From Anaerostipes rhamnosivorans (GTDB lineage Bacteria > Bacillota > Clostridia > Lachnospirales > Lachnospiraceae), in contig NZ_CP040058.1 in the NCBI RefSeq assembly GCF_005280655.1, positions 2,084,001 through 2,148,000 on the forward strand: a stretch of 64,000 nt of DNA. The letters are read 5' to 3'. Every line of letters begins with the position of its first letter. Positions within the stretch are counted from its first letter, which is position 1. Made by a program: the position numbers and the translations under genes. Below are positions 1-64,000 of the stretch, piece by piece. Below the pieces are notes generated by a model. The model made no database searches. It saw nothing but the letters and a program-made list of their open reading frames with translations, and was not told the origin of the DNA.

Positions 1-563
1 ATTACAATGTGACCGTGGCACAGATGGCAGGATGCCTGGCAACCGGCAATCCACACCTAGACGGTATGGAACTTGCCATGGATGTGGCAAGAAAGTTCAA
101 CGGCACATATACAAATGTGGTCTCTCCTGTATTCGTAGACCATCTGCTGGTCCAGAATGCTCTTCTGGCCACACCGCAGATTAAAAAGGCTCTTGATATC
201 GCTTCCAATCTTGACATTGCCCTCACTGGAGTGGGTACATTCAATGACAAAAACAGCACATTGCTGCTCTCCGACTGCTCCACGGAGGAAGAACGGGCAG
301 AAGCTATCCAAAACGGCGCCGTAGGCCACATCCTCGCACGCTTCATCGACAAAGACGGAAAAGAAGTCTTCTTTCCGAACCATTATCCAATCACAGTACC
401 TCTGGATGCACTGAAAGTCCCAAAATGGTCCATCGGGATAGTGGTCACCTCACAAAAAGCAGAAGCCACCCTTGCAGCCATACGAGGCGGTTATATCAAC
501 AGCTTGATTGCCGATGAACCTCTGGCTCTGGAATTATTGAAATTAGCCGAGACATTAGAATGA
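1..563 (+). CDS. SorC/DeoR-family sugar-responsive regulator, C-terminal part
   Basis: Partial gene: the frame is open from the first base, so the N-terminal helix-turn-helix lies outside the window. What remains (about 186 residues) looks like the sugar-phosphate-binding domain of SorC-type regulators: a segment with ALTGVGTF, then an acidic stretch and GAVGHILARFIDKDG, ending in a long helix after IRGGYINSLIADEPLA. The family binds a phosphorylated sugar and releases or blocks promoters. It stops 3 bp before the end of the convergent dehydrogenase gene. The neighbouring dehydrogenase, transketolase and aldolase genes are its obvious targets, which is inference. The exact effector cannot be read from the sequence. 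Confidence 0.8.
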   Translation, partial: YNVTVAQMAGCLATGNPHLDGMELAMDVARKFNGTYTNVVSPVFVDHLLVQNALLATPQIKKALDIASNLDIALTGVGTFNDKNSTLLLSDCSTEEERAEAIQNGAVGHILARFIDKDGKEVFFPNHYPITVPLDALKVPKWSIGIVVTSQKAEATLAAIRGGYINSLIADEPLALELLKLAETLE

Positions 564-565
564 TG

Positions 566-1612
566 CTATTCTAATGTCTTATCTATATATATCACCCCTT
601 TCGCCCCTTCTCCCCGGACCGCTTTTTCAAATCCTTCTTTCCAATTCTTTAGGGATACCATAGCAGTCACCATATATTCCGGAACAATTTTGCCCTCTGC
701 AAGCATCTGGATCGATGTTCTCCAAGAACTCGGTTTTTGGCTTCTGGATCCCACATAGACAATCTCTTTGTTCAGGATCAGATCAGCCCGTATCGCTTCC
801 TTTGCATTGGGAAAGACCCCCATCTGAACTACAGTTCCTTTTCTCTTCACAAGCTCCAGCGCCTTGTTTAAGGCCGGCACCGCCCCGGAACATTCAAAAC
901 ATTGATCCGCCCCATCTCCTTTGGTCATTTTCATGACGATGTCATTCAAATCTTCTTTCGTCTGGTCAACCGTGCGGTCAATCCCGGACTTAGCGGCAAT
1001 TTCAAACCTTTCCCTGTCGTTGGGCAGCCCTGCCATGATGACAGATGCGCCGCATCCCTTCGCAACCTGTGATACCATCTGGCCGATTGCTCCGGCACCG
1101 AATACCACACATACATCCCCCTTTCCTACATTCCCTTTTTCTATCACTGCATGAACTCCGCAGGCCAGTGGTTCAGTCAGAGAAGCGGATAATAAACTCA
1201 CATGATCCGGCAGAACATGCACACTTTCTTCCCTGCTCAGCAAAAATTCTGCCATAGATCCATTTACCTGGGTTCCCAGCCCCTGCCGTTCTCTGCACAA
1301 ATTATAATCTTTGCTTTTACACATAGCACAGGTACCGCAGGTTTTATATGTAGTTTCACTGGTTACCCTGTCACCGATTTTGACTTTTGTTACATCCGGT
1401 CCCACTGCCGTGACGATCCCCGAGAACTCATGACCGAGGATCACAGGTGTCCTTGTACTGGGATACTCCCCTTTGTAAGCGTGCAGATCGGTGCCGCATA
1501 TACCGGAGTAAGCCACCTTGATCTTCACCAGGTCATTAACTGCCGCCGGCTCATCAATCTCTTGATACTCCATTTTGTCAAAACCGTCTGCGGTTTTTAC
1601 GACTGCTTTCAT
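566..1612 (-). CDS. zinc-dependent medium-chain alcohol/polyol dehydrogenase
   Basis: 348 residues, the usual length of medium-chain dehydrogenases (sorbitol, threonine or galactitol-phosphate dehydrogenase type). Catalytic zinc ligands are visible as C39 and the GHE at 60-62; the structural zinc lobe has the four cysteines C92, C95, C98 and C106. A Rossmann motif GAGAIGQ follows near residue 172. The expected reaction is NAD(P)-dependent oxidation of a polyol or sugar hydroxyl in the cytoplasm. An SD of type AAGGAGGT lies 12 bases upstream of the ATG. It is divergent from the transketolase/aldolase operon and shares a regulatory region with it, so it probably feeds the same pathway. The substrate is not determinable here. 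Confidence 0.88.
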   Translation of the reverse strand: MKAVVKTADGFDKMEYQEIDEPAAVNDLVKIKVAYSGICGTDLHAYKGEYPSTRTPVILGHEFSGIVTAVGPDVTKVKIGDRVTSETTYKTCGTCAMCKSKDYNLCRERQGLGTQVNGSMAEFLLSREESVHVLPDHVSLLSASLTEPLACGVHAVIEKGNVGKGDVCVVFGAGAIGQMVSQVAKGCGASVIMAGLPNDRERFEIAAKSGIDRTVDQTKEDLNDIVMKMTKGDGADQCFECSGAVPALNKALELVKRKGTVVQMGVFPNAKEAIRADLILNKEIVYVGSRSQKPSSWRTSIQMLAEGKIVPEYMVTAMVSLKNWKEGFEKAVRGEGAKGVIYIDKTLE

Positions 1613-1640
1613 TGTTGTGTTTTACCTCCTTTTATTTTAC

Positions 1641-1660
1641 ATTTGTTCACTTTTAAGAAT
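1641..1660. promoter_or_regulatory. candidate operator, copy 1 (SorC-type?)
   Basis: A 20-base motif beginning ATTTGTTCAC and ending AAGAAT matches the copy at 1835-1854 at 17 of 20 positions. It contains an imperfect dyad TTGTTCA / TTAAGAA. It lies just downstream of the -10 box of the leftward dehydrogenase promoter, where a repressor would act as a roadblock. Binding by the SorC-type regulator encoded at 1-563 is inference. Confidence 0.5.
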
Positions 1661-1672
1661 TTTTGTAATATG

Positions 1673-1701
1673 ATAATAGCATTGTTTTCCCATGAATACA
1701 A
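1673..1701 (-). promoter_or_regulatory. sigma-A-like promoter of the dehydrogenase gene
   Basis: Reading leftwards: -35 TTGTAT (1701-1696), 17-base spacer, -10 TATTAT (1678-1673). The candidate operator at 1641-1660 begins 12 bases downstream of the -10 box. Confidence 0.5.
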
Positions 1702-1796
1702 TCTTTTTTCTTTTATTTTTTTCTGATAATTGTTATTTTGTATAATTATCTCAATAATTCTCAGACCTATTTGTGCATATTTTAGAAAAAACCAGA

Positions 1797-1828
1797 TTGA
1801 CATATGTTTATACCAGTGAGATACTGGT
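1797..1828 (+). promoter_or_regulatory. promoter of the transketolase/aldolase operon with overlapping inverted repeat
   Basis: A perfect -35 TTGACA (1797-1802), a 17-base spacer and -10 GATACT (1820-1825). A perfect inverted repeat ACCAGT-gagat-ACTGGT (1812-1828) covers the -10 box, a typical operator position. It may belong to a second regulator, since its sequence differs from the flanking ATTTGTTCA motifs. Confidence 0.6.
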
Positions 1829-1834
1829 TATATC

Positions 1835-1880
1835 ATTTGTTCATCTTTAAGAAATAATGTATCATATCATTTGTTGAAAT
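1835..1880. promoter_or_regulatory. candidate operator, copy 2 plus a partial third copy
   Basis: 1835-1854 repeats the 1641-1660 motif (17/20 identical) and starts 9 bases after the -10 box of the rightward promoter. A 12-base piece, ATATCATTTGTT, occurs at 1830-1841 and again at 1864-1875, a 34-base phase, just before the SD (AAAGGAG at 1882-1888) of the transketolase gene. Repeated half-sites of this kind suit a tetrameric SorC-type protein; that is inference. Confidence 0.5.
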
Positions 1881-1895
1881 CGAAAGGAGCTTCTA

Positions 1896-2801
1896 ATGAG
1901 TCAAAAAGCTACAGTGGATGAAATACAGAAAACTGCGGACAGTATCCGCAGACAGATTTTAAAAACCGCCCTGGATAAAGGCGGCTGTTATCTGGCACAG
2001 GCTTGTTCCTCCGCGGAACTGGTGGCCAGCCTCTATATGGAAATCATGAACCTGGGACCATCTGCCGGCGAATGGGAACCCATTCCCTTTCCGGGCGTAC
2101 CTGGTCCCGGCAATATGAATTATCAGCGGGGAGCTGCCTATCACGGGGTACCTGCTCCTGACAAAGACCGATTTTTTGTATCCTGCTGCCATTATGCATC
2201 CGTTATCTACTGCGCACTGGCTGCAACCGGACGGATTTCTCCCGACTGTATGGAAAAGTTTAATGTGGACGGGTGGAATATGGAAATGATCGGAGCCGAG
2301 CATTCCCCAGGGTTTGAAAACACTGCAGGATCCCTGGGACAGACGGTGTCCATCGCAGCCGGCACCGCACACGCCAGAAAAATGAAAGGTGAAACCGGCA
2401 AAGTATTCTGCCTGCTCGGAGACGGAGAACTGCAGGAAGGACAGCTCTGGGAATGTATCCAGTCTGCCTCCTATTTTAAATTAGATAATTTTATTGTCCT
2501 GGTGGATGCCAACGGCCAGCAGGTAGAAGGTGCCACAGACCATCAGACAAATGTTGAACCTATGACTGACCGGTTTGAAGCTTTTGGAGCCGTCTGCGTC
2601 TCCTGTGACGGCCATGATATCCAGGCTGTCATTGATGCGGCGTCAAAGACCCCGCACAAAGATAAACCACTTGTTGTCATCGCCAGAACCAACGGAACAA
2701 CTGGTATCCCGCCGCTTCAAAAAAGATGGCCGTTTTTACATTTTGTACGGATCAAGGAAGATGAGCGGGATGAATTCATAAAAATATATGAGGAATTATA
2801 G
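1896..2801 (+). CDS. transketolase, N-terminal (TPP-binding) subunit, divergent type
   Basis: 301 residues, half of a split transketolase; the partner follows 14 bp later. The thiamine-diphosphate motif GDGELQEG (175-182) with N206 is intact, as is a histidine at 99 (SCCHYAS) corresponding to the HG/HA position of classical enzymes. Differences from housekeeping transketolase are notable: an insert rich in Gly/Pro at about 54-85 (PFPGVPGPGNMNY), and ENTAGSLGQ where classical enzymes have TTGPLGQG. This suggests a specialised donor or acceptor, as in the split apulose-4-phosphate transketolases (AptAB), which I mention only as precedent. SD AAAGGAG lies 7 bases upstream. Confidence 0.88.
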   Translation: MSQKATVDEIQKTADSIRRQILKTALDKGGCYLAQACSSAELVASLYMEIMNLGPSAGEWEPIPFPGVPGPGNMNYQRGAAYHGVPAPDKDRFFVSCCHYASVIYCALAATGRISPDCMEKFNVDGWNMEMIGAEHSPGFENTAGSLGQTVSIAAGTAHARKMKGETGKVFCLLGDGELQEGQLWECIQSASYFKLDNFIVLVDANGQQVEGATDHQTNVEPMTDRFEAFGAVCVSCDGHDIQAVIDAASKTPHKDKPLVVIARTNGTTGIPPLQKRWPFLHFVRIKEDERDEFIKIYEEL

Positions 2802-2815
2802 AAAGGAGTGCCAAT

Positions 2816-3802
2816 ATGAAAATTGAAGTCAATACACACGAAAAGTCTATGCTGGCGTTCGCCGAAAAGCATCCGGAAACACTTGTGTTATCGGCAGATC
2901 TTGGAACATCATGTGAAGTCAAAAAGTTCAGGGCGCAAAAGCCGGAATCTTATTTAACGATGGGAATCGCGGAACAAAATATGTGTTCCTGGGCTGCAGG
3001 GCTTGCCAGAGAGGGATACCGCCCGTTTTTACATACCTTTGCGGTATTTTTGTACCGCCGCATTCTGGACCAGCTGGAGATGAGCGTGGCCTATCCAAAT
3101 CTCCCAGTTGTTTTTGTAGGATTCGTTCCCGGCATCACAACTCCAGGCGGGGTAACCCATCAATCCATCAATGATGTAGCTACCCTGCGGTCTGTTCCCA
3201 ATATGGCTATTTTTGATATCGGGGATGCCACAGAAATTGAAGGGGTCCTGGATCTTGCATATGAATGGAACGGCCCCGTCTATATCCGTATGCTCCGCAA
3301 GGAGGTCCCCAGATTGTTCCCTGCCAACGAACCGATGCAGTTTAATCATGCCCGGGTGCTGTCCGAGGGAGATGACGTAGTGATTTTTTCTTCCTCCATC
3401 TGTACGGAGGAAGCCATGAGAGCCACTGCCGCCCTGAAAGAAAAAGGAATTTCTGTCCAGCACATGCACATATCAACGTTAAAACCCTTCACAGATCCCA
3501 GCGTAACGGCCGCGATCAAAAAAGCGAAGTACGGGGTTGTAACCATTGAGAACCATTTGACCACTGGCGGTCTGGGAACCGCTGTTGCCGATGTCATCGC
3601 GGAGAATGGTCTTGGCAAGAGGCTGATAAAGATCGGCCTAAAGAGCTATCCCCACGGAGCCTCTAAGATGTATCTGATGAAAAAATACGGAATTGATGCC
3701 ATGAACCTGGTCTATGCCGTTGAAGATCTGACAGGAAAAAAGCTGAATCTAAACGAATCCGATTTGGAGGACGTCCGGTTTGTGGATTTCCTGGAAGTTT
3801 AA
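2816..3802 (+). CDS. transketolase, C-terminal subunit
   Basis: 328 residues, pyrimidine-binding and C-terminal domains of a split transketolase. The catalytic glutamate is E53 in GIAEQNM, followed by FLHTFAVFLYRR. The phosphate-site region reads GGVTHQSINDVATLR in place of the classical GPTHQ..E. The C-terminal domain follows from about residue 190. SD AAAGGAG lies 8 bases before the ATG. It would form an alpha2beta2 enzyme with the product of the gene at 1896. It transfers a two-carbon ketol unit between sugar phosphates in the cytoplasm; the substrates are unknown. Confidence 0.88.
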   Translation: MKIEVNTHEKSMLAFAEKHPETLVLSADLGTSCEVKKFRAQKPESYLTMGIAEQNMCSWAAGLAREGYRPFLHTFAVFLYRRILDQLEMSVAYPNLPVVFVGFVPGITTPGGVTHQSINDVATLRSVPNMAIFDIGDATEIEGVLDLAYEWNGPVYIRMLRKEVPRLFPANEPMQFNHARVLSEGDDVVIFSSSICTEEAMRATAALKEKGISVQHMHISTLKPFTDPSVTAAIKKAKYGVVTIENHLTTGGLGTAVADVIAENGLGKRLIKIGLKSYPHGASKMYLMKKYGIDAMNLVYAVEDLTGKKLNLNESDLEDVRFVDFLEV

Positions 3803-3820
3803 TTTGCAAAGGAGCACCTA

Positions 3821-4498
3821 ATGTTTTTAGAAGAGAAAAAGAGAATCATCGAAGCAGGAATTAAATTAGACCGGTACGGTCTCATCTCGTTGGCAGGAGG
3901 AAACATCAGTACCAAAACAGATACAGGTGAAATCCTCATGACACCTTCCGGCATGATTTATGAAGATATGGAACCTGATGATGTGCTGGTCATGGATCTT
4001 GAGGGGCACATCATAGAAGGGACCAACAAACCATCTTCCGATATGGACGGAATTTTATATATTTTCAGCCGCCGGCCTGACATTTATGCGGCAATCCATA
4101 CCCATCAGCCATATGCAACGGCTATTTCTTTGATCCAGAATGAATTCCGGGCGGATCTTACGACACTGGGGAATGCGTGCGGCGGTAATGTGAAAGTGAC
4201 TCCTTACAGTTCTCCCGGCTCCACAGAAATGGGAATGGATACGGTAGAGTATCTGGGAGAAAGTCTCGCTGTTATTTTAGCCCATCACGGTGTGATGACC
4301 GTGGGAAAAAGCTTAAAACAGGCATTGACCGCAGCCGTCTATCTTGAAGAGACCGCAAAGGCATATCTCGCGGCAAAAGCATGCGGACCAACAAAGGAAT
4401 TAAGCGATGCCCAGATCAGGCAGACGGTAGAAATCTATAAGTATGTAGGACAGGGGACGTCTCAAATGCCAGAGGGCTTAACGGACCGGATCAGTTGA
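3821..4498 (+). CDS. class II aldolase / pentulose-phosphate epimerase family protein
   Basis: 225 residues, full length for the FucA/AraD family. Zinc ligands are visible as H93, H95 (AIHTHQ) and H155 (LAHHG). The substrate loop SLAGGNIS (23-30) and TPSG (41-44) match the family. The acid/base position after PSS is D74 (KPSSD), as in ribulose-5-phosphate 4-epimerase (AraD), not Glu as in fuculose-phosphate aldolase. The C-terminal tail is short. It is the last gene of the operon and ends at a strong terminator. It could epimerise a pentulose phosphate for the transketolase or cleave a ketose phosphate; the sequence alone does not decide. Confidence 0.85.
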   Translation: MFLEEKKRIIEAGIKLDRYGLISLAGGNISTKTDTGEILMTPSGMIYEDMEPDDVLVMDLEGHIIEGTNKPSSDMDGILYIFSRRPDIYAAIHTHQPYATAISLIQNEFRADLTTLGNACGGNVKVTPYSSPGSTEMGMDTVEYLGESLAVILAHHGVMTVGKSLKQALTAAVYLEETAKAYLAAKACGPTKELSDAQIRQTVEIYKYVGQGTSQMPEGLTDRIS

Positions 4499-4514
4499 TC
4501 CAATATCCAGCCAA

Positions 4515-4563
4515 AAAGCCGGGAAAACGTAATTCTTTTTAGAATTTACGGTTTCCCGGCTTT
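4515..4563. terminator. intrinsic terminator after the sugar operon
   Basis: Long hairpin with arms of about 22 bases: AAAGCCGGGAAA at the left base pairs with TTTCCCGGCTTT at the right, extended by ACGTAATTCT/AGAATTTACG around a short T loop. T and A runs on both sides could make it work in both directions. Confidence 0.85.
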
Positions 4564-4605
4564 CATTCGATCTATTATACCCATAGGACACACCGTGTTT
4601 TATAC

Positions 4606-4733
4606 CATTCGGCTCTTAGGTAGTGTCTGCTGGATAAGGATGACAGCGGAACAGAAGGCACCACTACGATAGTTTTTCTCTATTATCGGAAGGAGGCCTT
4701 TCCAGAGCCGACTGGAGATAATGGAGAAAAACT
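4606..4733 (-). repeat. R1 intergenic repeat, copy 1 (module B deleted)
   Basis: The reverse complement matches the repeat at 45150-45334 almost throughout: the same long imperfect hairpin (module A, 4660-4732, core GGCCTCCTTCC) and the same linker (GTCATCCTTATCCAG, then GACACTAC). It then jumps straight to CTAAGAGCCGAA, so about 32 bases including the left arm of module B are missing. It fills the space between the aldolase operon terminator and the holA stop codon, and its end lies within about 5 bases of that stop. Confidence 0.85.
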
Positions 4734-4735
4734 CA

Positions 4736-5713
4736 TTATCTGCTGAACTCAACCAGCAAAAGTTCCACTCCGATCCGGTCTCCTATCTTTCCAGTCTTAA
4801 TCCCCTCGTCAGTGGCCGCGCATTTCTTTATCATCGTATACAGTTCTTCCTTTTGAAACAGACGGACCTGCTGTTTTAGCTTTCCTGCCACAAAAGGCGG
4901 TACTTTTAATTCCTTTGCCATCTCACTCTGGGATTTTCCGGCCGCGGCAAGAGACTGGGTCTGTAACAACTGGTTACACTGTCTTACTAAAAGGGCAAGA
5001 ATACCGAACGGTGATTCTTTTAATTCAATCAAATCATAGTAGAGCTTTAATACAGTGTCCCTCTGCTTCTTCGCAATAGCCTCCAGCATGACAAAGATCT
5101 GATTGGTCGTCTGGGAGGTGGTAAGGGCTTCCAGATCCGCAGCAGTTATGACTTCCCGGCCCCGGGTATAGTCGATCAGCTTTACGATCTCATTTTTTAT
5201 GGTAAACATATCATGCCCCGTCTTATAAAGAAAAAGCTGAAGATCCTTCTGGGTCATTTTCCTGCCTTCCTTAGCAAGCATCTGGGCAATCCATAGAACC
5301 AGTTCTTTTTCCTTCGGCGTCTCAAAGGCTACTGCACACCCCTCTTTGTTGATGTACTTATAGATCTTGGATCTTTTGTCTGCCTCATCCTCTATGATCA
5401 GAAGAATGGTAGACTCAGGGATATCCTTCAGCGCTTTTAAAAAATCTTCATTGCTCTTTTTCCCAAGTTCCGTCTGATCCAGCACGATAAGACGGTGGTC
5501 ATTAAAAAACGGCATGGTCTGCATAAGCTCCAGGATTTCCGGAAGATCTGCCTTTTTCCCCTCAAAATAAGAATAATTCATCGTATCTTCCGCGGGAATC
5601 AGAGCTTTTTTTAATCTGTCTCTCGTCTGGGCAAGCAGATACTTTTCTTTTCCATAAAACAGATAAAGATTCTGATAATTTTGTTCTTTTATATGTTCCA
5701 ATACTCTTTTCAT
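4736..5713 (-). CDS. holA: DNA polymerase III delta subunit
   Basis: About 325 residues, the expected length. The N-terminal region (YLFYGKEKYLL, MQTMPFFNDHRLIVLD, LLIIEDEADKRSKIYKYI) and the C-terminal helical domain (SPFGILALLVRQCNQLLQ) match HolA, which opens the beta clamp within the clamp-loader complex. I chose ATG at 5713; a GTG at 5719 is also possible and would overlap the LysR stop by 4 bases (GTGA). It is the last gene of a three-gene leftward group with a LysR regulator and a nucleotidyltransferase, a linkage that probably only reflects transcription. Confidence 0.92.
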   Translation of the reverse strand: MKRVLEHIKEQNYQNLYLFYGKEKYLLAQTRDRLKKALIPAEDTMNYSYFEGKKADLPEILELMQTMPFFNDHRLIVLDQTELGKKSNEDFLKALKDIPESTILLIIEDEADKRSKIYKYINKEGCAVAFETPKEKELVLWIAQMLAKEGRKMTQKDLQLFLYKTGHDMFTIKNEIVKLIDYTRGREVITAADLEALTTSQTTNQIFVMLEAIAKKQRDTVLKLYYDLIELKESPFGILALLVRQCNQLLQTQSLAAAGKSQSEMAKELKVPPFVAGKLKQQVRLFQKEELYTMIKKCAATDEGIKTGKIGDRIGVELLLVEFSR

Positions 5714-5715
5714 GG

Positions 5716-6624
5716 TCACAGTCTCTCTCTTCCGTTATATTCAATACACAATGCCGTAAGCTCCGCGAGCATGGCCTGCCCTTCATCCTCTTTCCTGAAA
5801 GCCAGATAAAGAGTCCTCTCATTCTGCTCGAGATCTAAATAAAAGATCAGGAGGTTTCCTTTTTTTGCTTCCTCCTCCACAGCTTTCAGAGGCATGACAG
5901 CGATTCCCATCCCCATGCTCACCGACCGCTTCATAATCTCTTTGTCGTGGATCTTTGCCGCCACATGCAGAGTCTTTAAGTCGATGCCGTGTTCTTCTAA
6001 AAAGCGGTCCTCATCTTCCTCCGTGTCATCGGTCAGTTCCCTTAAGATAAACGGTTCCCTTAGGAGGCCCTCCAGGGTATATCCATTTTCCAGCAGGTTC
6101 CGATACCTCTCACGGTTGGGGGCGATCACCACCTGCTGGTCACAGCCGTACGGAATGAAGGTAAGCTCCGGCACATCTTCGTGCCTCCCCAGAAATCCAA
6201 GATCCGCTTCTTTTGTAAGGAGCATCTCCACCGTCTTTGCACTGTTCTTCTGAATCAGGGCAATATCTGTATCTCCATGCAGTTTTTTGAACTTCTCTAA
6301 AATGTCCGGCAGAACATACTGGAGGGCAACAGAATCCCCTGCCAGCACAAGGGATGTCTTCTCATCCCCGGAACGAATAAACTCTTTATATGCTTCATTC
6401 CTTAAATCCAGCATCTTTTTGGCATATCCGTATAGCTTTTCTCCCTCTTCTGTAACCTCCACATGCTTTGTTGTCCGGTCAAACAGCCTGCAGGATAGTT
6501 CCTGCTCCAAAGACACCACATGGGCACTGACCGTAGGCTGGGACAGAAACATCTCTTTTGCGGCCTTAGAAAAGCTGTGATGCTGCACTACATTTACAAA
6601 TGCCTCTAGCTGTCGAAACTCCAT
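5716..6624 (-). CDS. LysR-family transcriptional regulator
   Basis: 302 residues. The N-terminal winged helix-turn-helix is clear: MEFRQLEAFVNVVQHHSFSK, then AAKEMFLSQPTVSAHV at 21-36. A periplasmic-binding-like effector domain follows from about residue 90. It lies 4 bp downstream of the MobA/MocA-like gene and overlaps the holA start. LysR regulators of this type beside MocA-like nucleotidyltransferases occur in molybdenum-hydroxylase or selenium-linked clusters of Clostridia. That link is an association only, because no hydroxylase gene is present in this window. Confidence 0.9.
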   Translation of the reverse strand: MEFRQLEAFVNVVQHHSFSKAAKEMFLSQPTVSAHVVSLEQELSCRLFDRTTKHVEVTEEGEKLYGYAKKMLDLRNEAYKEFIRSGDEKTSLVLAGDSVALQYVLPDILEKFKKLHGDTDIALIQKNSAKTVEMLLTKEADLGFLGRHEDVPELTFIPYGCDQQVVIAPNRERYRNLLENGYTLEGLLREPFILRELTDDTEEDEDRFLEEHGIDLKTLHVAAKIHDKEIMKRSVSMGMGIAVMPLKAVEEEAKKGNLLIFYLDLEQNERTLYLAFRKEDEGQAMLAELTALCIEYNGRERL

Positions 6625-6628
6625 GTCT

Positions 6629-7246
6629 TTACCTCACTCTGCCGTAATATTCCATCAGTCTCACATAATCCTGGGGCGTGTCCGTATCCAGCATACAGCC
6701 CGGGTCATCCTCCACAGTCACCAGAACCGTGGATTCTAAAAATTGCAGGAGCGCCCGCCTCAGCCCTCCACTTCCCCGGAACTTTAAAAGATAAGGAAAA
6801 CACTCACAGGAGATCACCGGAGGATGGATTCTCCTCCCCTCTTTGACAGGAATCACAACCAAAGGCGCCGCTGCCTCAAACCAGGCAAAAAGCGTCTCAT
6901 AAGTTCTCCCGGAGATCATAGGCATATCTCCTGGCACGACCACAGCGCCGTCAAACGACAGGGCCTGTGCCAAACCTAGCTGCACTGACTGCATCATATC
7001 ACCGTGCTCAAAATTCTGATTATATACAAACTCTACTCTTTCAAGACCGGAAAGCTCCTCTTCAATCTCTTTGCTCCGGCATCCAACAACCACTATGACC
7101 TTACAAACCCCGGCATCCAGAAGACTTACTACCGTGGCCCTGATAATGGTGCTGTCTCCAAATGGGAGCAGCGGCTTAAAGGCTCCCATCCTCCGGGAAA
7201 GACCTGCACATGGGACGATGCCGGCAAATTTCTTCTTTTTATTCAT
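6629..7246 (-). CDS. MobA/MocA-like nucleotidyltransferase
   Basis: 205 residues of the NTP_transf_3 type. Signature GIVPCAGLSRRMG (9-21) then KPLLPFG forms the nucleotide-binding loop. VVVPGDMP (about 97-104) carries the metal-binding Asp, and GRRIHPPVIS resembles the GRRGHP loop of molybdopterin cytidylyltransferase (MocA). The family attaches CMP or GMP to molybdopterin in the cytosol. The CDP-binding tail DTDTPQDY is present. First gene of the MocA-like/LysR/holA group. A different nucleotidyltransferase role is possible, as no molybdenum enzyme is nearby. Confidence 0.8.
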   Translation of the reverse strand: MNKKKKFAGIVPCAGLSRRMGAFKPLLPFGDSTIIRATVVSLLDAGVCKVIVVVGCRSKEIEEELSGLERVEFVYNQNFEHGDMMQSVQLGLAQALSFDGAVVVPGDMPMISGRTYETLFAWFEAAAPLVVIPVKEGRRIHPPVISCECFPYLLKFRGSGGLRRALLQFLESTVLVTVEDDPGCMLDTDTPQDYVRLMEYYGRVR

Positions 7247-7332
7247 TTTCTTATTATATCAATTTTAGAACGTAAAAACCAGAACATCCTGCTCTAAATG
7301 AACAGGTATTATACGGATCAGACATTTATAAA

Positions 7333-7641
7333 TCAATAAAATAATTTTGTATACTCGGTCTGTGTATCCGCTATATGATAAATATATACAGTTTTATCAA
7401 TCTTGCGGTAAATCGCCACCTGTTTTTCGCAGATGATCATACGGTATCCCCGTTCATTCAGCCATTTATCCGGGGTCAAAGACCCCGAATCAGGATATGA
7501 TTCCAGCCTTTCAATCGTATTCAAAATATGATCGCTGACTTTTAACGCTGTTCTAACATCAAATTGTAGTATATACCAATCTTCGATACGTTTTAAATCT
7601 TCCCACGCTGTTGGAAGAATCCCAACTTTATAATGCATCAA
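7333..7641 (-). CDS. RelE/ParE-superfamily toxin
   Basis: 102 residues with the compact RelE/ParE fold pattern: ILPTAWEDLKRIEDWY at the N-terminus, then a middle basic strand (RGYRMIICEKQVAIYRKI) and a short C-terminal strand VYIYHIAD. Its start overlaps the end of the Phd-type antitoxin gene by 14 bp, the usual translational coupling. Members are either mRNA interferases (RelE) or gyrase poisons (ParE); the motifs do not decide between them. Confidence 0.85.
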   Translation of the reverse strand: MMHYKVGILPTAWEDLKRIEDWYILQFDVRTALKVSDHILNTIERLESYPDSGSLTPDKWLNERGYRMIICEKQVAIYRKIDKTVYIYHIADTQTEYTKLFY

Positions 7642-7894
7642 TCCGATCCCTCAATCTCTTTCTCGCCTCTGTGACGCTGAGTGTTTCTGCGCCGCTTAGA
7701 CGTTCCAGTTCCGCCTGCAATACTTTTTCCCGAAGATCCAGCATCTGTTCTCTCTTCTCAAAGGCATCAATATTCATAAATACTCCATCACCTTCGCCGT
7801 TTCGTGTAATATAAATAGGTTCTTTTGTTTCTTTTGCCATATCAGAAATAGATGAATAATCATTTCTCAATGCAGCGGATGCTTTTATAATCAT
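7628..7894 (-). CDS. Phd/YefM-type antitoxin
   Basis: 88 residues. The N-terminal DNA-binding part has IIKASAALRNDYSSISDMA and the strand EPIYITRNGEGDGVFM, typical of Phd/YefM. The acidic, helical C-terminus would wrap the toxin. Its SD (GGAGGTG at 7907-7901) sits inside a 48-bp perfect palindrome, so autoregulation at that site is very likely by analogy with the family. Confidence 0.88.
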   Translation of the reverse strand: MIIKASAALRNDYSSISDMAKETKEPIYITRNGEGDGVFMNIDAFEKREQMLDLREKVLQAELERLSGAETLSVTEARKRLRDRIDAL

Positions 7895-7903
7895 TTTTCA
7901 CAC

Positions 7904-7951
7904 CTCCATATCTATAATTTGATATAATTATATCAAATTATAGATATGGAG
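7904..7951. promoter_or_regulatory. 48-bp perfect palindrome at the toxin-antitoxin promoter
   Basis: Two 24-base arms meet with no spacer: CTCCATATCTATAATTTG reads identically on both strands through to CAAATTATAGATATGGAG. It contains TATAAT hexamers in both orientations and overlaps the antitoxin SD. It is the likely operator for the antitoxin or the toxin-antitoxin complex, and as RNA it could fold into a hairpin next to the ribosome-binding site. Confidence 0.8.
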
Positions 7952-7992
7952 TAAATAAAAACACTTTTTCTTCGTATTCACAAAAATTTATA

Positions 7993-10248
7993 TCATCTGT
8001 ATGAATGTAAATACCACCGCTTTCTTTCCATAGAAAACCACAGCATTCCTTGTTTGGATGTTTCGTAAATCCTGCACTCAGAAGCTTTCAGTCGTTCTAT
8101 GGTCTCCCTGTGCGGATGCCCATACCGGTTGTTTTTCCCAGCAGACACCACAGCAATTCCAGGTTTTAACTGTCTAAGCAGTGCTTCCCCCGTCCCATTC
8201 CTGGATCCATGGTGCCCTGCCTTTAAAACATCTGCCGGTTCCACTCCCTCCTGCACCAAAAGCTCCTCCCCTTCCTTCTCCAAATCACCGGTCAGGAGAG
8301 CGGAGAATTGTCCCACTTCCAGCCGGAACACCAGGGATGCCGCATTTTTCTCCAGTTTGTCATCCGGTTTTGGATGCAGGCATTCCATTGACCAGTCCTG
8401 CCCGGAAATTTTACTGCCCCGTGCCAGATACGCTACAGGGACATGATTCTTCTGCGCCAGTTTCTCCATCTCCTTATAAGCCTGATCCTTTGTTACATCC
8501 GGCAGATAAAGCCGTTTGATGATCCCCATGGACAGAAGCTCCTGAATACCTGAATAGTGGTCCGAATCCAAGTGGGTGACCACAGCGGCACTGACGGCTT
8601 TGTAGCCCTGGGATTTTATGTAGGGAGCAATGAGGTACCGGCCCACATTCTTTTTGGAGGAGCTTCCCCCGTCCACCAGGATCATGTCACTGCGGTTCAG
8701 GGATAAGGCGATGCAGTCTCCCTGCCCCACGTCCAAAAAAGAAATTTTATCCGCTCTCTTTTGTACCCCTAAAACCAGAAAACAGGCTCCTGCCAAAAGA
8801 CAGGCATACTTCCAAAAAGGCTTTCCCTTAAGTCCCTGACAGACAAAAAACAGCTCCAGATAAAATACAATGATCCAAAGAAGTGGAGGCTTTCCTAAAA
8901 CAATATTTGAAAAAGGAAGACATCCAGCCAACCGGGTTGCAGAAAGAGTCACAGAAAACAGCATAGAAGCGGGCACAGAAAATAAAAAGAACGGAAAAAA
9001 GGAACTGAGAAAACCAGCAGTGAATCCTGCCGTTACCAGTGGCAACATAAGAAAATTAAAAAGAAAAGAGTATAGATAACACTCATACTGGAAATATAAA
9101 AGAACCGGTGCCATAATCACCTGAATTACACAACAGAAGACAAGACGGCTTTTCTGTTTTTCTAACAATGTCTTCTTTTTCCCTCCGCCGAATATCTCCC
9201 CATAGATCCCCGCAGAAATGACTGCACCCATGGACATCAAAAAACCTGCGTCCGCACATCGAAACGGACACTCCAACAGCAGAACAATGCCCGCAACGCC
9301 TCCCGAGGAGAGCAGGTCATAGGAGCGTCCCAAAGCTTGGGATAAAAGAAAGATCAGAAACATCAAAAATGCCCTTTCAGAAGATCCAGACATACCCGTC
9401 ATGACACAGTAAGAAAACGCGAACAGCAGTCCGAAAGTCCCCGAAAACCAAAAGGGGAAACTGGCCTTTCTCAGCCTGCGCAAGATGCCTCTTCCGACCA
9501 GAGAAATATGCAGACCTGAAATTGCCAGAATATGAACAATGCCGCTTTCGGTGAATGCATCCTTGGTATCATCTGAGATTCCTGTCTTATCTCCCAGGAT
9601 CATAGCCTGTGAAACAGAAAGGATCTCATTTGTGTATTGAGAAGACAGGTTTTTAGACATTTGCTCCCGTAACGAAAACAGCACATTCTTCCATATGTTT
9701 TTCTCCTGCCCCACGATCTCCCGGTCCCTTGGAAACATGGTAAACTCGACATTCCTGGAAAGATAATAGACTCTCATATCGTTCTCCCCCAGATTTGTGG
9801 GGCCCTCGTGGGGCTTAAGCTCCCCTGATAAGGAAATCTTATTTCCGGAAAGCACCCCGTTAAAATCGTCGTCATATACCATAATATCCCCATCCAGATA
9901 AAGCTTTTGTTCAGGTAGAAAGAGATGAGAGACCAGCAGGTACTCCTTCGTTTTTGTCTTTCCCTTCCATTCAACCGTGCCCACTGCTTTGACCTGCCCT
10001 AGGCCTTCCAGTGCCTTTTCCTGTCCCCTGATCCTTTGGTCCTGGTAGGAAAACACAAAGCCTCCCAAAAAAAAGCCGATCAAGGCAGACAAAACAGCGC
10101 CTCTCATAAACCAGGTCCTGTTCTTAAAAAAGAGCACAAGGATCCCCGGAAAGAGAAGCGCGGCAAACACCATCCAGACGTTTTTACATGCTGTGAGTTC
10201 TCCAAGCCAACAGCCTGCAAACAACGCAAGAAATGGTCTATGATTCAT
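7993..10248 (-). CDS. comEC: ComEC/Rec2 DNA-uptake channel
   Basis: 751 residues, normal for full-length ComEC. Order: N-terminal membrane and soluble DUF4131-like region (1-200), the Competence domain with multiple membrane helices (about 200-490, containing the motif AISGLHISLVG), and a C-terminal metallo-beta-lactamase-like domain (about 510-751) with THLDSDHYSG and GHHGSRNGT. The family carries single-stranded DNA across the cytoplasmic membrane during transformation; the C-terminal domain is a putative nuclease. It starts 6 bp after the GerMN gene and is the last gene of the comEA-led operon. Confidence 0.95.
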   Translation of the reverse strand: MNHRPFLALFAGCWLGELTACKNVWMVFAALLFPGILVLFFKNRTWFMRGAVLSALIGFFLGGFVFSYQDQRIRGQEKALEGLGQVKAVGTVEWKGKTKTKEYLLVSHLFLPEQKLYLDGDIMVYDDDFNGVLSGNKISLSGELKPHEGPTNLGENDMRVYYLSRNVEFTMFPRDREIVGQEKNIWKNVLFSLREQMSKNLSSQYTNEILSVSQAMILGDKTGISDDTKDAFTESGIVHILAISGLHISLVGRGILRRLRKASFPFWFSGTFGLLFAFSYCVMTGMSGSSERAFLMFLIFLLSQALGRSYDLLSSGGVAGIVLLLECPFRCADAGFLMSMGAVISAGIYGEIFGGGKKKTLLEKQKSRLVFCCVIQVIMAPVLLYFQYECYLYSFLFNFLMLPLVTAGFTAGFLSSFFPFFLFSVPASMLFSVTLSATRLAGCLPFSNIVLGKPPLLWIIVFYLELFFVCQGLKGKPFWKYACLLAGACFLVLGVQKRADKISFLDVGQGDCIALSLNRSDMILVDGGSSSKKNVGRYLIAPYIKSQGYKAVSAAVVTHLDSDHYSGIQELLSMGIIKRLYLPDVTKDQAYKEMEKLAQKNHVPVAYLARGSKISGQDWSMECLHPKPDDKLEKNAASLVFRLEVGQFSALLTGDLEKEGEELLVQEGVEPADVLKAGHHGSRNGTGEALLRQLKPGIAVVSAGKNNRYGHPHRETIERLKASECRIYETSKQGMLWFSMERKRWYLHSYR

Positions 10249-10254
10249 TTAATT

Positions 10255-10791
10255 TTACTCCATCGGAAGTTCCCCGAACAGAAAGCTGTCACGGTTCAGA
10301 GCACCAATCAGTTTCCCGTCTGTATCTATGATCGGCCGGCCGGAAACAGTGAATTCCACATATCCGACTCCTTTCAGCTGCGTCAGCGTATAGACGATGG
10401 CAGCCTTGCAGATGACATCTTCATTCGGTTCTATCTTCTTATATCCTATAGAAAAATCAACATATGCGATATTGTTGGAAACCGTCACATTGCTGATGAC
10501 AATATTGTCTGGTATGGCAGTTTTATATTTGCTGCTTTTTTCGACCTTTTCCATCTGGTCCAAAAGCTCTTCTGCCCCGAGCTGGCTGTTCATATCGACA
10601 TCGATCTTTTTGTCTTTTTTAATCAGCTTTGTATAGCTTCTGTTTGTATAGTAAATCCCTGTCCCGCCTTTGGTCTTTGTGCTGTCATCTTCCTCTTTGG
10701 AACATCCCGCACAGAGAAGCAGCACACAGGTAAGGACAAAAAGGATACATATAGAAATCGTTCGTTTTTTTGTCACTGTATCCCTCCTCAT
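10255..10791 (-). CDS. GerMN-domain lipoprotein
   Basis: 178 residues. A signal peptide ends in a lipobox (LLCAGC), so it should be anchored on the outside of the membrane. The rest is one GerMN domain: NIVISNVTVSNNIAYVDFS, then VYTLTQLKGVGYVEFTVSG and a final LIGALNRDSFLFG. GerM-type proteins act in sporulation and germination, but single-GerMN lipoproteins also occur with histidine kinases. Its ATG overlaps the kinase stop by 4 bp (ATGA), suggesting a functional link with the two-component system. Confidence 0.88.
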   Translation of the reverse strand: MRRDTVTKKRTISICILFVLTCVLLLCAGCSKEEDDSTKTKGGTGIYYTNRSYTKLIKKDKKIDVDMNSQLGAEELLDQMEKVEKSSKYKTAIPDNIVISNVTVSNNIAYVDFSIGYKKIEPNEDVICKAAIVYTLTQLKGVGYVEFTVSGRPIIDTDGKLIGALNRDSFLFGELPME

Positions 10792-12188
10792 GCCTGATAT
10801 TTTAGAGGAATTCTCACCGTAAACGTGGTGCCTTCCCCTTCTTTGCTGTATAACTTAATCTCGCCGTTGTGGACAAGGATGGCATTTTTAGTAATGGCAA
10901 GTCCAAGACCTGTTCCTCCGGTCTCCCTGGACCTGGCTTTGTCAACCCTGTAGAAACGCTCAAACACCTGTCCCTGGCAGTCTTCCGGTATACCAACGCC
11001 GGAATCGGCCACCTTCACATAAAAATACTTATGGTCCGCATTCAGGGATACCCTCACCCATCCGTTGTCCTGGTTATATTTGATGGCGTTTTCGATCAAA
11101 TTGGACAGCGCCAGGCTGAGTTTTACCTCGTCAATCTCTGCCGTCACCGGACGGAAAGATTCCAGAATCAGTTCGATATTCCGCTGGCCGGCAATCGGCT
11201 TGAGCCGTTTCATGATCATCTCCAGCAATTCATTAATTTTCACGCTGGAAATCTCCAGCTTCGCTGCCTTCTTGTCCAATTTTACAAGGGAAAGCAGATC
11301 AGATATGATAACATTCTCCCGGTCGATCTCTGCTACGATGTCATTCATGAATTCACGGTAGAGTTCCGCCGGTACACTCTCTCCCTGCTGTAAAAGTGAA
11401 TCCGCAAGCACCTTCATAGAGGTCATTGGTGTCTTCAGCTCATGGGACACGTTGGAGACGAACTCCTGACGCGAATTTTCAAGGACCTGTGCCTTGGCAA
11501 GAATCTCGTTGACACTGTTGACCATATTTTTCACTTCTGTACATCCGACCACGCTGATGGTCTCATCTTCATGTCCGGAAGCGATAAAGTCAAGATCCTT
11601 TTGGATCTTTCTGTAATCCTTGGTCAGCCAATAGCTCAACAGAGCTCCGGCGGACATTCCGCAGATAATGAACGCCACCATAAGCATATTCCTTTGCTGC
11701 TTCATCTCATTGGAGACTGCAACAATATCACTCTTGGGGATCGTGGCAATGACACTGCCCAGCACCTTTTTCTTACGGCTCCCCTTGTTCATGATCGGTA
11801 TCATGATCTCCACGTTTTTACCCGCCTTGGAAACGATCCGTTTCTTGTTTCCGTTCATTATTTTAAGCAGATCATCCGAAATATAAAACTTGTCCTGATA
11901 ATCTGTCATGGTATCTTTTACGATCTTATAATTGCTCTTTATGACGATAATCCGCCCATGCAGGCCTGCCGCCAGCTCATTGGTCTGATTAGAAATAGAG
12001 TTGGAGCTGTCATCGATAAGAAAATCCACCCCAACTACCTGGCCGGCCAGCCACTGGCACTGGCTGACGACCCCGTCTATCTTCTGCTGTTCTGCTTTTT
12101 CGCTGTATGAATCATTCAAAAGCTTGCTGAACAAGATGACCACAAATACTGTGATCACCAGCACCGAAATAAAAATGAGGAACTGCAT
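10788..12188 (-). CDS. membrane sensor histidine kinase
   Basis: 466 residues. Order: TM1 (about 1-22), an extracytoplasmic sensor of about 140 residues, TM2 (about 168-190), HAMP, HisKA with FVSNVSHELKTPMTSMK (phosphorylated His), then HATPase motifs NLIENAIKYN, DSGVGIP and GGTGLGLAI. Resembles the WalK/PhoR/ResE group. Oddity: the frame stays open for 15 codons upstream of this ATG (reading ...KKDRFSYLKS), exactly the basic N-terminus such kinases usually have, but with no ATG, GTG or TTG. The SD-like AAGAAGGA lies about 20 bases from the ATG. Partner of the response regulator immediately upstream. Confidence 0.9.
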   Translation of the reverse strand: MQFLIFISVLVITVFVVILFSKLLNDSYSEKAEQQKIDGVVSQCQWLAGQVVGVDFLIDDSSNSISNQTNELAAGLHGRIIVIKSNYKIVKDTMTDYQDKFYISDDLLKIMNGNKKRIVSKAGKNVEIMIPIMNKGSRKKKVLGSVIATIPKSDIVAVSNEMKQQRNMLMVAFIICGMSAGALLSYWLTKDYRKIQKDLDFIASGHEDETISVVGCTEVKNMVNSVNEILAKAQVLENSRQEFVSNVSHELKTPMTSMKVLADSLLQQGESVPAELYREFMNDIVAEIDRENVIISDLLSLVKLDKKAAKLEISSVKINELLEMIMKRLKPIAGQRNIELILESFRPVTAEIDEVKLSLALSNLIENAIKYNQDNGWVRVSLNADHKYFYVKVADSGVGIPEDCQGQVFERFYRVDKARSRETGGTGLGLAITKNAILVHNGEIKLYSKEGEGTTFTVRIPLKYQA

Positions 12189-12216
12189 GCTCTTCAGGTA
12201 GGAAAATCTGTCCTTC

Positions 12217-12903
12217 TTATGCCTGGAAATAATAACCTACCCCCCATTTTGTATGTACATAGTCAGGAACCCCTGGATTCACTTCGATCTTTTCACGCAG
12301 CCTCCGGATGTGGACATCCACAGTCCTTGCATCTCCCGGATAGTCGTAGCCCCACACTGTGTTCAGCAGGTCTTCTCTGCTGTACACTTTGTTCGGATGG
12401 AACACCAAAAGTTCCAACAGGTCAAACTCCTTAGCTGTCAGATTGACCTCTTTTCCATTGATGTGGACCCTGCGGCTGTCACAGTCGATCTTTAAGCCGC
12501 GGCTCTCGATGACTCTGGGAGTCTCCGCCGGAACCGCATGGCTTATGCTTCTTCTTAAAATCGCTTTGATCCTTGCTTTGACTTCCAAGATGTTAAACGG
12601 CTTGGTTACATAGTCATCAGCACCGTACTCCAGTCCCAGGATCTTATCCATGTCATCACCCTTTGCTGTCAGCATGATGATCGGTACGGTTGAAAATTCC
12701 CTGATCGCCTGGCACACTTCATATCCGGTGAGCTTCGGGAGCATAACATCCAGGAGAATGATATCGTATTGGTTTCCCTTTGCCAGTTCCAGAGCTTCCT
12801 CTCCGTCATAGGCGCAGTCCACCTCCATCTCATCCTGCTCAAGGCTGAACTTGATCCCTTTTACTATCAATTTTTCGTCATCAACAACCAGTACCTTTTT
12901 CAT
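12217..12903 (-). CDS. OmpR/PhoB-family response regulator
   Basis: 228 residues. Receiver domain 1-120 with the acidic pair DDE (8-10), phospho-acceptor D52 (ILLDVMLPKLTG) and K at about 102 (VTKPFN). Winged-helix output domain at about 130-228 ending in HTKWGVGYYFQA. Pairs with the kinase that follows on the same strand. Its place between comEA and comEC makes competence or cell-envelope genes plausible targets, which is inference. Confidence 0.95.
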   Translation of the reverse strand: MKKVLVVDDEKLIVKGIKFSLEQDEMEVDCAYDGEEALELAKGNQYDIILLDVMLPKLTGYEVCQAIREFSTVPIIMLTAKGDDMDKILGLEYGADDYVTKPFNILEVKARIKAILRRSISHAVPAETPRVIESRGLKIDCDSRRVHINGKEVNLTAKEFDLLELLVFHPNKVYSREDLLNTVWGYDYPGDARTVDVHIRRLREKIEVNPGVPDYVHTKWGVGYYFQA

Positions 12904-12917
12904 ATTTTCACCTCAAA

Positions 12918-13481
12918 CTAAACTGTTATCATGTCCTTGATCTTACTGTAGATCCCCTGTTTGATTCCACGGATCTTCATAATATCCTCTGGTTTTGCAA
13001 AGCTTCCGTTCTCTTCCCTATAGGAAATGATATCAGAAGCCTTAGCTTCTCCGATGCCCGAAAGCTTCATCAGCTCTTCCTTGGATGCAGTGTTTAAATT
13101 CACTCTGTCATCTGATGAAGAGCCCTTCTCTGAGGAACCCTTCTGCTGCTTTTGGGCTTCCTTTCGTGAGGGAACATAAATCTGCTGCCCGTCCTTCACA
13201 TGTTCTGCCTGATTGACATCTTCCTTAGAAGCACTCTTTGTAAATCCTCCCGCCGCAGCTATGGCTGAAACGATTCTTGCATCTTCTACGAGTTCATAGA
13301 CCCCCGGCTTTTTGACACTGCCGCAGACATAGACACAGATCTTATCCTCTTTTTGTGTGTCGGCAGCTTTCTGGACCTCTGATCCCTTTTCCACCTGCAC
13401 TCCGGACTTTTCTGTGCACCCTGCCGTACAGGCTGCAAAAAACAAAACGGCGGCCATACATATACTTTTTGCTTTGAACAT
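12918..13481 (-). CDS. comEA: ComEA-type DNA-binding lipoprotein (SLBB + helix-hairpin-helix)
   Basis: 187 residues. Signal peptide with a lipobox (CTAGC) replaces the usual ComEA transmembrane helix, so the protein should be lipid-anchored on the outer face. An SLBB domain (ICVYVCGSVKKPGVYEL, about 48-105), a low-complexity K/Q/S linker, and a C-terminal helix-hairpin-helix repeat (VNLNTASKEELMKLSGIGEAKA, then IMKIRGIKQGIYSKI) follow. ComEA captures double-stranded DNA and hands it to the ComEC channel. First gene of the comEA-regulator-kinase-GerMN-comEC operon. Confidence 0.92.
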   Translation of the reverse strand: MFKAKSICMAAVLFFAACTAGCTEKSGVQVEKGSEVQKAADTQKEDKICVYVCGSVKKPGVYELVEDARIVSAIAAAGGFTKSASKEDVNQAEHVKDGQQIYVPSRKEAQKQQKGSSEKGSSSDDRVNLNTASKEELMKLSGIGEAKASDIISYREENGSFAKPEDIMKIRGIKQGIYSKIKDMITV

Positions 13482-13589
13482 TAAGGATCCTCCTTAGCTG
13501 AACAAAGCGTCATCTATCCAAGTGTAAAATCTCTATTGCTATTGTAACTAATCTACCTCATTTTTACAAGGACATCTTTCAGGATAAGT

Positions 13590-14027
13590 TTAAGATTTCC
13601 ATTTGAAAATAAGGATGCCCCCTACAAACAAAACAACTCCCAAAAGCTTCATCCACTGAAACCCTGTTTTTTCGACGCCAAACAGCCCAAAAACCTCAAT
13701 CAGATAGGAAACGATCAGCTGCGCAGCCACAATGAGCATGGCAGATTTTGCCGGCCCCAGCATGCCGATGCTTTTGATGACCGTAAAGGTGATCCCGGCT
13801 CCCATGATACCACCGAGAAGCACATATTTCGGTGATACCTTCGCAAGGCTTAAAAAGCTTGTACCTCTCTCCGCAAAGAGCCAGACTGCGAGACAGGTGA
13901 GAAGACCTGTAAATTGTACAAAGGAACTGGCGGTCCACAACCCGGTCTGTTTGGAAACTTCCGTGTTAAATACCCCCTGAATGCTCATGAGGGCTCCTGA
14001 TACTAACGCTATTATAAATCCAATCAT
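13590..14027 (-). CDS. small DMT-superfamily membrane protein (DUF606/YdcZ)
   Basis: 145 residues with about five hydrophobic helices. The opening IGFIIALVSGALMSIQGVFN and the later FVQFTGLLTCL are typical of YdcZ-like half-size drug/metabolite transporters; the substrate is unknown. The SD (GGAGG, 7 T residues before the ATG) lies inside the 3' arm of the terminator hairpin that ends the argCJBD transcript. Translation may therefore depend on read-through or on an independent start inside the hairpin. Confidence 0.85.
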   Translation of the reverse strand: MIGFIIALVSGALMSIQGVFNTEVSKQTGLWTASSFVQFTGLLTCLAVWLFAERGTSFLSLAKVSPKYVLLGGIMGAGITFTVIKSIGMLGPAKSAMLIVAAQLIVSYLIEVFGLFGVEKTGFQWMKLLGVVLFVGGILIFKWKS

Positions 14028-14029
14028 AA

Positions 14030-14077
14030 AAAAACCTCCAAAGATTTGTTATCCATAGTTTGTCCTTGGAGGTTTTT
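14030..14077 (-). terminator. terminator of argCJBD overlapping the next gene's SD
   Basis: Arms AAAAACCTCCAA (14030-14041) and TTGGAGGTTTTT (14066-14077). On the leftward transcript the stem is followed by seven T, immediately before the YdcZ ATG at 14027-14025. The 3' arm supplies the GGAGG of that gene. Confidence 0.8.
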
Positions 14078-14087
14078 GTTTATTCAT

Positions 14088-15269
14088 TTAAAACGATGCT
14101 CTGAGCCTTTCCGCCATCAGATCCACATGTTCATTTTCGATCACAAGCGGCGGGACAAACCTTAAAACATTATTTCCTGCCGAGATAAGGATCAGGCCGT
14201 TTGACAGGGCTTTCGTTACGATTTCTCCGACCGGCTTCTCCGGCGAAAACTCCAGTCCCTGCATCAATCCTTTACCGCGATGGGCAGTGATAAAATCAAA
14301 TTCTTCTTTTAAGCCCTCAAGCTTTTCCCATAAGTAACTGCCGATCTCCTGTACATGGGATACCAAATCAAGGCTTTCAAACTGTTCAAAGACAGCGTTG
14401 ACTGCCGCGCCTGCCAGAGGATTTCCTCCGTAGGTGGTTCCATGGTCTCCCGGCACAAGAATGCCGTCCGCCTTTTCTCCTACCACAAATGCGCCCACCG
14501 GAACCCCGCATCCCAGCGCTTTTGCAAGAGTCAGCACGTCAGGTTTCACACCGTAGAGATCATGTGCAAACATAGAACCACAGCGGCCCATACCACACTG
14601 AATTTCATCAAAGATCAACAGAAGATCTTTTTCATCACAAAGCTTCCGAAGACCCTTTAAAAACTCGGGATCAGCCGGATAAATACCGCCCTCGCCCTGG
14701 ACCACCTCGCAGATGATGCCGCAGGTTCTGTCCGTTATTTTTGATGCCACATCTTCCAGATTGTTAAATTCCGCAAACACTGCCCGGAATTCTTTCGGCA
14801 CAAACCCTTCCTGGTACTTTTCATTTCCTGTCACGGACAGTGCCCCCTGGCTTCTTCCATGAAAAGACTGATTCATAGCGATAAATTCATACTCCTTATT
14901 GGGATCCTTTCGATAACCGTATTTTCTGGCAACCTTCAAGGCGCCTTCAATCGCTTCGGTACCACTGTTGGTGAAAAATACTTTTTTCATCTTGGAGGCT
15001 TCTACGATCTTTTTTGCCGCTTCTATGGACGGAACATTATAATAAAGATTGGAAGTATGGATCAGTTTGTCGATCTGAGTTTTGAGCGCATCGTTGTATG
15101 GTTTGTTTCCATAGCCCAGGGCAAAGACCGCGATCCCTGCACCGAAATCCAGATATTCTTTTCCATCAGTATCATAAAGGCAGACTCCTTCCCCGTGATC
15201 CAGGACCACCGGAAAACGGTTGTAGGTTTTTAATATGTATGCTTCGCCTTCTTCTATAAAATGATTCAT
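14088..15269 (-). CDS. argD: acetylornithine aminotransferase
   Basis: 393 residues. Class III aminotransferase: FTNSGTEAIEGALKVARKYG binds PLP phosphate, LLIFDEIQCGMGR carries the PLP Asp, and TLAKALGCGVPVG carries the Schiff-base Lys. Converts N-acetylglutamate semialdehyde and glutamate to N-acetylornithine; such enzymes often also serve in lysine synthesis. Starts 9 bp after the argB stop and is the last arginine gene of the argCJBD operon. Confidence 0.95.
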   Translation of the reverse strand: MNHFIEEGEAYILKTYNRFPVVLDHGEGVCLYDTDGKEYLDFGAGIAVFALGYGNKPYNDALKTQIDKLIHTSNLYYNVPSIEAAKKIVEASKMKKVFFTNSGTEAIEGALKVARKYGYRKDPNKEYEFIAMNQSFHGRSQGALSVTGNEKYQEGFVPKEFRAVFAEFNNLEDVASKITDRTCGIICEVVQGEGGIYPADPEFLKGLRKLCDEKDLLLIFDEIQCGMGRCGSMFAHDLYGVKPDVLTLAKALGCGVPVGAFVVGEKADGILVPGDHGTTYGGNPLAGAAVNAVFEQFESLDLVSHVQEIGSYLWEKLEGLKEEFDFITAHRGKGLMQGLEFSPEKPVGEIVTKALSNGLILISAGNNVLRFVPPLVIENEHVDLMAERLRASF

Positions 15270-15278
15270 AATTTCCTC

Positions 15279-16163
15279 CTAAAAAATCGGATCTTTCAGG
15301 ATCGCTGTTCCGATACCTTTTTGTGTCAGGAACTCAAGCAGCAGACAGTGGTCCAGGCGTCCGTCCAGGATATGGACTCTGGCAACACCGTTCTCGATGG
15401 CCTCAATACAGTTTTTAAGCTTCGGAAGCATACCGCCGCCCACAACCCCTTTGTCCACAAACTCGTGTGCCTGGGTCAGATCCATCTCAGAGATCAGGGT
15501 ACTCTTATCCTCCGGATCAATAAAGACTCCTTCAATATCAGTCAAGAAAACAAGCTTTTCTGCGTTCAGCGCAGACGCGATCGCACAGGCTGTGTCATCA
15601 GCATTGATATTGTAACCAGCATACTCTTCTCCCAGTCCGATTGGGGAGATGACCGGGACAAAATCGTCTTCGATCAGAGCTTCCAGAAGGTCCGTGTTGA
15701 CCTCTTTTACTTTACCCACATATCCCAGATCTTTCCCCGGGACCTCCTTCTTTTCTACCTTCATCATTTCCGCATCTTTACCGGAAAGTCCAACAGCCTT
15801 GATCCCCTGCTGCGCCATCATAGCAACCAGCTCCTGATTCACTTTAAACAGAACCATCTCAGCGATTTCCATAGTCTCCTTATCTGTGACACGCAGACCG
15901 TTATAAAACTCCGGTTCTTTGCCGGAAAGCTTCACCCATTTGCTGATCTCTTTTCCTCCGCCGTGTACGATAATCGGTTTCATACCGATCAGTTTCAAAA
16001 GCGCCACGTCACGGATTACATTTTTCTGCAGGTCTGAATCCAGCATGGCACTCCCGCCGTATTTGACCACCACGTATTTTCCGCTGAAATAACGGATGTA
16101 CGGCAAAGCCTCTATTAATATCTCTGCCTTCAGTGATTCTTCCTCTAATAATTTTTCGTCCAT
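15279..16163 (-). CDS. argB: N-acetylglutamate kinase
   Basis: 294 residues, the usual length. Amino-acid-kinase fold: VVKYGGSAM near residue 32, the Gly-rich [11 protein letters not shown] near 62-72, and [15 protein letters not shown] in the middle. The C-terminus [17 protein letters not shown] and VHILDG is typical of arginine-feedback-sensitive forms. Phosphorylates N-acetylglutamate, the second committed step of arginine synthesis. Sits 11 bp after argJ. Confidence 0.96.
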
Positions 16164-16174
16164 GATTCCTCTCC

Positions 16175-17404
16175 TTAACTTCTGTAATCTGCGTTGATTG
16201 ATACATATTCATGGGTCAGGTCACATCCCCATGCAGTTGCCTGTTCTTCTCCGTTATGAATATCGATAATGGCTTTCACCTCATCTTCCGATAAGATCAA
16301 GGTCGCCTTTTCCTCTGAATAATCTGTTGCAACTCCATCCTTTACGATGGCAAGACTTCCGCTTTTGCTCTCTAATGAAATATCAACTTTTAAAGGGTCA
16401 AAGGAAGCGCCGGAATAACCCATAGCGCATAGGATTCTTCCCCAGTTTGCGTCCTTTCCATAGATGGCCGCCTTTGTAAGACTTGAAGTGACCACGGATT
16501 TGCTCAGTGTCTTGGCACAGTCTTTGTTGGGCGCATGGTGCACCTGGACTTCAAACAGCTTGGTGCAGCCTTCCCCGTCCCCGGCTATTTTCTTTGCCAG
16601 CTCCCGGTTTACATAGAAAAGCGCTTCTTTGAATGTCTCATAGTCTTCATTCTGTTCTGTAATTTTAGGATTCCCAGCCATACCGTTTGCCAGAACAAAT
16701 ACCGTATCGTTGGTAGAAGTATCTCCATCCACAGAAATCATATTAAAAGTATCCTCAATCAGCTCTCTTTGAAGCTTTAAGAGCAGATCCTTGTCGATGG
16801 AAACATCGGTTGTGATAAACCCAAGCATAGTCCCCATATTGGGATGAATCATCCCGGAACCCTTGCAGATGCCGCCCACGGTCACTTCTGTTCCAGAAAT
16901 TATAATGTTGACAGCGGCCTCTTTGGTCTTTGTATCTGTGGTCAGAATCGCCGCCGCTGCGTCTTTACTGCTCTGGCGGTCATGTTTTAGTTCAGGTACC
17001 AGAAGCTTTACTCCTGTCTCTATCACATCCATTGGCAGCTGCTGCCCAATGACACCGGTAGATCCAACTAGAACCTCTTCTTTTGTAATTCCAAGCTCCT
17101 CTGCTGCCAATTCCGCGGTTTTTACCGTATTCTCATAGCCCTTTTCTCCGGTACATGCATTGGCGATCCCTGTGTTTACGACCACTGCCCGGACTGTTTT
17201 CTGCTCGTTTACCAGTTTCTGTCCCCAAAGTACCGGGGCCGCCTTTACGATATTTCTTGTGAAGGTCCCGGCTGCCGCCGCCGGTGTCTCACTTAAGATC
17301 ATTGCCATGTCTTTGTTGGTCTTTCCAGGTTTCATTCCGGCCCGAAGTCCTGCTGCCAGAAAGCCTTTTGGGGCTGTCACGCCTCCGTCTAATATCTTCA
17401 TCAT
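16175..17404 (-). CDS. argJ: bifunctional ornithine acetyltransferase / N-acetylglutamate synthase
   Basis: 409 residues. Self-cleaving Ntn-type enzyme: the nucleophile is T192 in [10 protein letters not shown], where the chain is normally cut before the Thr to give alpha and beta subunits. The oxyanion motif STGVIG is at 115-120. It recycles the acetyl group from acetylornithine to glutamate, consistent with the cyclic arginine pathway implied by argC-J-B-D. Either of two adjacent ATGs (MMK) could start the protein; SD AAAGGAGG is close upstream. Confidence 0.95.
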
Positions 17405-17422
17405 TTCCTCCTTTATGTGATC

Positions 17423-18463
17423 CTACGGAAACATCGGGACAAGTTCTAGTCCCTCTGTCTCAGGCAGTCCGAACATCAGGTTCATATTCTGTACCGCCTG
17501 GCCTGCTGCCCCTTTTACCAGATTGTCCATGGCCCCCATCATAATGATACGCCCTGTCCTCTGGTCGATCTTAAAATTAAGATCCACATAGTTGCTCCCT
17601 TCCACCCATCTGGTCTCCGGGCATACATTTTCCGGAAGCACTCTCACAAACTTTTCTTTCTTATAATAAGAATCATAGATGCTCTTCACCTTCTCATAGG
17701 TAACGTCCTCTTTCAGAGAAGCATAGGCGCTCACCAGGATTCCTCGGTTCATAGGAACCAGATGCGGCGTAAAATTAAGCACCACCTGCTGTTCGGATGC
17801 ATACCCAAGCTGGTCTTCGATCTCCGGCGTATGCCTGTGGGATGCCACCCCGTAAGCTTTGATATTTTCATTGACTTCACAGTACAGATTATTCACCTTG
17901 GCTCCTCTGCCTGCCCCTGAAGTTCCTGATTTGGCATCAATGATAATGGTGTCCATGTCGATCAGACCTTCCTTTGCCATCGGATAAATGGAGAGGATGG
18001 AACAGGTCGGATAACATCCCGGGTTGGCGATCAATCTTGCTTTCTTTACATCCTCTCTATTTATCTCGCAGAGACCGTAGACAGCCTCTTTGATAAAATC
18101 TCTGCTCGGGTGTTTGATCCCATACCACTCTTCATATCGGTCTGCATCCTTGATCCTGAAGTCTGCGCTTAAATCTATGATCTTTGTCTTTGAGAGGACC
18201 TCCTCTGACACAAGAGAGCTACACAGTCCCTGAGGAGTTGCTGTGAAAATCACATCCGCTTTCTCGGCCAATTCCTCCATGTTGTCATCCATACAGTCCG
18301 CATCCACGATCTCAAACATATTATGGAAGACATCGTAATACTTCTGATCTATGTAGCTTCTGGAACCATACCAGACAATCTCTGCGTCCTTATGCTGCAT
18401 CAGCAGACGGACCAGTTCCTGCCCTGCATAGCCCGTAGATCCTATAATTCCTGCTTTTATCAT
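17423..18463 (-). CDS. argC: N-acetyl-gamma-glutamyl-phosphate reductase
   Basis: 346 residues from the ATG at 18463, chosen because GAAAAGAGGA lies 7 bases upstream and the protein then begins MIKAGIIGSTGYAGQEL. An in-frame extension to 18511 lacks an SD and overlaps the promoter. N-terminal NADP-binding GSTGYAG (8-14), catalytic C150 in ANPGCYPT, and the histidine of GVASHRHTPEI. First gene of argCJBD. Confidence 0.95.
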   Translation of the reverse strand: MIKAGIIGSTGYAGQELVRLLMQHKDAEIVWYGSRSYIDQKYYDVFHNMFEIVDADCMDDNMEELAEKADVIFTATPQGLCSSLVSEEVLSKTKIIDLSADFRIKDADRYEEWYGIKHPSRDFIKEAVYGLCEINREDVKKARLIANPGCYPTCSILSIYPMAKEGLIDMDTIIIDAKSGTSGAGRGAKVNNLYCEVNENIKAYGVASHRHTPEIEDQLGYASEQQVVLNFTPHLVPMNRGILVSAYASLKEDVTYEKVKSIYDSYYKKEKFVRVLPENVCPETRWVEGSNYVDLNFKIDQRTGRIIMMGAMDNLVKGAAGQAVQNMNLMFGLPETEGLELVPMFP

Positions 18464-18502
18464 AATATTCTCCTCTTTTCCTGCATTTACGAATTGTTTA
18501 TA

Positions 18503-18531
18503 ATTATACAACTCTGTTATGTAATATGCAA
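18503..18531 (-). promoter_or_regulatory. argC promoter
   Basis: Leftward -35 TTGCAT (18531-18526), 17-base spacer, -10 TATAAT (18508-18503). Confidence 0.65.
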
Positions 18532-18586
18532 CACCTTTTTTACTGATAAACCTGAGTTTTTAATTCTTTTGTCGGAAACTTATCAT

Positions 18587-18641
18587 TGCATATTTATACA
18601 TTTATACTTGAATATATTCATTTATTTTGAAATTTTATGCA
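18587..18641. promoter_or_regulatory. ARG-box-like cluster between argC and argG
   Basis: Three AT-rich dyads: TGCATATTTATACA (18587-18600) fits the 14-base ArgR pattern TGNAT-W4-ATNCA; TGAATATATTCA (18609-18620) is a perfect palindrome with a shorter spacer; TGAAATTTTATGCA (18628-18641) fits with one mismatch. They sit between the two divergent arginine promoters. Repression by ArgR/AhrC with arginine is inferred from the family; argR is not in the window. Confidence 0.6.
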
Positions 18642-18660
18642 CTTTATTTTGAAAAAGCCC

Positions 18661-18689
18661 TTGCATCTTCTTCCGTTATCCCGTATATT
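18661..18689 (+). promoter_or_regulatory. argG promoter
   Basis: -35 TTGCAT (18661-18666), 17-base spacer, -10 TATATT (18684-18689), followed by an SD (GAGGAGG) before the ATG at 18747. Confidence 0.65.
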
Positions 18690-18746
18690 ATTGAATAGAA
18701 CACAGACGAAGATCTGATGGTACGAACTATATGAGGAGGAACAAAC

Positions 18747-19964
18747 ATGAAAGAAAAAGTTGTATTGGCATACTCCGGCGGACTGGACACCACCGCGATT
18801 ATCCCTTGGTTAAAAGAAAATTATGATTATGAAGTCATCTGCTGCTGTGTGGATGTGGGACAGGGAAATGAATTAGACGGCCTGGAAGAACGCGCGAAAC
18901 TCTCCGGAGCCACAAAATTATATATTGAAGATGTCGTTGACGAGTTCGTGGATGACTATGTGATCCCGACGGTAAAAGCCGACGCAGTTTATGAGAACAA
19001 ATATTTGCTCGGTACCTCTTTTGCCCGCCCGGTTATCGCAAAAAAACTGGTTGAAATCGCTAGAAAAGAAGGCGCAGTCGCTATCTGCCACGGTGCCACA
19101 GGTAAAGGTAATGATCAGATCCGTTTTGAGTTATCCATCATGGCACTGGCTCCGGATATTAAGATCATCGCTCCATGGCGTGAGCTGGATACATGGAAAA
19201 TGGATTCCCGCGAAGATGAGATCCAGTACTGCAAAGATCACGGCATTGACCTTCCGTTTTCCGCTGAAAACAGCTACAGCCGTGACCGTAACTTATGGCA
19301 CATCAGCCATGAAGGATTGGAATTAGAAGATCCGGCTGTGGAGCCTGATTACAATCACTTATTAGTTTTAGGAAACTCACCAGAGCAGGCTCCGGAAGAG
19401 GGAGAATACGTGACCATCGCCTTTGAATCCGGTGCACCGGTTGCAGTAAACGGCGAGAAGATGAAGGCATCTGACATTATCCGCAAGTTAAATGAACTGG
19501 GCGGCAAACATGGCATCGGCATCATCGACATTGTGGAAAACCGTGTGGTTGGAATGAAATCCCGCGGTGTCTATGAGACTCCGGGAGGAACCATTTTAAT
19601 GGAGGCTCACCAGCAGTTGGAAGAATTAGTCTTAGACCGTGACACCATGGCATTCAAGAAGATCGTTGCAGGCAAATTCGCTGATCTCGTCTATGAAGGC
19701 AAATGGTTCTGCCCATTAAGAGAAGGATTACAGTCATTCATCGAGACCGTCGATAAGGACGTAACCGGAGAAGTAAAGTTTAAGCTTTACAAGGGCAATA
19801 TCATCAAGGCAGGTACCACCTCTCCTCATACACTTTACAGTGAATCTCTGGCAAGCTTCACAACAGGAGATTTATATGACCATCATGACGCTGAAGGATT
19901 TATCCGTCTGTTCGGCCTATCTATGAAGGTAAGAGCTTTAAAAGACCAGGGACTCGCAGACTAA
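18747..19964 (+). CDS. argG: argininosuccinate synthase
   Basis: 405 residues, normal length. N-terminal ATP-binding P-loop of the PP-ATPase type, AYSGGLDTT (9-17); aspartate and citrulline sites HGATGKGNDQIRFE and SFARPVI. Ligates citrulline and aspartate with ATP. Its partner argH lies 4.6 kb downstream on the same strand but not in the same operon, because a strong terminator follows argG and leftward genes intervene. Confidence 0.97.
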   Translation: MKEKVVLAYSGGLDTTAIIPWLKENYDYEVICCCVDVGQGNELDGLEERAKLSGATKLYIEDVVDEFVDDYVIPTVKADAVYENKYLLGTSFARPVIAKKLVEIARKEGAVAICHGATGKGNDQIRFELSIMALAPDIKIIAPWRELDTWKMDSREDEIQYCKDHGIDLPFSAENSYSRDRNLWHISHEGLELEDPAVEPDYNHLLVLGNSPEQAPEEGEYVTIAFESGAPVAVNGEKMKASDIIRKLNELGGKHGIGIIDIVENRVVGMKSRGVYETPGGTILMEAHQQLEELVLDRDTMAFKKIVAGKFADLVYEGKWFCPLREGLQSFIETVDKDVTGEVKFKLYKGNIIKAGTTSPHTLYSESLASFTTGDLYDHHDAEGFIRLFGLSMKVRALKDQGLAD

Positions 19965-19987
19965 TCTGCACATCTGATTAAACTACA

Positions 19988-20047
19988 TAAAAAAGAAGAC
20001 GCGTCTTGAATCATTTTAAAACTGATTTAAGATGCGTCTTCTTTTTT
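19988..20047. terminator. bidirectional terminator after argG
   Basis: AAAAAAGAAGACGC pairs with GCGTCTTCTTTTTT around an inner stem (GTCTTgAATCA / TGATTtAAGAT). The A-run and T-run on opposite sides suit both argG and the convergent YdcF-like gene. Confidence 0.85.
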
Positions 20048-20054
20048 ACATTTA

Positions 20055-20741
20055 TCACTTGTCTGTCACATTCCCGTTGCCGTTCACCGGGATTGCTTTT
20101 CCCAGATATTTTGGTTTCGGCTTTAGAAGCGTATATCCGAAGTCCTTGACCCTTGCTATGGCTTCTCTGAACTTTCTGGCTTTGTCCCCTTTGTAGACAG
20201 CCTTGTCACAGGCAACACCCTTTACCTGAAGCCCCAGAGCCTTTGCGTCATACACCGCACGATACAGATGATACTTCTGCGTGACCACGATGACGTTTCG
20301 TGCCTGAAATACCTCTCTCGCACGGTACATAGTCTCATAGGTAGAAAATCCTGCATGGTCTTTAAAAATGCATTTGGACGGCACTCCCTGCTTCACTGCG
20401 TACGCTTTCATGGCGCTGACTTCATCATACCCCTGGGTCCCGTGATCCCCGCTCATGATGATCCGGTCTGTAAGCCCCTGCTTGTAAGCTGCAATCCCCA
20501 TGTCCACACGTTCCTTCAGCATCAGACTCATACTGCCGTCTTTTCGGACCTTTGCTCCCAGTACAATAACCGCATCCGCTTTCTTCTCTTTCCCTCTTGA
20601 AATATATTCCCATGCTTCTATGCTTTTATCAGCCCGGTTCAATACAAACAGGTTGATTCCTCCCACAGCCAACAGACCTGCGGCTAAAAAAACCACAAAC
20701 AATTTCAGCCAAAACCTCATCTGTTTTCTCTTTCGACTCAT
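20055..20741 (-). CDS. YdcF/SanA-like DUF218 membrane protein
   Basis: 228 residues. One N-terminal membrane helix (about 10-32) preceded by a basic stretch, then a DUF218 domain: ADAVIVLGAKVRKDGS, MSGDHGTQGYDEV and VVTQKYHLYRA. The family includes E. coli SanA and ElyC, linked to envelope integrity, but the biochemical activity is unclear. It lies between topB and the argG terminator with its own upstream space, so it may be transcribed alone. Confidence 0.82.
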   Translation of the reverse strand: MSRKRKQMRFWLKLFVVFLAAGLLAVGGINLFVLNRADKSIEAWEYISRGKEKKADAVIVLGAKVRKDGSMSLMLKERVDMGIAAYKQGLTDRIIMSGDHGTQGYDEVSAMKAYAVKQGVPSKCIFKDHAGFSTYETMYRAREVFQARNVIVVTQKYHLYRAVYDAKALGLQVKGVACDKAVYKGDKARKFREAIARVKDFGYTLLKPKPKYLGKAIPVNGNGNVTDK

Positions 20742-20849
20742 CCCAACCCCCTAACTTTATTTCCAATACTTCGCTGACATCCATTCCTTTTTTAGATGAA
20801 AAAGAATCCCTCGTCGAAAGACATCCTCTGTCTTGTAGCAACATGCTCT

Positions 20850-20925
20850 AGCAGACATTACGTCCATTTTCTACATGATTGGAGTGAGGCATTCTAAGAG
20901 CCGAACGGAAATCATGTGGAAAATG
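20850..20925 (+). repeat. R1 intergenic repeat, copy 2 (module B)
   Basis: Palindromic module B: left arm CATTTTCTACATGATT (20865-20880), loop about 29 bases, right arm AATCATGTGGAAAATG (20910-20925). Nearly identical to 45265-45334. One pair differs in a compensated way: T-A here, G-C there. The right arm ends immediately before the topB stop codon (TGA, 20928-20926). Sequence left of about 20850 does not match module A. Confidence 0.88.
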
Positions 20926-23046
20926 TCATAGTTTTAACTTTGCGAATGCATCAGCAAATGCGTTATTGATCGGCTGTTCTGCTTCGGCCTGCTGCTTTTT
21001 CAAATAGCGGTTCACTTCTTTTTTGCTGACACCCGCACCGTCTTTTTTCTTGCGCTCCTTAAAAGCACTGAGCTTCTCCTTGTGGCCGCAGACACAGACA
21101 AACTTCTGTGCCTCCCCTTCGCCTACCATCTCCATTTTCTTGTGACAGACCGGACAGCGGGCATTGGTAGTCCTTGAAAGTGTTTTCCTGCATCCGCACT
21201 CCCGGTCCTGGCAGACTAAGAAGGTCCCGTGCTTTCCTTTCACCTTCAGCATAAACTTCCCGCATTCCGGGCACTTATGGCGGGTAAGATTTTCATGGCA
21301 AAACGTCCCCTGGGCATGTTTGATCTCTTCGATGATCTGCCTTGTATATCCACTGATCTCTCCCATGAACTTCCTGTCATCTTCCCTACCCTCGGCGATG
21401 GCTGTGAGCCTTTGCTCCCACTGCGCCGTCAGCTCCGCTTTCCTAAGGTCCTCCGGCACCAGCTCTAACAGCTGCTTAGCCTTTCCAGTGATCACCACAT
21501 CATTGCCATTCTTTTCAAGAAGAAAGCTGGAAAACAGCTTCTCTATAATATCGGCACGGGTGGCTACCGTTCCAAGCCCCTGTTTTTCCATCCTGGAGAT
21601 CAGAGTTCCTTCTGTATATCTGGCTGGAGGATTGGTGGTCCCCTCCGTGATCTTCATAGAGTCCACCGTGACCTGTGTTCCTTCCCTGAGCATGTTAAGC
21701 TTATCCTGAGGCAGAGCTTCCCCTGTGCTTTCCTCTTCCTGATATAGTTCCTTCCATCCGGCCTTGACCATAACGGTGCCTTTAGCCTCAAATATTTCCC
21801 CGTGAATAGTCCCAGAAATAGAAGTCTGCTCGTACTCACATGCCGGTGATAACACGGCAAGGAAACGTTTCACAACCAGATCATAGATTTTGCGCTCGTC
21901 AAAACTCATATCCGTCAGAAATACCGACTGCTCCGTTGGAATGATGGCATGATGATCCGTCACTTTGCTGTCGTTAATAAAAGAAGCCGAACGATTGACC
22001 TTTTTTGACAAAAGTTTTGCTGTCCACTTTTTATATGGACCTACGCTGATTGCATTCAGCCGCTCTTTTATCGTATCTGCCATATCGCTGCTCAGGTAAC
22101 GAGAGTCGGTCCTAGGATAAGTAAGGACCTTGTGGTGTTCATACAAACTCTGCATCAGATTCAGGGTCTGTTTGGCTGAAAATCCAAACCTCTTGTTGGC
22201 ATCTGTCTGAAGGTCAGTAAGGTTGTAAAGCGATGGAGCATGGGTTTTCTTCGGTTTCTTAGAAATCTTTCCAATCAGAAGAGTTTCTCCCCCTGCCGTT
22301 TTCTTTATTCTGTCTATTTTCTCTCTGTCAAAGCTCTGGCTGCTGCCTGACATTCTGTCCTTCCATGTAAATGTCATTCCCAGTACAAACGCCTTGATCC
22401 CGTAAAACTTCTTCGGCTTAAAGGTACGGATCTCCTCTTCCCGTTTTGCGATCATGGCGAGAGTCGGTGTCTGGACTCTCCCGCAAGACAGCTGTGCGTT
22501 ATATTTACAGGTCAGCGCTCTGGTGGCGTTGATCCCCACAAGCCAGTCCGCCTCTGCCCTTGCCACTGCCGCATGGTAAAGGTTCTCATACTCTTTTCCA
22601 GGCCTCAAATGTGCAAAACCTTCCCGTATGGCTTTATCCGTCACAGAGGAAATCCAAAGTCTCTGTACAGGCTTTTGATTTCCTGCCTTTTTAAGGATCC
22701 AGCGGGCAACCAACTCTCCTTCCCGTCCTGCATCTGTGGCGATGATAATATCCGACACGTCATTTCTGAAGATCAGTTTTTTAACAGATTGGTACTGCTT
22801 TGATGTCTTACCGATCACCACGAGCTTCCACTGTTTAGGCATCATAGGAAGCGTTTCCATGCTCCACTGCTTGTATTGGTTCCCGTACTGCTCCGGATCT
22901 GCCAAGGTCACCAAATGCCCCAGCGCCCATGTCACAATATATTTCTCACCCTCCATAAAAGAAGAACCTTTTTGCTTACACCCCAAAACCCTCGCAATAT
23001 CTCTTGCCACCGAAGGTTTTTCTGCGATCACTAAATGTTTTTTCAA
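20926..23046 (-). CDS. topB: DNA topoisomerase III (type IA)
   Basis: 706 residues. Toprim domain at the N-terminus (LVIAEKPSVARDIARVLG, then ATDAGREGELVARWI). Catalytic tyrosine in VLTYPRTDSRYL near residue 315. The C-terminus has two zinc-ribbon-like segments (CPECGKFMLK, CPVCHKKMEM). Relaxes negative supercoils and decatenates DNA. Clostridial TopB enzymes of this type occur both on the chromosome and on conjugative elements; I see no conjugation genes beside it, so a chromosomal copy is likely. Its stop codon lies at the edge of repeat R1. Confidence 0.95.
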   Translation of the reverse strand: MKKHLVIAEKPSVARDIARVLGCKQKGSSFMEGEKYIVTWALGHLVTLADPEQYGNQYKQWSMETLPMMPKQWKLVVIGKTSKQYQSVKKLIFRNDVSDIIIATDAGREGELVARWILKKAGNQKPVQRLWISSVTDKAIREGFAHLRPGKEYENLYHAAVARAEADWLVGINATRALTCKYNAQLSCGRVQTPTLAMIAKREEEIRTFKPKKFYGIKAFVLGMTFTWKDRMSGSSQSFDREKIDRIKKTAGGETLLIGKISKKPKKTHAPSLYNLTDLQTDANKRFGFSAKQTLNLMQSLYEHHKVLTYPRTDSRYLSSDMADTIKERLNAISVGPYKKWTAKLLSKKVNRSASFINDSKVTDHHAIIPTEQSVFLTDMSFDERKIYDLVVKRFLAVLSPACEYEQTSISGTIHGEIFEAKGTVMVKAGWKELYQEEESTGEALPQDKLNMLREGTQVTVDSMKITEGTTNPPARYTEGTLISRMEKQGLGTVATRADIIEKLFSSFLLEKNGNDVVITGKAKQLLELVPEDLRKAELTAQWEQRLTAIAEGREDDRKFMGEISGYTRQIIEEIKHAQGTFCHENLTRHKCPECGKFMLKVKGKHGTFLVCQDRECGCRKTLSRTTNARCPVCHKKMEMVGEGEAQKFVCVCGHKEKLSAFKERKKKDGAGVSKKEVNRYLKKQQAEAEQPINNAFADAFAKLKL

Positions 23047-23069
23047 TTTCTTATCCTCATTTCCTATTT

Positions 23070-23813
23070 CTACCGCCGGCTGCGGACCGCCCTGTCAAGC
23101 AGCACACGGATCTTTCCCAGATACCGTCTGGTCTGCTTCTTTTCCTCGTCCGTCAGCCGGTTGTCTTTCATATCTGCTTCTATATTCCTGCGTCCCATTT
23201 CAAAATAGTCCTCTGCTGTTTTTCCGTCCTGATTCACTGCCGATGGATCGGCCCCTGCATACAAAAGACTGCGGATGTTATCCACCGTATTCTGGTTTAC
23301 GCTGCCGTTGGCCATATAACAGGCAAACATCAGCGGAGTTGTCCCGTCTTTATCCCGGTAATCAGCGCTTGCCCCGGCGTTAAGAAGCTGGCGCAGCAAT
23401 TTCGTATCCCCAAAGGAGACAGCCTCATAGAGCGGCGTTCTCCTCCGGAACACAATGTCACTGTCTGTCTGATAATCCGCATTCACGAAAGCTCCCTGCT
23501 TAATCAGGAAAGCCACCATGCTGTACATGCGGTCCCTGTCAAGGGCATCGATTGCCATGATCAACGGCGCATTGGATGCAGTCTGGCTGGAAGCGTTGAG
23601 ATCTAGTCCCTGGCTTACCATTCGTTTGATTTCCTTTTTGTTATTATAAAAGATATGATATTGAACCGTTCCTTCTTTGTATACAGACTTCTTCGCCGCC
23701 TTTTTCCCGGCTGAGTGCCAGACACCCAGCAAAAAACATCCTACCAGCAGGATGAACAATAAAACAGCTGCCATTTTTTTATGTACGGTTGGTATTTTTT
23801 TCATAAGAATCAC
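23070..23813 (-). CDS. membrane-anchored ankyrin-repeat protein
   Basis: 247 residues. One N-terminal membrane helix (about 12-32), then at least three ankyrin-type repeats in the order SNAPLIMAIDALDR, RTPLYEAVSFGDTKLLRQLL and GTTPLMFACYMANGS, with a divergent repeat around LLYAGADPSAVNQDG. The domain should face outside if the helix is a signal anchor. Function unknown; ankyrin repeats bind proteins. It begins a probable pair with topB, 23 bp downstream. Confidence 0.8.
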   Translation of the reverse strand: MILMKKIPTVHKKMAAVLLFILLVGCFLLGVWHSAGKKAAKKSVYKEGTVQYHIFYNNKKEIKRMVSQGLDLNASSQTASNAPLIMAIDALDRDRMYSMVAFLIKQGAFVNADYQTDSDIVFRRRTPLYEAVSFGDTKLLRQLLNAGASADYRDKDGTTPLMFACYMANGSVNQNTVDNIRSLLYAGADPSAVNQDGKTAEDYFEMGRRNIEADMKDNRLTDEEKKQTRRYLGKIRVLLDRAVRSRR

Positions 23814-23956
23814 CTCACAGTTCCCATTATATAAAACCCTCTCTGGCTAATTCTTATGAAAATACTTATATTTTTATTATTGTTTCTTATAAAAATCTAA
23901 AACCCAACCGGACCCGGACACCCCAATGTATTCTATTATAACATGAAGGAAAGGAT

Positions 23957-24391
23957 TTATAAAAACTTATAATGTGGTTTTTCTTCATGAAACAGCTTAT
24001 ACCGCAGAAAGTCATCTATGACAATGGCTGCGCTGGACGCAAAAAACCAGAGTACCGAGTACAAAAGGCAGATCTGCCCTTTAAAATTATATGGCAGATT
24101 GGAATAATCCCATATGTCCCACCCGAGCCATACATTGACAATCAGGCCTGTGACCAGTTCAAGTCCTGTGATGATAAACGTTGAGAGCACCATCTGACTC
24201 ACGAAACTCATCTTGAATTTCACACTCTCATTTAAGAGCCCGATACACAAAAAACAGGCGCCTCCGCACAGGAACATTGTATAATGGGAGTACCCTCTGA
24301 CTAAAACTTCTAAAAAGAAATATCCCATTCCGCCCAAAATAAATAAAACTATATGCTTTTCTATTTTTAATCTTCGTTCCATTCTCATCAC
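23957..24391 (-). CDS. four-helix membrane protein (putative type IV ABC permease family)
   Basis: 144 residues with four predicted membrane helices and short loops. The conserved pattern FFLEVLVRGYSHYTMFLCGG, ELVTGLIVN and WDYSNLPYNFKGQICL matches the clostridial family annotated as putative ABC-transporter type IV (PF06541). No ATPase partner is adjacent, and the family's function has not been established to my knowledge. Confidence 0.72.
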   Translation of the reverse strand: MMRMERRLKIEKHIVLFILGGMGYFFLEVLVRGYSHYTMFLCGGACFLCIGLLNESVKFKMSFVSQMVLSTFIITGLELVTGLIVNVWLGWDIWDYSNLPYNFKGQICLLYSVLWFFASSAAIVIDDFLRYKLFHEEKPHYKFL

Positions 24392-24536
24392 CCGTTTTTT
24401 AAATATTGTGTGTCATGCCGGGTCTGCTTATACGCGGTTTTTCCAATAAAAATATAGTAAATATTGCATTTATAGTGTAAAATATTATGGTTAGAATTTA
24501 TCAAAAGACAAACTAATAAGAAATGAGGAAATACAT

Positions 24537-25916
24537 ATGGCACAATTATGGGGTGGCAGGTTCACCAAAGAAACAGATCAGCTGGTTTACAATTTTAATG
24601 CTTCCATCGGTTTTGATCAGAAATTTTACCGTCAGGACATCCAGGGGAGCATGGCGCATGTGACCATGCTGGCCAGTGTAGGTGTTTTAACGGAAGATGA
24701 AAAAGACCAGATCATTGCTGGATTAAAGGGCATTCTTTCAGACATAGAGTCTGGAGCCGTTGAGATCACAAGCGAATATGAAGACATTCACAGTTTTGTA
24801 GAAGCAACTTTGATCGACCGTATCGGCGATGCCGGCAAAAAGCTCCACACCGGAAGAAGCCGCAATGACCAGGTGGCCTTGGATATGAAGCTCTACACAA
24901 GAGATGAAATCACCGCCATCAAAGATCTGATAAAGGATCTGATGGAAGCTCTGCACCAGATCATGAAAGACCATCTCGACACCTTTATGCCTGGATTTAC
25001 CCATCTGCAGAAGGCACAGCCGGTCACACTTGCTCATCATGTGGGCGCCTATATGGAGATGTTCAAGAGAGACTACTCCCGCCTGACTGACATTTATGAG
25101 AGAATGAATTACTGTCCGCTGGGCTCCGGAGCGCTTGCCGGCACCACCTATCCTTTAGACCGGAACATGACTGCGGATCTTCTGGATTTTTACGGACCGA
25201 CCTTAAACAGTATGGATTCTGTGTCTGACCGGGATTATGTCATAGAGTTATTATCTGCTCTTTCCACGGTTATGATGCACTTAAGCCGGTTCAGTGAAGA
25301 GATCATCGTCTGGAATTCCAACGAATACCAGTTTGTCTCCATCGACGACGGCTTCAGTACAGGAAGCAGTATCATGCCGCAGAAGAAAAACCCAGACATT
25401 GCGGAGCTGGTCCGCGGAAAAACCGGCAGAGTCTACGCTGCACTGACCTCTATCCTTACGACCATGAAAGGAATTCCTCTGGCCTACAACAAGGACATGC
25501 AGGAGGATAAGGAATATACCTTCGATGCCATTGACACTGTAAAAGGCTGCTTGAGCCTGTTTACGGGCATGATGAAGACCATGACGTTCAACAAGGACCG
25601 CATGGAAGACAGTGCGAAGAACGGTTTCACCAATGCCACCGATGCGGCCGACTATCTGGTAAATCACGGAGTGCCGTTCAGGGATGCCCATGGTATCGTT
25701 GGACAGTTGGTACTTCTGTGCATTGATAAAAATATCTCCCTGGATGATCTTTCCCTGGATGAATATCAAAAGATCAGTCCTGCCTTTGAAGAGGATATCT
25801 ATGAGGCTGTCAGCATGAAGACATGTGTGGAAAAACGTAACACCATTGGAGCCCCGGGACAGGACGCAATGAAAAAAGTGATCCAGATCAACGAAGCATA
25901 TTTAAAGGAAATCTAA
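24537..25916 (+). CDS. argH: argininosuccinate lyase
   Basis: 459 residues, normal length. The fumarase/lyase superfamily signature GSSIMPQKKNPD lies near residue 280, and TGRSRNDQVALD near 105. Catalyses the last step of arginine synthesis, giving arginine and fumarate. SD GAGGAA upstream. The ATG of the following lipoprotein comes directly after the argH stop, so the two are translationally linked. The 145-bp region upstream is AT-rich; I saw no ARG box as good as those at argC/argG. Confidence 0.97.
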   Translation: MAQLWGGRFTKETDQLVYNFNASIGFDQKFYRQDIQGSMAHVTMLASVGVLTEDEKDQIIAGLKGILSDIESGAVEITSEYEDIHSFVEATLIDRIGDAGKKLHTGRSRNDQVALDMKLYTRDEITAIKDLIKDLMEALHQIMKDHLDTFMPGFTHLQKAQPVTLAHHVGAYMEMFKRDYSRLTDIYERMNYCPLGSGALAGTTYPLDRNMTADLLDFYGPTLNSMDSVSDRDYVIELLSALSTVMMHLSRFSEEIIVWNSNEYQFVSIDDGFSTGSSIMPQKKNPDIAELVRGKTGRVYAALTSILTTMKGIPLAYNKDMQEDKEYTFDAIDTVKGCLSLFTGMMKTMTFNKDRMEDSAKNGFTNATDAADYLVNHGVPFRDAHGIVGQLVLLCIDKNISLDDLSLDEYQKISPAFEEDIYEAVSMKTCVEKRNTIGAPGQDAMKKVIQINEAYLKEI

Positions 25917-27641
25917 ATGAAAAGAAGATGTTTGCTGTCTGTTCTGCTGCTGTCCCTAGTGTTTTTATGGGGCTGTGGCTTGGAACTCAACAGCCGCATG
26001 GAATTAAACAAAGACTTTTCGGGCCACCGGATCATGACCTGTACTGTCAGCTCTGCGGATCTGTCCAGGTATTTTTCCGGCTCCAAAAAGGACCTAGACA
26101 AGGTCATCCGAGACGCCTGCCCGAAGGCTCTGGTTTATAAACAAACCTCGGATAACGACAATACCATTTATACCTTCCGCCTGGACTATTCCTCAAAAAA
26201 AGATTACAAAAAGAAGGTAGAGTCTCTGCTTAACTTTGCACCTGAGATCAAATACAGCTACTCAGATTCTCCATTTGCCAAGGGGATACGGTATTCAGAA
26301 AACTTTTCCACAAAAGATCTCATGTCCTGGCTTTATACTGCTCTCTATGAGAAGGGTTATGTAGACCAAAAGTCTGTGGATGATCTCTGGAACCTGAAAA
26401 ACACCGAGTTTACCTTTGCCGGGAAAAAGTACGACACAGACGATAAGATCAACATAGATGAGATGGATTATGTGCCCATTTCATCCATTGACATCAAAAC
26501 AAAAGAGACCGCCGGCATGAAGCTTACACGCACCATCTCCATCAGACTTCCGAAGGAGACACTGGAAAAACACGCTTCTGCAGTGAACAGCTACTTCTCC
26601 GGCTCTTCCTATAAGAAAACGTGGAAAAATGAGAAAGACGGAAAAACCCTGGTCATCTCTTTTACCAAAGACAACTTCTCTGATCTGTGCGCCGTGACAC
26701 GAAAGGTTCTGCACACCTCAGATACCGGAGGTACTTACCGGGTGGAGACTAAAAGTGGCAGTCCTTTTGAGTTCCAGCTGGATTTTGAGGAGACACTGGA
26801 TTTCAAGAACTTTGCGGATGAATCCGGCAAGGTCCCTGTGACCTATACCTATACTGCCAACGATTCCTTTTCCGACAGTGGAGAACAGACCGTAATTGAC
26901 GAAAAAGTCTCCAAAAAGAAAGTAAACTTTTCATCCTCTTTCGCCCAGCCGGTGCGGAAATACGAGGTTGCCGAAGTTTACAAGAATAAAAATGATATCC
27001 GCAGAAACTTTACCTTCCTTTTCTCATCCGTGTGCAATAAACGGGAACTTACAAAACTAAAGGAATCTTTTATGGGTAGCACCATAACCAATGTTTCCCT
27101 TGACAAAGAGGATGACCACCGGCTTTCCTTCCAGCAAAGGGGAAGTGTCAAACAATGCGATGCGGATTTAAGGAAGATCTGGAAGGGAACTTCCTCCAGC
27201 TATGAATCCAAGAATTCAATCTTCCGCGGACAGACTTCCGATTATACAAGTAAGTTCAGGCTGCATCTGAACAATAAAAAGACCAAGGGGACTTTTACCT
27301 TTGCCTCCATCAGCAAGGATTCTTCCGCAGATGTCACTGTCACCGCAGACTCTTACCAAGAAATCAAAATGGCCCAGAATGTGGCGGATAAACCGGTGTC
27401 CGCACTCCTGAACGGAGATGAGACTATCTCTTCAATCCATAAAAACCAGATCACCGGGGATTCTTTTATCTTGCATTATAAAGGAAGCACTTCAGCTCAT
27501 TATATTTTAAATATATTAAAATTCTTACTACCATTGGTGCTGTTGCTATCAGCCGGAATCTTCCTATACATTAAACAGAACTCCGTAGTCTACTGGCTGA
27601 AAAGGTTGAAAGACAAGATCCAGGAACTGCTGAAGAGATAA
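25917..27641 (+). CDS. lipoprotein with C-terminal membrane helix, unknown function
   Basis: 574 residues. A signal peptide ends in a lipobox-like LWGC; the mature part begins with LELNSRMELN. A hydrophobic helix near the C-terminus (LNILKFLLPLVLLLSAGIFL, about 536-556) is followed by a basic cytoplasmic tail. This gives two membrane anchors around a roughly 500-residue, lysine-rich, beta-prone external region. I do not recognise a domain with confidence; the opening resembles proteins of the LppM type (lipoproteins with a C-terminal helix). The start directly abuts the argH stop, with an AAAGGA SD inside argH. Confidence 0.7.
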   Translation: MKRRCLLSVLLLSLVFLWGCGLELNSRMELNKDFSGHRIMTCTVSSADLSRYFSGSKKDLDKVIRDACPKALVYKQTSDNDNTIYTFRLDYSSKKDYKKKVESLLNFAPEIKYSYSDSPFAKGIRYSENFSTKDLMSWLYTALYEKGYVDQKSVDDLWNLKNTEFTFAGKKYDTDDKINIDEMDYVPISSIDIKTKETAGMKLTRTISIRLPKETLEKHASAVNSYFSGSSYKKTWKNEKDGKTLVISFTKDNFSDLCAVTRKVLHTSDTGGTYRVETKSGSPFEFQLDFEETLDFKNFADESGKVPVTYTYTANDSFSDSGEQTVIDEKVSKKKVNFSSSFAQPVRKYEVAEVYKNKNDIRRNFTFLFSSVCNKRELTKLKESFMGSTITNVSLDKEDDHRLSFQQRGSVKQCDADLRKIWKGTSSSYESKNSIFRGQTSDYTSKFRLHLNNKKTKGTFTFASISKDSSADVTVTADSYQEIKMAQNVADKPVSALLNGDETISSIHKNQITGDSFILHYKGSTSAHYILNILKFLLPLVLLLSAGIFLYIKQNSVVYWLKRLKDKIQELLKR

Positions 27642-27679
27642 TTCTCTTGGGCAACACTTTCTGTTCGGCCTCCATTCAT

Positions 27680-27720
27680 AAAAAAATCAGGACATGTATT
27701 TCCATGATCCTGATTTTTTT
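27680..27720. terminator. bidirectional terminator between lipoprotein and mscS
   Basis: AAAAAAATCAGGA-CATG pairs with CATGATCCTGATTTTTTT with one bulge; loop TATTTC. Serves the convergent genes at 27641 and 27755. The T-run continues into repeat R2 copy 1. Confidence 0.85.
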
Positions 27721-27759
27721 ATTCTATCGGAAAGTTCTACGAACCCTCTTTATTTTATT
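27718..27759. repeat. R2 intergenic repeat, copy 1 (degenerate)
   Basis: Starts TTATTCTATCGG, then GTTCTACGAAC, then an AT-rich degenerate right arm. The order and spacing match the R2 copies at 28691-28731 and 55119-55159 (in reverse complement). Sits directly on a terminator T-run. Confidence 0.6.
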
Positions 27760-28630
27760 CATTGTTTTCTGTTATTTCTTCCGGTTCTTTTTTTGACTCT
27801 TTCAGCTCCATGACATTGACATCCAGCTTATTGTATGGAATCTCAACACCTTCTTTTTCAAAGGCATCTTTGATGTGCTCCAGCAAGGACCACCGGGTGG
27901 AAACATACACCTCAGTGGATACCCAGGCCCTCAGTCCCATAATAACGGAGCTGTCTGCCAGGTCGCTGACAAACACCTGGATATTGTCATCCTTTGTCAT
28001 ATGTTCCTTCTTTGCAACATCCATCATGATCTGTTTGACCTTCTGGATATCACTGTCGTAAGCAATCCCGATCTTTAGGTCAATCAGGCGGCTGTCCTGT
28101 TTTGTGTTATTGATCAAGTTGCTGTTACTCAGCGTCCCGTTTGGAATGACAATGACCCTGTTGTCCACGGTCTTAAGCTTTGTATAGAAAATATCCATGG
28201 CTGCCACTTCGCCCTCGCAGCTGGTCCCGTCTACAACGATATAGTCTCCCACCTGAAACGGCTTTAAGATCAACAGAAGGACTCCCCCTGCAATGTTGGA
28301 GAGGCTTCCCTGCAGCGCCAGACCTACTGCAACACCGGCAGACCCGAACAGCGCCACAATGGATGTCCCTTTGACTCCCAGACGCTCCACGGCCATAAAG
28401 ATCACGATGCAGCGCAATGCGATCTTAAGAAAGGAGCAGCTGAATGTAATAACGCCAAAGTCAACTTCCCTTTTCTCCATTCCTTTCCGAAACAGCGATA
28501 CCAGCCATTTGCTCAGTTTAAAACCGACGCCGATAATGATCAGGGCGACTAATATATTTAAGGCAAAATCTAAAATCTGATCTGTATAATGATTCAATAC
28601 AACATTCCAATTCACGTTTGATGCTATCAT
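27755..28630 (-). CDS. small-conductance mechanosensitive channel (MscS family)
   Basis: 291 residues. Three membrane helices in the first 130 residues; the pore helix GSAGVAVGLALQGSLSNIAGG with alternating Gly/Ala is diagnostic. A beta domain (LKPFQVGDYIVVDG, VIPNGTLSNSNLIN) and the alpha/beta C-terminal vestibule follow, ending in an acidic tail. Releases solutes on hypo-osmotic shock. Located alone between two terminators. Confidence 0.95.
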   Translation of the reverse strand: MIASNVNWNVVLNHYTDQILDFALNILVALIIIGVGFKLSKWLVSLFRKGMEKREVDFGVITFSCSFLKIALRCIVIFMAVERLGVKGTSIVALFGSAGVAVGLALQGSLSNIAGGVLLLILKPFQVGDYIVVDGTSCEGEVAAMDIFYTKLKTVDNRVIVIPNGTLSNSNLINNTKQDSRLIDLKIGIAYDSDIQKVKQIMMDVAKKEHMTKDDNIQVFVSDLADSSVIMGLRAWVSTEVYVSTRWSLLEHIKDAFEKEGVEIPYNKLDVNVMELKESKKEPEEITENNE

Positions 28631-28667
28631 CTTATGTTCTTCTCCTGTTTTTTATAAGTACTTTTTG

Positions 28668-28733
28668 TGCATAATGCCCGCAGGGCTTTTTTATTCCATA
28701 GGGAGGTTCGCAGAACATTCCTATGGAATAAAA
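28668..28733 (+). repeat. R2 intergenic repeat, copy 2
   Basis: First a small terminator-like hairpin GCCC-GCA-GGGC followed by six T (28676-28692), then a long hairpin with perfect arms TTATTCCATAGG (28691-28702) and CCTATGGAATAA (28720-28731) and an inner GTTC-gca-GAAC. The copy at 55094 shares the flanking GCATA and both hairpins; its small stem is GCCT-GCA-AGGC, a compensated change. Confidence 0.85.
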
Positions 28734-28739
28734 TACAAG

Positions 28740-28758
28740 AAACACGCAGAGCGTGTTT
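28740..28758 (-). terminator. probable terminator of the Big_2 protein gene
   Basis: Perfect 8-base stem AAACACGC/GCGTGTTT with loop AGA, 11 bases beyond the stop codon. The following leftward tract is only partly T-rich, so efficiency is uncertain. Confidence 0.6.
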
Positions 28759-28769
28759 CTCTATGTACA

Positions 28770-29813
28770 CTATTTTACGGTAACTCTGCATGTTTTCTTA
28801 GTGGATGTGCCTGGAATCCATGCTGTGATCGTTGCTGTACCCTTTTTCTTCTTTTTCTTCACAACGCCTTTGGAAGAAACGGTTGCAATCTTTTTATTGC
28901 TTGTTTTGTACTTCAGCTTGTCGTTGGATCTCTTATTATAAATAACACCCTTTAGAGGGTAACTCTTTACCTTGATCAACGTCAGTCTGCTGGCATTCAG
29001 CTTGATGCTTCTGGAACCCAATGACACTGATACTTTGCACTTTTTAGAAAGGTTTGTTCCCTTGACCGTAGCTGTCACATAACAGGTTCCCGTTTTAACT
29101 CCGGTGATCACCCCTCTGGATGAAACCGTGGCAATCTTTTTATTTGATGATGAGAATGTGACGGTATCACCACTTCTCTTATTACCGATTGTAGCTGTGA
29201 GCGTTGCAGTTGCTCTGGTTTTGACATTAAGGCTTGTCCTATTGATGGACAAAGTTCTTGGTTTTGAAACAGAGGAGGACGAGCTGCTGCTGCCGTTTAA
29301 CACTTCTTTTCCGTTTTTGTCATAATAGCGGAAATACTTCATCTCACTCTTTGAAACAACCCTGTCTGATTTGGCATAAGTTTTCTTCCCAACCACTCTT
29401 TTCCAATTTTGTTCCAATAAGGTGACATTGTTCCCTGAAACATTCTGTACTATGGCCCAGTGTGTACTTTTGGATGCGATATCTCCCACCTTCGGTGAGG
29501 TCACCTTTTTAAATTTACCACCCTTGTCGTATTCTAACGGTGTTGCACCGGCAAAAAGATTGTACGGTGTAAATCCATATCTGGCCTGATAATATTTCTT
29601 TACCAGTGCCGCGCATGAGTAGATCTTGTCATCACCGTCCCATTTGCCTGGGCGGTACACAGCATTTACGCCCTGAAAACTGTCCACTACCTGTCCTGCT
29701 TTTTTTACCTCCACGACTGTCATAGCCGCTTTTATTCTTCCCCCCACAGGAAAAATAACTGCCAGGCCAAGTGCCAGGCCAAGAATTCCTAATCTGATCC
29801 TTTTTTTATTCAT
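28770..29813 (-). CDS. secreted CHAP/amidase-like protein with Big_2 domains
   Basis: 347 residues from the ATG at 29813, chosen because it gives MNKKRIRLG plus a classical signal peptide and has an AGGGAGAG SD; the in-frame extension to 29945 has none. A cysteine-peptidase-like domain follows (YSCAALVKKYYQARYG, then KSTHWAIVQ and VTLLEQNW, giving a Cys-His pair) at about 35-160. A Ser linker and two bacterial Ig-like Big_2 repeats come next (each with KIATVSSRGVITGVKTG-type motifs). Probably a cell-wall-directed peptidoglycan hydrolase. Confidence 0.8.
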   Translation of the reverse strand: MNKKRIRLGILGLALGLAVIFPVGGRIKAAMTVVEVKKAGQVVDSFQGVNAVYRPGKWDGDDKIYSCAALVKKYYQARYGFTPYNLFAGATPLEYDKGGKFKKVTSPKVGDIASKSTHWAIVQNVSGNNVTLLEQNWKRVVGKKTYAKSDRVVSKSEMKYFRYYDKNGKEVLNGSSSSSSSVSKPRTLSINRTSLNVKTRATATLTATIGNKRSGDTVTFSSSNKKIATVSSRGVITGVKTGTCYVTATVKGTNLSKKCKVSVSLGSRSIKLNASRLTLIKVKSYPLKGVIYNKRSNDKLKYKTSNKKIATVSSKGVVKKKKKKGTATITAWIPGTSTKKTCRVTVK

Positions 29814-29949
29814 CCGTCTCTCCCTTTGTCCCCGTAAAATGTTTTTACACTGAAACAATCTCATTATAATATAAATTATGAACAAATACAATTGTTTTTG
29901 TAACATTTGTAACATCTTCATATGTGTAAATTCTGGAAGGAACAAAGAA

Positions 29950-29980
29950 GACCAGCCATTTTAAAGAATAATGGCTGGTC
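29950..29980 (-). terminator. hairpin after asd
   Basis: Perfect 11-base stem GACCAGCCATT/AATGGCTGGTC, 17 bases beyond the asd stop. Leftward it is followed by CTTCTTTGTT, a moderate T-tract. Likely end of the azlC-asd transcript. Confidence 0.6.
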
Positions 29981-29997
29981 CTGGTAATAACTTCATT

Positions 29998-31083
29998 TTA
30001 TTTTTTCGTAATAAATCCCTGCGCCTTTAAGGTCTCTGCACAGAGCACGGCTCCGCCGGCTGCTCCGCGGACTGTATTGTGGGACAAACCTACAAACTTG
30101 TAGTCATATACGGTGTCTTCTCTGAGACGTCCGATGGACACTCCCATGCCGTTCTCATAGTCCACATCCATGCTCACCTGCGGACGATTGTCGTCCTCCA
30201 GATACTGGATCATCTGTTTCGGTGCACTTGGAAGTTCAAGTTCCTGAGGAAGCCCGCTGAAATTCACAAGCTTTTCGATAAGCTGTTCCTTTGTCGGTTT
30301 CTTTTTAAACTTCACAAACACAGCTGCTGTATGGCCGTTTAAAACCGGCACACGGATACACTGAGTTGTAATGACTGGAGATTCTGCCTTAACAATCTCC
30401 CCGTTTTCAATGTGTCCCCAGAGACGGAGCGGCTCCTGCTCACTCTTCTCTTCTTCTCCGCCGATGAACGGAATAATATTTCCCACCATCTCCGGCCAGT
30501 CTTTAAATGTCTTTCCTGCCCCGGAGATCGCCTGATAGGTTGTTGCCACAACTTCGTAAGGCTCAAACTCTTTCCATGCCGTTAAAACTGGTGCGTAGCT
30601 CTGAATGGAACAATTCGGTTTTACAGCCACGAACCCTCTTGTAGTTCCAAGACGCTTTTTCTGGCTTTTGATCACATCAAAATGTTCCGGGTTGATTTCC
30701 GGCACGACCATCGGTACATCCGGTGTCCAGCGATGAGCGCTGTTATTGGATACTACCGGTGTCTCTGTTTTGGCATAGTCTTCTTCGATCTTTTTGATCT
30801 CATCTTTTGACATATCCACGGCGCTGAAAACAAAATCTACTTCCTTTGCCACTTCTTCCACTTCATTCACATTTTTAACGACCATGGACTTTACTGCTTC
30901 CGGCATCGGAGTATCCATTTTCCAGCGTCCGCCCACTGCCTCTTCATAGGTCTTACCTGCGGATCTTGGACTTGCCGCCAGCGTGACAACCTCAAACCAA
31001 GGATGGTTCTCTAACAGGGAGATAAATCTCTGCCCCACCATTCCGGTAGCACCGAGAATTCCGACTCTTAATTTTTCACTCAT
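29998..31083 (-). CDS. asd: aspartate-semialdehyde dehydrogenase
   Basis: 361 residues from the ATG at 31083 (SD GAGGTGA, 6 bases upstream); a GTG at 31092 is less likely. N-terminal NADP motif GILGATGMVGQ, catalytic C158 in VKPNCSIQ, and the substrate motif ISGAGKTFKDW. Resembles the long archaeal/fungal-type ASADH branch (about 350-360 residues). Makes aspartate semialdehyde for lysine, threonine and methionine. Last gene of the azlC-led run, 11 bp after serA. Confidence 0.95.
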   Translation of the reverse strand: MSEKLRVGILGATGMVGQRFISLLENHPWFEVVTLAASPRSAGKTYEEAVGGRWKMDTPMPEAVKSMVVKNVNEVEEVAKEVDFVFSAVDMSKDEIKKIEEDYAKTETPVVSNNSAHRWTPDVPMVVPEINPEHFDVIKSQKKRLGTTRGFVAVKPNCSIQSYAPVLTAWKEFEPYEVVATTYQAISGAGKTFKDWPEMVGNIIPFIGGEEEKSEQEPLRLWGHIENGEIVKAESPVITTQCIRVPVLNGHTAAVFVKFKKKPTKEQLIEKLVNFSGLPQELELPSAPKQMIQYLEDDNRPQVSMDVDYENGMGVSIGRLREDTVYDYKFVGLSHNTVRGAAGGAVLCAETLKAQGFITKK

Positions 31084-31094
31084 ATCAATCACCT

Positions 31095-32255
31095 CTATAA
31101 TACTCTCAAACGGATCACTCCGTCGATCTGTTTCATTTTTGAAAGAACTGCTTCAGAAGGACGTTTTGCTACATCGAAAATGGAGTAAGCATAATCCCCT
31201 TTTGATTTGTTCAGCATATTTTCAATATTGTATCCCTCTTCTGCCAAAGCTGAAGTCAGCTGTCCGATCATGTTCGGAAGATTCTTGTGATGTACTGTGA
31301 TCCTGCACTCAGCCTCAATATCTCCCAAGTCACAGTTCGGATAATTTACAGAGTTGACAATGTTACCATTTTCCAGATAGTTCATCAGCTGATCTACTGC
31401 CATCTCTGCACAGTTTTCCTCTGATTCCTCTGTGGACGCGCCAAGATGAGGAATTGTGATCACTCCGTCTGCTGCTGCAATAGCAGGATTCGGGAAATCT
31501 GTCACATAGTGCTTAATCTTCTTTGCTGCAAGTCCGTCCAGCACTGCCTGGTCGTCTACCAACTCACCTCTCGCAAAGTTTAAGATCGTTGCCCCGTCTT
31601 TCATTTTCTGGACCGCTTCCTGTCCGATCATTCCCTTTGTGCTCTCCATATACGGAACATGGATGGTCAGAAAATCACATTTCTCGTAGATTTCATCCAA
31701 GGAGCTGCTGTGATTTACCATTCTGGACAAACTCCATGCGGAACGTACAGATACATATGGATCATATCCATAGACATTCATTCCAAGACGGTTGCAGATG
31801 TTTGCCACAAGGACACCGATAGCTCCCAGTCCGATCACACCGATACTTTTCCCTTTTAATTCGTTTCCAGCGAATTCTTTTTTCTTCTTTTCGATCAATT
31901 TCGTAAGATCGGCTTCCTTGGCATTGTCTTTGACCCAGTTTACACCGCCGATGATATCCCTGGATGCTAAGAGGAGTCCTGCTACGACCAGTTCTTTTAC
32001 ACCGTTGGCGTTGGCACCCGGTGTGTTAAATACGGTAATTCCTTTTTCTGCATACTGTTCCAGAGGGATATTGTTGACTCCGGCACCGGCACGCGCAACT
32101 GCGATCATAGAATCCGGCACCTCAAGATCATGCATGGATGCACTGCGGACTAAGACTGCATCTGCAGCATTTAAATCATCGATCACTTCAAATTCACTTG
32201 TAAATAAATCCAAACCACGGTTTGAAATAGGGTTTAAGCATTTAACTGTATACAT
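31095..32255 (-). CDS. serA: D-3-phosphoglycerate dehydrogenase
   Basis: 386 residues from the ATG at 32255 (SD AAGGAG 9 bases upstream). D-isomer 2-hydroxyacid dehydrogenase fold with GVIGLGAIGVLVANICNRLG (NAD site), the catalytic Arg in NFARGELVDD and His in ITIPHLGAST. A C-terminal ACT domain (HHKNLPNMIGQLTSALAEEG) suggests serine feedback. Shorter than the long 520-residue form because the intervening domain is absent. Lies between serC and asd in one operon. Confidence 0.95.
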   Translation of the reverse strand: MYTVKCLNPISNRGLDLFTSEFEVIDDLNAADAVLVRSASMHDLEVPDSMIAVARAGAGVNNIPLEQYAEKGITVFNTPGANANGVKELVVAGLLLASRDIIGGVNWVKDNAKEADLTKLIEKKKKEFAGNELKGKSIGVIGLGAIGVLVANICNRLGMNVYGYDPYVSVRSAWSLSRMVNHSSSLDEIYEKCDFLTIHVPYMESTKGMIGQEAVQKMKDGATILNFARGELVDDQAVLDGLAAKKIKHYVTDFPNPAIAAADGVITIPHLGASTEESEENCAEMAVDQLMNYLENGNIVNSVNYPNCDLGDIEAECRITVHHKNLPNMIGQLTSALAEEGYNIENMLNKSKGDYAYSIFDVAKRPSEAVLSKMKQIDGVIRLRVL

Positions 32256-32267
32256 TCTCAACACTCC

Positions 32268-33356
32268 TTATTTGTTTTCTTCTTCAAATTTTTTCATGAA
32301 CTCTACTAATTTTTCTACGCCCTCTGTCGGCATTGCATTGTAGATGCTCGCTCTCATTCCGCCGACGGTACGATGTCCCTTTAAATTCTCAAATCCGGCT
32401 TCCTTTGCCTCCTTGACAAACTTGGCATCCATGTCATCATCTCCTGTGACAAACGGCACGTTCATAAGAGACCGATCCTCTTTTACTACAGTTCCCTTAA
32501 ACATTTCGCTCTGGTCTAAGAAATCGTAGAGAATCTTGGCTTTTGCTTCATTATGCTTTTTCATTGCCTCAAGTCCACCCTGTTTTTTCAGCCACTGGAA
32601 TACCTTTCCGCAGATATAAATTCCATAGCAAGGAGGTGTGTTGTATAAAGATTTTGCGTCTGCCTGAGTCTTCCATTTCAACATGGTCGGTGTTTCCGGC
32701 ATGACATCATCTGTGATCAGATCTTCACGAATCACTGCAACTACCACTCCTGCAGGTCCTACGTTCTTCTGGACACCAAAGTAGATTACTCCGAAATCTT
32801 CTACATTGACTGGTTCAGACAGAATACAGGAAGACATATCAGCCACCAGGATCTTTCCTTTTGTGTCCGGCACCTGCTGGTACTTGGTTCCGTAAATGGT
32901 GTTATTATAACAGATATATACATAGTCTGCATTTTCTGAAATATTCAGGTCAGAACAGTCTGGAATATATGTATAAGTCTTATCCTCAGAGGAAGCGATG
33001 ATATTGGCTTTCCCGTAACGGCTGGCTTCCTGATATGCTTTCTTTGCCCATTGTCCGGTGATGATAAAGTCTGCTTCTTTGTTTTTCATCAGGTTCATCG
33101 GGATCGCGGAAAACTGTGAAGATGCTCCTCCCTGCAGAAATAACACTTTGTAGTTGTCCGGGATGTTCATCAGTTCCCTTAAATCCGCCTCAGCAGTCTC
33201 AATAATGTCAGAAAACATCTTTGACCTGTGGCTCATCTCCATAACAGACATGCCGCAGCCTTTATAGTCCAGCATCTCCTCCGCTGCTTCCTTTAACACC
33301 TCTTCCGGCAGCACTGCCGGACCTGCTGAAAAGTTATAAACTCTTGCCATTTTCAT
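32268..33356 (-). CDS. serC: phosphoserine aminotransferase
   Basis: 362 residues. Class V aminotransferase: NFSAGPAVLPEEVL at the N-terminus, LQGGASSQFSAIPMN for the cofactor phosphate, and the PLP lysine in YFGVQKNVGPAG. ADMSSCILSEP precedes it. Transfers an amino group from glutamate to 3-phosphohydroxypyruvate, the step after SerA. SD GGAGG. Two ATGs are close (33356 and 33350); the second is better spaced. Confidence 0.96.
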   Translation of the reverse strand: MKMARVYNFSAGPAVLPEEVLKEAAEEMLDYKGCGMSVMEMSHRSKMFSDIIETAEADLRELMNIPDNYKVLFLQGGASSQFSAIPMNLMKNKEADFIITGQWAKKAYQEASRYGKANIIASSEDKTYTYIPDCSDLNISENADYVYICYNNTIYGTKYQQVPDTKGKILVADMSSCILSEPVNVEDFGVIYFGVQKNVGPAGVVVAVIREDLITDDVMPETPTMLKWKTQADAKSLYNTPPCYGIYICGKVFQWLKKQGGLEAMKKHNEAKAKILYDFLDQSEMFKGTVVKEDRSLMNVPFVTGDDDMDAKFVKEAKEAGFENLKGHRTVGGMRASIYNAMPTEGVEKLVEFMKKFEEENK

Positions 33357-33369
33357 AATCCTCCAAAAT

Positions 33370-35058
33370 TTACTTTATAGTTTTTTCCAAGTCTTCTTTT
33401 GTGTATGCCTCCTGAATCGCGGCTCCAGGATTCACCATCGGCCAGACCTTATCATCCAGGTCCACATGGCAGTCTAAAACTACCGGCCTTCCGGCTTCAA
33501 GTGCTTCCTCAAACGCAAATTCAAACTCCTCCAGGGTTGTCACTTTTTTAGCCAGAGCACCCATTCCCTCAGCTACCTTCACGAAATCCACTGGATCCTC
33601 GAAGGTCGTATAGGAATAATGCTCAGAGTAAAACAGATTCTGCCACTGGCGCACCATTCCGAGCACACTGTTGTTGATGATGACTTCAATGATCGGAATA
33701 TTATATCTGGTTGCCGTTGCAAGTTCGTTTAAGTTCATCCGAAAACATCCGTCTCCTGCAATATTAATGACAGTCTTGTCAGGATTGCCCACCTTGGCTC
33801 CGATGCTGGCTCCAAGACCATACCCCATGGTCCCCAGGCCTCCCGAAGTCAGGAAAGTCCTTGGTTTTTTATATTTATAGAACTGAGCTGCCCACATCTG
33901 ATGCTGTCCAACCTCGGTCACGATGATGGCATCCCCCTTTGTTCTCTCATAGATGGCTTCCACGATCTGCGGACCGGAAAGCTTTGATTTGTCATAGGTG
34001 AGAGGATAATTGACTTTATCCACCATGACATTTTTAACCCATGTATTATGATTCTGCTGGCCCAGTCTCCGGTTGACCATGGTAAGCACCGCTTTGATGT
34101 CACCGATGATGTGGGTGTGTGCCATGATATTTTTGTTGATCTCCGCAGGGTCAATGTCAATCTGCAGGATCTTTGCATGCTTTGCAAAAGCGTCCGCATT
34201 GCCCAGCACCCTATCACTGAATCTGGTTCCGATGGCGATCAGCAGATCACATGCTGAGACACCCAGATTGGATGTTTTCGTGCCGTGCATGCCGAGCATT
34301 CCTGTATACAAAGCATCTGTTCCATCAAAAGCGCCTTTTCCCATCAAAGTGTCCGCAACCGGAGCATGAACCTTCTCCACAAACTCCCTGAGTTCTTCCG
34401 ATGCGTCCGACAGTACGGCCCCGCCGCCTACAAGGATAAACGGCTTGGTGGACGATTCAATCAATTCAACCGCCCTTCTAATGTCCATTTCACGGATATT
34501 GTCAATCTTTCTCTTGATCTCTTTCGGTTCTTGCTCCTTATAGTTGGCCACAGCGGCTGTGACATCCTTCGGGATGTCGATTAGGACAGGCCCTTTCCGT
34601 CCGCTCTGGGCAATACGGAATGCTCGCCGGATCGTGTCCGCAAGATCCTCCACATTTTTGACAATAAAATTATGCTTTGTGATCGGGAGGGTGATACCTG
34701 TGATATCTACCTCCTGAAAACTGTCCTTTCCAAGAAGCCCCACTCCTACATTACAGGTGATGGCAACCATTGGGATAGAATCCATATAGGCGGTTGCGAT
34801 CCCAGTGACAATGTTGGTTGCCCCTGGACCCGATGTGGCAAAACAAACGCCGACTTTTCCTGTGGACCTGGCATATCCGTCTGCGGCGTGGGAAGCGCCC
34901 TGCTCATGCCCGGTCAATATATGGGTAAAACAGTCCTGCTGCTTATATAATTCGTCATAGATGTTTAAGATGGCACCGCCCGGATAACCGAAAACAGTGT
35001 CTACCCCCTGTTCTTTCAAACACTCTAAAACAATCTGTGATCCCGTCAATTGTTTCAT
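33370..35058 (-). CDS. ilvB: acetolactate synthase, catalytic subunit
   Basis: 562 residues. TPP enzyme: FGYPGGAILNIYDEL and catalytic Glu in GHEQGASH near residue 52; the FAD/central domain; and the TPP motif GDGCFRMNLNELATATRYN. Condenses pyruvate or 2-oxobutyrate for valine, leucine and isoleucine synthesis. No small regulatory subunit (ilvN) and no ilvC is adjacent, so it either uses an IlvN encoded elsewhere or is not valine-inhibited. Flanked by ilvD and serC with 12-bp gaps on each side. Confidence 0.95.
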   Translation of the reverse strand: MKQLTGSQIVLECLKEQGVDTVFGYPGGAILNIYDELYKQQDCFTHILTGHEQGASHAADGYARSTGKVGVCFATSGPGATNIVTGIATAYMDSIPMVAITCNVGVGLLGKDSFQEVDITGITLPITKHNFIVKNVEDLADTIRRAFRIAQSGRKGPVLIDIPKDVTAAVANYKEQEPKEIKRKIDNIREMDIRRAVELIESSTKPFILVGGGAVLSDASEELREFVEKVHAPVADTLMGKGAFDGTDALYTGMLGMHGTKTSNLGVSACDLLIAIGTRFSDRVLGNADAFAKHAKILQIDIDPAEINKNIMAHTHIIGDIKAVLTMVNRRLGQQNHNTWVKNVMVDKVNYPLTYDKSKLSGPQIVEAIYERTKGDAIIVTEVGQHQMWAAQFYKYKKPRTFLTSGGLGTMGYGLGASIGAKVGNPDKTVINIAGDGCFRMNLNELATATRYNIPIIEVIINNSVLGMVRQWQNLFYSEHYSYTTFEDPVDFVKVAEGMGALAKKVTTLEEFEFAFEEALEAGRPVVLDCHVDLDDKVWPMVNPGAAIQEAYTKEDLEKTIK

Positions 35059-35070
35059 AAGAATACCTCT

Positions 35071-36741
35071 CTATTTATCCTGGTTGATTTCTAAGATGGC
35101 GCCGCGGTTTCCTGAAGTGACCAAGGAAGCATATCTGGCAAGATAGCCTGTTGTGATCTTCGGTTTTCTTGGCTCCCAGTTCTCTTTGCGTTTCTGCATC
35201 TCTTCCTCAGACACTTTTACATTCAAGGTATTGGCATTAATATCGATGGAAATGATATCTCCTTCTTCCACCAGGGCAATCGGTCCACCCACTGCTGCCT
35301 CCGGAGAAACGTGTCCGATGCAGGCTCCCCTGGAAGCACCGGAAAAACGGCCGTCTGTGATCAGTGCCACACTAGAGCCAAGCCCCATGCCCATGATCGC
35401 AGAAGTCGGATTCAGCATCTCTCTCATTCCCGGTCCGCCCTTTGGTCCCTCATATCGGATGACAACCACATCTCCGGCTTTGATCGCTCCGCCTTTGATG
35501 GCATCAATGGCGTCTTCCTCACAGTCAAAGACTCTTGCAGGCCCTTCCATCTTGAGCATCTCAGGAGCAACTGCGGAACGTTTTACCACACCGGAATCCG
35601 GTGCCAGATTTCCTTTCAGCACAGCGATTCCTCCGGTCTCACTGTATGGATTCTCAACCGGGCGGATAACCTCCGGATCCCTGTTGACACATCCTTCAAT
35701 ATTTTCTGCCACTGTTTTTCCAGTTGCAGTGATCAGGTCCGTATATAGCAGTTCTTTCTTATTTAATTCGTTCATAACTGCGTACACACCGCCGGCCTCA
35801 TTCAGATCCTCAATATAAGTGTGACCTGCCGGAGCCAGATGACAGAGATTCGGAGTCTTTGCACTGATCTCATTTGCCAGTTCCAGATTCAGTTCCACTC
35901 CAGCCTCATGTGCGATGGCCGGCAGATGAAGCATACTGTTGGTACTGCATCCCAGTGCCATATCCACTGTCAGGGCATTCAAAAACGCTTTTTCCGTCAT
36001 AATGTCTCTCGGACGGATATTTTTTTCATAAAGTTCCATGACTTTCATTCCCGCGTGTTTGGCAAGCTTAATTCTTTCAGAATACACCGCAGGAATCGTT
36101 CCGTTTCCTTTCAGACCCATACCGAGCACTTCTGTCAGACAGTTCATAGAATTGGCTGTGTACATTCCAGAGCAGGAACCGCAAGTCGGACATGCCTTAT
36201 TTTCAAATTCATCCAGGTCATCCTTTGTGATCGTACCTGCTGCGTAAGAGCCCACTGCCTCAAACATGCTGGACAAGCTGGTCTTCTGTCCTTTTACACG
36301 TCCTGCGAGCATTGGTCCGCCACTGACGAACACTGTGGGTACATTAACGCGCGCTGCTGCCATCAAAAGTCCAGGGACATTTTTGTCACAGTTCGGCACC
36401 ATAACCAAAGCGTCAAACTGATGTGCCAATGCCATTGCCTCTGTTGAATCAGCGATGAGATCACGGGTAACCAGAGAATATTTCATTCCGATATGCCCCA
36501 TGGCAATTCCATCACATACAGCGATGGCCGGGAAGACTACCGGAGTTCCGCCTGCCATGGCAACTCCCATCTTGACTGCTTCTACGATCTTATCCAGGTT
36601 CATGTGTCCCGGTACGATCTCATTGTAGGAGCTGACGATCCCGACTAACGGTTTCTCCATCTCTTCTTTCGTATAGCCCAATGCATTAAATAACGATCTC
36701 TGCGGAGCAAAATTCTCTCCATTGGTATAAGTATTGCTCAT
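35071..36741 (-). CDS. ilvD: dihydroxy-acid dehydratase
   Basis: 556 residues. The three iron-sulfur ligands are in PNCDKNVPG and [17 protein letters not shown]; the C-terminal domain has [20 protein letters not shown]. Dehydrates dihydroxy-isovalerate and dihydroxy-methylvalerate in the branched-chain pathway. The cluster makes it oxygen-sensitive, fitting an anaerobe. Separated from leuB by 82 bases with two hairpins. Confidence 0.97.
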
Positions 36742-36768
36742 ATCACTCTACCTCCTAAATTCATCTAT

Positions 36769-36807
36769 GCCTCCGGTATCCCGGAGGCGGTCATGTGCCG
36801 AAGGCAC
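36769..36807 (-). other. two hairpins between leuB and ilvD
   Basis: Perfect stem GCCTCCGG-tatc-CCGGAGGC (36769-36788) and stem GTGCC-gaa-GGCAC (36795-36807). Neither has a T-run leftwards, so they are not typical terminators; they may set differential mRNA stability or processing between leuB and ilvD. Confidence 0.55.
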
Positions 36808-36823
36808 TTTATGTCAAATTGTC

Positions 36824-37906
36824 TTATATTCTCTCGATAATCAAATCACCCATAGCCTTGGTTCCCACCTGAACCATGCCGTCAGACATGATGTCTACGG
36901 TGCGGTATCCGTCTTCCAGCACTTTCTTTACGGCTTTTTCAATAAGATCAGCTTCCTCATCCAGATCAAAGGAGTACCGGAGCATCATTGCCGCCGAAAG
37001 AACTGTGGCGATCGGATTAGCAATATCCTTGCCCGCAATGTCAGGCGCTGATCCGTGACTCGGCTCATACAGTCCGAATTTGCCTTCAGCCAGGCTTGCG
37101 GATGAAAGCATTCCGATGGAACCTGTGATCATGCTGGCCTCATCTGATAAAATGTCTCCAAACATATTTTCAGTTAAAATCACATCAAACTGTTTTGGAT
37201 TGTTCACCAGCTGCATGGCACAGTTGTCAACCAGCATATGTTCATATGTCACATCTTCATAATCCTTTGCCACTTCTTCCACAACCTGTCTCCAGAGTCT
37301 GGAGGAATCCAGTACATTGGCCTTGTCAACACTGATCACATGCTTTTTTCGCTTTCTGGCAATATCAAATGCCTTGACAGCGATTCTTCTGATCTCATTT
37401 TCATTGTACGTCAGGGAATCCTTTGCCACACGGATGCCGTCTACCACCTCTGTGCTTCTCTCTCCAAAATACAGGCCTCCTGTCAGCTCTCTCATGATGA
37501 CCATGTCAAAGCCGTCTCCGATGATCTCATCCCTTAATGGGCAAGCCTTCTTTAACTCTTCATATAAATAAGCAGGCCGGATATTGGCGAATAACCCCAA
37601 TCCCTTTCTCAGAGCAAGAAGTCCTGCTTCCGGTCTGAGCTTGGCAGGCAGCTGATACCATGGGGATGTGGAAGTATCTCCCCCGATGGATCCCATCAAA
37701 ACCGCGTCGCTTTTTCCGGCAATCTCCAGAGTCTCATCTGTGAGAGGTTTTCCATAAGCGTCAATGGATGCCCCTCCCATTAAAATCTGTTCATATGTAA
37801 ACTGATGTCCCGACTTTTCTGCCACCGCATCCAGTACCCTCACCGCCTGGTCTACGATCTCAGGACCTATTCCGTCACCTTTGATAACTGCTACATTAAA
37901 ATTCAT
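36824..37906 (-). CDS. leuB: 3-isopropylmalate dehydrogenase
   Basis: 360 residues. Isocitrate/isopropylmalate dehydrogenase family: [13 protein letters not shown] at the N-terminus, the substrate Arg/Tyr segment [11 protein letters not shown], and metal-binding [14 protein letters not shown]; ends with an NAD-site [14 protein letters not shown]. Third step of leucine synthesis. leuA, leuC and leuD are not in the window. Follows azlD by 16 bp. Confidence 0.95.
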
Positions 37907-37922
37907 AGAATTCTCCTCTTCC

Positions 37923-38240
37923 CTATAATATCACCGATATCATCTCCACGCCCAAAGCTGCCCCGCAGCTTAAACAGGCCACAGTGACAATGTTCATCTC
38001 CCTGTATGCCAAGATCACAGCAACAATAAACCCTATAACGGATGACCCTAAGCTTTTTGTAGCTGAAAACACCGCCGGTATGACCATTGCTGCCAATACA
38101 GCATATGGTACATAGAAAAGAAACGATCGGAAAAACTGATTTGTTATCTTTTTTTGTATGGCAGCCAGAGGGATCATTCTTACAAGATATGTAGTCAACG
38201 CCATGGCAATGATATACAAAAGCAATCTCTCAAGACTCAT
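37923..38240 (-). CDS. azlD: AzlD, branched-chain amino-acid exporter small subunit
   Basis: 105 residues from the ATG at 38240; this start overlaps the azlC stop in an ATGA and gives [10 protein letters not shown]. About four hydrophobic helices; the N-terminal [14 protein letters not shown] motif is typical. Works with AzlC in export of branched-chain amino acids or analogues. Its place ahead of leuB/ilv genes fits a product-relief valve. Confidence 0.88.
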
Positions 38241-38944
38241 TCTTCTTCCTCCTTGACAGGAAACATCACAGCCCCTGCTCCTGCAGCGATCAGCGTACAC
38301 AGGATAATGGAAAAACCGCTGGAGATGAAAGAAAATAATTTTACAAAGCTAAATATTAGGCTGAAACATACTGAAATCAATATGACTGCCACGATTTTCG
38401 GGTTGTGCTTCGCAGGCGGAATAACGATGGCGATCAGCATTCCGTAAATGGCAATGCCAAGTGCATTCATGACCATCTGCGGCAGAAGGCCGCTTGCCGT
38501 GGCTCCCAGAAAGGTGCCTAAGGTCCATGCACACCACGAAATACTCATGAGTCCATAGAAATATTTGGGTCCGATCTCCCCTTTTCTTCCGCAGGCCATG
38601 GCGAAAATCTCGTCTGTCACACCAAATGCCATCAGAAACCGATTCCAAAGCTTTGTTTTTGATATCAGTTTTTGTCCTATGGCAATGGACATGATAGAAT
38701 ATCTTAGATTAATAATGACCTGGGACAGGATCAGCTCGATCAAGGATCCCCCCGCAGTGATAGAAATCAGCCCTGCGAACTGCCCTGCTGATGTAAGGCA
38801 TGTGGCAGATATCAGGGTTACCGCCCAGACAGGAACCCCTTTTGCACTTCCTGCGATCCCAAAAGCAAAAGAAACCGCCAGATAGGCCAGCGCAATCGGA
38901 ATCGAATCCAGAACCCCGCGCCGAAAGCTGTTCTCTACTTTCAT
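38237..38944 (-). CDS. azlC: AzlC, branched-chain amino-acid exporter large subunit
   Basis: 235 residues with about six to eight membrane helices. Signature GVLDSIPIALAYLAVSFAFG, then LTSAGQFAGL and AFGVTDEIFA. First gene of the leftward run azlC-azlD-leuB-ilvD-ilvB-serC-serA-asd. I found no T-box or other leader in the roughly 60 bases upstream that could belong to its mRNA. Confidence 0.92.
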   Translation of the reverse strand: MKVENSFRRGVLDSIPIALAYLAVSFAFGIAGSAKGVPVWAVTLISATCLTSAGQFAGLISITAGGSLIELILSQVIINLRYSIMSIAIGQKLISKTKLWNRFLMAFGVTDEIFAMACGRKGEIGPKYFYGLMSISWCAWTLGTFLGATASGLLPQMVMNALGIAIYGMLIAIVIPPAKHNPKIVAVILISVCFSLIFSFVKLFSFISSGFSIILCTLIAAGAGAVMFPVKEEEE

Positions 38945-39202
38945 TTTCTTCTCCTGTTACTATTTCATTGATTGTTCTGCTTCTATAATATGGAGGAAGA
39001 AAAATCCCCCTGAAGCGAACTTATATAATAGGATACCATATTTCATTAGAGATTGAAAATAGTTTTTTCATTGAATATGCGATTCCCTGGCCCTTTTTGC
39101 TGTTTTGGAAGGAATTATGGATGAACAGGCCGGATTTTGGCTTTTGAAACAATAAGAATGAAAAAAGAGGAGATCCATAATCTTCCATCAAGCATATCAC
39201 TG
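38945..39202. other. intergenic region with possible decayed coding fragment
   Basis: AT-rich gap between divergent azlC and the first amidase. On the + strand a frame without start codon runs from about 38989 to 39145 (ends ...WKELWMNRPDFGF). It could be the remnant of a divergent regulator gene or chance. Nothing else is supported here. Confidence 0.25.
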
Positions 39203-39231
39203 TTGTTTCAGCCAGAAAAATATATTATAAT
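39203..39231 (+). promoter_or_regulatory. promoter of the first amidase gene
   Basis: -35 TTGTTT (39203-39208), 17-base spacer, -10 TATAAT (39226-39231). The gene's SD (AAAAGGGGA) and ATG follow at 39270. Confidence 0.6.
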
Positions 39232-39269
39232 GGCAATAACAGAATAAAAAAGGGAAAAGGGGAATACAT

Positions 39270-40727
39270 ATGAATCGTAAATCACTTCTTTGCTTTGGTC
39301 TTGCAGCCATGATGCTCGTCTCAAACATCCATCCTGCATCCGCTATCAGTGCTGGGACCAAGTTTAAGGTACAATACACCCATAACAAAAAGACTTATAC
39401 AAAAAAAGCACTAAACGCCAGATACAACAATACTATCATCAAGACAAACATGCCTGGCTTTCTGGACGGGTCTACCTCTATGTACTCTGCCTACTGGATC
39501 TTTGGCAGATGCAAATCATTGGGTACTTCTTATAAGTATACAAGTAAAACAAAAAAAATTACTATTAAAAAAGGCAGCAAGACCGTTGTCATGACTTTGG
39601 ACAGTAAAAAAGCCACCTTAAACGGCAAATCCTTTACTCTTCCGGCTGCCCCCAGAAAAGTCCGTTATGTGGCGAAAAAGAAAAATTATATCATGGTGCC
39701 AGGGCAGACCGTTGCCGGAAAACTGGGCATCTCATACACATGGAATAACCGGCTGTTATCTGGCGTGATGAAAGTTTCATCTTCTTCATCCTCTTCGTCC
39801 AACTCTTCGTCTCCTTCAACTCCGACTACGGGACAAGTAGTTGCACCTAAGACTAAGATCACGGCAGGCAGCAGTAATTACTCCGTGCGGATAAAAAAGC
39901 CGTCAGGATTATCTTCCGCTGCCGTTACTTCAGAGGATGATTATTGGAATAAACGGCTAATATTAAATATCAATGGAAATTATAAAACTCATTTTTCTTC
40001 TTCATCCAACCGGAATATTAAGGACAGCCTGTCCTATTCTGTATCCTATACCGGAGGAAAGACAAAAATCTATCTGACTACGAGTTCGATCAAAGGTTTC
40101 AGTATCACACAGGATTCCAGTTATATCTATGTGAAGTACGCAGCGCCAAAAACCATGTTCTCGAGAGTGATCGTCGTGGATGCCGGGCACGGCGGTAGCG
40201 ACAGTGGAGCCGTAGGAAATGGACTTTATGAAAAGAATATGACTCTGTCTATTGTCCTGAAAATGAAATATTACTTTGATCGAAACTCTAATTACAAAGT
40301 TTATTATACAAGACTTTCTGACTGGTATCCCGGAATTAAAGAAAGATATACGTTTTCTAATAACATTCATCCAGATAGGTTTGTTAGTGTTCATATTAAT
40401 TCTTTTAAAAAGAAAAGCGCTAATGGAACGGAGACATTATATAATCCTAAGGGGAAAAACTCCTCCTCTCCTTATAGTATAAGTTGTAAAAATTTTGCAT
40501 CTAGTGTTCACAAAAAAGTTTTAGCTGCAACTAAATTTACTGACCGCAAACTTACGCAACGTATTCCTGGCAGTGGAGCAGGAGTAGGAGTTTTATCTTA
40601 TTCAAATACCGCTGCTACATTGGGAGAAGTCGGTTTTATAACAAATTCTTCTGATGCTGCTTTTATGAAAAACAATTACACTAAGATTGGTAAAGCATTT
40701 TATGATGGAATCTTAGCTTCCTTTTAA
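39270..40727 (+). CDS. secreted N-acetylmuramoyl-L-alanine amidase (Amidase_3), paralogue 1
   Basis: 485 residues. Signal peptide to about residue 25; a stalk/copper-amine-oxidase-N-like domain (about 28-165, with STSMYSAYWIF and VVMTLDSKKATLNGK); a Ser/Thr linker; a beta domain (about 190-300); and Amidase_3 (about 305-485). Zinc ligands are visible: VDAGHGG, then E in LYEKN, H in VSVHINS, and catalytic E in LGEVGFI. Cleaves the peptide side chain from peptidoglycan. Codon use shifts to much more A/T from about 40260 to the stop, unlike the first part and unlike paralogue 2. Confidence 0.92.
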   Translation: MNRKSLLCFGLAAMMLVSNIHPASAISAGTKFKVQYTHNKKTYTKKALNARYNNTIIKTNMPGFLDGSTSMYSAYWIFGRCKSLGTSYKYTSKTKKITIKKGSKTVVMTLDSKKATLNGKSFTLPAAPRKVRYVAKKKNYIMVPGQTVAGKLGISYTWNNRLLSGVMKVSSSSSSSSNSSSPSTPTTGQVVAPKTKITAGSSNYSVRIKKPSGLSSAAVTSEDDYWNKRLILNINGNYKTHFSSSSNRNIKDSLSYSVSYTGGKTKIYLTTSSIKGFSITQDSSYIYVKYAAPKTMFSRVIVVDAGHGGSDSGAVGNGLYEKNMTLSIVLKMKYYFDRNSNYKVYYTRLSDWYPGIKERYTFSNNIHPDRFVSVHINSFKKKSANGTETLYNPKGKNSSSPYSISCKNFASSVHKKVLAATKFTDRKLTQRIPGSGAGVGVLSYSNTAATLGEVGFITNSSDAAFMKNNYTKIGKAFYDGILASF

Positions 40728-40765
40728 CAGAACAGTATTCTCATAATTAATATAGAAGTAATAGA

Positions 40766-40826
40766 AAATCCCAGATTGTTTTATTTGGCAGACGCCTCAG
40801 AATTTAAAACAATTATGGGATTTTTT
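40766..40826 (+). terminator. terminator between the two amidases
   Basis: AAATCCCA-g-ATTGTTTTA pairs with TAAAACAAT-t-ATGGGATTTTTT; large loop. T-run follows on the + strand. Confidence 0.85.
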
Positions 40827-40886
40827 ATATGATTATTGCGTTTTTATTACGAATATGTTACAATCTACCCGAAAGGACGGGAAAGT

Positions 40887-42359
40887 ATGCATAAATTAAA
40901 AAAATCTATCGCTTATTTATCACTTGTGATGTTAACAGTCACTACGATTCCTGCATCCAGTGTTAAAGCTGCTTCTGTTCCAAAAGCAGGCAGTTATTAT
41001 ACATTAAAAATTGCGGGTAAAAAACAAAAAAAGAAATGCCGGAATGTCAAAGTCAATGGCAAGACTGTAAAGACATATGCTCCGGGATTTGAAAGAGCTA
41101 ACACTTCCATGTATTCAGCCTACTGGCTGTTTAAGAAGCAAAAAAGTCTTGGAGTGTCCTACAGTTATTCATCTAAAACAAGAAAAGTTACTTTGAAGCG
41201 TGGTAGTACATCTGTTGTCATGACTCTGGACAGCATGTATGCATATGTAAATGGCAAGAAAACAAAGATGCCCACACCAGCAAGAAAAGTATATTCTTAT
41301 GCCAAAAAGAAGAATTATATCTATGTCCCGGGAGCTTTCTGTGCCACAAAACTTGGACACAGTTATAAATGGAGTTCCTCCCAGAAGAGCGGCCTGATAA
41401 CAACCAAAAGCCAGGCTTCCTCTAATTCAGGGAGCAGCTCTTCATCAGGCACCTCAACCGTGACTCCCAGTACAAGGATCACAGCATCTGCTTCCAACTA
41501 CAGCGTGAGGATAAAGAAACCCAGCGGACTTTCATCTTCCGCCATCACTACATCGGATGATTACGGAAACCGAAGACTGATCATAAAGGTAAAAGGTAAT
41601 TACAAAACCCACTTCAGTTCCAGCTCTAACCGATACATAAAACCGGACAAGTACTTCCGCTCCTATACAGTCACCTACAGCGGAGGCTACACAAATATCT
41701 ATATCCGGCCGAGAAAAGATGTCATCAAAGCCTATGCGGTTTCACAGACATCCAGCTATATCTATATAAAATATGATTCGCCGAAGAAAATATATAATCG
41801 TATCGTAGTATTGGATGCGGGACACGGTGGATCAGATTCAGGTGCTACTGGAAATGGACTTAGAGAAAAAGATATGACCCTAAATATTGTAAAGTCAGCA
41901 AAATCATATTTTGACAAAACTGGTTCTTACAAAGTGTATTACACGAGGCTATCTGACCGGAGCCTCATTTTGAGTGAACGTTCAGACCTTGCTAATAATG
42001 TGGGTGCCGACCGCTTCATCAGTGTACATATCAACTCTGCTTCTGCATCCGCTCATGGAACAGAGACCTTATACAACTCAAAAGGTTATAAGTCCTCCTC
42101 AGGGCTTACCAGCTATAACTGGTCCAATAAGATTCACGGTTATGTGAGACCCGCCACAGGCTTTACGAACAGGGGACTTAAAAACCGGACCGGCCTGGCT
42201 GTATTAAGGAATACGAAAACAGCTTCCAGTCTGACAGAGATCGGATTCATCTCCAATAAGAAAGAAGCTAAGAAAATGAAAAGCAATACGGGCACTTATG
42301 GAAAAGCTGTCTACAACGCCATTGTAAATTCATTTTCCACCTACCCAAGCAAACGATAA
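40887..42359 (+). CDS. secreted N-acetylmuramoyl-L-alanine amidase (Amidase_3), paralogue 2
   Basis: 490 residues from the ATG at 40887 (SD AAAGGACGGGAAAG); the in-frame extension to 40836 covers the likely promoter. Same domain order as paralogue 1: signal peptide ending near SVKAAS, stalk domain with STMYSAYWLF-like and VVMTLDSMYAYVNGK, Ser linker, beta domain with the shared NYSVRIKKPSGLSS, and Amidase_3 with DAGHGG, LREKD, VHINS and TEIGFI. Clearly a tandem duplication. Its catalytic part keeps the GC-richer codon use of the region. Confidence 0.93.
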   Translation: MHKLKKSIAYLSLVMLTVTTIPASSVKAASVPKAGSYYTLKIAGKKQKKKCRNVKVNGKTVKTYAPGFERANTSMYSAYWLFKKQKSLGVSYSYSSKTRKVTLKRGSTSVVMTLDSMYAYVNGKKTKMPTPARKVYSYAKKKNYIYVPGAFCATKLGHSYKWSSSQKSGLITTKSQASSNSGSSSSSGTSTVTPSTRITASASNYSVRIKKPSGLSSSAITTSDDYGNRRLIIKVKGNYKTHFSSSSNRYIKPDKYFRSYTVTYSGGYTNIYIRPRKDVIKAYAVSQTSSYIYIKYDSPKKIYNRIVVLDAGHGGSDSGATGNGLREKDMTLNIVKSAKSYFDKTGSYKVYYTRLSDRSLILSERSDLANNVGADRFISVHINSASASAHGTETLYNSKGYKSSSGLTSYNWSNKIHGYVRPATGFTNRGLKNRTGLAVLRNTKTASSLTEIGFISNKKEAKKMKSNTGTYGKAVYNAIVNSFSTYPSKR

Positions 42360-42374
42360 CATCATGTGATAATG

Positions 42375-42417
42375 GAAAGACCGGAACAATAGTACCGAAA
42401 TTGTTCCGGTCTTTTCT
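42375..42417. terminator. terminator after amidase paralogue 2
   Basis: GAAAGACCGGAACAAT pairs with ATTGTTCCGGTCTTTTC; loop AGTACCGAA. Strong stem with T-run; also usable by the convergent LysM gene. Confidence 0.88.
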
Positions 42418-42459
42418 TTATGTCAGCTAGTGTCTAGTCTCAACAGGACAAGAAGATGG

Positions 42460-42759
42460 TCACTTATAGTATGGAATCACAAGATACATCCCCTCTTTGA
42501 TCTCACCATCATAAATATGGTTTGCCTCACAGACTTCCTCTACATACTCATGAACTGAGCTGTATTCTTCCGATATATTTTTCTTGGCGATAGACCACAG
42601 GCTGTCACCTCTCTTAATCTGAATGCTGGTAAAGTACTTCTCCCTGCCGTCGGCGGCACCGGCCACCTGCCGGCTCTCTGATATAACGGCTGCAGCGATG
42701 CCCAGTACCGTAACGATAAATAGAACAGTAATCAAAACTCTTATCTTCAGTGTTTTCAT
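42460..42759 (-). CDS. LysM-domain cell-division suppressor, YneA-like
   Basis: 99 residues from the ATG at 42759, which has an SD (AGGAGG) and yields a basic N-terminus plus one membrane helix; the in-frame extension to 42891 crosses the LexA boxes. One LysM domain (about 50-99: IQIKRGDSLWSIAKKN to GMYLVIPYYK). Divergent from lexA, as yneA is in Bacillus, and with the same operator region. YneA blocks division during the SOS response; the assignment here rests on architecture and context. Confidence 0.82.
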   Translation of the reverse strand: MKTLKIRVLITVLFIVTVLGIAAAVISESRQVAGAADGREKYFTSIQIKRGDSLWSIAKKNISEEYSSVHEYVEEVCEANHIYDGEIKEGMYLVIPYYK

Positions 42760-42774
42760 AACGCTTCCTCCTAT

Positions 42775-42860
42775 CGAACATTTGTTTATATTACTATTAT
42801 ATAGAACGCACGTTTGTTTGTCAACTGTTTTGTCGAAAATCTGTTCGGGAACACTTGTTT
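42775..42860. promoter_or_regulatory. three LexA (SOS) boxes between yneA-like gene and lexA
   Basis: Gram-positive LexA pattern GAACRNRYGTTY: GAACGCACGTTT (42804-42815) is a full match; GAACATTTGTTT (42776-42787) and GAACACTTGTTT (42849-42860) each have one mismatch. Their position between divergent genes implies LexA autoregulation and SOS induction of the LysM protein. Confidence 0.85.
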
Positions 42861-42911
42861 CAATCTGCAATATATGGTAAGATAATACCAAGAAAATAAA
42901 GGAGGCACATT

Positions 42912-43529
42912 ATGAGCAAACAAAAGCTGAGCCCAAAACAAGAACAAATCTTAGAATATATAAAATCTCAGATACTGGAGAAGGGTTATCCGCCCGCAGT
43001 CCGTGAGATCTGTGCCGCTGTCAGCCTGAAGTCCACCTCTTCCGTTCATTCTCATTTGGAGTCCTTAGAACGCAAGGGCTATATCCGCAGAGACCCTACA
43101 AAACCGCGCGCCATCGAGATCATTGATGATGACTTTCAGCTCACACGCCGTGAGGTTGTCAACATCCCTATCGTTGGAACCGTCACCGCCGGAGAACCGA
43201 TCATTGCCACGGAGAATATCGAGGACTATTTCCCGATGCTGCCTGAGTTCATCGGTTCTAAGAATACCTTTATGCTCCATGTCAAAGGAGACAGCATGAT
43301 CAATATCGGAATCTATGACGGAGATATGGTGATTGTGGAAGAGACCCCATCGGCCGAGAATAATGATATTGTAGTTGCCCTTATAGAGGACTCGGCTACC
43401 GTAAAACGTTTCTTTAAAGAAGACGGACATTACCGGTTACAGCCGGAAAATGACTTTATGGATCCAATCATTGTAGACGAAGTTTCCATTCTCGGCAAAG
43501 TCATCGGCCTGTACCGCAGCATGTCATAA
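42912..43529 (+). CDS. lexA: LexA repressor, SOS regulator
   Basis: 205 residues. Winged-helix DNA-binding domain (1-70) with [24 protein letters not shown]. Self-cleavage site A93-G94 in VGTVTAGEP; catalytic dyad S128 (GDSM) and K165 (ATVKRF). RecA-stimulated cleavage removes repression. SD AAAGGAGG just upstream. Confidence 0.97.
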
Positions 43530-43545
43530 TCATACATATCTATGG

Positions 43546-43593
43546 AATAGAAAAAGCTGATTTGGAGTAAGTTCCAAATCAGCTTTTTCTATT
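43546..43593. terminator. bidirectional terminator lexA/rsfS
   Basis: Near-perfect 21-base stem AATAGAAAAAGCTGATTTGGA paired with its complement, loop GTAAGT. Serves lexA and the convergent rsfS end. Confidence 0.9.
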
Positions 43594-43607
43594 CTGTACA
43601 TATTAAT

Positions 43608-43961
43608 TTATCCTTCTGCTTCCATGGGCACTTCCACCCCATCCTTCCAGATCCTTTCCAGATCATAAAACAGACGGTTTTCCTGGTCAAAGACATGGAT
43701 GACAATATCGCCAAAGTCGATCAGCACCCAGGTACCGTTCTGATACCCTTCCATCTGTTTCATCTCATATCCCGCCTTAAACAGGGCGTCCTGTACATTA
43801 TCTACGATCGCCTGCACCTGGTTTTTATTCTTACCGTTTGCAATGATAAAATAATCGGCCACCACAGAAATCTTCTGGATATCAATCACTTTGATCTCCT
43901 CTGCCAATTTTTCTTCCAACGCATGATAAGCGATGTTTGCCATCTCTAAAGACTGGTTCAT
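43608..43961 (-). CDS. rsfS: ribosomal silencing factor
   Basis: 117 residues, the usual size. Motifs KVIDIQKISVVADYFIIANGKNK and GTWVLIDFGDIVIHVFDQENRLFYDLERIW are family-specific. Binds ribosomal protein L14 and blocks subunit joining in starvation. Its start overlaps the yqeK stop by 4 bp. Last gene of the nadD-yqeK-rsfS unit. Confidence 0.96.
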   Translation of the reverse strand: MNQSLEMANIAYHALEEKLAEEIKVIDIQKISVVADYFIIANGKNKNQVQAIVDNVQDALFKAGYEMKQMEGYQNGTWVLIDFGDIVIHVFDQENRLFYDLERIWKDGVEVPMEAEG

Positions 43962-44530
43962 GTGCGGTCTTCCTCCTTATAATATTGATAGGTTTCCTTT
44001 GTTTTAGGATCAATGGTCTGGTTCCTGCTCTCAAGATACTGCATCGTGCTTTCCAGTATCCCCAAAAGACATTGGTCCATATCTGAAAAAGCCAGCTGTC
44101 TCACACTGGAAAGACCCGGTATCTCTTTTCTTCCCGGCTCAATATAATCTGCGATAAATACGATCTTCTCCAGGAGCGTCATTCCTGGTTTTCCGGTGGT
44201 ATGGCACTCGATTGCAGATGCGATTTCCTCATCCTCATTTCCGTAGCAATCTCTGGCGATATACGGTGCCAGGGCTGAATGGAGCAGCTGCGGGCTTTCC
44301 CTGCGCTCTTTTGTCAGTGGAATGCCATATCTTTGGCAGAGCTCTTTCTGCCGCTCCAACGGATATCCTTTGGCACAATCGTGAAGCATGCCTGCCATAA
44401 ACGCTTTCTGGATATCTGCGCCAAATGCCATCGCCATTGCGGCAGCTGTATAGGCCACCCCGACAGTATGGTTATAACGGCTTTCCTTCAAGTTTTCTGA
44501 AAGCTTTTTTTTGATCTCATTCAGTTCCAT
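43958..44530 (-). CDS. yqeK: HD-domain bis(5'-nucleosyl)-tetraphosphatase, YqeK
   Basis: 190 residues from the ATG at 44530 (an ATG at 44539 is an alternative). HD motif in AGMLHDCAKGY, metal-binding histidines in YNHTVGVAYTAAAMA and LLHSALAP, and a later ECHTTG. Hydrolyses Ap4A. Overlaps the end of nadD by 14 bp, the conserved Firmicute order. Confidence 0.93.
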   Translation of the reverse strand: MELNEIKKKLSENLKESRYNHTVGVAYTAAAMAMAFGADIQKAFMAGMLHDCAKGYPLERQKELCQRYGIPLTKERRESPQLLHSALAPYIARDCYGNEDEEIASAIECHTTGKPGMTLLEKIVFIADYIEPGRKEIPGLSSVRQLAFSDMDQCLLGILESTMQYLESRNQTIDPKTKETYQYYKEEDRT

Positions 44531-45122
44531 ACAAATCATTTCTTTCTATATAAAGTCTGACTTCCTCCGGCACGAAATAACGGATGCTCTGTCCCCTAGC
44601 CGCTCTTTTCCTGATCTCGTTGGAGGAGATCTCTAAGTCCGGGCTGTCCAGATGGCATATACTGCACTGATACTTATCTTGAATATACTCAATCTGTGCG
44701 TCCAGGGCGCTCCTAGAGTCATTTCTGGATGCCACCAGAATGGTTGCCATGGATAAAATCTGTTCTGTATCCTTCCAGGACTCAATCTGATACAAGGAGT
44801 CTGCACCCATAATAAAATAGTATTCTGCATCCGGATGCATCTGAGTGAGCTTTCTTAGAGTGTCCACTGTATAAGTATATCCCTCCCTGTAGAGTTCAAT
44901 GTCCGAAAACTCAAAGCCAGGATGGCTTGCGATCGCCAGCTTGACCATGTTCACACGGTCCTCAATCTCCACATTCCTAGATATTTTTTTGTATGCCGGA
45001 TTTTTGGTAGGGATAATCAATACCTTGTCCAAGCCAAAATCCTCCAGGGCAGTCTGACCAAGGATCAGATGTCCGTGGTGGATCGGGTTAAACGTCCCTC
45101 CCAGAATTCCAATCTTCTTCAT
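44517..45122 (-). CDS. nadD: nicotinate-nucleotide adenylyltransferase
   Basis: 201 residues. Nucleotidyltransferase motif GILGGTFNPIHHGHL (5-19), YYFIMGADS, and the C-terminal ISSNEIRKRAARG version of ISSTxIR. Makes nicotinate adenine dinucleotide in NAD synthesis. Followed by yqeK and rsfS; separated upstream from yhbY by an R1 repeat that interrupts an otherwise conserved operon. Confidence 0.96.
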   Translation of the reverse strand: MKKIGILGGTFNPIHHGHLILGQTALEDFGLDKVLIIPTKNPAYKKISRNVEIEDRVNMVKLAIASHPGFEFSDIELYREGYTYTVDTLRKLTQMHPDAEYYFIMGADSLYQIESWKDTEQILSMATILVASRNDSRSALDAQIEYIQDKYQCSICHLDSPDLEISSNEIRKRAARGQSIRYFVPEEVRLYIERNDLYGTE

Positions 45123-45149
45123 AATCCCTCCGAATCTAGTAAATCATCT

Positions 45150-45334
45150 GCGATAGTTTTTCTCCATTATCTCCAGTCGGCTCTGGAAAGGCCTCCTTCC
45201 GACAATGAAGAAAAACTATCGTAGGATGGCACCTTCTGTTTAACTGTCATCCTTATCCAGTAGACACTACGTCCATGTTCTACATGATTGGAGTGAGGCA
45301 TTCTAAGAGCTGAACGGAAATCATGTGGAACATG
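45150..45334 (+). repeat. R1 intergenic repeat, copy 3 (complete)
   Basis: Reference copy. Module A: outer stem CGATAGTTTTTCT (45151-45163) / AGAAAAACTATCG (45209-45221), inner GTCGG/CCGAC and GGAA/TTCC. Linker with GTCATCCTTATCCAG. Module B: CATGTTCTACATGATT (45274-45289) / AATCATGTGGAACATG (45319-45334). The right arm ends immediately before the yhbY stop codon (TGA, 45337-45335), as copy 2 does at topB. Confidence 0.9.
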
Positions 45335-45628
45335 TCATGCTTTCGGCAGCTGTATCTTCTTATGGTCCTTAGACTCTTTATATAACACAATCTTCTTTCC
45401 AATCACCTGTACGACTTCAGATCTGGTCCTCTCAGCAAGGATCTGCGCAAGTTCCTTCGGATCATCCATACAATTCTGAAGTACAGCGATCTTGATCAGC
45501 TCCCTGGCGTCAACCGCCTCTCTGATCCCCTCAATCAATTCCGGGGAAATGCTGTCTTTCCCGACCCGGAATACCGGATCGATTTTCATTGCCAGGCTCT
45601 TTAAATAGGCTCTCTGTTTACTTGTCAT
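45335..45628 (-). CDS. yhbY: YhbY-type CRM-domain RNA-binding protein
   Basis: 97 residues, one CRM domain: MTSKQRAYLKSLAMKIDPVFRVGKD at the N-terminus, then the KIAVLQNC region and GKKIVLYKES. Binds pre-50S ribosomal particles. Lies 9 bp after obg. Its stop codon is part of the R1 boundary sequence, so the last residues may have been altered by the insertion. Confidence 0.93.
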   Translation of the reverse strand: MTSKQRAYLKSLAMKIDPVFRVGKDSISPELIEGIREAVDARELIKIAVLQNCMDDPKELAQILAERTRSEVVQVIGKKIVLYKESKDHKKIQLPKA

Positions 45629-45637
45629 TGTTTCTCC

Positions 45638-46921
45638 TTATTTGTAATAATCAAACTCTAAATCATATAACTTCACGGTATCCCCTTCTTCTATCCCAAG
45701 GGCTTCCAACTCTTTTACGACACCATTCTGCTTCAGGAATTTCTGAAAGAAATCGAATCCACGCTCAGATTCCAGATTCGTATAACCGAGCATTCGCTCC
45801 ACCTTGGGGCCTTCTACGGTGAACAGGCCTTCCTCTGGATTCGCTACAATAATACTGCCCTCTTCTTCCTCAAATGTAAGGTCATATTCCTGCTCAAACT
45901 CAGTCGCTCCCTCCGGCAGCTCGTCCAGAAGTCTGCTTACGTGCCACAAAAGCTCTTTGACACCTTCTCCGGTAACTGCGGAGATCGGGAACACCTCAAT
46001 GCCGTCTTTTCCGAATTCTTCTGACAGCAAGTCCATCACGGTCTCTCTGTCTTCCAGAGTCATGGCATCAATCTTGTTTGCCGCGATCACCTGGGGACGT
46101 TTTAGGATCTCCGGATTGTATTTCTCCAGCTCTTGGTTGATGGCATGGATATCCGCAATGGGATCTCTGCCCTCCACGGAAGCCGCATCCACCAGATGGA
46201 TCATCACCTTTGTCCTCTCAATGTGGCGCAGGAACTCAAATCCAAGGCCTACGCCTTCGGATGCCCCTTCAATAATACCCGGGATATCGGCGATGACAAA
46301 TCCCTTTCCGCCTGCCAGGTCCACAACACCCAGATTGGGATTTAAGGTTGTAAAATGATAGTTGGCGATCTTCGGCCTTGCGTTTGTCACCCTGGATAAG
46401 AACGTAGATTTGCCCACATTCGGGAATCCTACCAGTCCCACGTCAGCGATGACCTTCAACTCCAAAGTCACTTCAAGTTCCTGGCATTTGCCGCCCGGCT
46501 GGGCATATTTCGGTGCCTGCATCACCGCTGTGGCATAATGCTGGTTTCCTTTTCCTCCCCGGCCGCCCTTTAAGAGCGCCACCGGCTCTGTTTTATTTGA
46601 CATATCAAGGATTACTTTCCCTGTTTCTTTCTCTTTAATGATCGTGCCCGGCGGGACTTTCAACACGATATCCTGTCCGTCAGCACCATGGCAGCGCCTT
46701 TTTCCGCCCTCTTCACCGTCTCCGGCTTTATATTTCCTTTTATGGCGGTAATCTGCCAGAGTGTTCATTCCCTCATCCACAGCGAAAATTACATCGCCTC
46801 CGCGGCCGCCGTCACCGCCGTCCGGACCGCCGTTGGGCACATAGAGCTCTCTTCTGAAGCTCACATGTCCGTTGCCGCCTTTTCCTGATCTGATATATAT
46901 ATTTGCTCTATCTGCAAACAT
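45638..46921 (-). CDS. obgE: Obg-family GTPase
   Basis: 427 residues from the ATG at 46921 (MFADRANIYIRSGKGG), the conserved Obg start. Glycine-rich Obg fold (1-158), G domain with GFPNVGKST, DIPGIIEGA and NKID, and a C-terminal OCT domain (about 345-427). Acts in 50S ribosome maturation and stringent control. Confidence 0.97.
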   Translation of the reverse strand: MFADRANIYIRSGKGGNGHVSFRRELYVPNGGPDGGDGGRGGDVIFAVDEGMNTLADYRHKRKYKAGDGEEGGKRRCHGADGQDIVLKVPPGTIIKEKETGKVILDMSNKTEPVALLKGGRGGKGNQHYATAVMQAPKYAQPGGKCQELEVTLELKVIADVGLVGFPNVGKSTFLSRVTNARPKIANYHFTTLNPNLGVVDLAGGKGFVIADIPGIIEGASEGVGLGFEFLRHIERTKVMIHLVDAASVEGRDPIADIHAINQELEKYNPEILKRPQVIAANKIDAMTLEDRETVMDLLSEEFGKDGIEVFPISAVTGEGVKELLWHVSRLLDELPEGATEFEQEYDLTFEEEEGSIIVANPEEGLFTVEGPKVERMLGYTNLESERGFDFFQKFLKQNGVVKELEALGIEEGDTVKLYDLEFDYYK

Positions 46922-47020
46922 CGGCTTTTCCTTTCTTATTTTCAAAAAAACGGCTCCAAATTGTGAAATTTGAAGCCGTTAAACATTCAACTGTCTGCCT
47001 GTACAAACGATGTTAACAAT

Positions 47021-47302
47021 TTATGCAACTGGGTGTACAGAACACTGTTTCTTATCTCTGCCTTTTCTCTCGAAACGAACGATACCATCTACTAATGCAA
47101 ATAATGTATCATCACCACCGCGTCCTACATTGACACCCGGATGGATCTTTGTTCCTCTCTGGCGGTAAAGAATATTTCCAGCTTTTACAAATTGTCCGTC
47201 AGCTCTCTTCGCACCTAATCTCTTAGATTCGGAATCTCTTCCGTTCTTTGTGGAACCCATTCCCTTTTTATGAGCGAAAAATTGAAGGTTCATTTTCATC
47301 AT
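47021..47302 (-). CDS. rpmA: ribosomal protein L27
   Basis: 93 residues from the ATG at 47302 (SD GGAGGTG 7 bases upstream). The N-terminal extension [11 protein letters not shown] is the Firmicute form that must be cut between F and A to expose the residues near the peptidyl-transferase centre. The protease for this, Prp, is encoded just upstream. Confidence 0.97.
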
Positions 47303-47306
47303 TGTC

Positions 47307-47633
47307 TTACACCTCCTCAAATACTACGTGAATATATCGATGATACTCTGATTCAATGTTGGTTATCCCAAGAACCAGAGAATCCAATAATATCTGTCCC
47401 TTTTCAGAACATATCCCTGAGACTTCAAAACTGATCACTGCATCTTCTTCAGATACATGATGTGTGCCAACATCGTCTGTCAGCTGTTCAAAAGAATTCA
47501 GGAAATTTATGACCAGTGCAGAAACTGCGGCGCAGACAATATCTTGTCCTTCCTCCGCATATCCGGTATGGTCTTTTGCAGAAAACCCTCTGGGTTTTCC
47601 TTCATGGTCCCGGTAGAATGTGATCTCTGTCAT
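47307..47633 (-). CDS. prp: ribosomal-processing cysteine protease Prp
   Basis: 108 residues. Catalytic cysteine in [12 protein letters not shown] and histidine in AKDHTGYA match the Prp family, though the usual GHAGYA is DHTGYA here. It trims L27 and sits in the canonical place between rplU and rpmA. Confidence 0.95.
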
Positions 47634-47648
47634 TCTCTCGGCCCTTGA

Positions 47649-47957
47649 TTATCCAACAATATTGTCGATCTTGACTTGTGTGAATAACTGTCTGTGACCA
47701 TTTTTCTTATGGTATCCGGTTTTTCTCTTATACTTGTAAACAACGACTTTTTTGTCTTTGCCTTCGCTTACAACGCTCGCTTCAACCTTCGCACCGTCTA
47801 CGTTCGGTGTTCCTACCTTAACAGTATCTCCACCAACTAATAAAACATGATCAAAAGTAATCTTTGCTCCGACTTCTGCGTCAAGTTTTTCAACTTTGAT
47901 CACATCACCTTCGCTTACTTTGTACTGTTTTCCTCCTGTTGCAATAATGGCGTACAT
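47649..47957 (-). CDS. rplU: ribosomal protein L21
   Basis: 102 residues: [17 protein letters not shown] at the start and [21 protein letters not shown] near the end are diagnostic. First gene of the rplU-prp-rpmA group. Preceded by a strong promoter and an approximately 75-base leader. Confidence 0.98.
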
Positions 47958-48034
47958 CTATGGCACCTCCTATAATCAAACTCGCCAGCTTTGGTGATCT
48001 CTGAGGATTCTTATACCTCGCTGTGCGGCATACT
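47958..48034 (-). ncRNA. candidate L21 leader (5' UTR regulatory RNA)
   Basis: The predicted transcript start near 48033 gives about 75 untranslated bases before the rplU SD. The leader ends in GGCGAGTTTGATTATAGGAGGT and includes GAGG/CCTC complementarity. Firmicutes carry an L21-binding leader in this place; I cannot confirm a covariance-model match by eye. Confidence 0.45.
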
Positions 48035-48039
48035 GGTAT

Positions 48040-48068
48040 AGTATAGCAATTTATTTTTTCTGTGTCAA
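48040..48068 (-). promoter_or_regulatory. promoter of the rplU operon
   Basis: Leftward -35 TTGACA (48068-48063), 17-base spacer, -10 TATACT (48045-48040): near-consensus, as expected for ribosomal protein genes. Confidence 0.8.
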
Positions 48069-48077
48069 GAAGTTTTC

Positions 48078-49211
48078 TTACAGGAAATCCTCTTTTTCTA
48101 TGGGTTTTCTGACTTTTTTCCTGGTGATCTCCATGAGTCCCAGTCTCGTCATATCCACTGCCGCCGCCTTTTTGGAATCCCTGTTCAGGCAGGACTGCAT
48201 GTAAGAAAGAAGCTTATCCTCTTCCTCTTTTTCCTTCATATCAATAAAATCTACAAGGACAATGCCGGATAGGTTTCTCAGCCGGATCTGCCTGGCCGTC
48301 TCTTTTGCAGCTTCCCTGTTGATTTTTATAATATGGCCTTCCTTTTTACCCCGCCCGATGGATTTTCCTGTGTTTACATCCACCACGGTCATGGCTTCGG
48401 TGCGCTCAATAATCAGAAATCCCCCTGACTTCATCCATACTCTCGTATGGAATGCCTCCTCCAGGCTGTGGGAGAACCGATAGGCCCGCTCGATGGACTG
48501 GTCCTGCCTTTCCATTTGGCGGACCTGATATCCATGTTCCTGTGCCTGTCTGCATATCTCGCCGTCATCGGAAACAATCCTGTCCGTCTGCCCCGGCGAG
48601 AGGCCGAATACATAGCGGGATGAAAAACTCTGGTTGGTGGCTGCCAGCTGGCATGGTTTCAGATACTGCTGCTTTTCCTGAATCTTTATAAACCGCTCAG
48701 CCAGAGTTCTGGCTTCGCTTATGATCTCCTCATCCCCTGCACCGGCGGCCTCCGTGCGTACGATAAATCCGTAGTCCCCGGTAACAAAACCAGAGACGAG
48801 ACTCTTTAACTCTTCTCTCCTTGCCTTGTCCCGGATCTTGCCGGATATGCCCACGAAAGATCTGTCCGAAGACAACACCAAAAACTCTCCTGTTAGTTCT
48901 ATGTTTTCAGTAGCCAGCGGTTCCTTCTTGTCCGTGCCGTCTTTCTTTACCTGCACAAGGATCTCCTGTTCATTTTTAAGCTTCTCTTTGCTTCTCCGCT
49001 CATCCAGGGGATAAAAACAGAGCCTGCCCCTGTCAATCTCCACGAAAGCCCCATTGATATTCGGCACAATATTCTTTATCTTACCTTTATAGATATTTCC
49101 GACCAGACTTCCCTCAGTGAGGGGCTCAGAAGAAAATTCTACAAACTCTCCGTCCAAAAGCCAGCCGCTGACAATATGCTGCCGGCGTCTGGTGATGATT
49201 ACTTCATTCAT
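48078..49211 (-). CDS. rng: RNase E/G-family ribonuclease, short form
   Basis: 377 residues, against about 490 in E. coli RNase G. S1-like domain near the N-terminus (GNIYKGKIKNIVPNINGAFV). DNase-I-like catalytic part with both metal aspartates (MTVVDVNTGKS and IVLVDFIDMK). The protein ends after LMEITRKKVRKPI, so the zinc-link (CPxCxG) and the C-terminal small domain of RNase G are missing. This could be a native minimal form. Followed by rplU in the same direction but with its own promoter between. Confidence 0.85.
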   Translation of the reverse strand: MNEVIITRRRQHIVSGWLLDGEFVEFSSEPLTEGSLVGNIYKGKIKNIVPNINGAFVEIDRGRLCFYPLDERRSKEKLKNEQEILVQVKKDGTDKKEPLATENIELTGEFLVLSSDRSFVGISGKIRDKARREELKSLVSGFVTGDYGFIVRTEAAGAGDEEIISEARTLAERFIKIQEKQQYLKPCQLAATNQSFSSRYVFGLSPGQTDRIVSDDGEICRQAQEHGYQVRQMERQDQSIERAYRFSHSLEEAFHTRVWMKSGGFLIIERTEAMTVVDVNTGKSIGRGKKEGHIIKINREAAKETARQIRLRNLSGIVLVDFIDMKEKEEEDKLLSYMQSCLNRDSKKAAAVDMTRLGLMEITRKKVRKPIEKEDFL

Positions 49212-49216
49212 ATGTA

Positions 49217-50413
49217 CTATTCTTGGCCGGAAATGCTTGGGATATCCACAGAAGGGTCAAGATCCTCCTCGTAGTCCACTCCATCCATACGGAAGCCGAA
49301 CATTTGGTAGAAATCATCCCAGTATCCGTCAATATCAGAATACTCCTGGACATTTTCGGTGCAGACCTTCTCCCAGCGGCGTTCCACTTCTTCCTGGACT
49401 TCCGGGCGCAGTTCCCAGTCATCCAGACGGATCAGACCCTGTTCATCTGTCTTGGCCTGTCCAAAGACAGCCTTTTCAGAAAACAGCCTTACGATCTGTT
49501 CGATACAGCCTTCATGAAGTCCCTTTTCTTTCATAACGCGGTACAGCACAGCCATATAAAGCGGTACGATCGGAATGGCAGAACTGGCCTGTGTCACCAG
49601 CCCCTTATTGACGGAGATGTATGCTTTGATTCCATCCTTTGAGAATTCCTCATTGATCTCACCCGCCGTCTTATGAAGATGCTTCTTCGCGGCACCGATG
49701 GTTCCCTCAAAATAGATAGGATATGTAAGCTTAGGTCCGATATAAGAATATGCGAAGGTGACTGCGCCCTTTTCAATGGCATCCGCATCGGTAAGCGCCT
49801 GGATCCATGCCTTCCAGTCCTCCCCGCCCATGACCTTCACGGTAGCTTTCACTTCTTCCTCTGTGGCAGCCTCGATGGTTTTCTCACTGATGGTATTATC
49901 TTTAAGGTTCAGGTTCTTATTTGTAAAATCTTCCCCTGTTGTCTTTAAGACAGACTGATAAACCGTGCCGTCCTCTGTCGTTCTTCTCGGTGCAGCCAGA
50001 CTGTAAATGACAGCGTCAACCTTACCGAAATCCTTCTTGATCAGTTGGATGACCTGGTCTTTTACTTCCCTGGAAAATGCATCTGCGTTGACCGTCTTCG
50101 CATATAAGCCTTCTCTGGCCGCCGCCTGTTCAAATGCAGCTGTATTATACCATCCGGCAGTGGCGGTACGTTTACCGGCCGCCGGTCTCTCAAACATGAC
50201 ACCCAAGGTATCCGCTCCGCACCCGAATGCAGCGGTGATCCTTGATGCCAGGCCATATCCCGTGGATGAGCCGATGACCAGGACCTTTTTCGGCCCATTC
50301 TCAACACCGCTGTGTTTTTTTACATATGTAATCTGATCTTCAACATTTTTTCTGCAGCCCTGAGGATGTGCGGTAAGGCACAAAAATTCACGGACTTTCG
50401 GACTTATTTTCAT
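49217..50413 (-). CDS. fabV: trans-2-enoyl-CoA/ACP reductase (FabV/TER)
   Basis: 398 residues. NADH site GSSTGYGLASRITAAFG near 50-66, and the active-site pair Y...K in AYSYIGPKLTYPIYFEGTIGAAKKHL (Y-x8-K type). The family reduces the trans-2 double bond of enoyl-ACP or crotonyl-CoA with NADH; in clostridial anaerobes TER can drive butyrate or fatty acid formation. Carries its own promoter with an operator-like inverted repeat. Confidence 0.93.
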   Translation of the reverse strand: MKISPKVREFLCLTAHPQGCRKNVEDQITYVKKHSGVENGPKKVLVIGSSTGYGLASRITAAFGCGADTLGVMFERPAAGKRTATAGWYNTAAFEQAAAREGLYAKTVNADAFSREVKDQVIQLIKKDFGKVDAVIYSLAAPRRTTEDGTVYQSVLKTTGEDFTNKNLNLKDNTISEKTIEAATEEEVKATVKVMGGEDWKAWIQALTDADAIEKGAVTFAYSYIGPKLTYPIYFEGTIGAAKKHLHKTAGEINEEFSKDGIKAYISVNKGLVTQASSAIPIVPLYMAVLYRVMKEKGLHEGCIEQIVRLFSEKAVFGQAKTDEQGLIRLDDWELRPEVQEEVERRWEKVCTENVQEYSDIDGYWDDFYQMFGFRMDGVDYEEDLDPSVDIPSISGQE

Positions 50414-50439
50414 GTATATCTCCTTTGCTTTTCAAGTTC

Positions 50440-50482
50440 AACGATTACTGAAAATTATAATCGTTCCTTTTTCCACTGTCAA
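50440..50482 (-). promoter_or_regulatory. fabV promoter with flanking inverted repeat
   Basis: Leftward consensus promoter: -35 TTGACA (50482-50477), 17-base spacer, -10 TATAAT (50459-50454). Perfect inverted repeat AACGATTA (50440-50447) / TAATCGTT (50458-50465) brackets the -10 box. Probable operator; the regulator is unknown. The -35 box overlaps the stop codon of the upstream kinase gene. Confidence 0.75.
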
Positions 50483-53400
50483 GTTTCCCCTTCCATATCC
50501 TTCCTGCTTATGCTCTTATCCTGTAAGATTCTCTGAAGCGTTGTCTGAAGCACATTCAGGTCAATGGGTTTTGACACATGGGCGTTCATCCCTGCCTCAC
50601 GTGCATTCTGTACATCTTCCGCAAATGCATTGGCAGTCATGGCGATGATCGGGATATTGGCCGCATCCGCCCGTGTAGTCCTTCTGATCATCCGTGTTGC
50701 CTCATAGCCATCCATCTCCGGCATCTGGATATCCATAAGAACTGCGTCATAAGTTCCAGGCTCCGCTTCCTGAAACGCACGGACTGCCTGTACACCATCG
50801 GTCTCCAATACAGATTCCGCTCCGCATATCCGAAGCAGCTCACATAGGATCTCCGCATTGATAGCGTTGTCCTCAGCCACAAGAAAATGCCTCCCGGCAA
50901 ACAATTTCTCTTTCACAGAGTCCAGAAAGTCCATTGCTGTTCCACTGTGGGACTCACCGCCGGCCTGTGCTGCGTCAAATTCTAACTCTACCTTAAACAC
51001 GGAGCCGCTGCCGATCCGGCTCTCAGCCGTTATCTCTCCTCCCATCAGGTCAACCAGTCCCTTTGTAATGCTCAACCCCAGTCCGGTACCCTCAATGCGC
51101 GCTGCATTGCCGCTGCGGGTAAAAGGTTCAAACACATGTGCAAGGAACTCCTCTGGCATTCCGATCCCCGTATCTCTAACGGTAAAGCGGTATCTGACAC
51201 GGCCCTTATCCTTTGGCAGGCTTAACTCCTCAGCTATAAATTCGATGACGCCGCCTTTTTCCGTAAACTTAATCGCATTGCTTAAGATATTGATCAGGAT
51301 CTGATTGATGCGCAGCAGATCCCCGCAAAAACACTCCTGATCGATATGCTCTGCCCGCATTCTGAACTCAAGACCCGCCTCTTCTGTCTGCGACTTGATC
51401 ATGACAGAGATCTGCTCCATCAAATCCGGAAGAAAAACCTTGTCAAGATTCAAATTGATCTGGGAACGCTCAATCTTACTCATATCCAAAATGTCATTGA
51501 TCAGGCTGAGCAAATGATTTGAAGAAATTTCGATCTTCTGTAAACAATCTTTCACCCGCTCTCTGTCATCCAAAAAAGTGGATGCCAGCGTCGTCATTCC
51601 CATAATCGCATTCATCGGTGTACGGATATCGTGGCTCATGGCAGATAGAAAGTCGCTTTTGGCTTTGTTTGCTTCTTTTGCAAAAACCAGCGCATTTTCC
51701 AGATCCTTTTTTGTCCTTCTTTCCGCCGCCAGCATGTCGGTCACGTCTGCCCTCACCAAGCACAGCGTCCGATGGTTTAAATCCCCCCATAGGACATTGA
51801 TCTGCTTATACCGTTCTCCCTCCTCACTCTGATAAGAAAACAGAAAATCATATCCATTGGGCTGTTTCTCCAAACGCTCCAGCATCGTTGAGATCCGGAA
51901 CTGTATCCGGGCTTCCTCAAGATTCTCCGTGGTGCCATGGCTGTCCACAAATCTCCTGATTGCCTTATCATATTGGCCGATTACCAGAGCTGGCAGATTT
52001 TCTAGTACACTCTCCCTTGTATAAAGTGTCAATTCCCTGCTGCCGATATTGATAAATGCTGCCAGTTCAAATGTATAGGCGATCATGTGGAGCAGGCCCT
52101 GCTGTTCACGGATCGAGTCCGTAATATCAGTTCTTGAGAGGCATACCCTTCCCAGTCTCAGGTCAACAGCCGAGACTGTCATATTCTTTGTCCTGATATC
52201 CCCATTGTCATCCAGCACGGAGAACGCGAAGGTGTATGCCCCTGCCCGCTTCAGCTTCCTATACATATCTGCCGGGTAAAGCCCTCTCCTATACTGTTCT
52301 TTGTCTCTCGGCACGACCCTTGTCCGGAGCATCTGATCCATCCATGCAGAATGGCTTCCCGTGGGCGGCGGAATACAACATGCGTTTTCACTGCACGAAA
52401 GAATCTTGTATCTGTCTGTAGTCAGATCCACATCCACAACAAAGTCGCAGCCTGTCACAGATAGCTGGTGAAGGATACGCTCCGAGATGGCCTGCTCTGT
52501 AATATCTGTGACCGTTAGTATCCCTGTGACATCCCCGCTGTCGGGAGTTGCCACCATATGCATTTTAAACTGTATATAACGGCCTCTGGTATCTTTAGGG
52601 AGCTTTACAAAACACTCCATCTGCCGCTCCAGCTTCCCTTCCTCAAAGGCTCTTAACGCCGGCTCGTCCAGATAAGTTCCAAGGAATTCCCTGCGTTCCT
52701 TTTCGTCCACAATGAAACCGGACAGTCCGGTAAAAAAACTCTGCCGGTCATCACTAAATGTCTTCAGCAGATCAGAATCCGTGTAATCAATGATATCCAG
52801 GATCCTGCTCTGGGTAATGTTACAGTGCCCCACGACCAGCGCATTCGGTCCCGGTGTCCGGTAATGCTGCAGGATCAGATCTTTGTACTGGCTGCGGATC
52901 TTCTCCTGCTCCTCCACCGACTGGGTGATATCGGTATAGACTGCATAAAGCCTGACAGCCCCGTCTTCTGCCTTAAGCAGGGACAACATGCATTTAACCC
53001 AGATATATCCTCCGTCTCCCTGCATCACACGGGCAGTCAGCTCACAGTTGCCTTCTCCATTCCTGATATAGCTTTGAAGCTTCTCCCGGATCCCTTTGAC
53101 ATCCTCCGGATAGATTCCTGCAAGGATATCCTTCTCGTACATTTTCTCGGCTTCTTCCACCGTCATATGGGTCATGGCGGCATAGCCGTCAGAGATAAAT
53201 TCTGAAACCAGCGTCCCATCCGGCTCACATCGGATGACCGAAATACCGCCAGGAAGATTTTTGATGATCGTCTGAAAATACATTTCCAGGCGGTCTTTCT
53301 CTCTTTTTGTAATGACCTCCTCCGTCACATCCCGCACATATTGGATATATGCTGGTATTCCATTCCAGTCTGTCTCACGGAAATGCGCACTGTATACCCT

Positions 53401-54837
53401 GTCAGAAGCGGGAATCTTCATCTTATGTTCGCCGCTTCCTGCTTCATAATTATTCATGTGACAGAAGCTGCAGGGACTGTCTTTGCCGTGCAGGGCTTTG
53501 TAACATTTCTGGCCGGTACAGTCCTTTCCTTCCATAAAAAGATGGGTGGATTCATTTGCATAGAGAAGGTCATAGTTCTGCTTATCTATGACATAGATCC
53601 CGTCCGCAGTCTCGTTGGCAATGCTCTGAAACAGGCGGGTTTCTGCCGACATGCCTGTAAACACAGCATAGAATCTTGATGTCTTTGACAGTGGTCCCAT
53701 ACGCCTTCCGTTTAAATGGACCCAGATCAAGTGTCCATCCCTGTGAAAGATACGGTAGGATACATCCAGCACCTCACCGCTGGCCAGAGCCTCCTTCGTG
53801 GCCTCAAACACCCGGTCCCTGTCCGGCCCGTAGATAACATCAAGGGCATCGTACCTCACCATGTCCTCATACTCTTTTCTCGTATGCCCTGAGAGTCTCA
53901 TAACTCCATCTGAAAAAAACTCAGGGATAAAACGCCCTCCCTCTACCCGGTAGCTGGCAATGCCCCCTGGTATGGAGTTGATCAGATGGTCCTTTTCCAG
54001 CTGTACCTGCTTCAGGCTGGTGATATTGTGGAACACACAGTGAAGCAGCGGACAGCCATCCTCCTCACCAATCCATTTTATGTGAATATGTACCCATACG
54101 ATATGCCCGTCCCTGTGCTGCTTGCGAAATTCAAACTCTGATACACCGCCGCTCTCAATGACTTCCATGGCTTTGGATATGACCATTTCCTTGTCTTCCC
54201 AATACGTCATATCAACCGCGTCTTGTTTGACGAGTTCCCTGTACTCTTCCACCGTGTAACCGGACAGTTCCGGTACTCCATCTGAAAAATAGACCGTCTC
54301 AAAAATATCGGAGACTTTATAGATGGCTACGCCTCCCGGGATTGCATTTATAATATCCTGCATTTTTTCGTTGGCACGGATCAAATCTTCTTCCATCTGG
54401 ATCTGATCGCTCACGTCACTTAAGACAACATAAAAGAGCACCCCCTTATCTTCCATGCAGCCCTTGGCCCCATCCAAATGGATCCACCGGTATATCCCCT
54501 TCTTGTCATGAAATATACGGCAGGTATGAGATAAAGTCGTACCCTCATGTAATAGTTTCGTTATTTTTTCTTTCAGCGCAGGGATATCCTCTTTGTGTAC
54601 TCCCGACAATGTCAGTTCCTGTCCGGAATTCTCGATCTCAGAAATATGTTCGCTTGAGTACCCTAACATGTTATAAAAAGCAGGGTTATAAAACACCGGA
54701 TAAACATAACCATCTTCCAGATAATAGACACACACTCCGCCCGGAATACGGCTCAAAGACTGCTTCGCTTTCTCTCTCAATGCCTGCAGCGTCCTGCCGG
54801 CCGTCTCCTGCTTTTTCATACGTTCTCTTTTCTCCAT
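50479..54837 (-). CDS. soluble hybrid sensor kinase with about eight PAS-like modules and a receiver
   Basis: 1452 residues from the ATG at 54837 (SD AAAGGTGG upstream; an ATG at 54870 has none). No membrane helix. About eight PAS-like modules occupy residues 10-1050; five share the motif PGGhxxY (RIPGGVCVYY, AIPGGVAIYK, SIPGGIASYR, NLPGGISVIR). The fourth is cysteine-rich (GQKCYKALHGKDSPCSFC), possibly a metal or redox site. Then HisKA (AMSHDIRTPMN), HATPase (NILSNAIKFT, GTGLGLSI) and a receiver with VLMDIQMPEMDGYEA. Its output partner is not in the neighbourhood. Confidence 0.92.
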   Translation of the reverse strand: MEKRERMKKQETAGRTLQALREKAKQSLSRIPGGVCVYYLEDGYVYPVFYNPAFYNMLGYSSEHISEIENSGQELTLSGVHKEDIPALKEKITKLLHEGTTLSHTCRIFHDKKGIYRWIHLDGAKGCMEDKGVLFYVVLSDVSDQIQMEEDLIRANEKMQDIINAIPGGVAIYKVSDIFETVYFSDGVPELSGYTVEEYRELVKQDAVDMTYWEDKEMVISKAMEVIESGGVSEFEFRKQHRDGHIVWVHIHIKWIGEEDGCPLLHCVFHNITSLKQVQLEKDHLINSIPGGIASYRVEGGRFIPEFFSDGVMRLSGHTRKEYEDMVRYDALDVIYGPDRDRVFEATKEALASGEVLDVSYRIFHRDGHLIWVHLNGRRMGPLSKTSRFYAVFTGMSAETRLFQSIANETADGIYVIDKQNYDLLYANESTHLFMEGKDCTGQKCYKALHGKDSPCSFCHMNNYEAGSGEHKMKIPASDRVYSAHFRETDWNGIPAYIQYVRDVTEEVITKREKDRLEMYFQTIIKNLPGGISVIRCEPDGTLVSEFISDGYAAMTHMTVEEAEKMYEKDILAGIYPEDVKGIREKLQSYIRNGEGNCELTARVMQGDGGYIWVKCMLSLLKAEDGAVRLYAVYTDITQSVEEQEKIRSQYKDLILQHYRTPGPNALVVGHCNITQSRILDIIDYTDSDLLKTFSDDRQSFFTGLSGFIVDEKERREFLGTYLDEPALRAFEEGKLERQMECFVKLPKDTRGRYIQFKMHMVATPDSGDVTGILTVTDITEQAISERILHQLSVTGCDFVVDVDLTTDRYKILSCSENACCIPPPTGSHSAWMDQMLRTRVVPRDKEQYRRGLYPADMYRKLKRAGAYTFAFSVLDDNGDIRTKNMTVSAVDLRLGRVCLSRTDITDSIREQQGLLHMIAYTFELAAFINIGSRELTLYTRESVLENLPALVIGQYDKAIRRFVDSHGTTENLEEARIQFRISTMLERLEKQPNGYDFLFSYQSEEGERYKQINVLWGDLNHRTLCLVRADVTDMLAAERRTKKDLENALVFAKEANKAKSDFLSAMSHDIRTPMNAIMGMTTLASTFLDDRERVKDCLQKIEISSNHLLSLINDILDMSKIERSQINLNLDKVFLPDLMEQISVMIKSQTEEAGLEFRMRAEHIDQECFCGDLLRINQILINILSNAIKFTEKGGVIEFIAEELSLPKDKGRVRYRFTVRDTGIGMPEEFLAHVFEPFTRSGNAARIEGTGLGLSITKGLVDLMGGEITAESRIGSGSVFKVELEFDAAQAGGESHSGTAMDFLDSVKEKLFAGRHFLVAEDNAINAEILCELLRICGAESVLETDGVQAVRAFQEAEPGTYDAVLMDIQMPEMDGYEATRMIRRTTRADAANIPIIAMTANAFAEDVQNAREAGMNAHVSKPIDLNVLQTTLQRILQDKSISRKDMEGET

Positions 54838-55093
54838 TGACAGCACCACCTTTGCTACTGCTCCCCACATCAGACAGGAAAAAAAACGCTCATTCCCGCA
54901 CTAACTCTGTCCATATATATATTAATTAATTCTACCATAGGCAGTGTAAAAGTGCAATGAATCTCACTGCGATTCCAAGAAAACAAAGTGGGCAAGCCCA
55001 CCTCATCTCCCCAACCCCTCACTCTTTGAGGGGCTTAAAAACTTTGAGCACCAAATGGATTTGACGTAGTCAAATAGATTCCTTACGCATTTG
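54838..55093. other. intergenic region with several small hairpins
   Basis: No gene seen. Contains GTGGGC-aa-GCCCAC (54989-55002), CCCCTCA-ctct-TTGAGGGG (55014-55032) and TTTGAC-gta-GTCAAA (55060-55074) before repeat R2. The density of stems is high, but only one copy occurs here, so its nature is open. Confidence 0.5.
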
Positions 55094-55160
55094 TATGCAT
55101 ACTGCCTGCAAGGCTTTTTTATTCCATAGGGAGATTGGAGGAACTTTCCTATGAAATAAA
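55094..55160 (+). repeat. R2 intergenic repeat, copy 3
   Basis: Small hairpin GCCT-GCA-AGGC with six T (55104-55120), then TTATTCCATAGG (55119-55130) / CCTATGAAATAA (55148-55159), one mismatch. Shares the upstream TGCATA context with the copy at 28668. The inner GTTC/GAAC pair is lost here. Confidence 0.82.
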
Positions 55161-55199
55161 AAACCGTATCGGCAGTCTTATGACCGATACGGCAGTTTT
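55158..55199 (-). terminator. terminator of the NlpC/P60 gene
   Basis: Leftward stem CCGTATCGG/CCGATACGG (55164-55172 / 55184-55192) followed by TTTTTTATTTC, which overlaps the right end of R2. Confidence 0.82.
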
Positions 55200-55223
55200 A
55201 TCTCTATATATTATGTATATGTG

Positions 55224-55685
55224 CTATTTTACGACTCTTCTTACAGCCACGATCTTTCTGTATCTTGCGTTAGGAGAGATCTTGATTCCCCCTCTTGGAT
55301 ATGGCGCTGAGTTGCTGGCATGAACAATTTTATTTTTACCTATGTAAATCGCTACGTGTCCGCTGTAGCAGATGATATCTCCCGGTTTTGCCTTTTTGAT
55401 GCCGCCTTTTACTTTCTTTCCTACTTTTCTCATTCCATAAGAAGAATGAGGAAGTCTTTTACCGAACTTTCTGTAAACAGACATTACATATCCGGAGCAG
55501 TCAGCTCCTCTGGTTAAGCTTGTTCCGCCGTACTTATATTTATTTCCTACAAAGCGTTTTGCATAGTTTACAACTTTCTGTCCTTTATTGGAAGCAGCTT
55601 CTGCTTCTCTTGTTCCCCCGATTGTGGAACATCCCACGACTGTGAGCATTACGACTACCAGTGCTTTTACTACTAAACGTTTCAT
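55224..55685 (-). CDS. NlpC/P60 cell-wall endopeptidase lipoprotein
   Basis: 153 residues. Lipobox VVGC19 in the signal peptide. Catalytic triad residues visible: C63 (GADCSGYVMSVY), H110 (YSGHVAIYIG) and H122 (KIVHASN). Minimal form with a catalytic domain only and no SH3 or LysM. Cleaves D-gamma-Glu-diaminopimelate bonds in peptidoglycan stem peptides. Confidence 0.93.
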   Translation of the reverse strand: MKRLVVKALVVVMLTVVGCSTIGGTREAEAASNKGQKVVNYAKRFVGNKYKYGGTSLTRGADCSGYVMSVYRKFGKRLPHSSYGMRKVGKKVKGGIKKAKPGDIICYSGHVAIYIGKNKIVHASNSAPYPRGGIKISPNARYRKIVAVRRVVK

Positions 55686-55750
55686 GTACTCTCCTACTCA
55701 ATCACTACAAATGCTACGATATTATTTCATGTGTTTCTTTCACTGTTGTT

Positions 55751-55780
55751 ATTGTAGCTTATATGTAATGAAATTGTCAA
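55751..55780 (-). promoter_or_regulatory. promoter of the NlpC/P60 gene
   Basis: Leftward -35 TTGACA (55780-55775), 18-base spacer, -10 TACAAT (55756-55751). Confidence 0.65.
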
Positions 55781-55805
55781 GAGTTTTTTAACAATTGTGT
55801 AACAA

Positions 55806-57848
55806 TTATATTTTTTTCTTTAAGATATCGACAAATCTCTTCACAAATCTAAGTTCCTCATCTGTGATCTCATGCTGGCTGAACCTTGCTTTTTCCGCGA
55901 TATTTCGAGCTTTTTCGTAGATAAGGCGGTGTTTTTCATCCAAATTCTTTCCCTCCATCAGGGAATTTATTAAATTTTGATAAACTATGACTTTTTCCTT
56001 ATTAGAGCTCATTTTCCATCTACGGTACCTCAGGATTTCCTTTATAATTTTAACAATTGTAACAATTATGCAAAGAGATAGAAACAATACGATCAGACTC
56101 TGGAGGACCATATTTTTTTCAAAAAATGATCCCTTATGATCCACCGCTGCGGACGGCTCCTCCTTTGACTGCTCCTGTTGCGCCAGAAGGCTGTTCGTGT
56201 TCGTCACCTCCACCGGAACCCAGCCTGCATTCTCTATGTAAATCTCCGGCCAGGCATGGGCATAGAAATCTGTGACCTGCGCGGTATTGCTCCTCTGGAA
56301 TTTCTTCTTGTCGATCCGGTATCCTTCCACATACCGGCACGGGATCCCCGCTGACCGGAACATCATGACTGCCGCGGAAGCATACTGGGTACAATAGCCT
56401 TTCTTATTCTCATTTAAAAAGTACCAAATAGGGTCCTTCCCCTCCGGAGTCATCCCAGAATCGCTGGTATAATGATAGTTCTTCTTTAACAGCTCCTGGA
56501 TCATCTGGGTCTTTTTGCGTGTTGAGACAACTGCGCCCAGTGCCGGAAACTTCTTCAGCAGCTTTTTCTTAAGGCTTTCCGGTACTTTGGTGTACTGGCT
56601 GTCTACATACTGATTATAAGAATCCATTGCCTGAAAGTACTCCCGTTCCAAAGTGACATCTCCTGTCTGTCCGTCCAGCAGGGCATCCGTGATCCTGCCG
56701 TCCGCTTTCAGCATGCTGTCTAAGGAAACAGGATAATACAACAAAGTCTCTTTCTTTTTAAGGTTTATCCTTGCAATGTTGAGATCGCCGTAATATCTTC
56801 CTTTTTCAGGTGAGATATTGCAAAAATACGGCCATAAATAGTAGTCGTCAGTGAACTTCTGATAGGTGATCTCAGCCTTTTCTGCCTTCACCTGAAGACC
56901 TGTATCTAAAAGTTCCAGAGAAAGCTCCGGAATCTTCAGGTCAAAAAACTGAAACGGAAGATCCAGGCTGTTTTCTCCCAGGATCACCTTCGCATCCTTC
57001 TTCTCCTTTTTCCACATACCATTTTCGTAGATGCCGCTGGTGAACCCTTTCAGATACAATGTCCTGGGCTTTGAAAGCTGAACCTTAAAAAGTTCAGTCC
57101 CACGCGGTGCCACAGAGCCGATCTTTCCGATATCGCCGCTTCCGATCCCACCTGCAACCTGGTAATCCTTGCCCTGGGACACAGTTCTCACAAACTCCAG
57201 AGCAGTTTCCTTAAGCGGATTGGTACTGACGGGACTCCCCACGGTTCCTGATGCAGCCACAGCGCCCAAGAGCAGGCAGCCCGAGATCACCACAGCGCTG
57301 TACCTTTTTTTGCGCATCCAAAAACTGTATCCGGCAATTCCACATAGGAACAGCAGAAACGGACCCGTAATGGAATAGGGAGTCAGGATCAGCAGACACG
57401 CTTCCACAATGGATACAGCGGCTGTGAGCATCTTGGTCCTTTTGGCCAGCAGATGAAACAGAACACTTCCCACGAGAAAAAGCAGAAGAATAAAGAGAAT
57501 GCTGTCCCTCCTTGTATCATCCGCCTGTATATCCACATAATAATAAAACCCCATGTCATACACTTTGTTTACGGCATCGGCCATCCTGTTGCTGATCACC
57601 TGAAAGCCGTTGGCCAGCGCGCCGCGCAGGAAAAAGGCGGTAACCGCCGCAAACCCCAGAACTCCGTAGACCGCTTTTGGATAACGCTCTAAAAGCACAC
57701 ACAGAGCAGTCAAGATCGCCACGCCCGAACAGAGCAGATAATATTGAAAGGCTCTGGTAAAGAAGCCCACAAATACACTGTCTGCCAGCCCCAGAAATAT
57801 CATGCTGAGAAATATGTATTTAATATATGGTTCTATTTTTTCTTTCAT
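55806..57848 (-). CDS. membrane transglutaminase-like protein (TgpA type)
   Basis: 680 residues. About six N-terminal membrane helices (1-215), an extracytoplasmic region, a transglutaminase-like domain with KKGYCTQYASAAVMMFRSAGIPCRYVEGY and DFYAHAWPEIYIENAGWVP (Cys and His of the triad), a further membrane helix (about 580-605) and a cytoplasmic tail. The third residue of the triad, usually Asp in PxDPT, reads Glu (VPVEVT). Last gene of the MoxR-DUF58-transglutaminase set; role in envelope or protein maturation is unproven. Confidence 0.88.
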   Translation of the reverse strand: MKEKIEPYIKYIFLSMIFLGLADSVFVGFFTRAFQYYLLCSGVAILTALCVLLERYPKAVYGVLGFAAVTAFFLRGALANGFQVISNRMADAVNKVYDMGFYYYVDIQADDTRRDSILFILLLFLVGSVLFHLLAKRTKMLTAAVSIVEACLLILTPYSITGPFLLFLCGIAGYSFWMRKKRYSAVVISGCLLLGAVAASGTVGSPVSTNPLKETALEFVRTVSQGKDYQVAGGIGSGDIGKIGSVAPRGTELFKVQLSKPRTLYLKGFTSGIYENGMWKKEKKDAKVILGENSLDLPFQFFDLKIPELSLELLDTGLQVKAEKAEITYQKFTDDYYLWPYFCNISPEKGRYYGDLNIARINLKKKETLLYYPVSLDSMLKADGRITDALLDGQTGDVTLEREYFQAMDSYNQYVDSQYTKVPESLKKKLLKKFPALGAVVSTRKKTQMIQELLKKNYHYTSDSGMTPEGKDPIWYFLNENKKGYCTQYASAAVMMFRSAGIPCRYVEGYRIDKKKFQRSNTAQVTDFYAHAWPEIYIENAGWVPVEVTNTNSLLAQQEQSKEEPSAAVDHKGSFFEKNMVLQSLIVLFLSLCIIVTIVKIIKEILRYRRWKMSSNKEKVIVYQNLINSLMEGKNLDEKHRLIYEKARNIAEKARFSQHEITDEELRFVKRFVDILKKKI

Positions 57849-57860
57849 ATAAAAAGACCT

Positions 57861-58856
57861 CTAAAGAAATAATTCCAGATCATAAATTCCCTGTTCCAGT
57901 ACGCTCCGGTCAACTGCATTTGTCTCTGACCCCGTTTCTACATAAATGAAATCAGTGTCTGAGCTTTTCATAAAGATATGAATCCCCTCAGATTCAACAT
58001 CTCCGGAATCTTCATTAAAATCTGAGGCAAACATCAATCCAAACAATTCCTCATACTGCTGATAACGCTCCAAATAAAATTCCCTAGTTCCCCAGCAGAC
58101 CGTCTGGGGCATTTCCTGCTCCAAAAAAAACTTGGATATGGAAAAAAATACAGTAAAAAAGTCGTCATATGCCTCCTCCTGGTCCGGCAGGGAAAGCCGG
58201 ATCAACAGTTTTTCTTCCTTTTCGTCCTCCAAATCTTTTACCATCATCAGATTTTTCCCAGCCAGCAGTTTCCAGTGGATTCTGGAGCTCTTATCTCCCG
58301 GATGATATTCCTTCAGCCCGTCATACTCATATTGGTTCTTTGTTTTTGCCTCCACCACCCGGTCAAACATCAGTCCCAGCGGATATGCATCCGGCATGAT
58401 GAGTACTCCGGCCTTGGACTTTACAAACTTTTCTGCCCAGAACAGTCCTGTTATATCCCTGATACGGATCTTGGCTACTGTGATATGTACCTCGTCACAG
58501 TGCTCAAACTTCAGAGGAATCTGAAATCCTTCCCCTCCTCTTCCGGCATACTCAAACTTCTCTTTTATGACTTTTTTCCGTCCCATGAGCCAGTAGCGCA
58601 CCTGGTAGGTCACTTCGCATTCCACTGCGTCCAGACACCGGATTCCAGTAAAGACGCCTTTTAAAAGAATCTCGTCATTCCTCGATGCCGCTTTCGGCTC
58701 CAGAGAAACTTCTACCCTGAGTTTTGATGCCTTCCTGCGGACGATCCACCAGGAAATAAAAACCAAAACAAATAAGGATGCCAGCAGGCATCCTCCAATG
58801 ATATCTTGATATAGAATAACATAAATCATGCTCAGGAAGATGATTCCGATTATCAT
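57861..58856 (-). CDS. DUF58 protein of the MoxR system
   Basis: 331 residues. Two short membrane helices near the N-terminus, a beta-rich middle and the DUF58 motif DGLKEYHPGDKSSRIHWKLLAGKNLMMVKDLEDE, which resembles a von Willebrand factor A-like region. Found next to MoxR ATPases, with which it probably forms a chaperone-like pair. Gaps of 12 and 9 bp to its neighbours indicate co-transcription. Confidence 0.9.
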   Translation of the reverse strand: MIIGIIFLSMIYVILYQDIIGGCLLASLFVLVFISWWIVRRKASKLRVEVSLEPKAASRNDEILLKGVFTGIRCLDAVECEVTYQVRYWLMGRKKVIKEKFEYAGRGGEGFQIPLKFEHCDEVHITVAKIRIRDITGLFWAEKFVKSKAGVLIMPDAYPLGLMFDRVVEAKTKNQYEYDGLKEYHPGDKSSRIHWKLLAGKNLMMVKDLEDEKEEKLLIRLSLPDQEEAYDDFFTVFFSISKFFLEQEMPQTVCWGTREFYLERYQQYEELFGLMFASDFNEDSGDVESEGIHIFMKSSDTDFIYVETGSETNAVDRSVLEQGIYDLELFL

Positions 58857-58865
58857 GGCCGCTCC

Positions 58866-59801
58866 TTATCTACTCTCTGGGACCGGGATACCCTCGGCGA
58901 TGGATTCCAGGATGTCCCTTACCGTCTTACGCTTGATTCTTGCCTCTTTGCTCTTTACAACTCTGTGTGCCGATGTGGCATAAAAAACATCTTTGACGTC
59001 GCCAGGCACCATATAGTCCCGCTCATCAAGATAAGCATTCGCTTTTGCCATCTGCAGTAAAGAAATGGTTCCTCTCGGGCTGATCCCCATGCTCAGATCA
59101 GGATGATTCCTTGTGGCGCATACAATGTCGACGATATACCGATATAGATCCTCGTGGACATATACCCTCTCTGCCTGCTGTTTCATCAAAACCAAATCCG
59201 TGATCTTAATAATCTCCTCCAGTGAATCGATGGCCACATTGACTCTTTCCTGTTTCAACATGGCAATTTCACTCTCCCTGTCAGGGTAGCCCATGGAAAT
59301 ACGAATCATAAAACGGTCCAGCTGAGCTTCCGGAAGGGAATGGGTTCCCACCGCTCCCAGAGGGTTCTGTGTGGCAATGACCACATACGGGTCCGGAAGT
59401 TCTCTTGTCACTCCGTCCACTGTGATCTTACCTTCTTCCATGGCCTCAAGAAGGGCGGACTGAGTCTTCGGTGAAGTACGGTTGATCTCATCCGCCAGGA
59501 GAAGGTTGGTGATCGCAGCCCCTCTCTGATATTCAAAGGTCTCGCTGCCCTGCTTATAGACAGAAAAACCGGCGATATCCGCTGGCATCACATCCGGCGT
59601 GAACTGGATCCTTTGATAATCAAGCCCCAGCACCTTGGAAAATGCAATGGCAAGGGTAGTCTTTCCCACCCCCGGTATATCCTCGATCAGAATATGTCCA
59701 TTAGCTAAGATCGCCGTCATCACCTGTCTCGTGATATGGTCCTTTCCAATGATCACTTTTCCTATTTCCTCAATCGCCCTTCCGGCCAAATTGCTCATCA
59801 C
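58866..59801 (-). CDS. MoxR-family AAA+ ATPase
   Basis: 311 residues. Walker A IPGVGKTT (about 39-46), Walker B LLADEINRTSPKTQSALLEAMEEG, sensor-1 VIATQNP and the arginine in LDRFMIRI. MoxR proteins act as chaperones that load or activate partner proteins. Starts 7 bp after the antiporter gene and precedes DUF58. Confidence 0.95.
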   Translation of the reverse strand: MMSNLAGRAIEEIGKVIIGKDHITRQVMTAILANGHILIEDIPGVGKTTLAIAFSKVLGLDYQRIQFTPDVMPADIAGFSVYKQGSETFEYQRGAAITNLLLADEINRTSPKTQSALLEAMEEGKITVDGVTRELPDPYVVIATQNPLGAVGTHSLPEAQLDRFMIRISMGYPDRESEIAMLKQERVNVAIDSLEEIIKITDLVLMKQQAERVYVHEDLYRYIVDIVCATRNHPDLSMGISPRGTISLLQMAKANAYLDERDYMVPGDVKDVFYATSAHRVVKSKEARIKRKTVRDILESIAEGIPVPESR

Positions 59802-59808
59802 ATCACCT

Positions 59809-61293
59809 CTAAGCCTTCTTTTTTACATTCCAGACAATCCAAGCCATGGCAACAGCCAGTGCCCCGGCCGCGATGGCCAGACCTAAAAATCCATTTCCCA
59901 AAGCTCCGGCTGTCAGATATCCGATCACCGCACACCCCGCAACGATAAACGCGTAGGGCATCTGTGTCGCCACATGGTCTATATGGCGGCATCCGGCCCC
60001 CGCAGAGGCCAGAATGGTCGTATCAGAGATCGGGGAAATATGATCTCCGCATACAGCCCCTGAAAGGATCGATCCAACCAATAAGGTCAGCATAGAAATA
60101 TCGCTGCCCATGACCGCTACGGAGATGGGGATCAAGATCCCGAAGGTCCCCCATGAAGTTCCTGTGGCAAAAGAAAGCCCCAGTGCCGCCAGGAAAAACA
60201 GGGCTGGCAAAACTGCGGTGGCAGATGTATTTCCGCTTATAACTCCGCTGACGAACTGGCCGATCCTTAAGTATTCATCTCCGCAGATGCCGGAAAGTGT
60301 CCATGCCAGGCACAGAATCATAATGGCAGAAGTCATAGACTTAAATCCCTGGCTGAAGCTTCCGCAAAAGTCCACAAATGCCACGACCTTTCTCGGTATA
60401 TACAGAAGGAACGTAAAGATCAGGGTGGAAAAAGACCCGAGTACAAGGCTTCTTCCGCTGTTACAGCCGGATAGGGCCGATATGATATCTTTGCCGCCAA
60501 AAAATCCGCCTGTATAAAGCATAAATCCGATGCAGGAAGCGATCAGGAATACGATGGGCAGGATCAGATCCTTTACCTGTCCTCTTCCCACCACAGGCAC
60601 ATCCGCGTCATGCTTCTGGTCATGGGTCTCGTTCCCCTTTTCCTCCTCATACTGTTTCATCTTGGAAAAATCCACGTTGATGATGATCAGAAAGATGAGG
60701 AACACCAAAGTCAGGAGAGCATAATAATTAAACGGGATAGCCCTGACAAACAAAGAGAATCCGTCAATCTTACTTCCCTCTGGAAGCGAGGAGCCCACAG
60801 CCGCAGCCCAGCTGGAGATCGGGGCAATGATACAGATCGGCGCTGCGGTGGCGTCGATCACATACGCAAGCTTGGCCCTCGTGACCTTATATTTGTCTGT
60901 GATTGGCTTCATGACGGTTCCAACCGTCAGACAGTTGAAATAATCGTCCACGAAGATCACAGTTCCAAGAAGAGACGTGGCAAACATGGCCTGTCTCTTT
61001 GACTTAATTGCCTTTAATGCCCATTTTCCATAGGCCCTTGAGGCCCCGGATTTGGTGATCAGGGCTACTAAAATACCCAGCATCACAAGAAAAATCAGGA
61101 TGTCACAGTTGCCCCCGATTTTTCCAGTCATAATTTCAAATATGGTATTCATTGCTTCCACGGGGTTGAAGTGTTCAAACATCAAAGCCCCGGAAGCAAT
61201 CCCCACCATCAGGGAAAGATAAACCTCTTTTGTGATCAATGCCAGTCCAATGGCAATGATGGGCGGTACCAGCGCCCAAATAGTTCCGACCAT
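59809..61293 (-). CDS. NhaC-family Na+/H+ antiporter
   Basis: 494 residues with about 11-12 membrane helices. Motifs: ALVPPIIAIGLALITKEVYLSLMVGI at the start, IFVDDYFNCLTVGTVMKPI, FATGTSWGTFGILIPI and AVCGDHISPISDTTILASAGAGC, all typical of NhaC-type transporters. Cytoplasmic loop around 195-245 is charged. May exchange protons for sodium or for organic acids. Cotranscribed with the aconitase-like hydratase (12-bp gap), so a di/tricarboxylate link is possible. Confidence 0.88.
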   Translation of the reverse strand: MVGTIWALVPPIIAIGLALITKEVYLSLMVGIASGALMFEHFNPVEAMNTIFEIMTGKIGGNCDILIFLVMLGILVALITKSGASRAYGKWALKAIKSKRQAMFATSLLGTVIFVDDYFNCLTVGTVMKPITDKYKVTRAKLAYVIDATAAPICIIAPISSWAAAVGSSLPEGSKIDGFSLFVRAIPFNYYALLTLVFLIFLIIINVDFSKMKQYEEEKGNETHDQKHDADVPVVGRGQVKDLILPIVFLIASCIGFMLYTGGFFGGKDIISALSGCNSGRSLVLGSFSTLIFTFLLYIPRKVVAFVDFCGSFSQGFKSMTSAIMILCLAWTLSGICGDEYLRIGQFVSGVISGNTSATAVLPALFFLAALGLSFATGTSWGTFGILIPISVAVMGSDISMLTLLVGSILSGAVCGDHISPISDTTILASAGAGCRHIDHVATQMPYAFIVAGCAVIGYLTAGALGNGFLGLAIAAGALAVAMAWIVWNVKKKA

Positions 61294-61305
61294 TTATGCT
61301 GCTCC

Positions 61306-63594
61306 TTAGTTCTCCTCTTTATAGTAATTGATCAGGCATCCCTTCAGGATGATCTCTCTCTCATCATCTGTAAGTTCTCCCAAGGACAGCTCAAATTCAA
61401 GAAGCTCCCCGTCCTTCACAACAAAGGCCTGGATCTTGCCTGCTTTCTTCTCCACTGCCTCTCTGATACCCGGCAGGAATAAGTAGTCCTTGTTCTTAAA
61501 CGGTAGCGCTCCTTCTTCGATTGTCAGCGGAAGCATTCCCCAGTTGATCAGATTAGAGCGGTAGCGCTTAGTAGCATATCCGTTGGCAATGTTTGCCCAT
61601 CCGCCCAATACCTTCTGGCAGGATGCCGCCTGTTCTCTGGCAGAGCCGTCACCCGGCTTCACTGCGAAGATGGTACTTCCGATCCCAAGATTGCCTTCTC
61701 CGGTTCCCGGATACTTTTTATTGACAGCCTCCATGACAGGCTTTAATTCTTCTACTACATCCAGAGGACAGGTTCCCGCCTCAATGGCTTTCTGGCCTTT
61801 CTGAATCTCCTTTGCAAGTCCCACATATGCAGGATCTTTTCTGGACAGCGTAAACTCTGCCAGCCCAAGAGGATTAGAGCGGTAGGAAGAAGTCTCCCCT
61901 GACGGGATCAGCTCATCGGTTGTGGTGACTGGATCGTGGATCTCAGACACAACCTTTAATAAGAGATTCTCAGGGAGTGCAGACATCTTAGGCCAATCCT
62001 TTATATTGGGTCCGAACTGTACTTCCACGGAAGTATCCGCCACACCCTTGCTGTCAAACACACGGTTCTCATAAATTGTTTTGTCAAAGAAGTACTTTGG
62101 TACATTAAAATCAGAATCCAGATCTGTGGCTGGAGTCAGGTATCCCTTGTTTGCCGCAGTGGCTGCGATGGATCTAGCATCCATCAGTGCCACGGATGCG
62201 ATCTGCCCGCTCTGTAACTTGGAGCCCTCTCTGTTCGGGAAGTTCCTTGTAGAGTGACGGATACTAAACGCATTGTTGGCAGGTGTGTCTCCGGCTCCAA
62301 AGCACGGTCCGCAGAAGGCTGTTTTTACAACGGCTCCTGTGGCCATGAGATCCGCCACCGCTCCGTTCTTTACAAGCTCCATGAAGACCGGCGTACTTGC
62401 AGGGTAAACACTCAGGGTAAACTCATCAGAACCGATGCTGGCTCCCTTTAAGATATGAGCTGCCTCACAGATATTCTCATATCCGCCGCCGGCACATCCC
62501 GCGATGATTCCCTGATCTACATACAGTTTTCCGTCTTTGATCTTATCCTGAAGCGAGTAATCTACAGCTCCATCTAGGCTTACCATGGCGCGTTTTTCCA
62601 CTTCTGCCAATACATCACTTAAGTTTGCATTGACTTCATCAATTGTATACGTATTGCTCGGATGGAATGGCATGGCGATCATCGGTTTGATCTTGGATAA
62701 ATCCACTTCCACCATTCCGTCGTAGTATGCAACGGCTCCAGGATTTAATTCTTTGTAGTCCTTTTCCCTGCCGTGGATCTCATAAAATTCCTTGATGGTA
62801 TCATCTGTCTTCCATATAGAAGAAAGACAGGTTGTCTCTGTGGTCATAACGTCAATGCCGATCCTGAAATCCGCTGACAGGTTTGCCACACCAGGCCCTA
62901 CAAATTCCATTACCTTGTTGTTCACATATCCGCACTCAAATACGGCGCCGATGATGGCCAGAGCCACATCCTGAGGCCCTACCCCTTTTTCAGGTTTTCC
63001 GGTGAGATAAACACCGACAACGGAAGGCATGTTAATATCATAAGTACGGTTCAGCAGCTGCTTTACAAGTTCCGGCCCGCCTTCACCCATAGCCATGGTT
63101 CCCAGTGCACCATATCTTGTATGGCTGTCAGAACCAAGGATCATCTTTCCTCCGCCTGCGAGCATTTCTCTTGCAAACTGATGAATGACTGCCTGATGAG
63201 GAGGTACATACATGCCGCCGTAGCGCTTTGCGGCAGTCAGGCCGAACATGTGGTCATCCTCATTGATCGTTCCGCCAACGGCACAGAGGCTGTTATGGCA
63301 GTTTGTGAGCACATAAGGGACCGGGAACTTTTCAATCCCTGACGCTCTTGCGGTCTGGATAATCCCCACAAAAGTAATGTCATGGGATGTCAATGTATCA
63401 AATTTAATCATCAGCTTGTCCATGCTGCCGGACGTGTTATGATCGTTAAGAATTCCATATGCGATGGTGTTTTGTTTCGCTTCTTCTTTTGTCGGGACAG
63501 ACCCAACAAGCTGGTTTAATCGTTCTGCGTTTTTTTCATCTACAAGTTCGGTGCCGTCTACTAAAAATGCACCTTTTTCATACAAATTAATCAT
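61306..63594 (-). CDS. aconitase-family hydratase (YbhJ type)
   Basis: 762 residues, the length of the hydratase group near aconitase. Iron-sulfur ligands: C in [11 protein letters not shown], then the pair in [12 protein letters not shown]. Further motifs: [21 protein letters not shown] and RNFPNREGS (with the usual Arg pair). Ends with the swivel-like C-terminal domain. Probably isomerises or hydrates a tricarboxylate or related acid; the true substrate is uncertain. First gene of a five-gene operon with an NhaC antiporter and MoxR set. Confidence 0.88.
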
Positions 63595-63620
63595 ACTTTC
63601 CTCCTGAATCTTTTTAGGAG

Positions 63621-63626
63621 ATTATA
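63621..63626 (-). promoter_or_regulatory. -10 element of the hydratase operon
   Basis: Leftward extended -10 TGATATAAT (TGn plus TATAAT at 63626-63621); the -35 at correct spacing (TTTCCT) is poor, as is common with extended -10 promoters. Confidence 0.5.
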
Positions 63627-63684
63627 TCATAAGATGCTGTTTTAGGAAAGAAAAATAAGCTGGCACCATTAAAAACTTTATATC

Positions 63685-63712
63685 TGGCATTTTCATCAAT
63701 GCCACTTTTTTA
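63685..63712 (+). terminator. terminator-like hairpin upstream of the ECF gene
   Basis: Stem TGGCATT/AATGCCA (63685-63691 / 63698-63704) with loop TTCATC, followed by CTTTTTTATT. No + strand gene ends here, so it may be a leader attenuator or riboswitch expression platform for the downstream transporter. I do not recognise an aptamer in the preceding 60 bases. Confidence 0.55.
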
Positions 63713-63765
63713 TTAAGATAAATGAAACGGATTTGAGCAATCTTAATTGAGGAGGAATGATCGTT

Positions 63766-64000
63766 ATGAATCAAACGAAAAAACTTGTATATACCGCTCT
63801 TTTCACGGCTTTGTGCTGTGTGGGGACCATGGTCATCCAGATCCCAACCCCTGCCACCCACGGCTATATTCATCTGGGTGATGCCTTTGTCATCTTAAGC
63901 GGTGTTATCTTGGGAAAGAAGTACGGCTCTCTGGCCGCCGGTATCGGCTCTGCCTTTGCGGATATCTTTTCAGGCTATGCTTACTATGCGCCGACTACCT
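63766..64000 (+). CDS. ECF transporter S component (partial)
   Basis: The first 78 residues are visible before the window ends. SD GAGGAGGA precedes the ATG. Opens with KKLVYTALFTALCCVGTMV (first helix), then PTPATHGYIHLGDAFVILSG and KKYGSLAAGIGSAFADIFSG, characteristic of vitamin-uptake S components (COG4720-like). These bind a vitamin or precursor and associate with the shared ECF energising module. Substrate not assignable from this part. Confidence 0.85.
   Translation, partial: MNQTKKLVYTALFTALCCVGTMVIQIPTPATHGYIHLGDAFVILSGVILGKKYGSLAAGIGSAFADIFSGYAYYAPTT

Follow-up and report, generated by a model that had tools for sequence, protein, structure and literature searches.

The window, i.e., the 64,000-nt stretch of the Anaerostipes rhamnosivorans genome analyzed here, carries at three sites copies of a hairpin repeat that we call R1 (Table 1). 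A covariance model from host copies places four hairpins in the window at 81.7–88 bits, the remaining hits being opposite-strand reads of these four (21–27 bits) and one hit at 16 bits. Compared with shuffled sequences, their purine strands form much more stable folds (z −5.3 at site 1, −4.4 at site 2, and −6.7 and −3.0 at site 3). Directly after hairpin B at sites 2 and 3 comes a TCAT that contains the stop codon of the adjoining minus-strand ORF, namely topB (TCAT at 20926–20929; ORF 20926–23046) and yhbY (TCAT at 45335–45338; ORF 45335–45628). The original prediction described all three sites as a two-module element, with a long hairpin (module A) and a palindrome (module B). This applies to site 3, which has both modules, and not to the other two: at site 2, module B stands alone with a linker tail, module A being absent, and site 1 retains module A and the linker, with module B reduced to a remnant to which a fragment of a second dispersed repeat, family 2, is fused. 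The T-A versus G-C difference noted between the module B stems of sites 2 and 3 is real; one compensated pair proves little alone, and the proof of conserved pairing comes from the genome-wide set (see below).

Table 1. R1 features at the three sites of the window (positions are those of the window)
Feature	Coordinates	Strand	Model hit	Remarks	Basis
Site 1, family 2 fragment (ATACC..GGTAT)	4577..4612			fused	89% over 36 bp, E 1e-8
Site 1, remnant of hairpin B	4608..4619	-		~12 nt	by-eye comparison with B sequence
Site 1, linker	4620..4670	+		B side first, CTACGAT at foot of hairpin A last	4620-4733 matches site 3
Site 1, hairpin A (type A1)	4671..4733	+ (purine strand +)	4667-4738 (+)	then CAT	model hit, fold
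Site 2, linker tail	20846..20864	+		ends TTACGTC (foot tag)	by eye
Site 2, solo hairpin B	20865..20925	+	20860-20931 (+)		model hit, fold
Site 3, hairpin A (type A1)	45152..45220	- (purine strand -)	45150-45221 (-)	stem lengthened to 20 bp	model hit, fold
Site 3, linker	45221..45273	+		small central hairpin; foot tags CGTAG and CTACG face each other	sequence, and fold of 98% identical copy L003
Site 3, hairpin B	45274..45334	+	45269-45340 (+)		model hit, fold

Architecture and covariation of R1

R1 comprises two related ~63-nt hairpins, inverted with respect to each other and separated by a ~55-bp linker, for a total of ~185 bp. Each hairpin has a 16–17-bp stem and a purine-rich, conserved 29-nt core with GGA and GA mismatches, together with a foot tag around TACG and, mostly, a terminal (T)CAT. 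Of 181 hairpin contexts drawn from the three carriers (the host and two relatives; see below), 124 have CAT at the expected position. We distinguish the hairpin types A1, A2 and B. The tag is TACG in 64 of the 102 B hairpins and 18 of the 49 A1 hairpins, and TTCG in 27 and TACG in 12 of the 52 A2 hairpins; B feet mostly read TTACGTC and A-type feet TACGAT or TTCGAA. The core is conserved, the stems are variable and stem types are interchangeable. Long-rod variants have one arm enlarged to ~185–275 nt. The longest rods contain an inner insert whose match is a different repeat, located between rpsH and rplF and present in non-carriers too; this insert was set aside. The outer sequences of the two ends differ (AGTTATT.. 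versus CATTTTC..), structure and core being common, and in sequence they agree only at their final bases (ATGA inward).

Over 77 hairpins and 22 pairs, 94.7% of the cells are paired, and both sides change at 16 of the 22 pairs. The covariation score is 0.529 (0.189 in shuffled and at most 0.081 in slid controls), and 333 cells are changed on both sides (126 shuffled, at most 29 slid). Stem changes in the other genomic copies are, accordingly, compensated rather than random, and the folded shape of R1 is kept under selection. Within types, stem pairs with two Watson-Crick states differing on both sides number 12 of 17 in A1, 5 of 17 in A2 and 8 of 16 in B, several of them depending on one sequence. 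On the purine strand of 139 hairpins, G-T wobbles occupy 132 cells versus 32 for A-C (A1 53:11, A2 14:3, B 65:18), these cells being non-independent in that a single column gives 40 of the 65 in B; a tally by hand of stem columns with at least five wobble cells gives six for G-T and none for A-C. Because A and B lie opposite in one element and share this bias, no single transcript explains both, whereas single-stranded DNA of either strand can.

Copies, carriers and genomic placement

The expectation that three copies in the window imply many in the genome was borne out, with at least 150 R1 hairpins in the closed host genome (G000), grouped into 97 sites; this is a lower bound, with all 150 scored candidates matching out of 2,781 at first look. 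Among ten other Anaerostipes genomes, there are two carriers, with at least 101 and at least 53 hairpins, which are the close relatives G004 (a draft of ~90 contigs) and G009 (one contig); the remaining eight gave no match. No R1 was recovered from 298 other sampled genomes of the host's family, a weak negative, as scoring covered just 16 strictly filtered candidates in each genome. The exact core pattern occurs in six stretches of a genome contig collection in which records from or close to the host may be absent, all six from A. hominis BG01. A phage or plasmid origin was rejected, as neither collection gave a match; in the lone IMG/VR contig with the core pattern, the pattern sits between an integrase-side region and an ORF taken for rsmH, and it is host flanking DNA. 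Host copies at unrelated sites are near-identical (up to 98.4% for A1 and 99.5% for A2), and the nearest neighbor of 29 of the 33 full-length host copies lies within the host. Some copies from different species, reaching 97.8% (G000/G004) and 98.4% (G004/G009), are as alike as same-species copies, a pattern not expected of a burst confined to single species; host and relatives diverge by 16–17% at a coding locus.

Close neighbors (<200 bp) face outward in 34 of 45 pairs, 31 of these being 114–121 bp apart; four further pairs stand tail to tail, 66 bp apart, with the CAT in common, and 55 of the 97 host sites have a single model hairpin. R1 placement is intergenic: the first hairpin falls within an open frame of at least 150 codons at 11 of 96 sites, versus 81 of 93 and 85 of 96 when the point examined is moved 600 bases to one side or the other (counts of genes and frames around sites are from longest-ORF calls or open frames, not annotation). 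Sites between divergent genes are not scarce (23 of 96, by crude ORF calls), and numerous genes terminate at an R1 edge.

G004 and G009 both clearly lack an element at two of the three window sites. Between these two relatives, 13 orthologous pairs were compared and 10 read (without L117, L069 and L227), along with five more with aligned flanks; partners of L107, L297 and L299 were not found in that comparison. Four more site pairs have readable junctions around AT (L104/L258, L108/L259, L284/L291 and L287/L295), and the others are mosaic, hold different elements or are diverged. One rod is common to both genomes at the same site with few changes (L213/L289), certain shared sites have mosaic or module-swapped copies (L109/L118, L064/L106/L124 and L120/L261), and the remnants L260 and L291 retain part of one arm. 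Instead of having a truly empty site, the pairs L284/L291 and L066/L260 may record a deletion that spared part of an arm. Intact copies have AT at each edge, and AT is also present in some of the empty sites; it may be element-owned or a duplicated target. Family 2 repeats are likewise flanked by AT dinucleotides (L067/L251).

Relationship to known repeats and candidate modes of movement

REP/BIME/REPIN elements (PMC8266576, PMC3116915, PMC2817692) resemble R1: their hairpins lie between genes in many copies, have a foot tag that is unpaired at the 5′ side and, in the E. coli type, conserved stem mismatches, form inverted pairs with a linker, and have one recognized strand, which in R1 is putative. 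The REP hairpins described there are 20–50 nt long, have a GTAG tetranucleotide at the 5′ foot and are linked to RAYT (TnpA-REP), whereas those of R1 are 63 nt (~185–275 nt in some rods), with TACG or TTCG as the commonest tag. CGTC-tagged REPs, from a survey whose main text has no words beginning "Firmicutes" or "Clostrid" (PMC3733652), are mostly outward dimers and share the foot of most B hairpins, TTACGTC; that survey reports no dedicated transposase for them either, but their stems are of 8–9 bp and their loops of 4–5 nt. CGTC is not general in R1, given the A-type feet. The ends of IS200/IS605 elements and palindrome-bearing derivatives also display a subterminal hairpin with a tetranucleotide at its foot and a tail resembling a cut site (PMC8266576). 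Unlike these, the two R1 hairpins are inverted rather than on the same strand, and no TnpA with R1-type ends was found. BOX elements of Streptococcus pneumoniae are modular and intergenic with exchangeable hairpin parts; R1 differs from them as an outward pair of one hairpin family. Integron attC sites were also considered as an identity for R1.

REP mobility is thought to require RAYTs. The search for a matching REP-type endonuclease returned no match to PF01797 (Y1 transposase, the RAYT fold) at E ≤ 0.01 in G009 and the G004 draft, and only three IS200-type copies in the host; their ends being unrelated to R1 by eye, IS200 acting in trans was rejected. No gene-bearing R1 was recognized by eye in the ORF lists of L122, L123, L124, L125 and L126, and ~330 bp inward of 39 of the 55 single-hairpin sites there are, by eye, host genes or a long rod and no recognizable transposase. 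No DDE transposase gene was seen in the ORF lists of the inspected loci. HEARO/IscB-IsrB, structured elements said to follow ATGA or GTGA, came up as a mobilizer through the ATGA edge and were rejected: the HEARO RNA model has no gathering-score match in the window and is absent among matches to E 5 in five loci, and G006, which lacks R1, is the sole genome with an IscB (RRXRR) match above the cut-off, the carriers having one weak match each in a 1427-aa frame.

We posit, at about even odds, that R1 is a non-autonomous mobile element, a REP/BIME-like doublet whose hairpins a nuclease cuts in single-stranded form for joining to a target that contains AT. R1 works like a REP and is not classed as one, and its movement probably resembles that of known bacterial REP repeats; the original prediction of a selected structure or MITE/REP-like element is supported, REP-like being the better half of the guess. 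The putative nuclease would read the folded single-stranded hairpin by its non-canonical core and foot tag and cut at the (T)CAT adjoining the stem; the hairpin pair and the intervening DNA would be excised and then joined into the target, with recombination and local deletion afterwards shuffling and shortening the arrays. The enzyme would be either lost or of a type not recognized here. The observed shape, compensatory change, outward pairing, copy number, intergenic placement and occupied and empty sites support the doublet, as do the conserved core, the foot tag, the CAT, the wobble bias and the near-identical host copies; against it stand the missing mobilizer (two of the three carriers gave no hit to a Y1 transposase), the lack of a gene-bearing copy among the sites read and hairpins exceeding the REP sizes of the cited papers. 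A leading/lagging strand bias is a trace that an IS200/IS605-type mechanism might leave, and its absence (full elements 16 versus 15; all hairpins 66 versus 81) also counts against it, as do the lack of scarcity between divergent genes, the closeness of some copies across species and the non-independence of the wobble cells. More tentatively, R1 could be a REP-like single-strand hairpin system outside RAYT, with covarying exchangeable stems, a fixed GGA/GA core and a putative nuclease novel for such repeats, often landing at gene ends; if so, the adjoining gene would end on a TGA supplied by the element itself. A large constrained doublet family without a recognizable RAYT would point to another enzyme reading folded single-stranded DNA, or to families outliving their enzyme, and the natural variants with swappable stems offer a ready map of the requirements of the putative reader.

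R1 is unlikely to be a classical MITE, i.e., a DDE insertion sequence derivative that is non-autonomous, has long hairpins at its ends by chance and inserts at AT with a two-base target duplication. The ~185-bp size and the AT seen at copy edges and some empty sites would suit such an element, as would the family 2 repeats lying between AT dinucleotides too, but the outer sequence lacks terminal inverted repeats, the ends being alike in core and shape. DDE transposases recognize terminal sequence as duplex, from which a compensatory stem change is not expected. A TA duplication also fits poorly with the base after CAT, which is A at 59, G at 19, T at 8 and C at 1 of 87 edges, after removal of 26 abutting family 2 and 11 tandem. 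Distinctly unlikely is an old family with a lost transposase and no present dedicated movement, maintained by recombination, gene conversion and replication slippage: the mosaic and module-swapped copies, the little-changed shared rod, the partial-arm remnants and the many single-hairpin sites agree with it, and the near-identical host copies at unrelated sites and the sites empty in both close relatives speak against it.

A structured RNA (a regulatory element, 3′ end protector or sRNA) multiplied for its usefulness when transcribed is very unlikely, for all the strong RNA folds on both strands of the two copies folded (z −4.4 to −9.2), the compensatory stem changes and the numerous genes ending at an element edge, given that A and B have the same wobble bias on opposite strands, solo hairpins between co-directional genes have no clear orientation preference (12 with, 16 against), site occupancy differs between close species, R1 in the window stays below the gathering score of every Rfam family and, among matches up to E 5 in five loci, the sole overlaps with R1 are two weak ones, to Thr_leader (25 bits, gathering 55) and to rli40 (21 bits, gathering 100).

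Architecture of the hairpins and the probable functional strand

We found a single plan across the R1 hairpins: a foot tag is followed by two bases and a 16-17-bp stem, after which come a 29-nt core, the second arm and usually a terminal (T)CAT. The core is bounded by GGA at either end; inside lie two base pairs, then a GA/GA tandem and three further pairs, capped by a 9-nt loop. In A2 hairpins, as read by eye from the alignment, the tandem is displaced by one pair and an additional inner pair is present, with the length kept. The foot tag is TACG in 64/102 B and 18/49 A1 hairpins, and TTCG (27/52) or TACG (12/52) in A2. Hairpins A and B point in opposite directions with their purine strands outward, and the intervening linker folds into its own small hairpin (both copies folded, n=2). 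Some copies display a ~185-nt rod in place of B, with foot and tail as in B, and the longest rods reach ~275 nt owing to an insert resembling a different repeat.

The hairpin model recovered four R1 hairpins in the window (see table), whose purine strands fold far better than shuffled sequences. Only site 3 is complete (A, linker and B). Site 2 consists of a single B and a linker tail, and site 1 of A, its linker and a ~12-nt remainder of B joined to part of another repeat. Their neighbors are ordinary genes (holA, topB, nadD and yhbY; NCBIfam, nine proteins scanned).

Features in the window and in individual loci (L handles) of the Anaerostipes genomes
Feature	Position	Context	Basis
R1 hairpin	4667-4738	window, site 1	hairpin model search of window
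R1 hairpin	20860-20931	window, site 2	hairpin model search of window
R1 hairpin	45150-45221	window, site 3	hairpin model search of window
R1 hairpin	45269-45340	window, site 3	hairpin model search of window
Family 2 repeat	4577-4612	window	
Family 2 repeat		flanks of L003, L006, L029	
Family 2 repeat		L251, L286	
Third repeat	720-850	L128	
Third repeat		L214, L215, L224 (rpsH-rplF gap)	
CRISPR-like repeats	17-243	L128	

The R1 shape is under selection. Across 77 distinct host hairpins and 22 pairs, standard pairs occupy 94.7% of 1,694 cells, and both-sided changes affect 16 of the 22 pairs and total 333 cells (shuffles, 126; slid controls, 4 to 29); these cell counts are inflated by relatedness and are largely accounted for by the three hairpin types. 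Within single types, drawing on hairpins from all three carrier genomes, 12/17, 5/17 and 8/16 stem pairs occur as two Watson-Crick pairs with both bases changed, several of them represented by one sequence. In 139 hairpins chosen by core and Watson-Crick pairs, a selection neutral between G-T and A-C, the purine strand carries more G-T than A-C mismatches in every type (53:11, 14:3 and 65:18). Since a G-T mismatch would read as A-C on the complement, function seems to reside in the purine strand, for A as for B. Because the purine strands of A and B are opposite strands of one element, this wobble bias speaks for single-stranded DNA or units acting alone, and against one long RNA.

Distribution and placement at gene ends

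The host, G000, contains at least 150 R1 hairpins, a lower bound because all 150 scored candidates matched, down to an E-value of 2e-5. They form 97 sites, with one (55), two (34) or three to four (8) model hairpins, and an open frame of ≥150 codons contains the first hairpin at 11/96 sites, versus 81/93 and 85/96 at 600-base offsets. R1 is found in three of 11 Anaerostipes genomes, the other carriers being G009 (at least 101 hairpins) and G004 (at least 53); the remaining eight gave no match among 150 candidates scored per genome. A DNA search of 61 genomes including the host returned the same three carriers, and phage and plasmid records gave no match. At one coding locus the carriers are mutually closest (host-G004 84%, host-G009 83%, host-others 76% or less).

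Among 147 host hairpins, some lacking a TGA or enough flank, 101 outer edges bear TGA, and at 20 of these it is exactly the stop codon of a frame of at least 100 codons; the stop lies 1-20 nt off in 5, 21-60 in 12 and 61-190 in 14, with none in 50. In the window, topB and yhbY end in this manner, and in both relatives these genes have a TAA stop at roughly the same place (alignment read by eye). Insertion into the last codons, tolerated because the R1 edge provides a stop, explains such endings; alternatively, a target preference of R1 may underlie the placement.

Probable movement and likeness to REP

Both G004 and G009 clearly lack an element at two of the three window sites; at the third, the right flank alone is alignable, in G009 only, and the relatives' stretches examined there contain no hairpin. 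Junctions can be read in four G004/G009 site pairs. For L104/L258, the empty site matches the combined length of both flanks, joined at AT, and shows two substitutions; at L108/L259 the entire insert, including a family 2 repeat, lies between TCAT (also present in the empty site) and ACTC. The AT-flanked edges are compatible with a duplicated or an element-owned AT. Other shared sites are mosaics or hold different modules within the same outer boundary, and two seemingly empty ones retain part of an arm.

Among 47 distinct full-length copies, identity within the host reaches 98.4% (A1) and 99.5% (A2), and the nearest neighbor lies in the same genome for 29/33 host, 7/11 G009 and 0/3 G004 copies. 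Cross-species pairs reach 97.8-98.4%, and that some are as similar as within-species copies counts against a mobile doublet. So do the lack of replication-strand preference (full elements 16 versus 15, hairpins 66 versus 81; origin and terminus placed by GC skew), of scarcity between divergent genes (23/96 sites), and of an autonomous, gene-bearing copy among the sites read. In the stretches examined, the skew switches sign near 1.78 Mb of G000:C1 and near the record ends, which suggests its terminus and origin.

The comparison of R1 with REP drew on PMC3733652, PMC3116915, PMC2817692, PMC8266576 and PMC6006769; among the literature matches listed, none was recognized as treating such repeats in Anaerostipes. 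According to passages of PMC8266576, TnpA-REP binds the REP strand in its folded form but not the complementary one, depends on the GTAG foot and, in E. coli, also on conserved mismatches, and cleaves beside the hairpin at CT, once also at CA. R1 has equivalents in its foot tag, mismatch core, CAT tail and inverted doublets; however, REP is paired with TnpA-REP, whereas no matching enzyme was found for R1. The Y1 transposase family (PF01797) has no match in G004 or G009, and the three IS200-type copies of the host have ends unlike R1; matches occur in 6/8 non-carriers and, as a search control, in 6/14 control genomes including E. coli. Accordingly, R1 works like REP, yet is not classed as REP because the enzyme is missing. 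One of the three host transposase frames (L063) is broken by TGA.

Repeats and frames in the vicinity of R1

Family 2 is a dispersed palindromic repeat of ~62 bp (ATACC..CGTGC/GCACG..GGTAT) that adjoins the AT edge of many R1 copies, occurs in tandem in L251 and L286, and was not found in the non-carrier loci examined. A third repeat (..GAGCACTTAGTGAAG..) lies in the rpsH-rplF gap in one carrier and in two non-carriers; it also forms the insert in the longest rods. A 1427-aa frame with a weak match to the IscB-linked RRXRR domain (L168, L169, L170), perhaps Cas9 judging by its size, is present in exactly the three carriers among 11 genomes, a distribution that likely reflects shared ancestry. 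Finally, four CRISPR-like direct repeats in L128, with ~66 bp spacing and a score under the Rfam gathering threshold, lie a few hundred bp away from a copy of R1.
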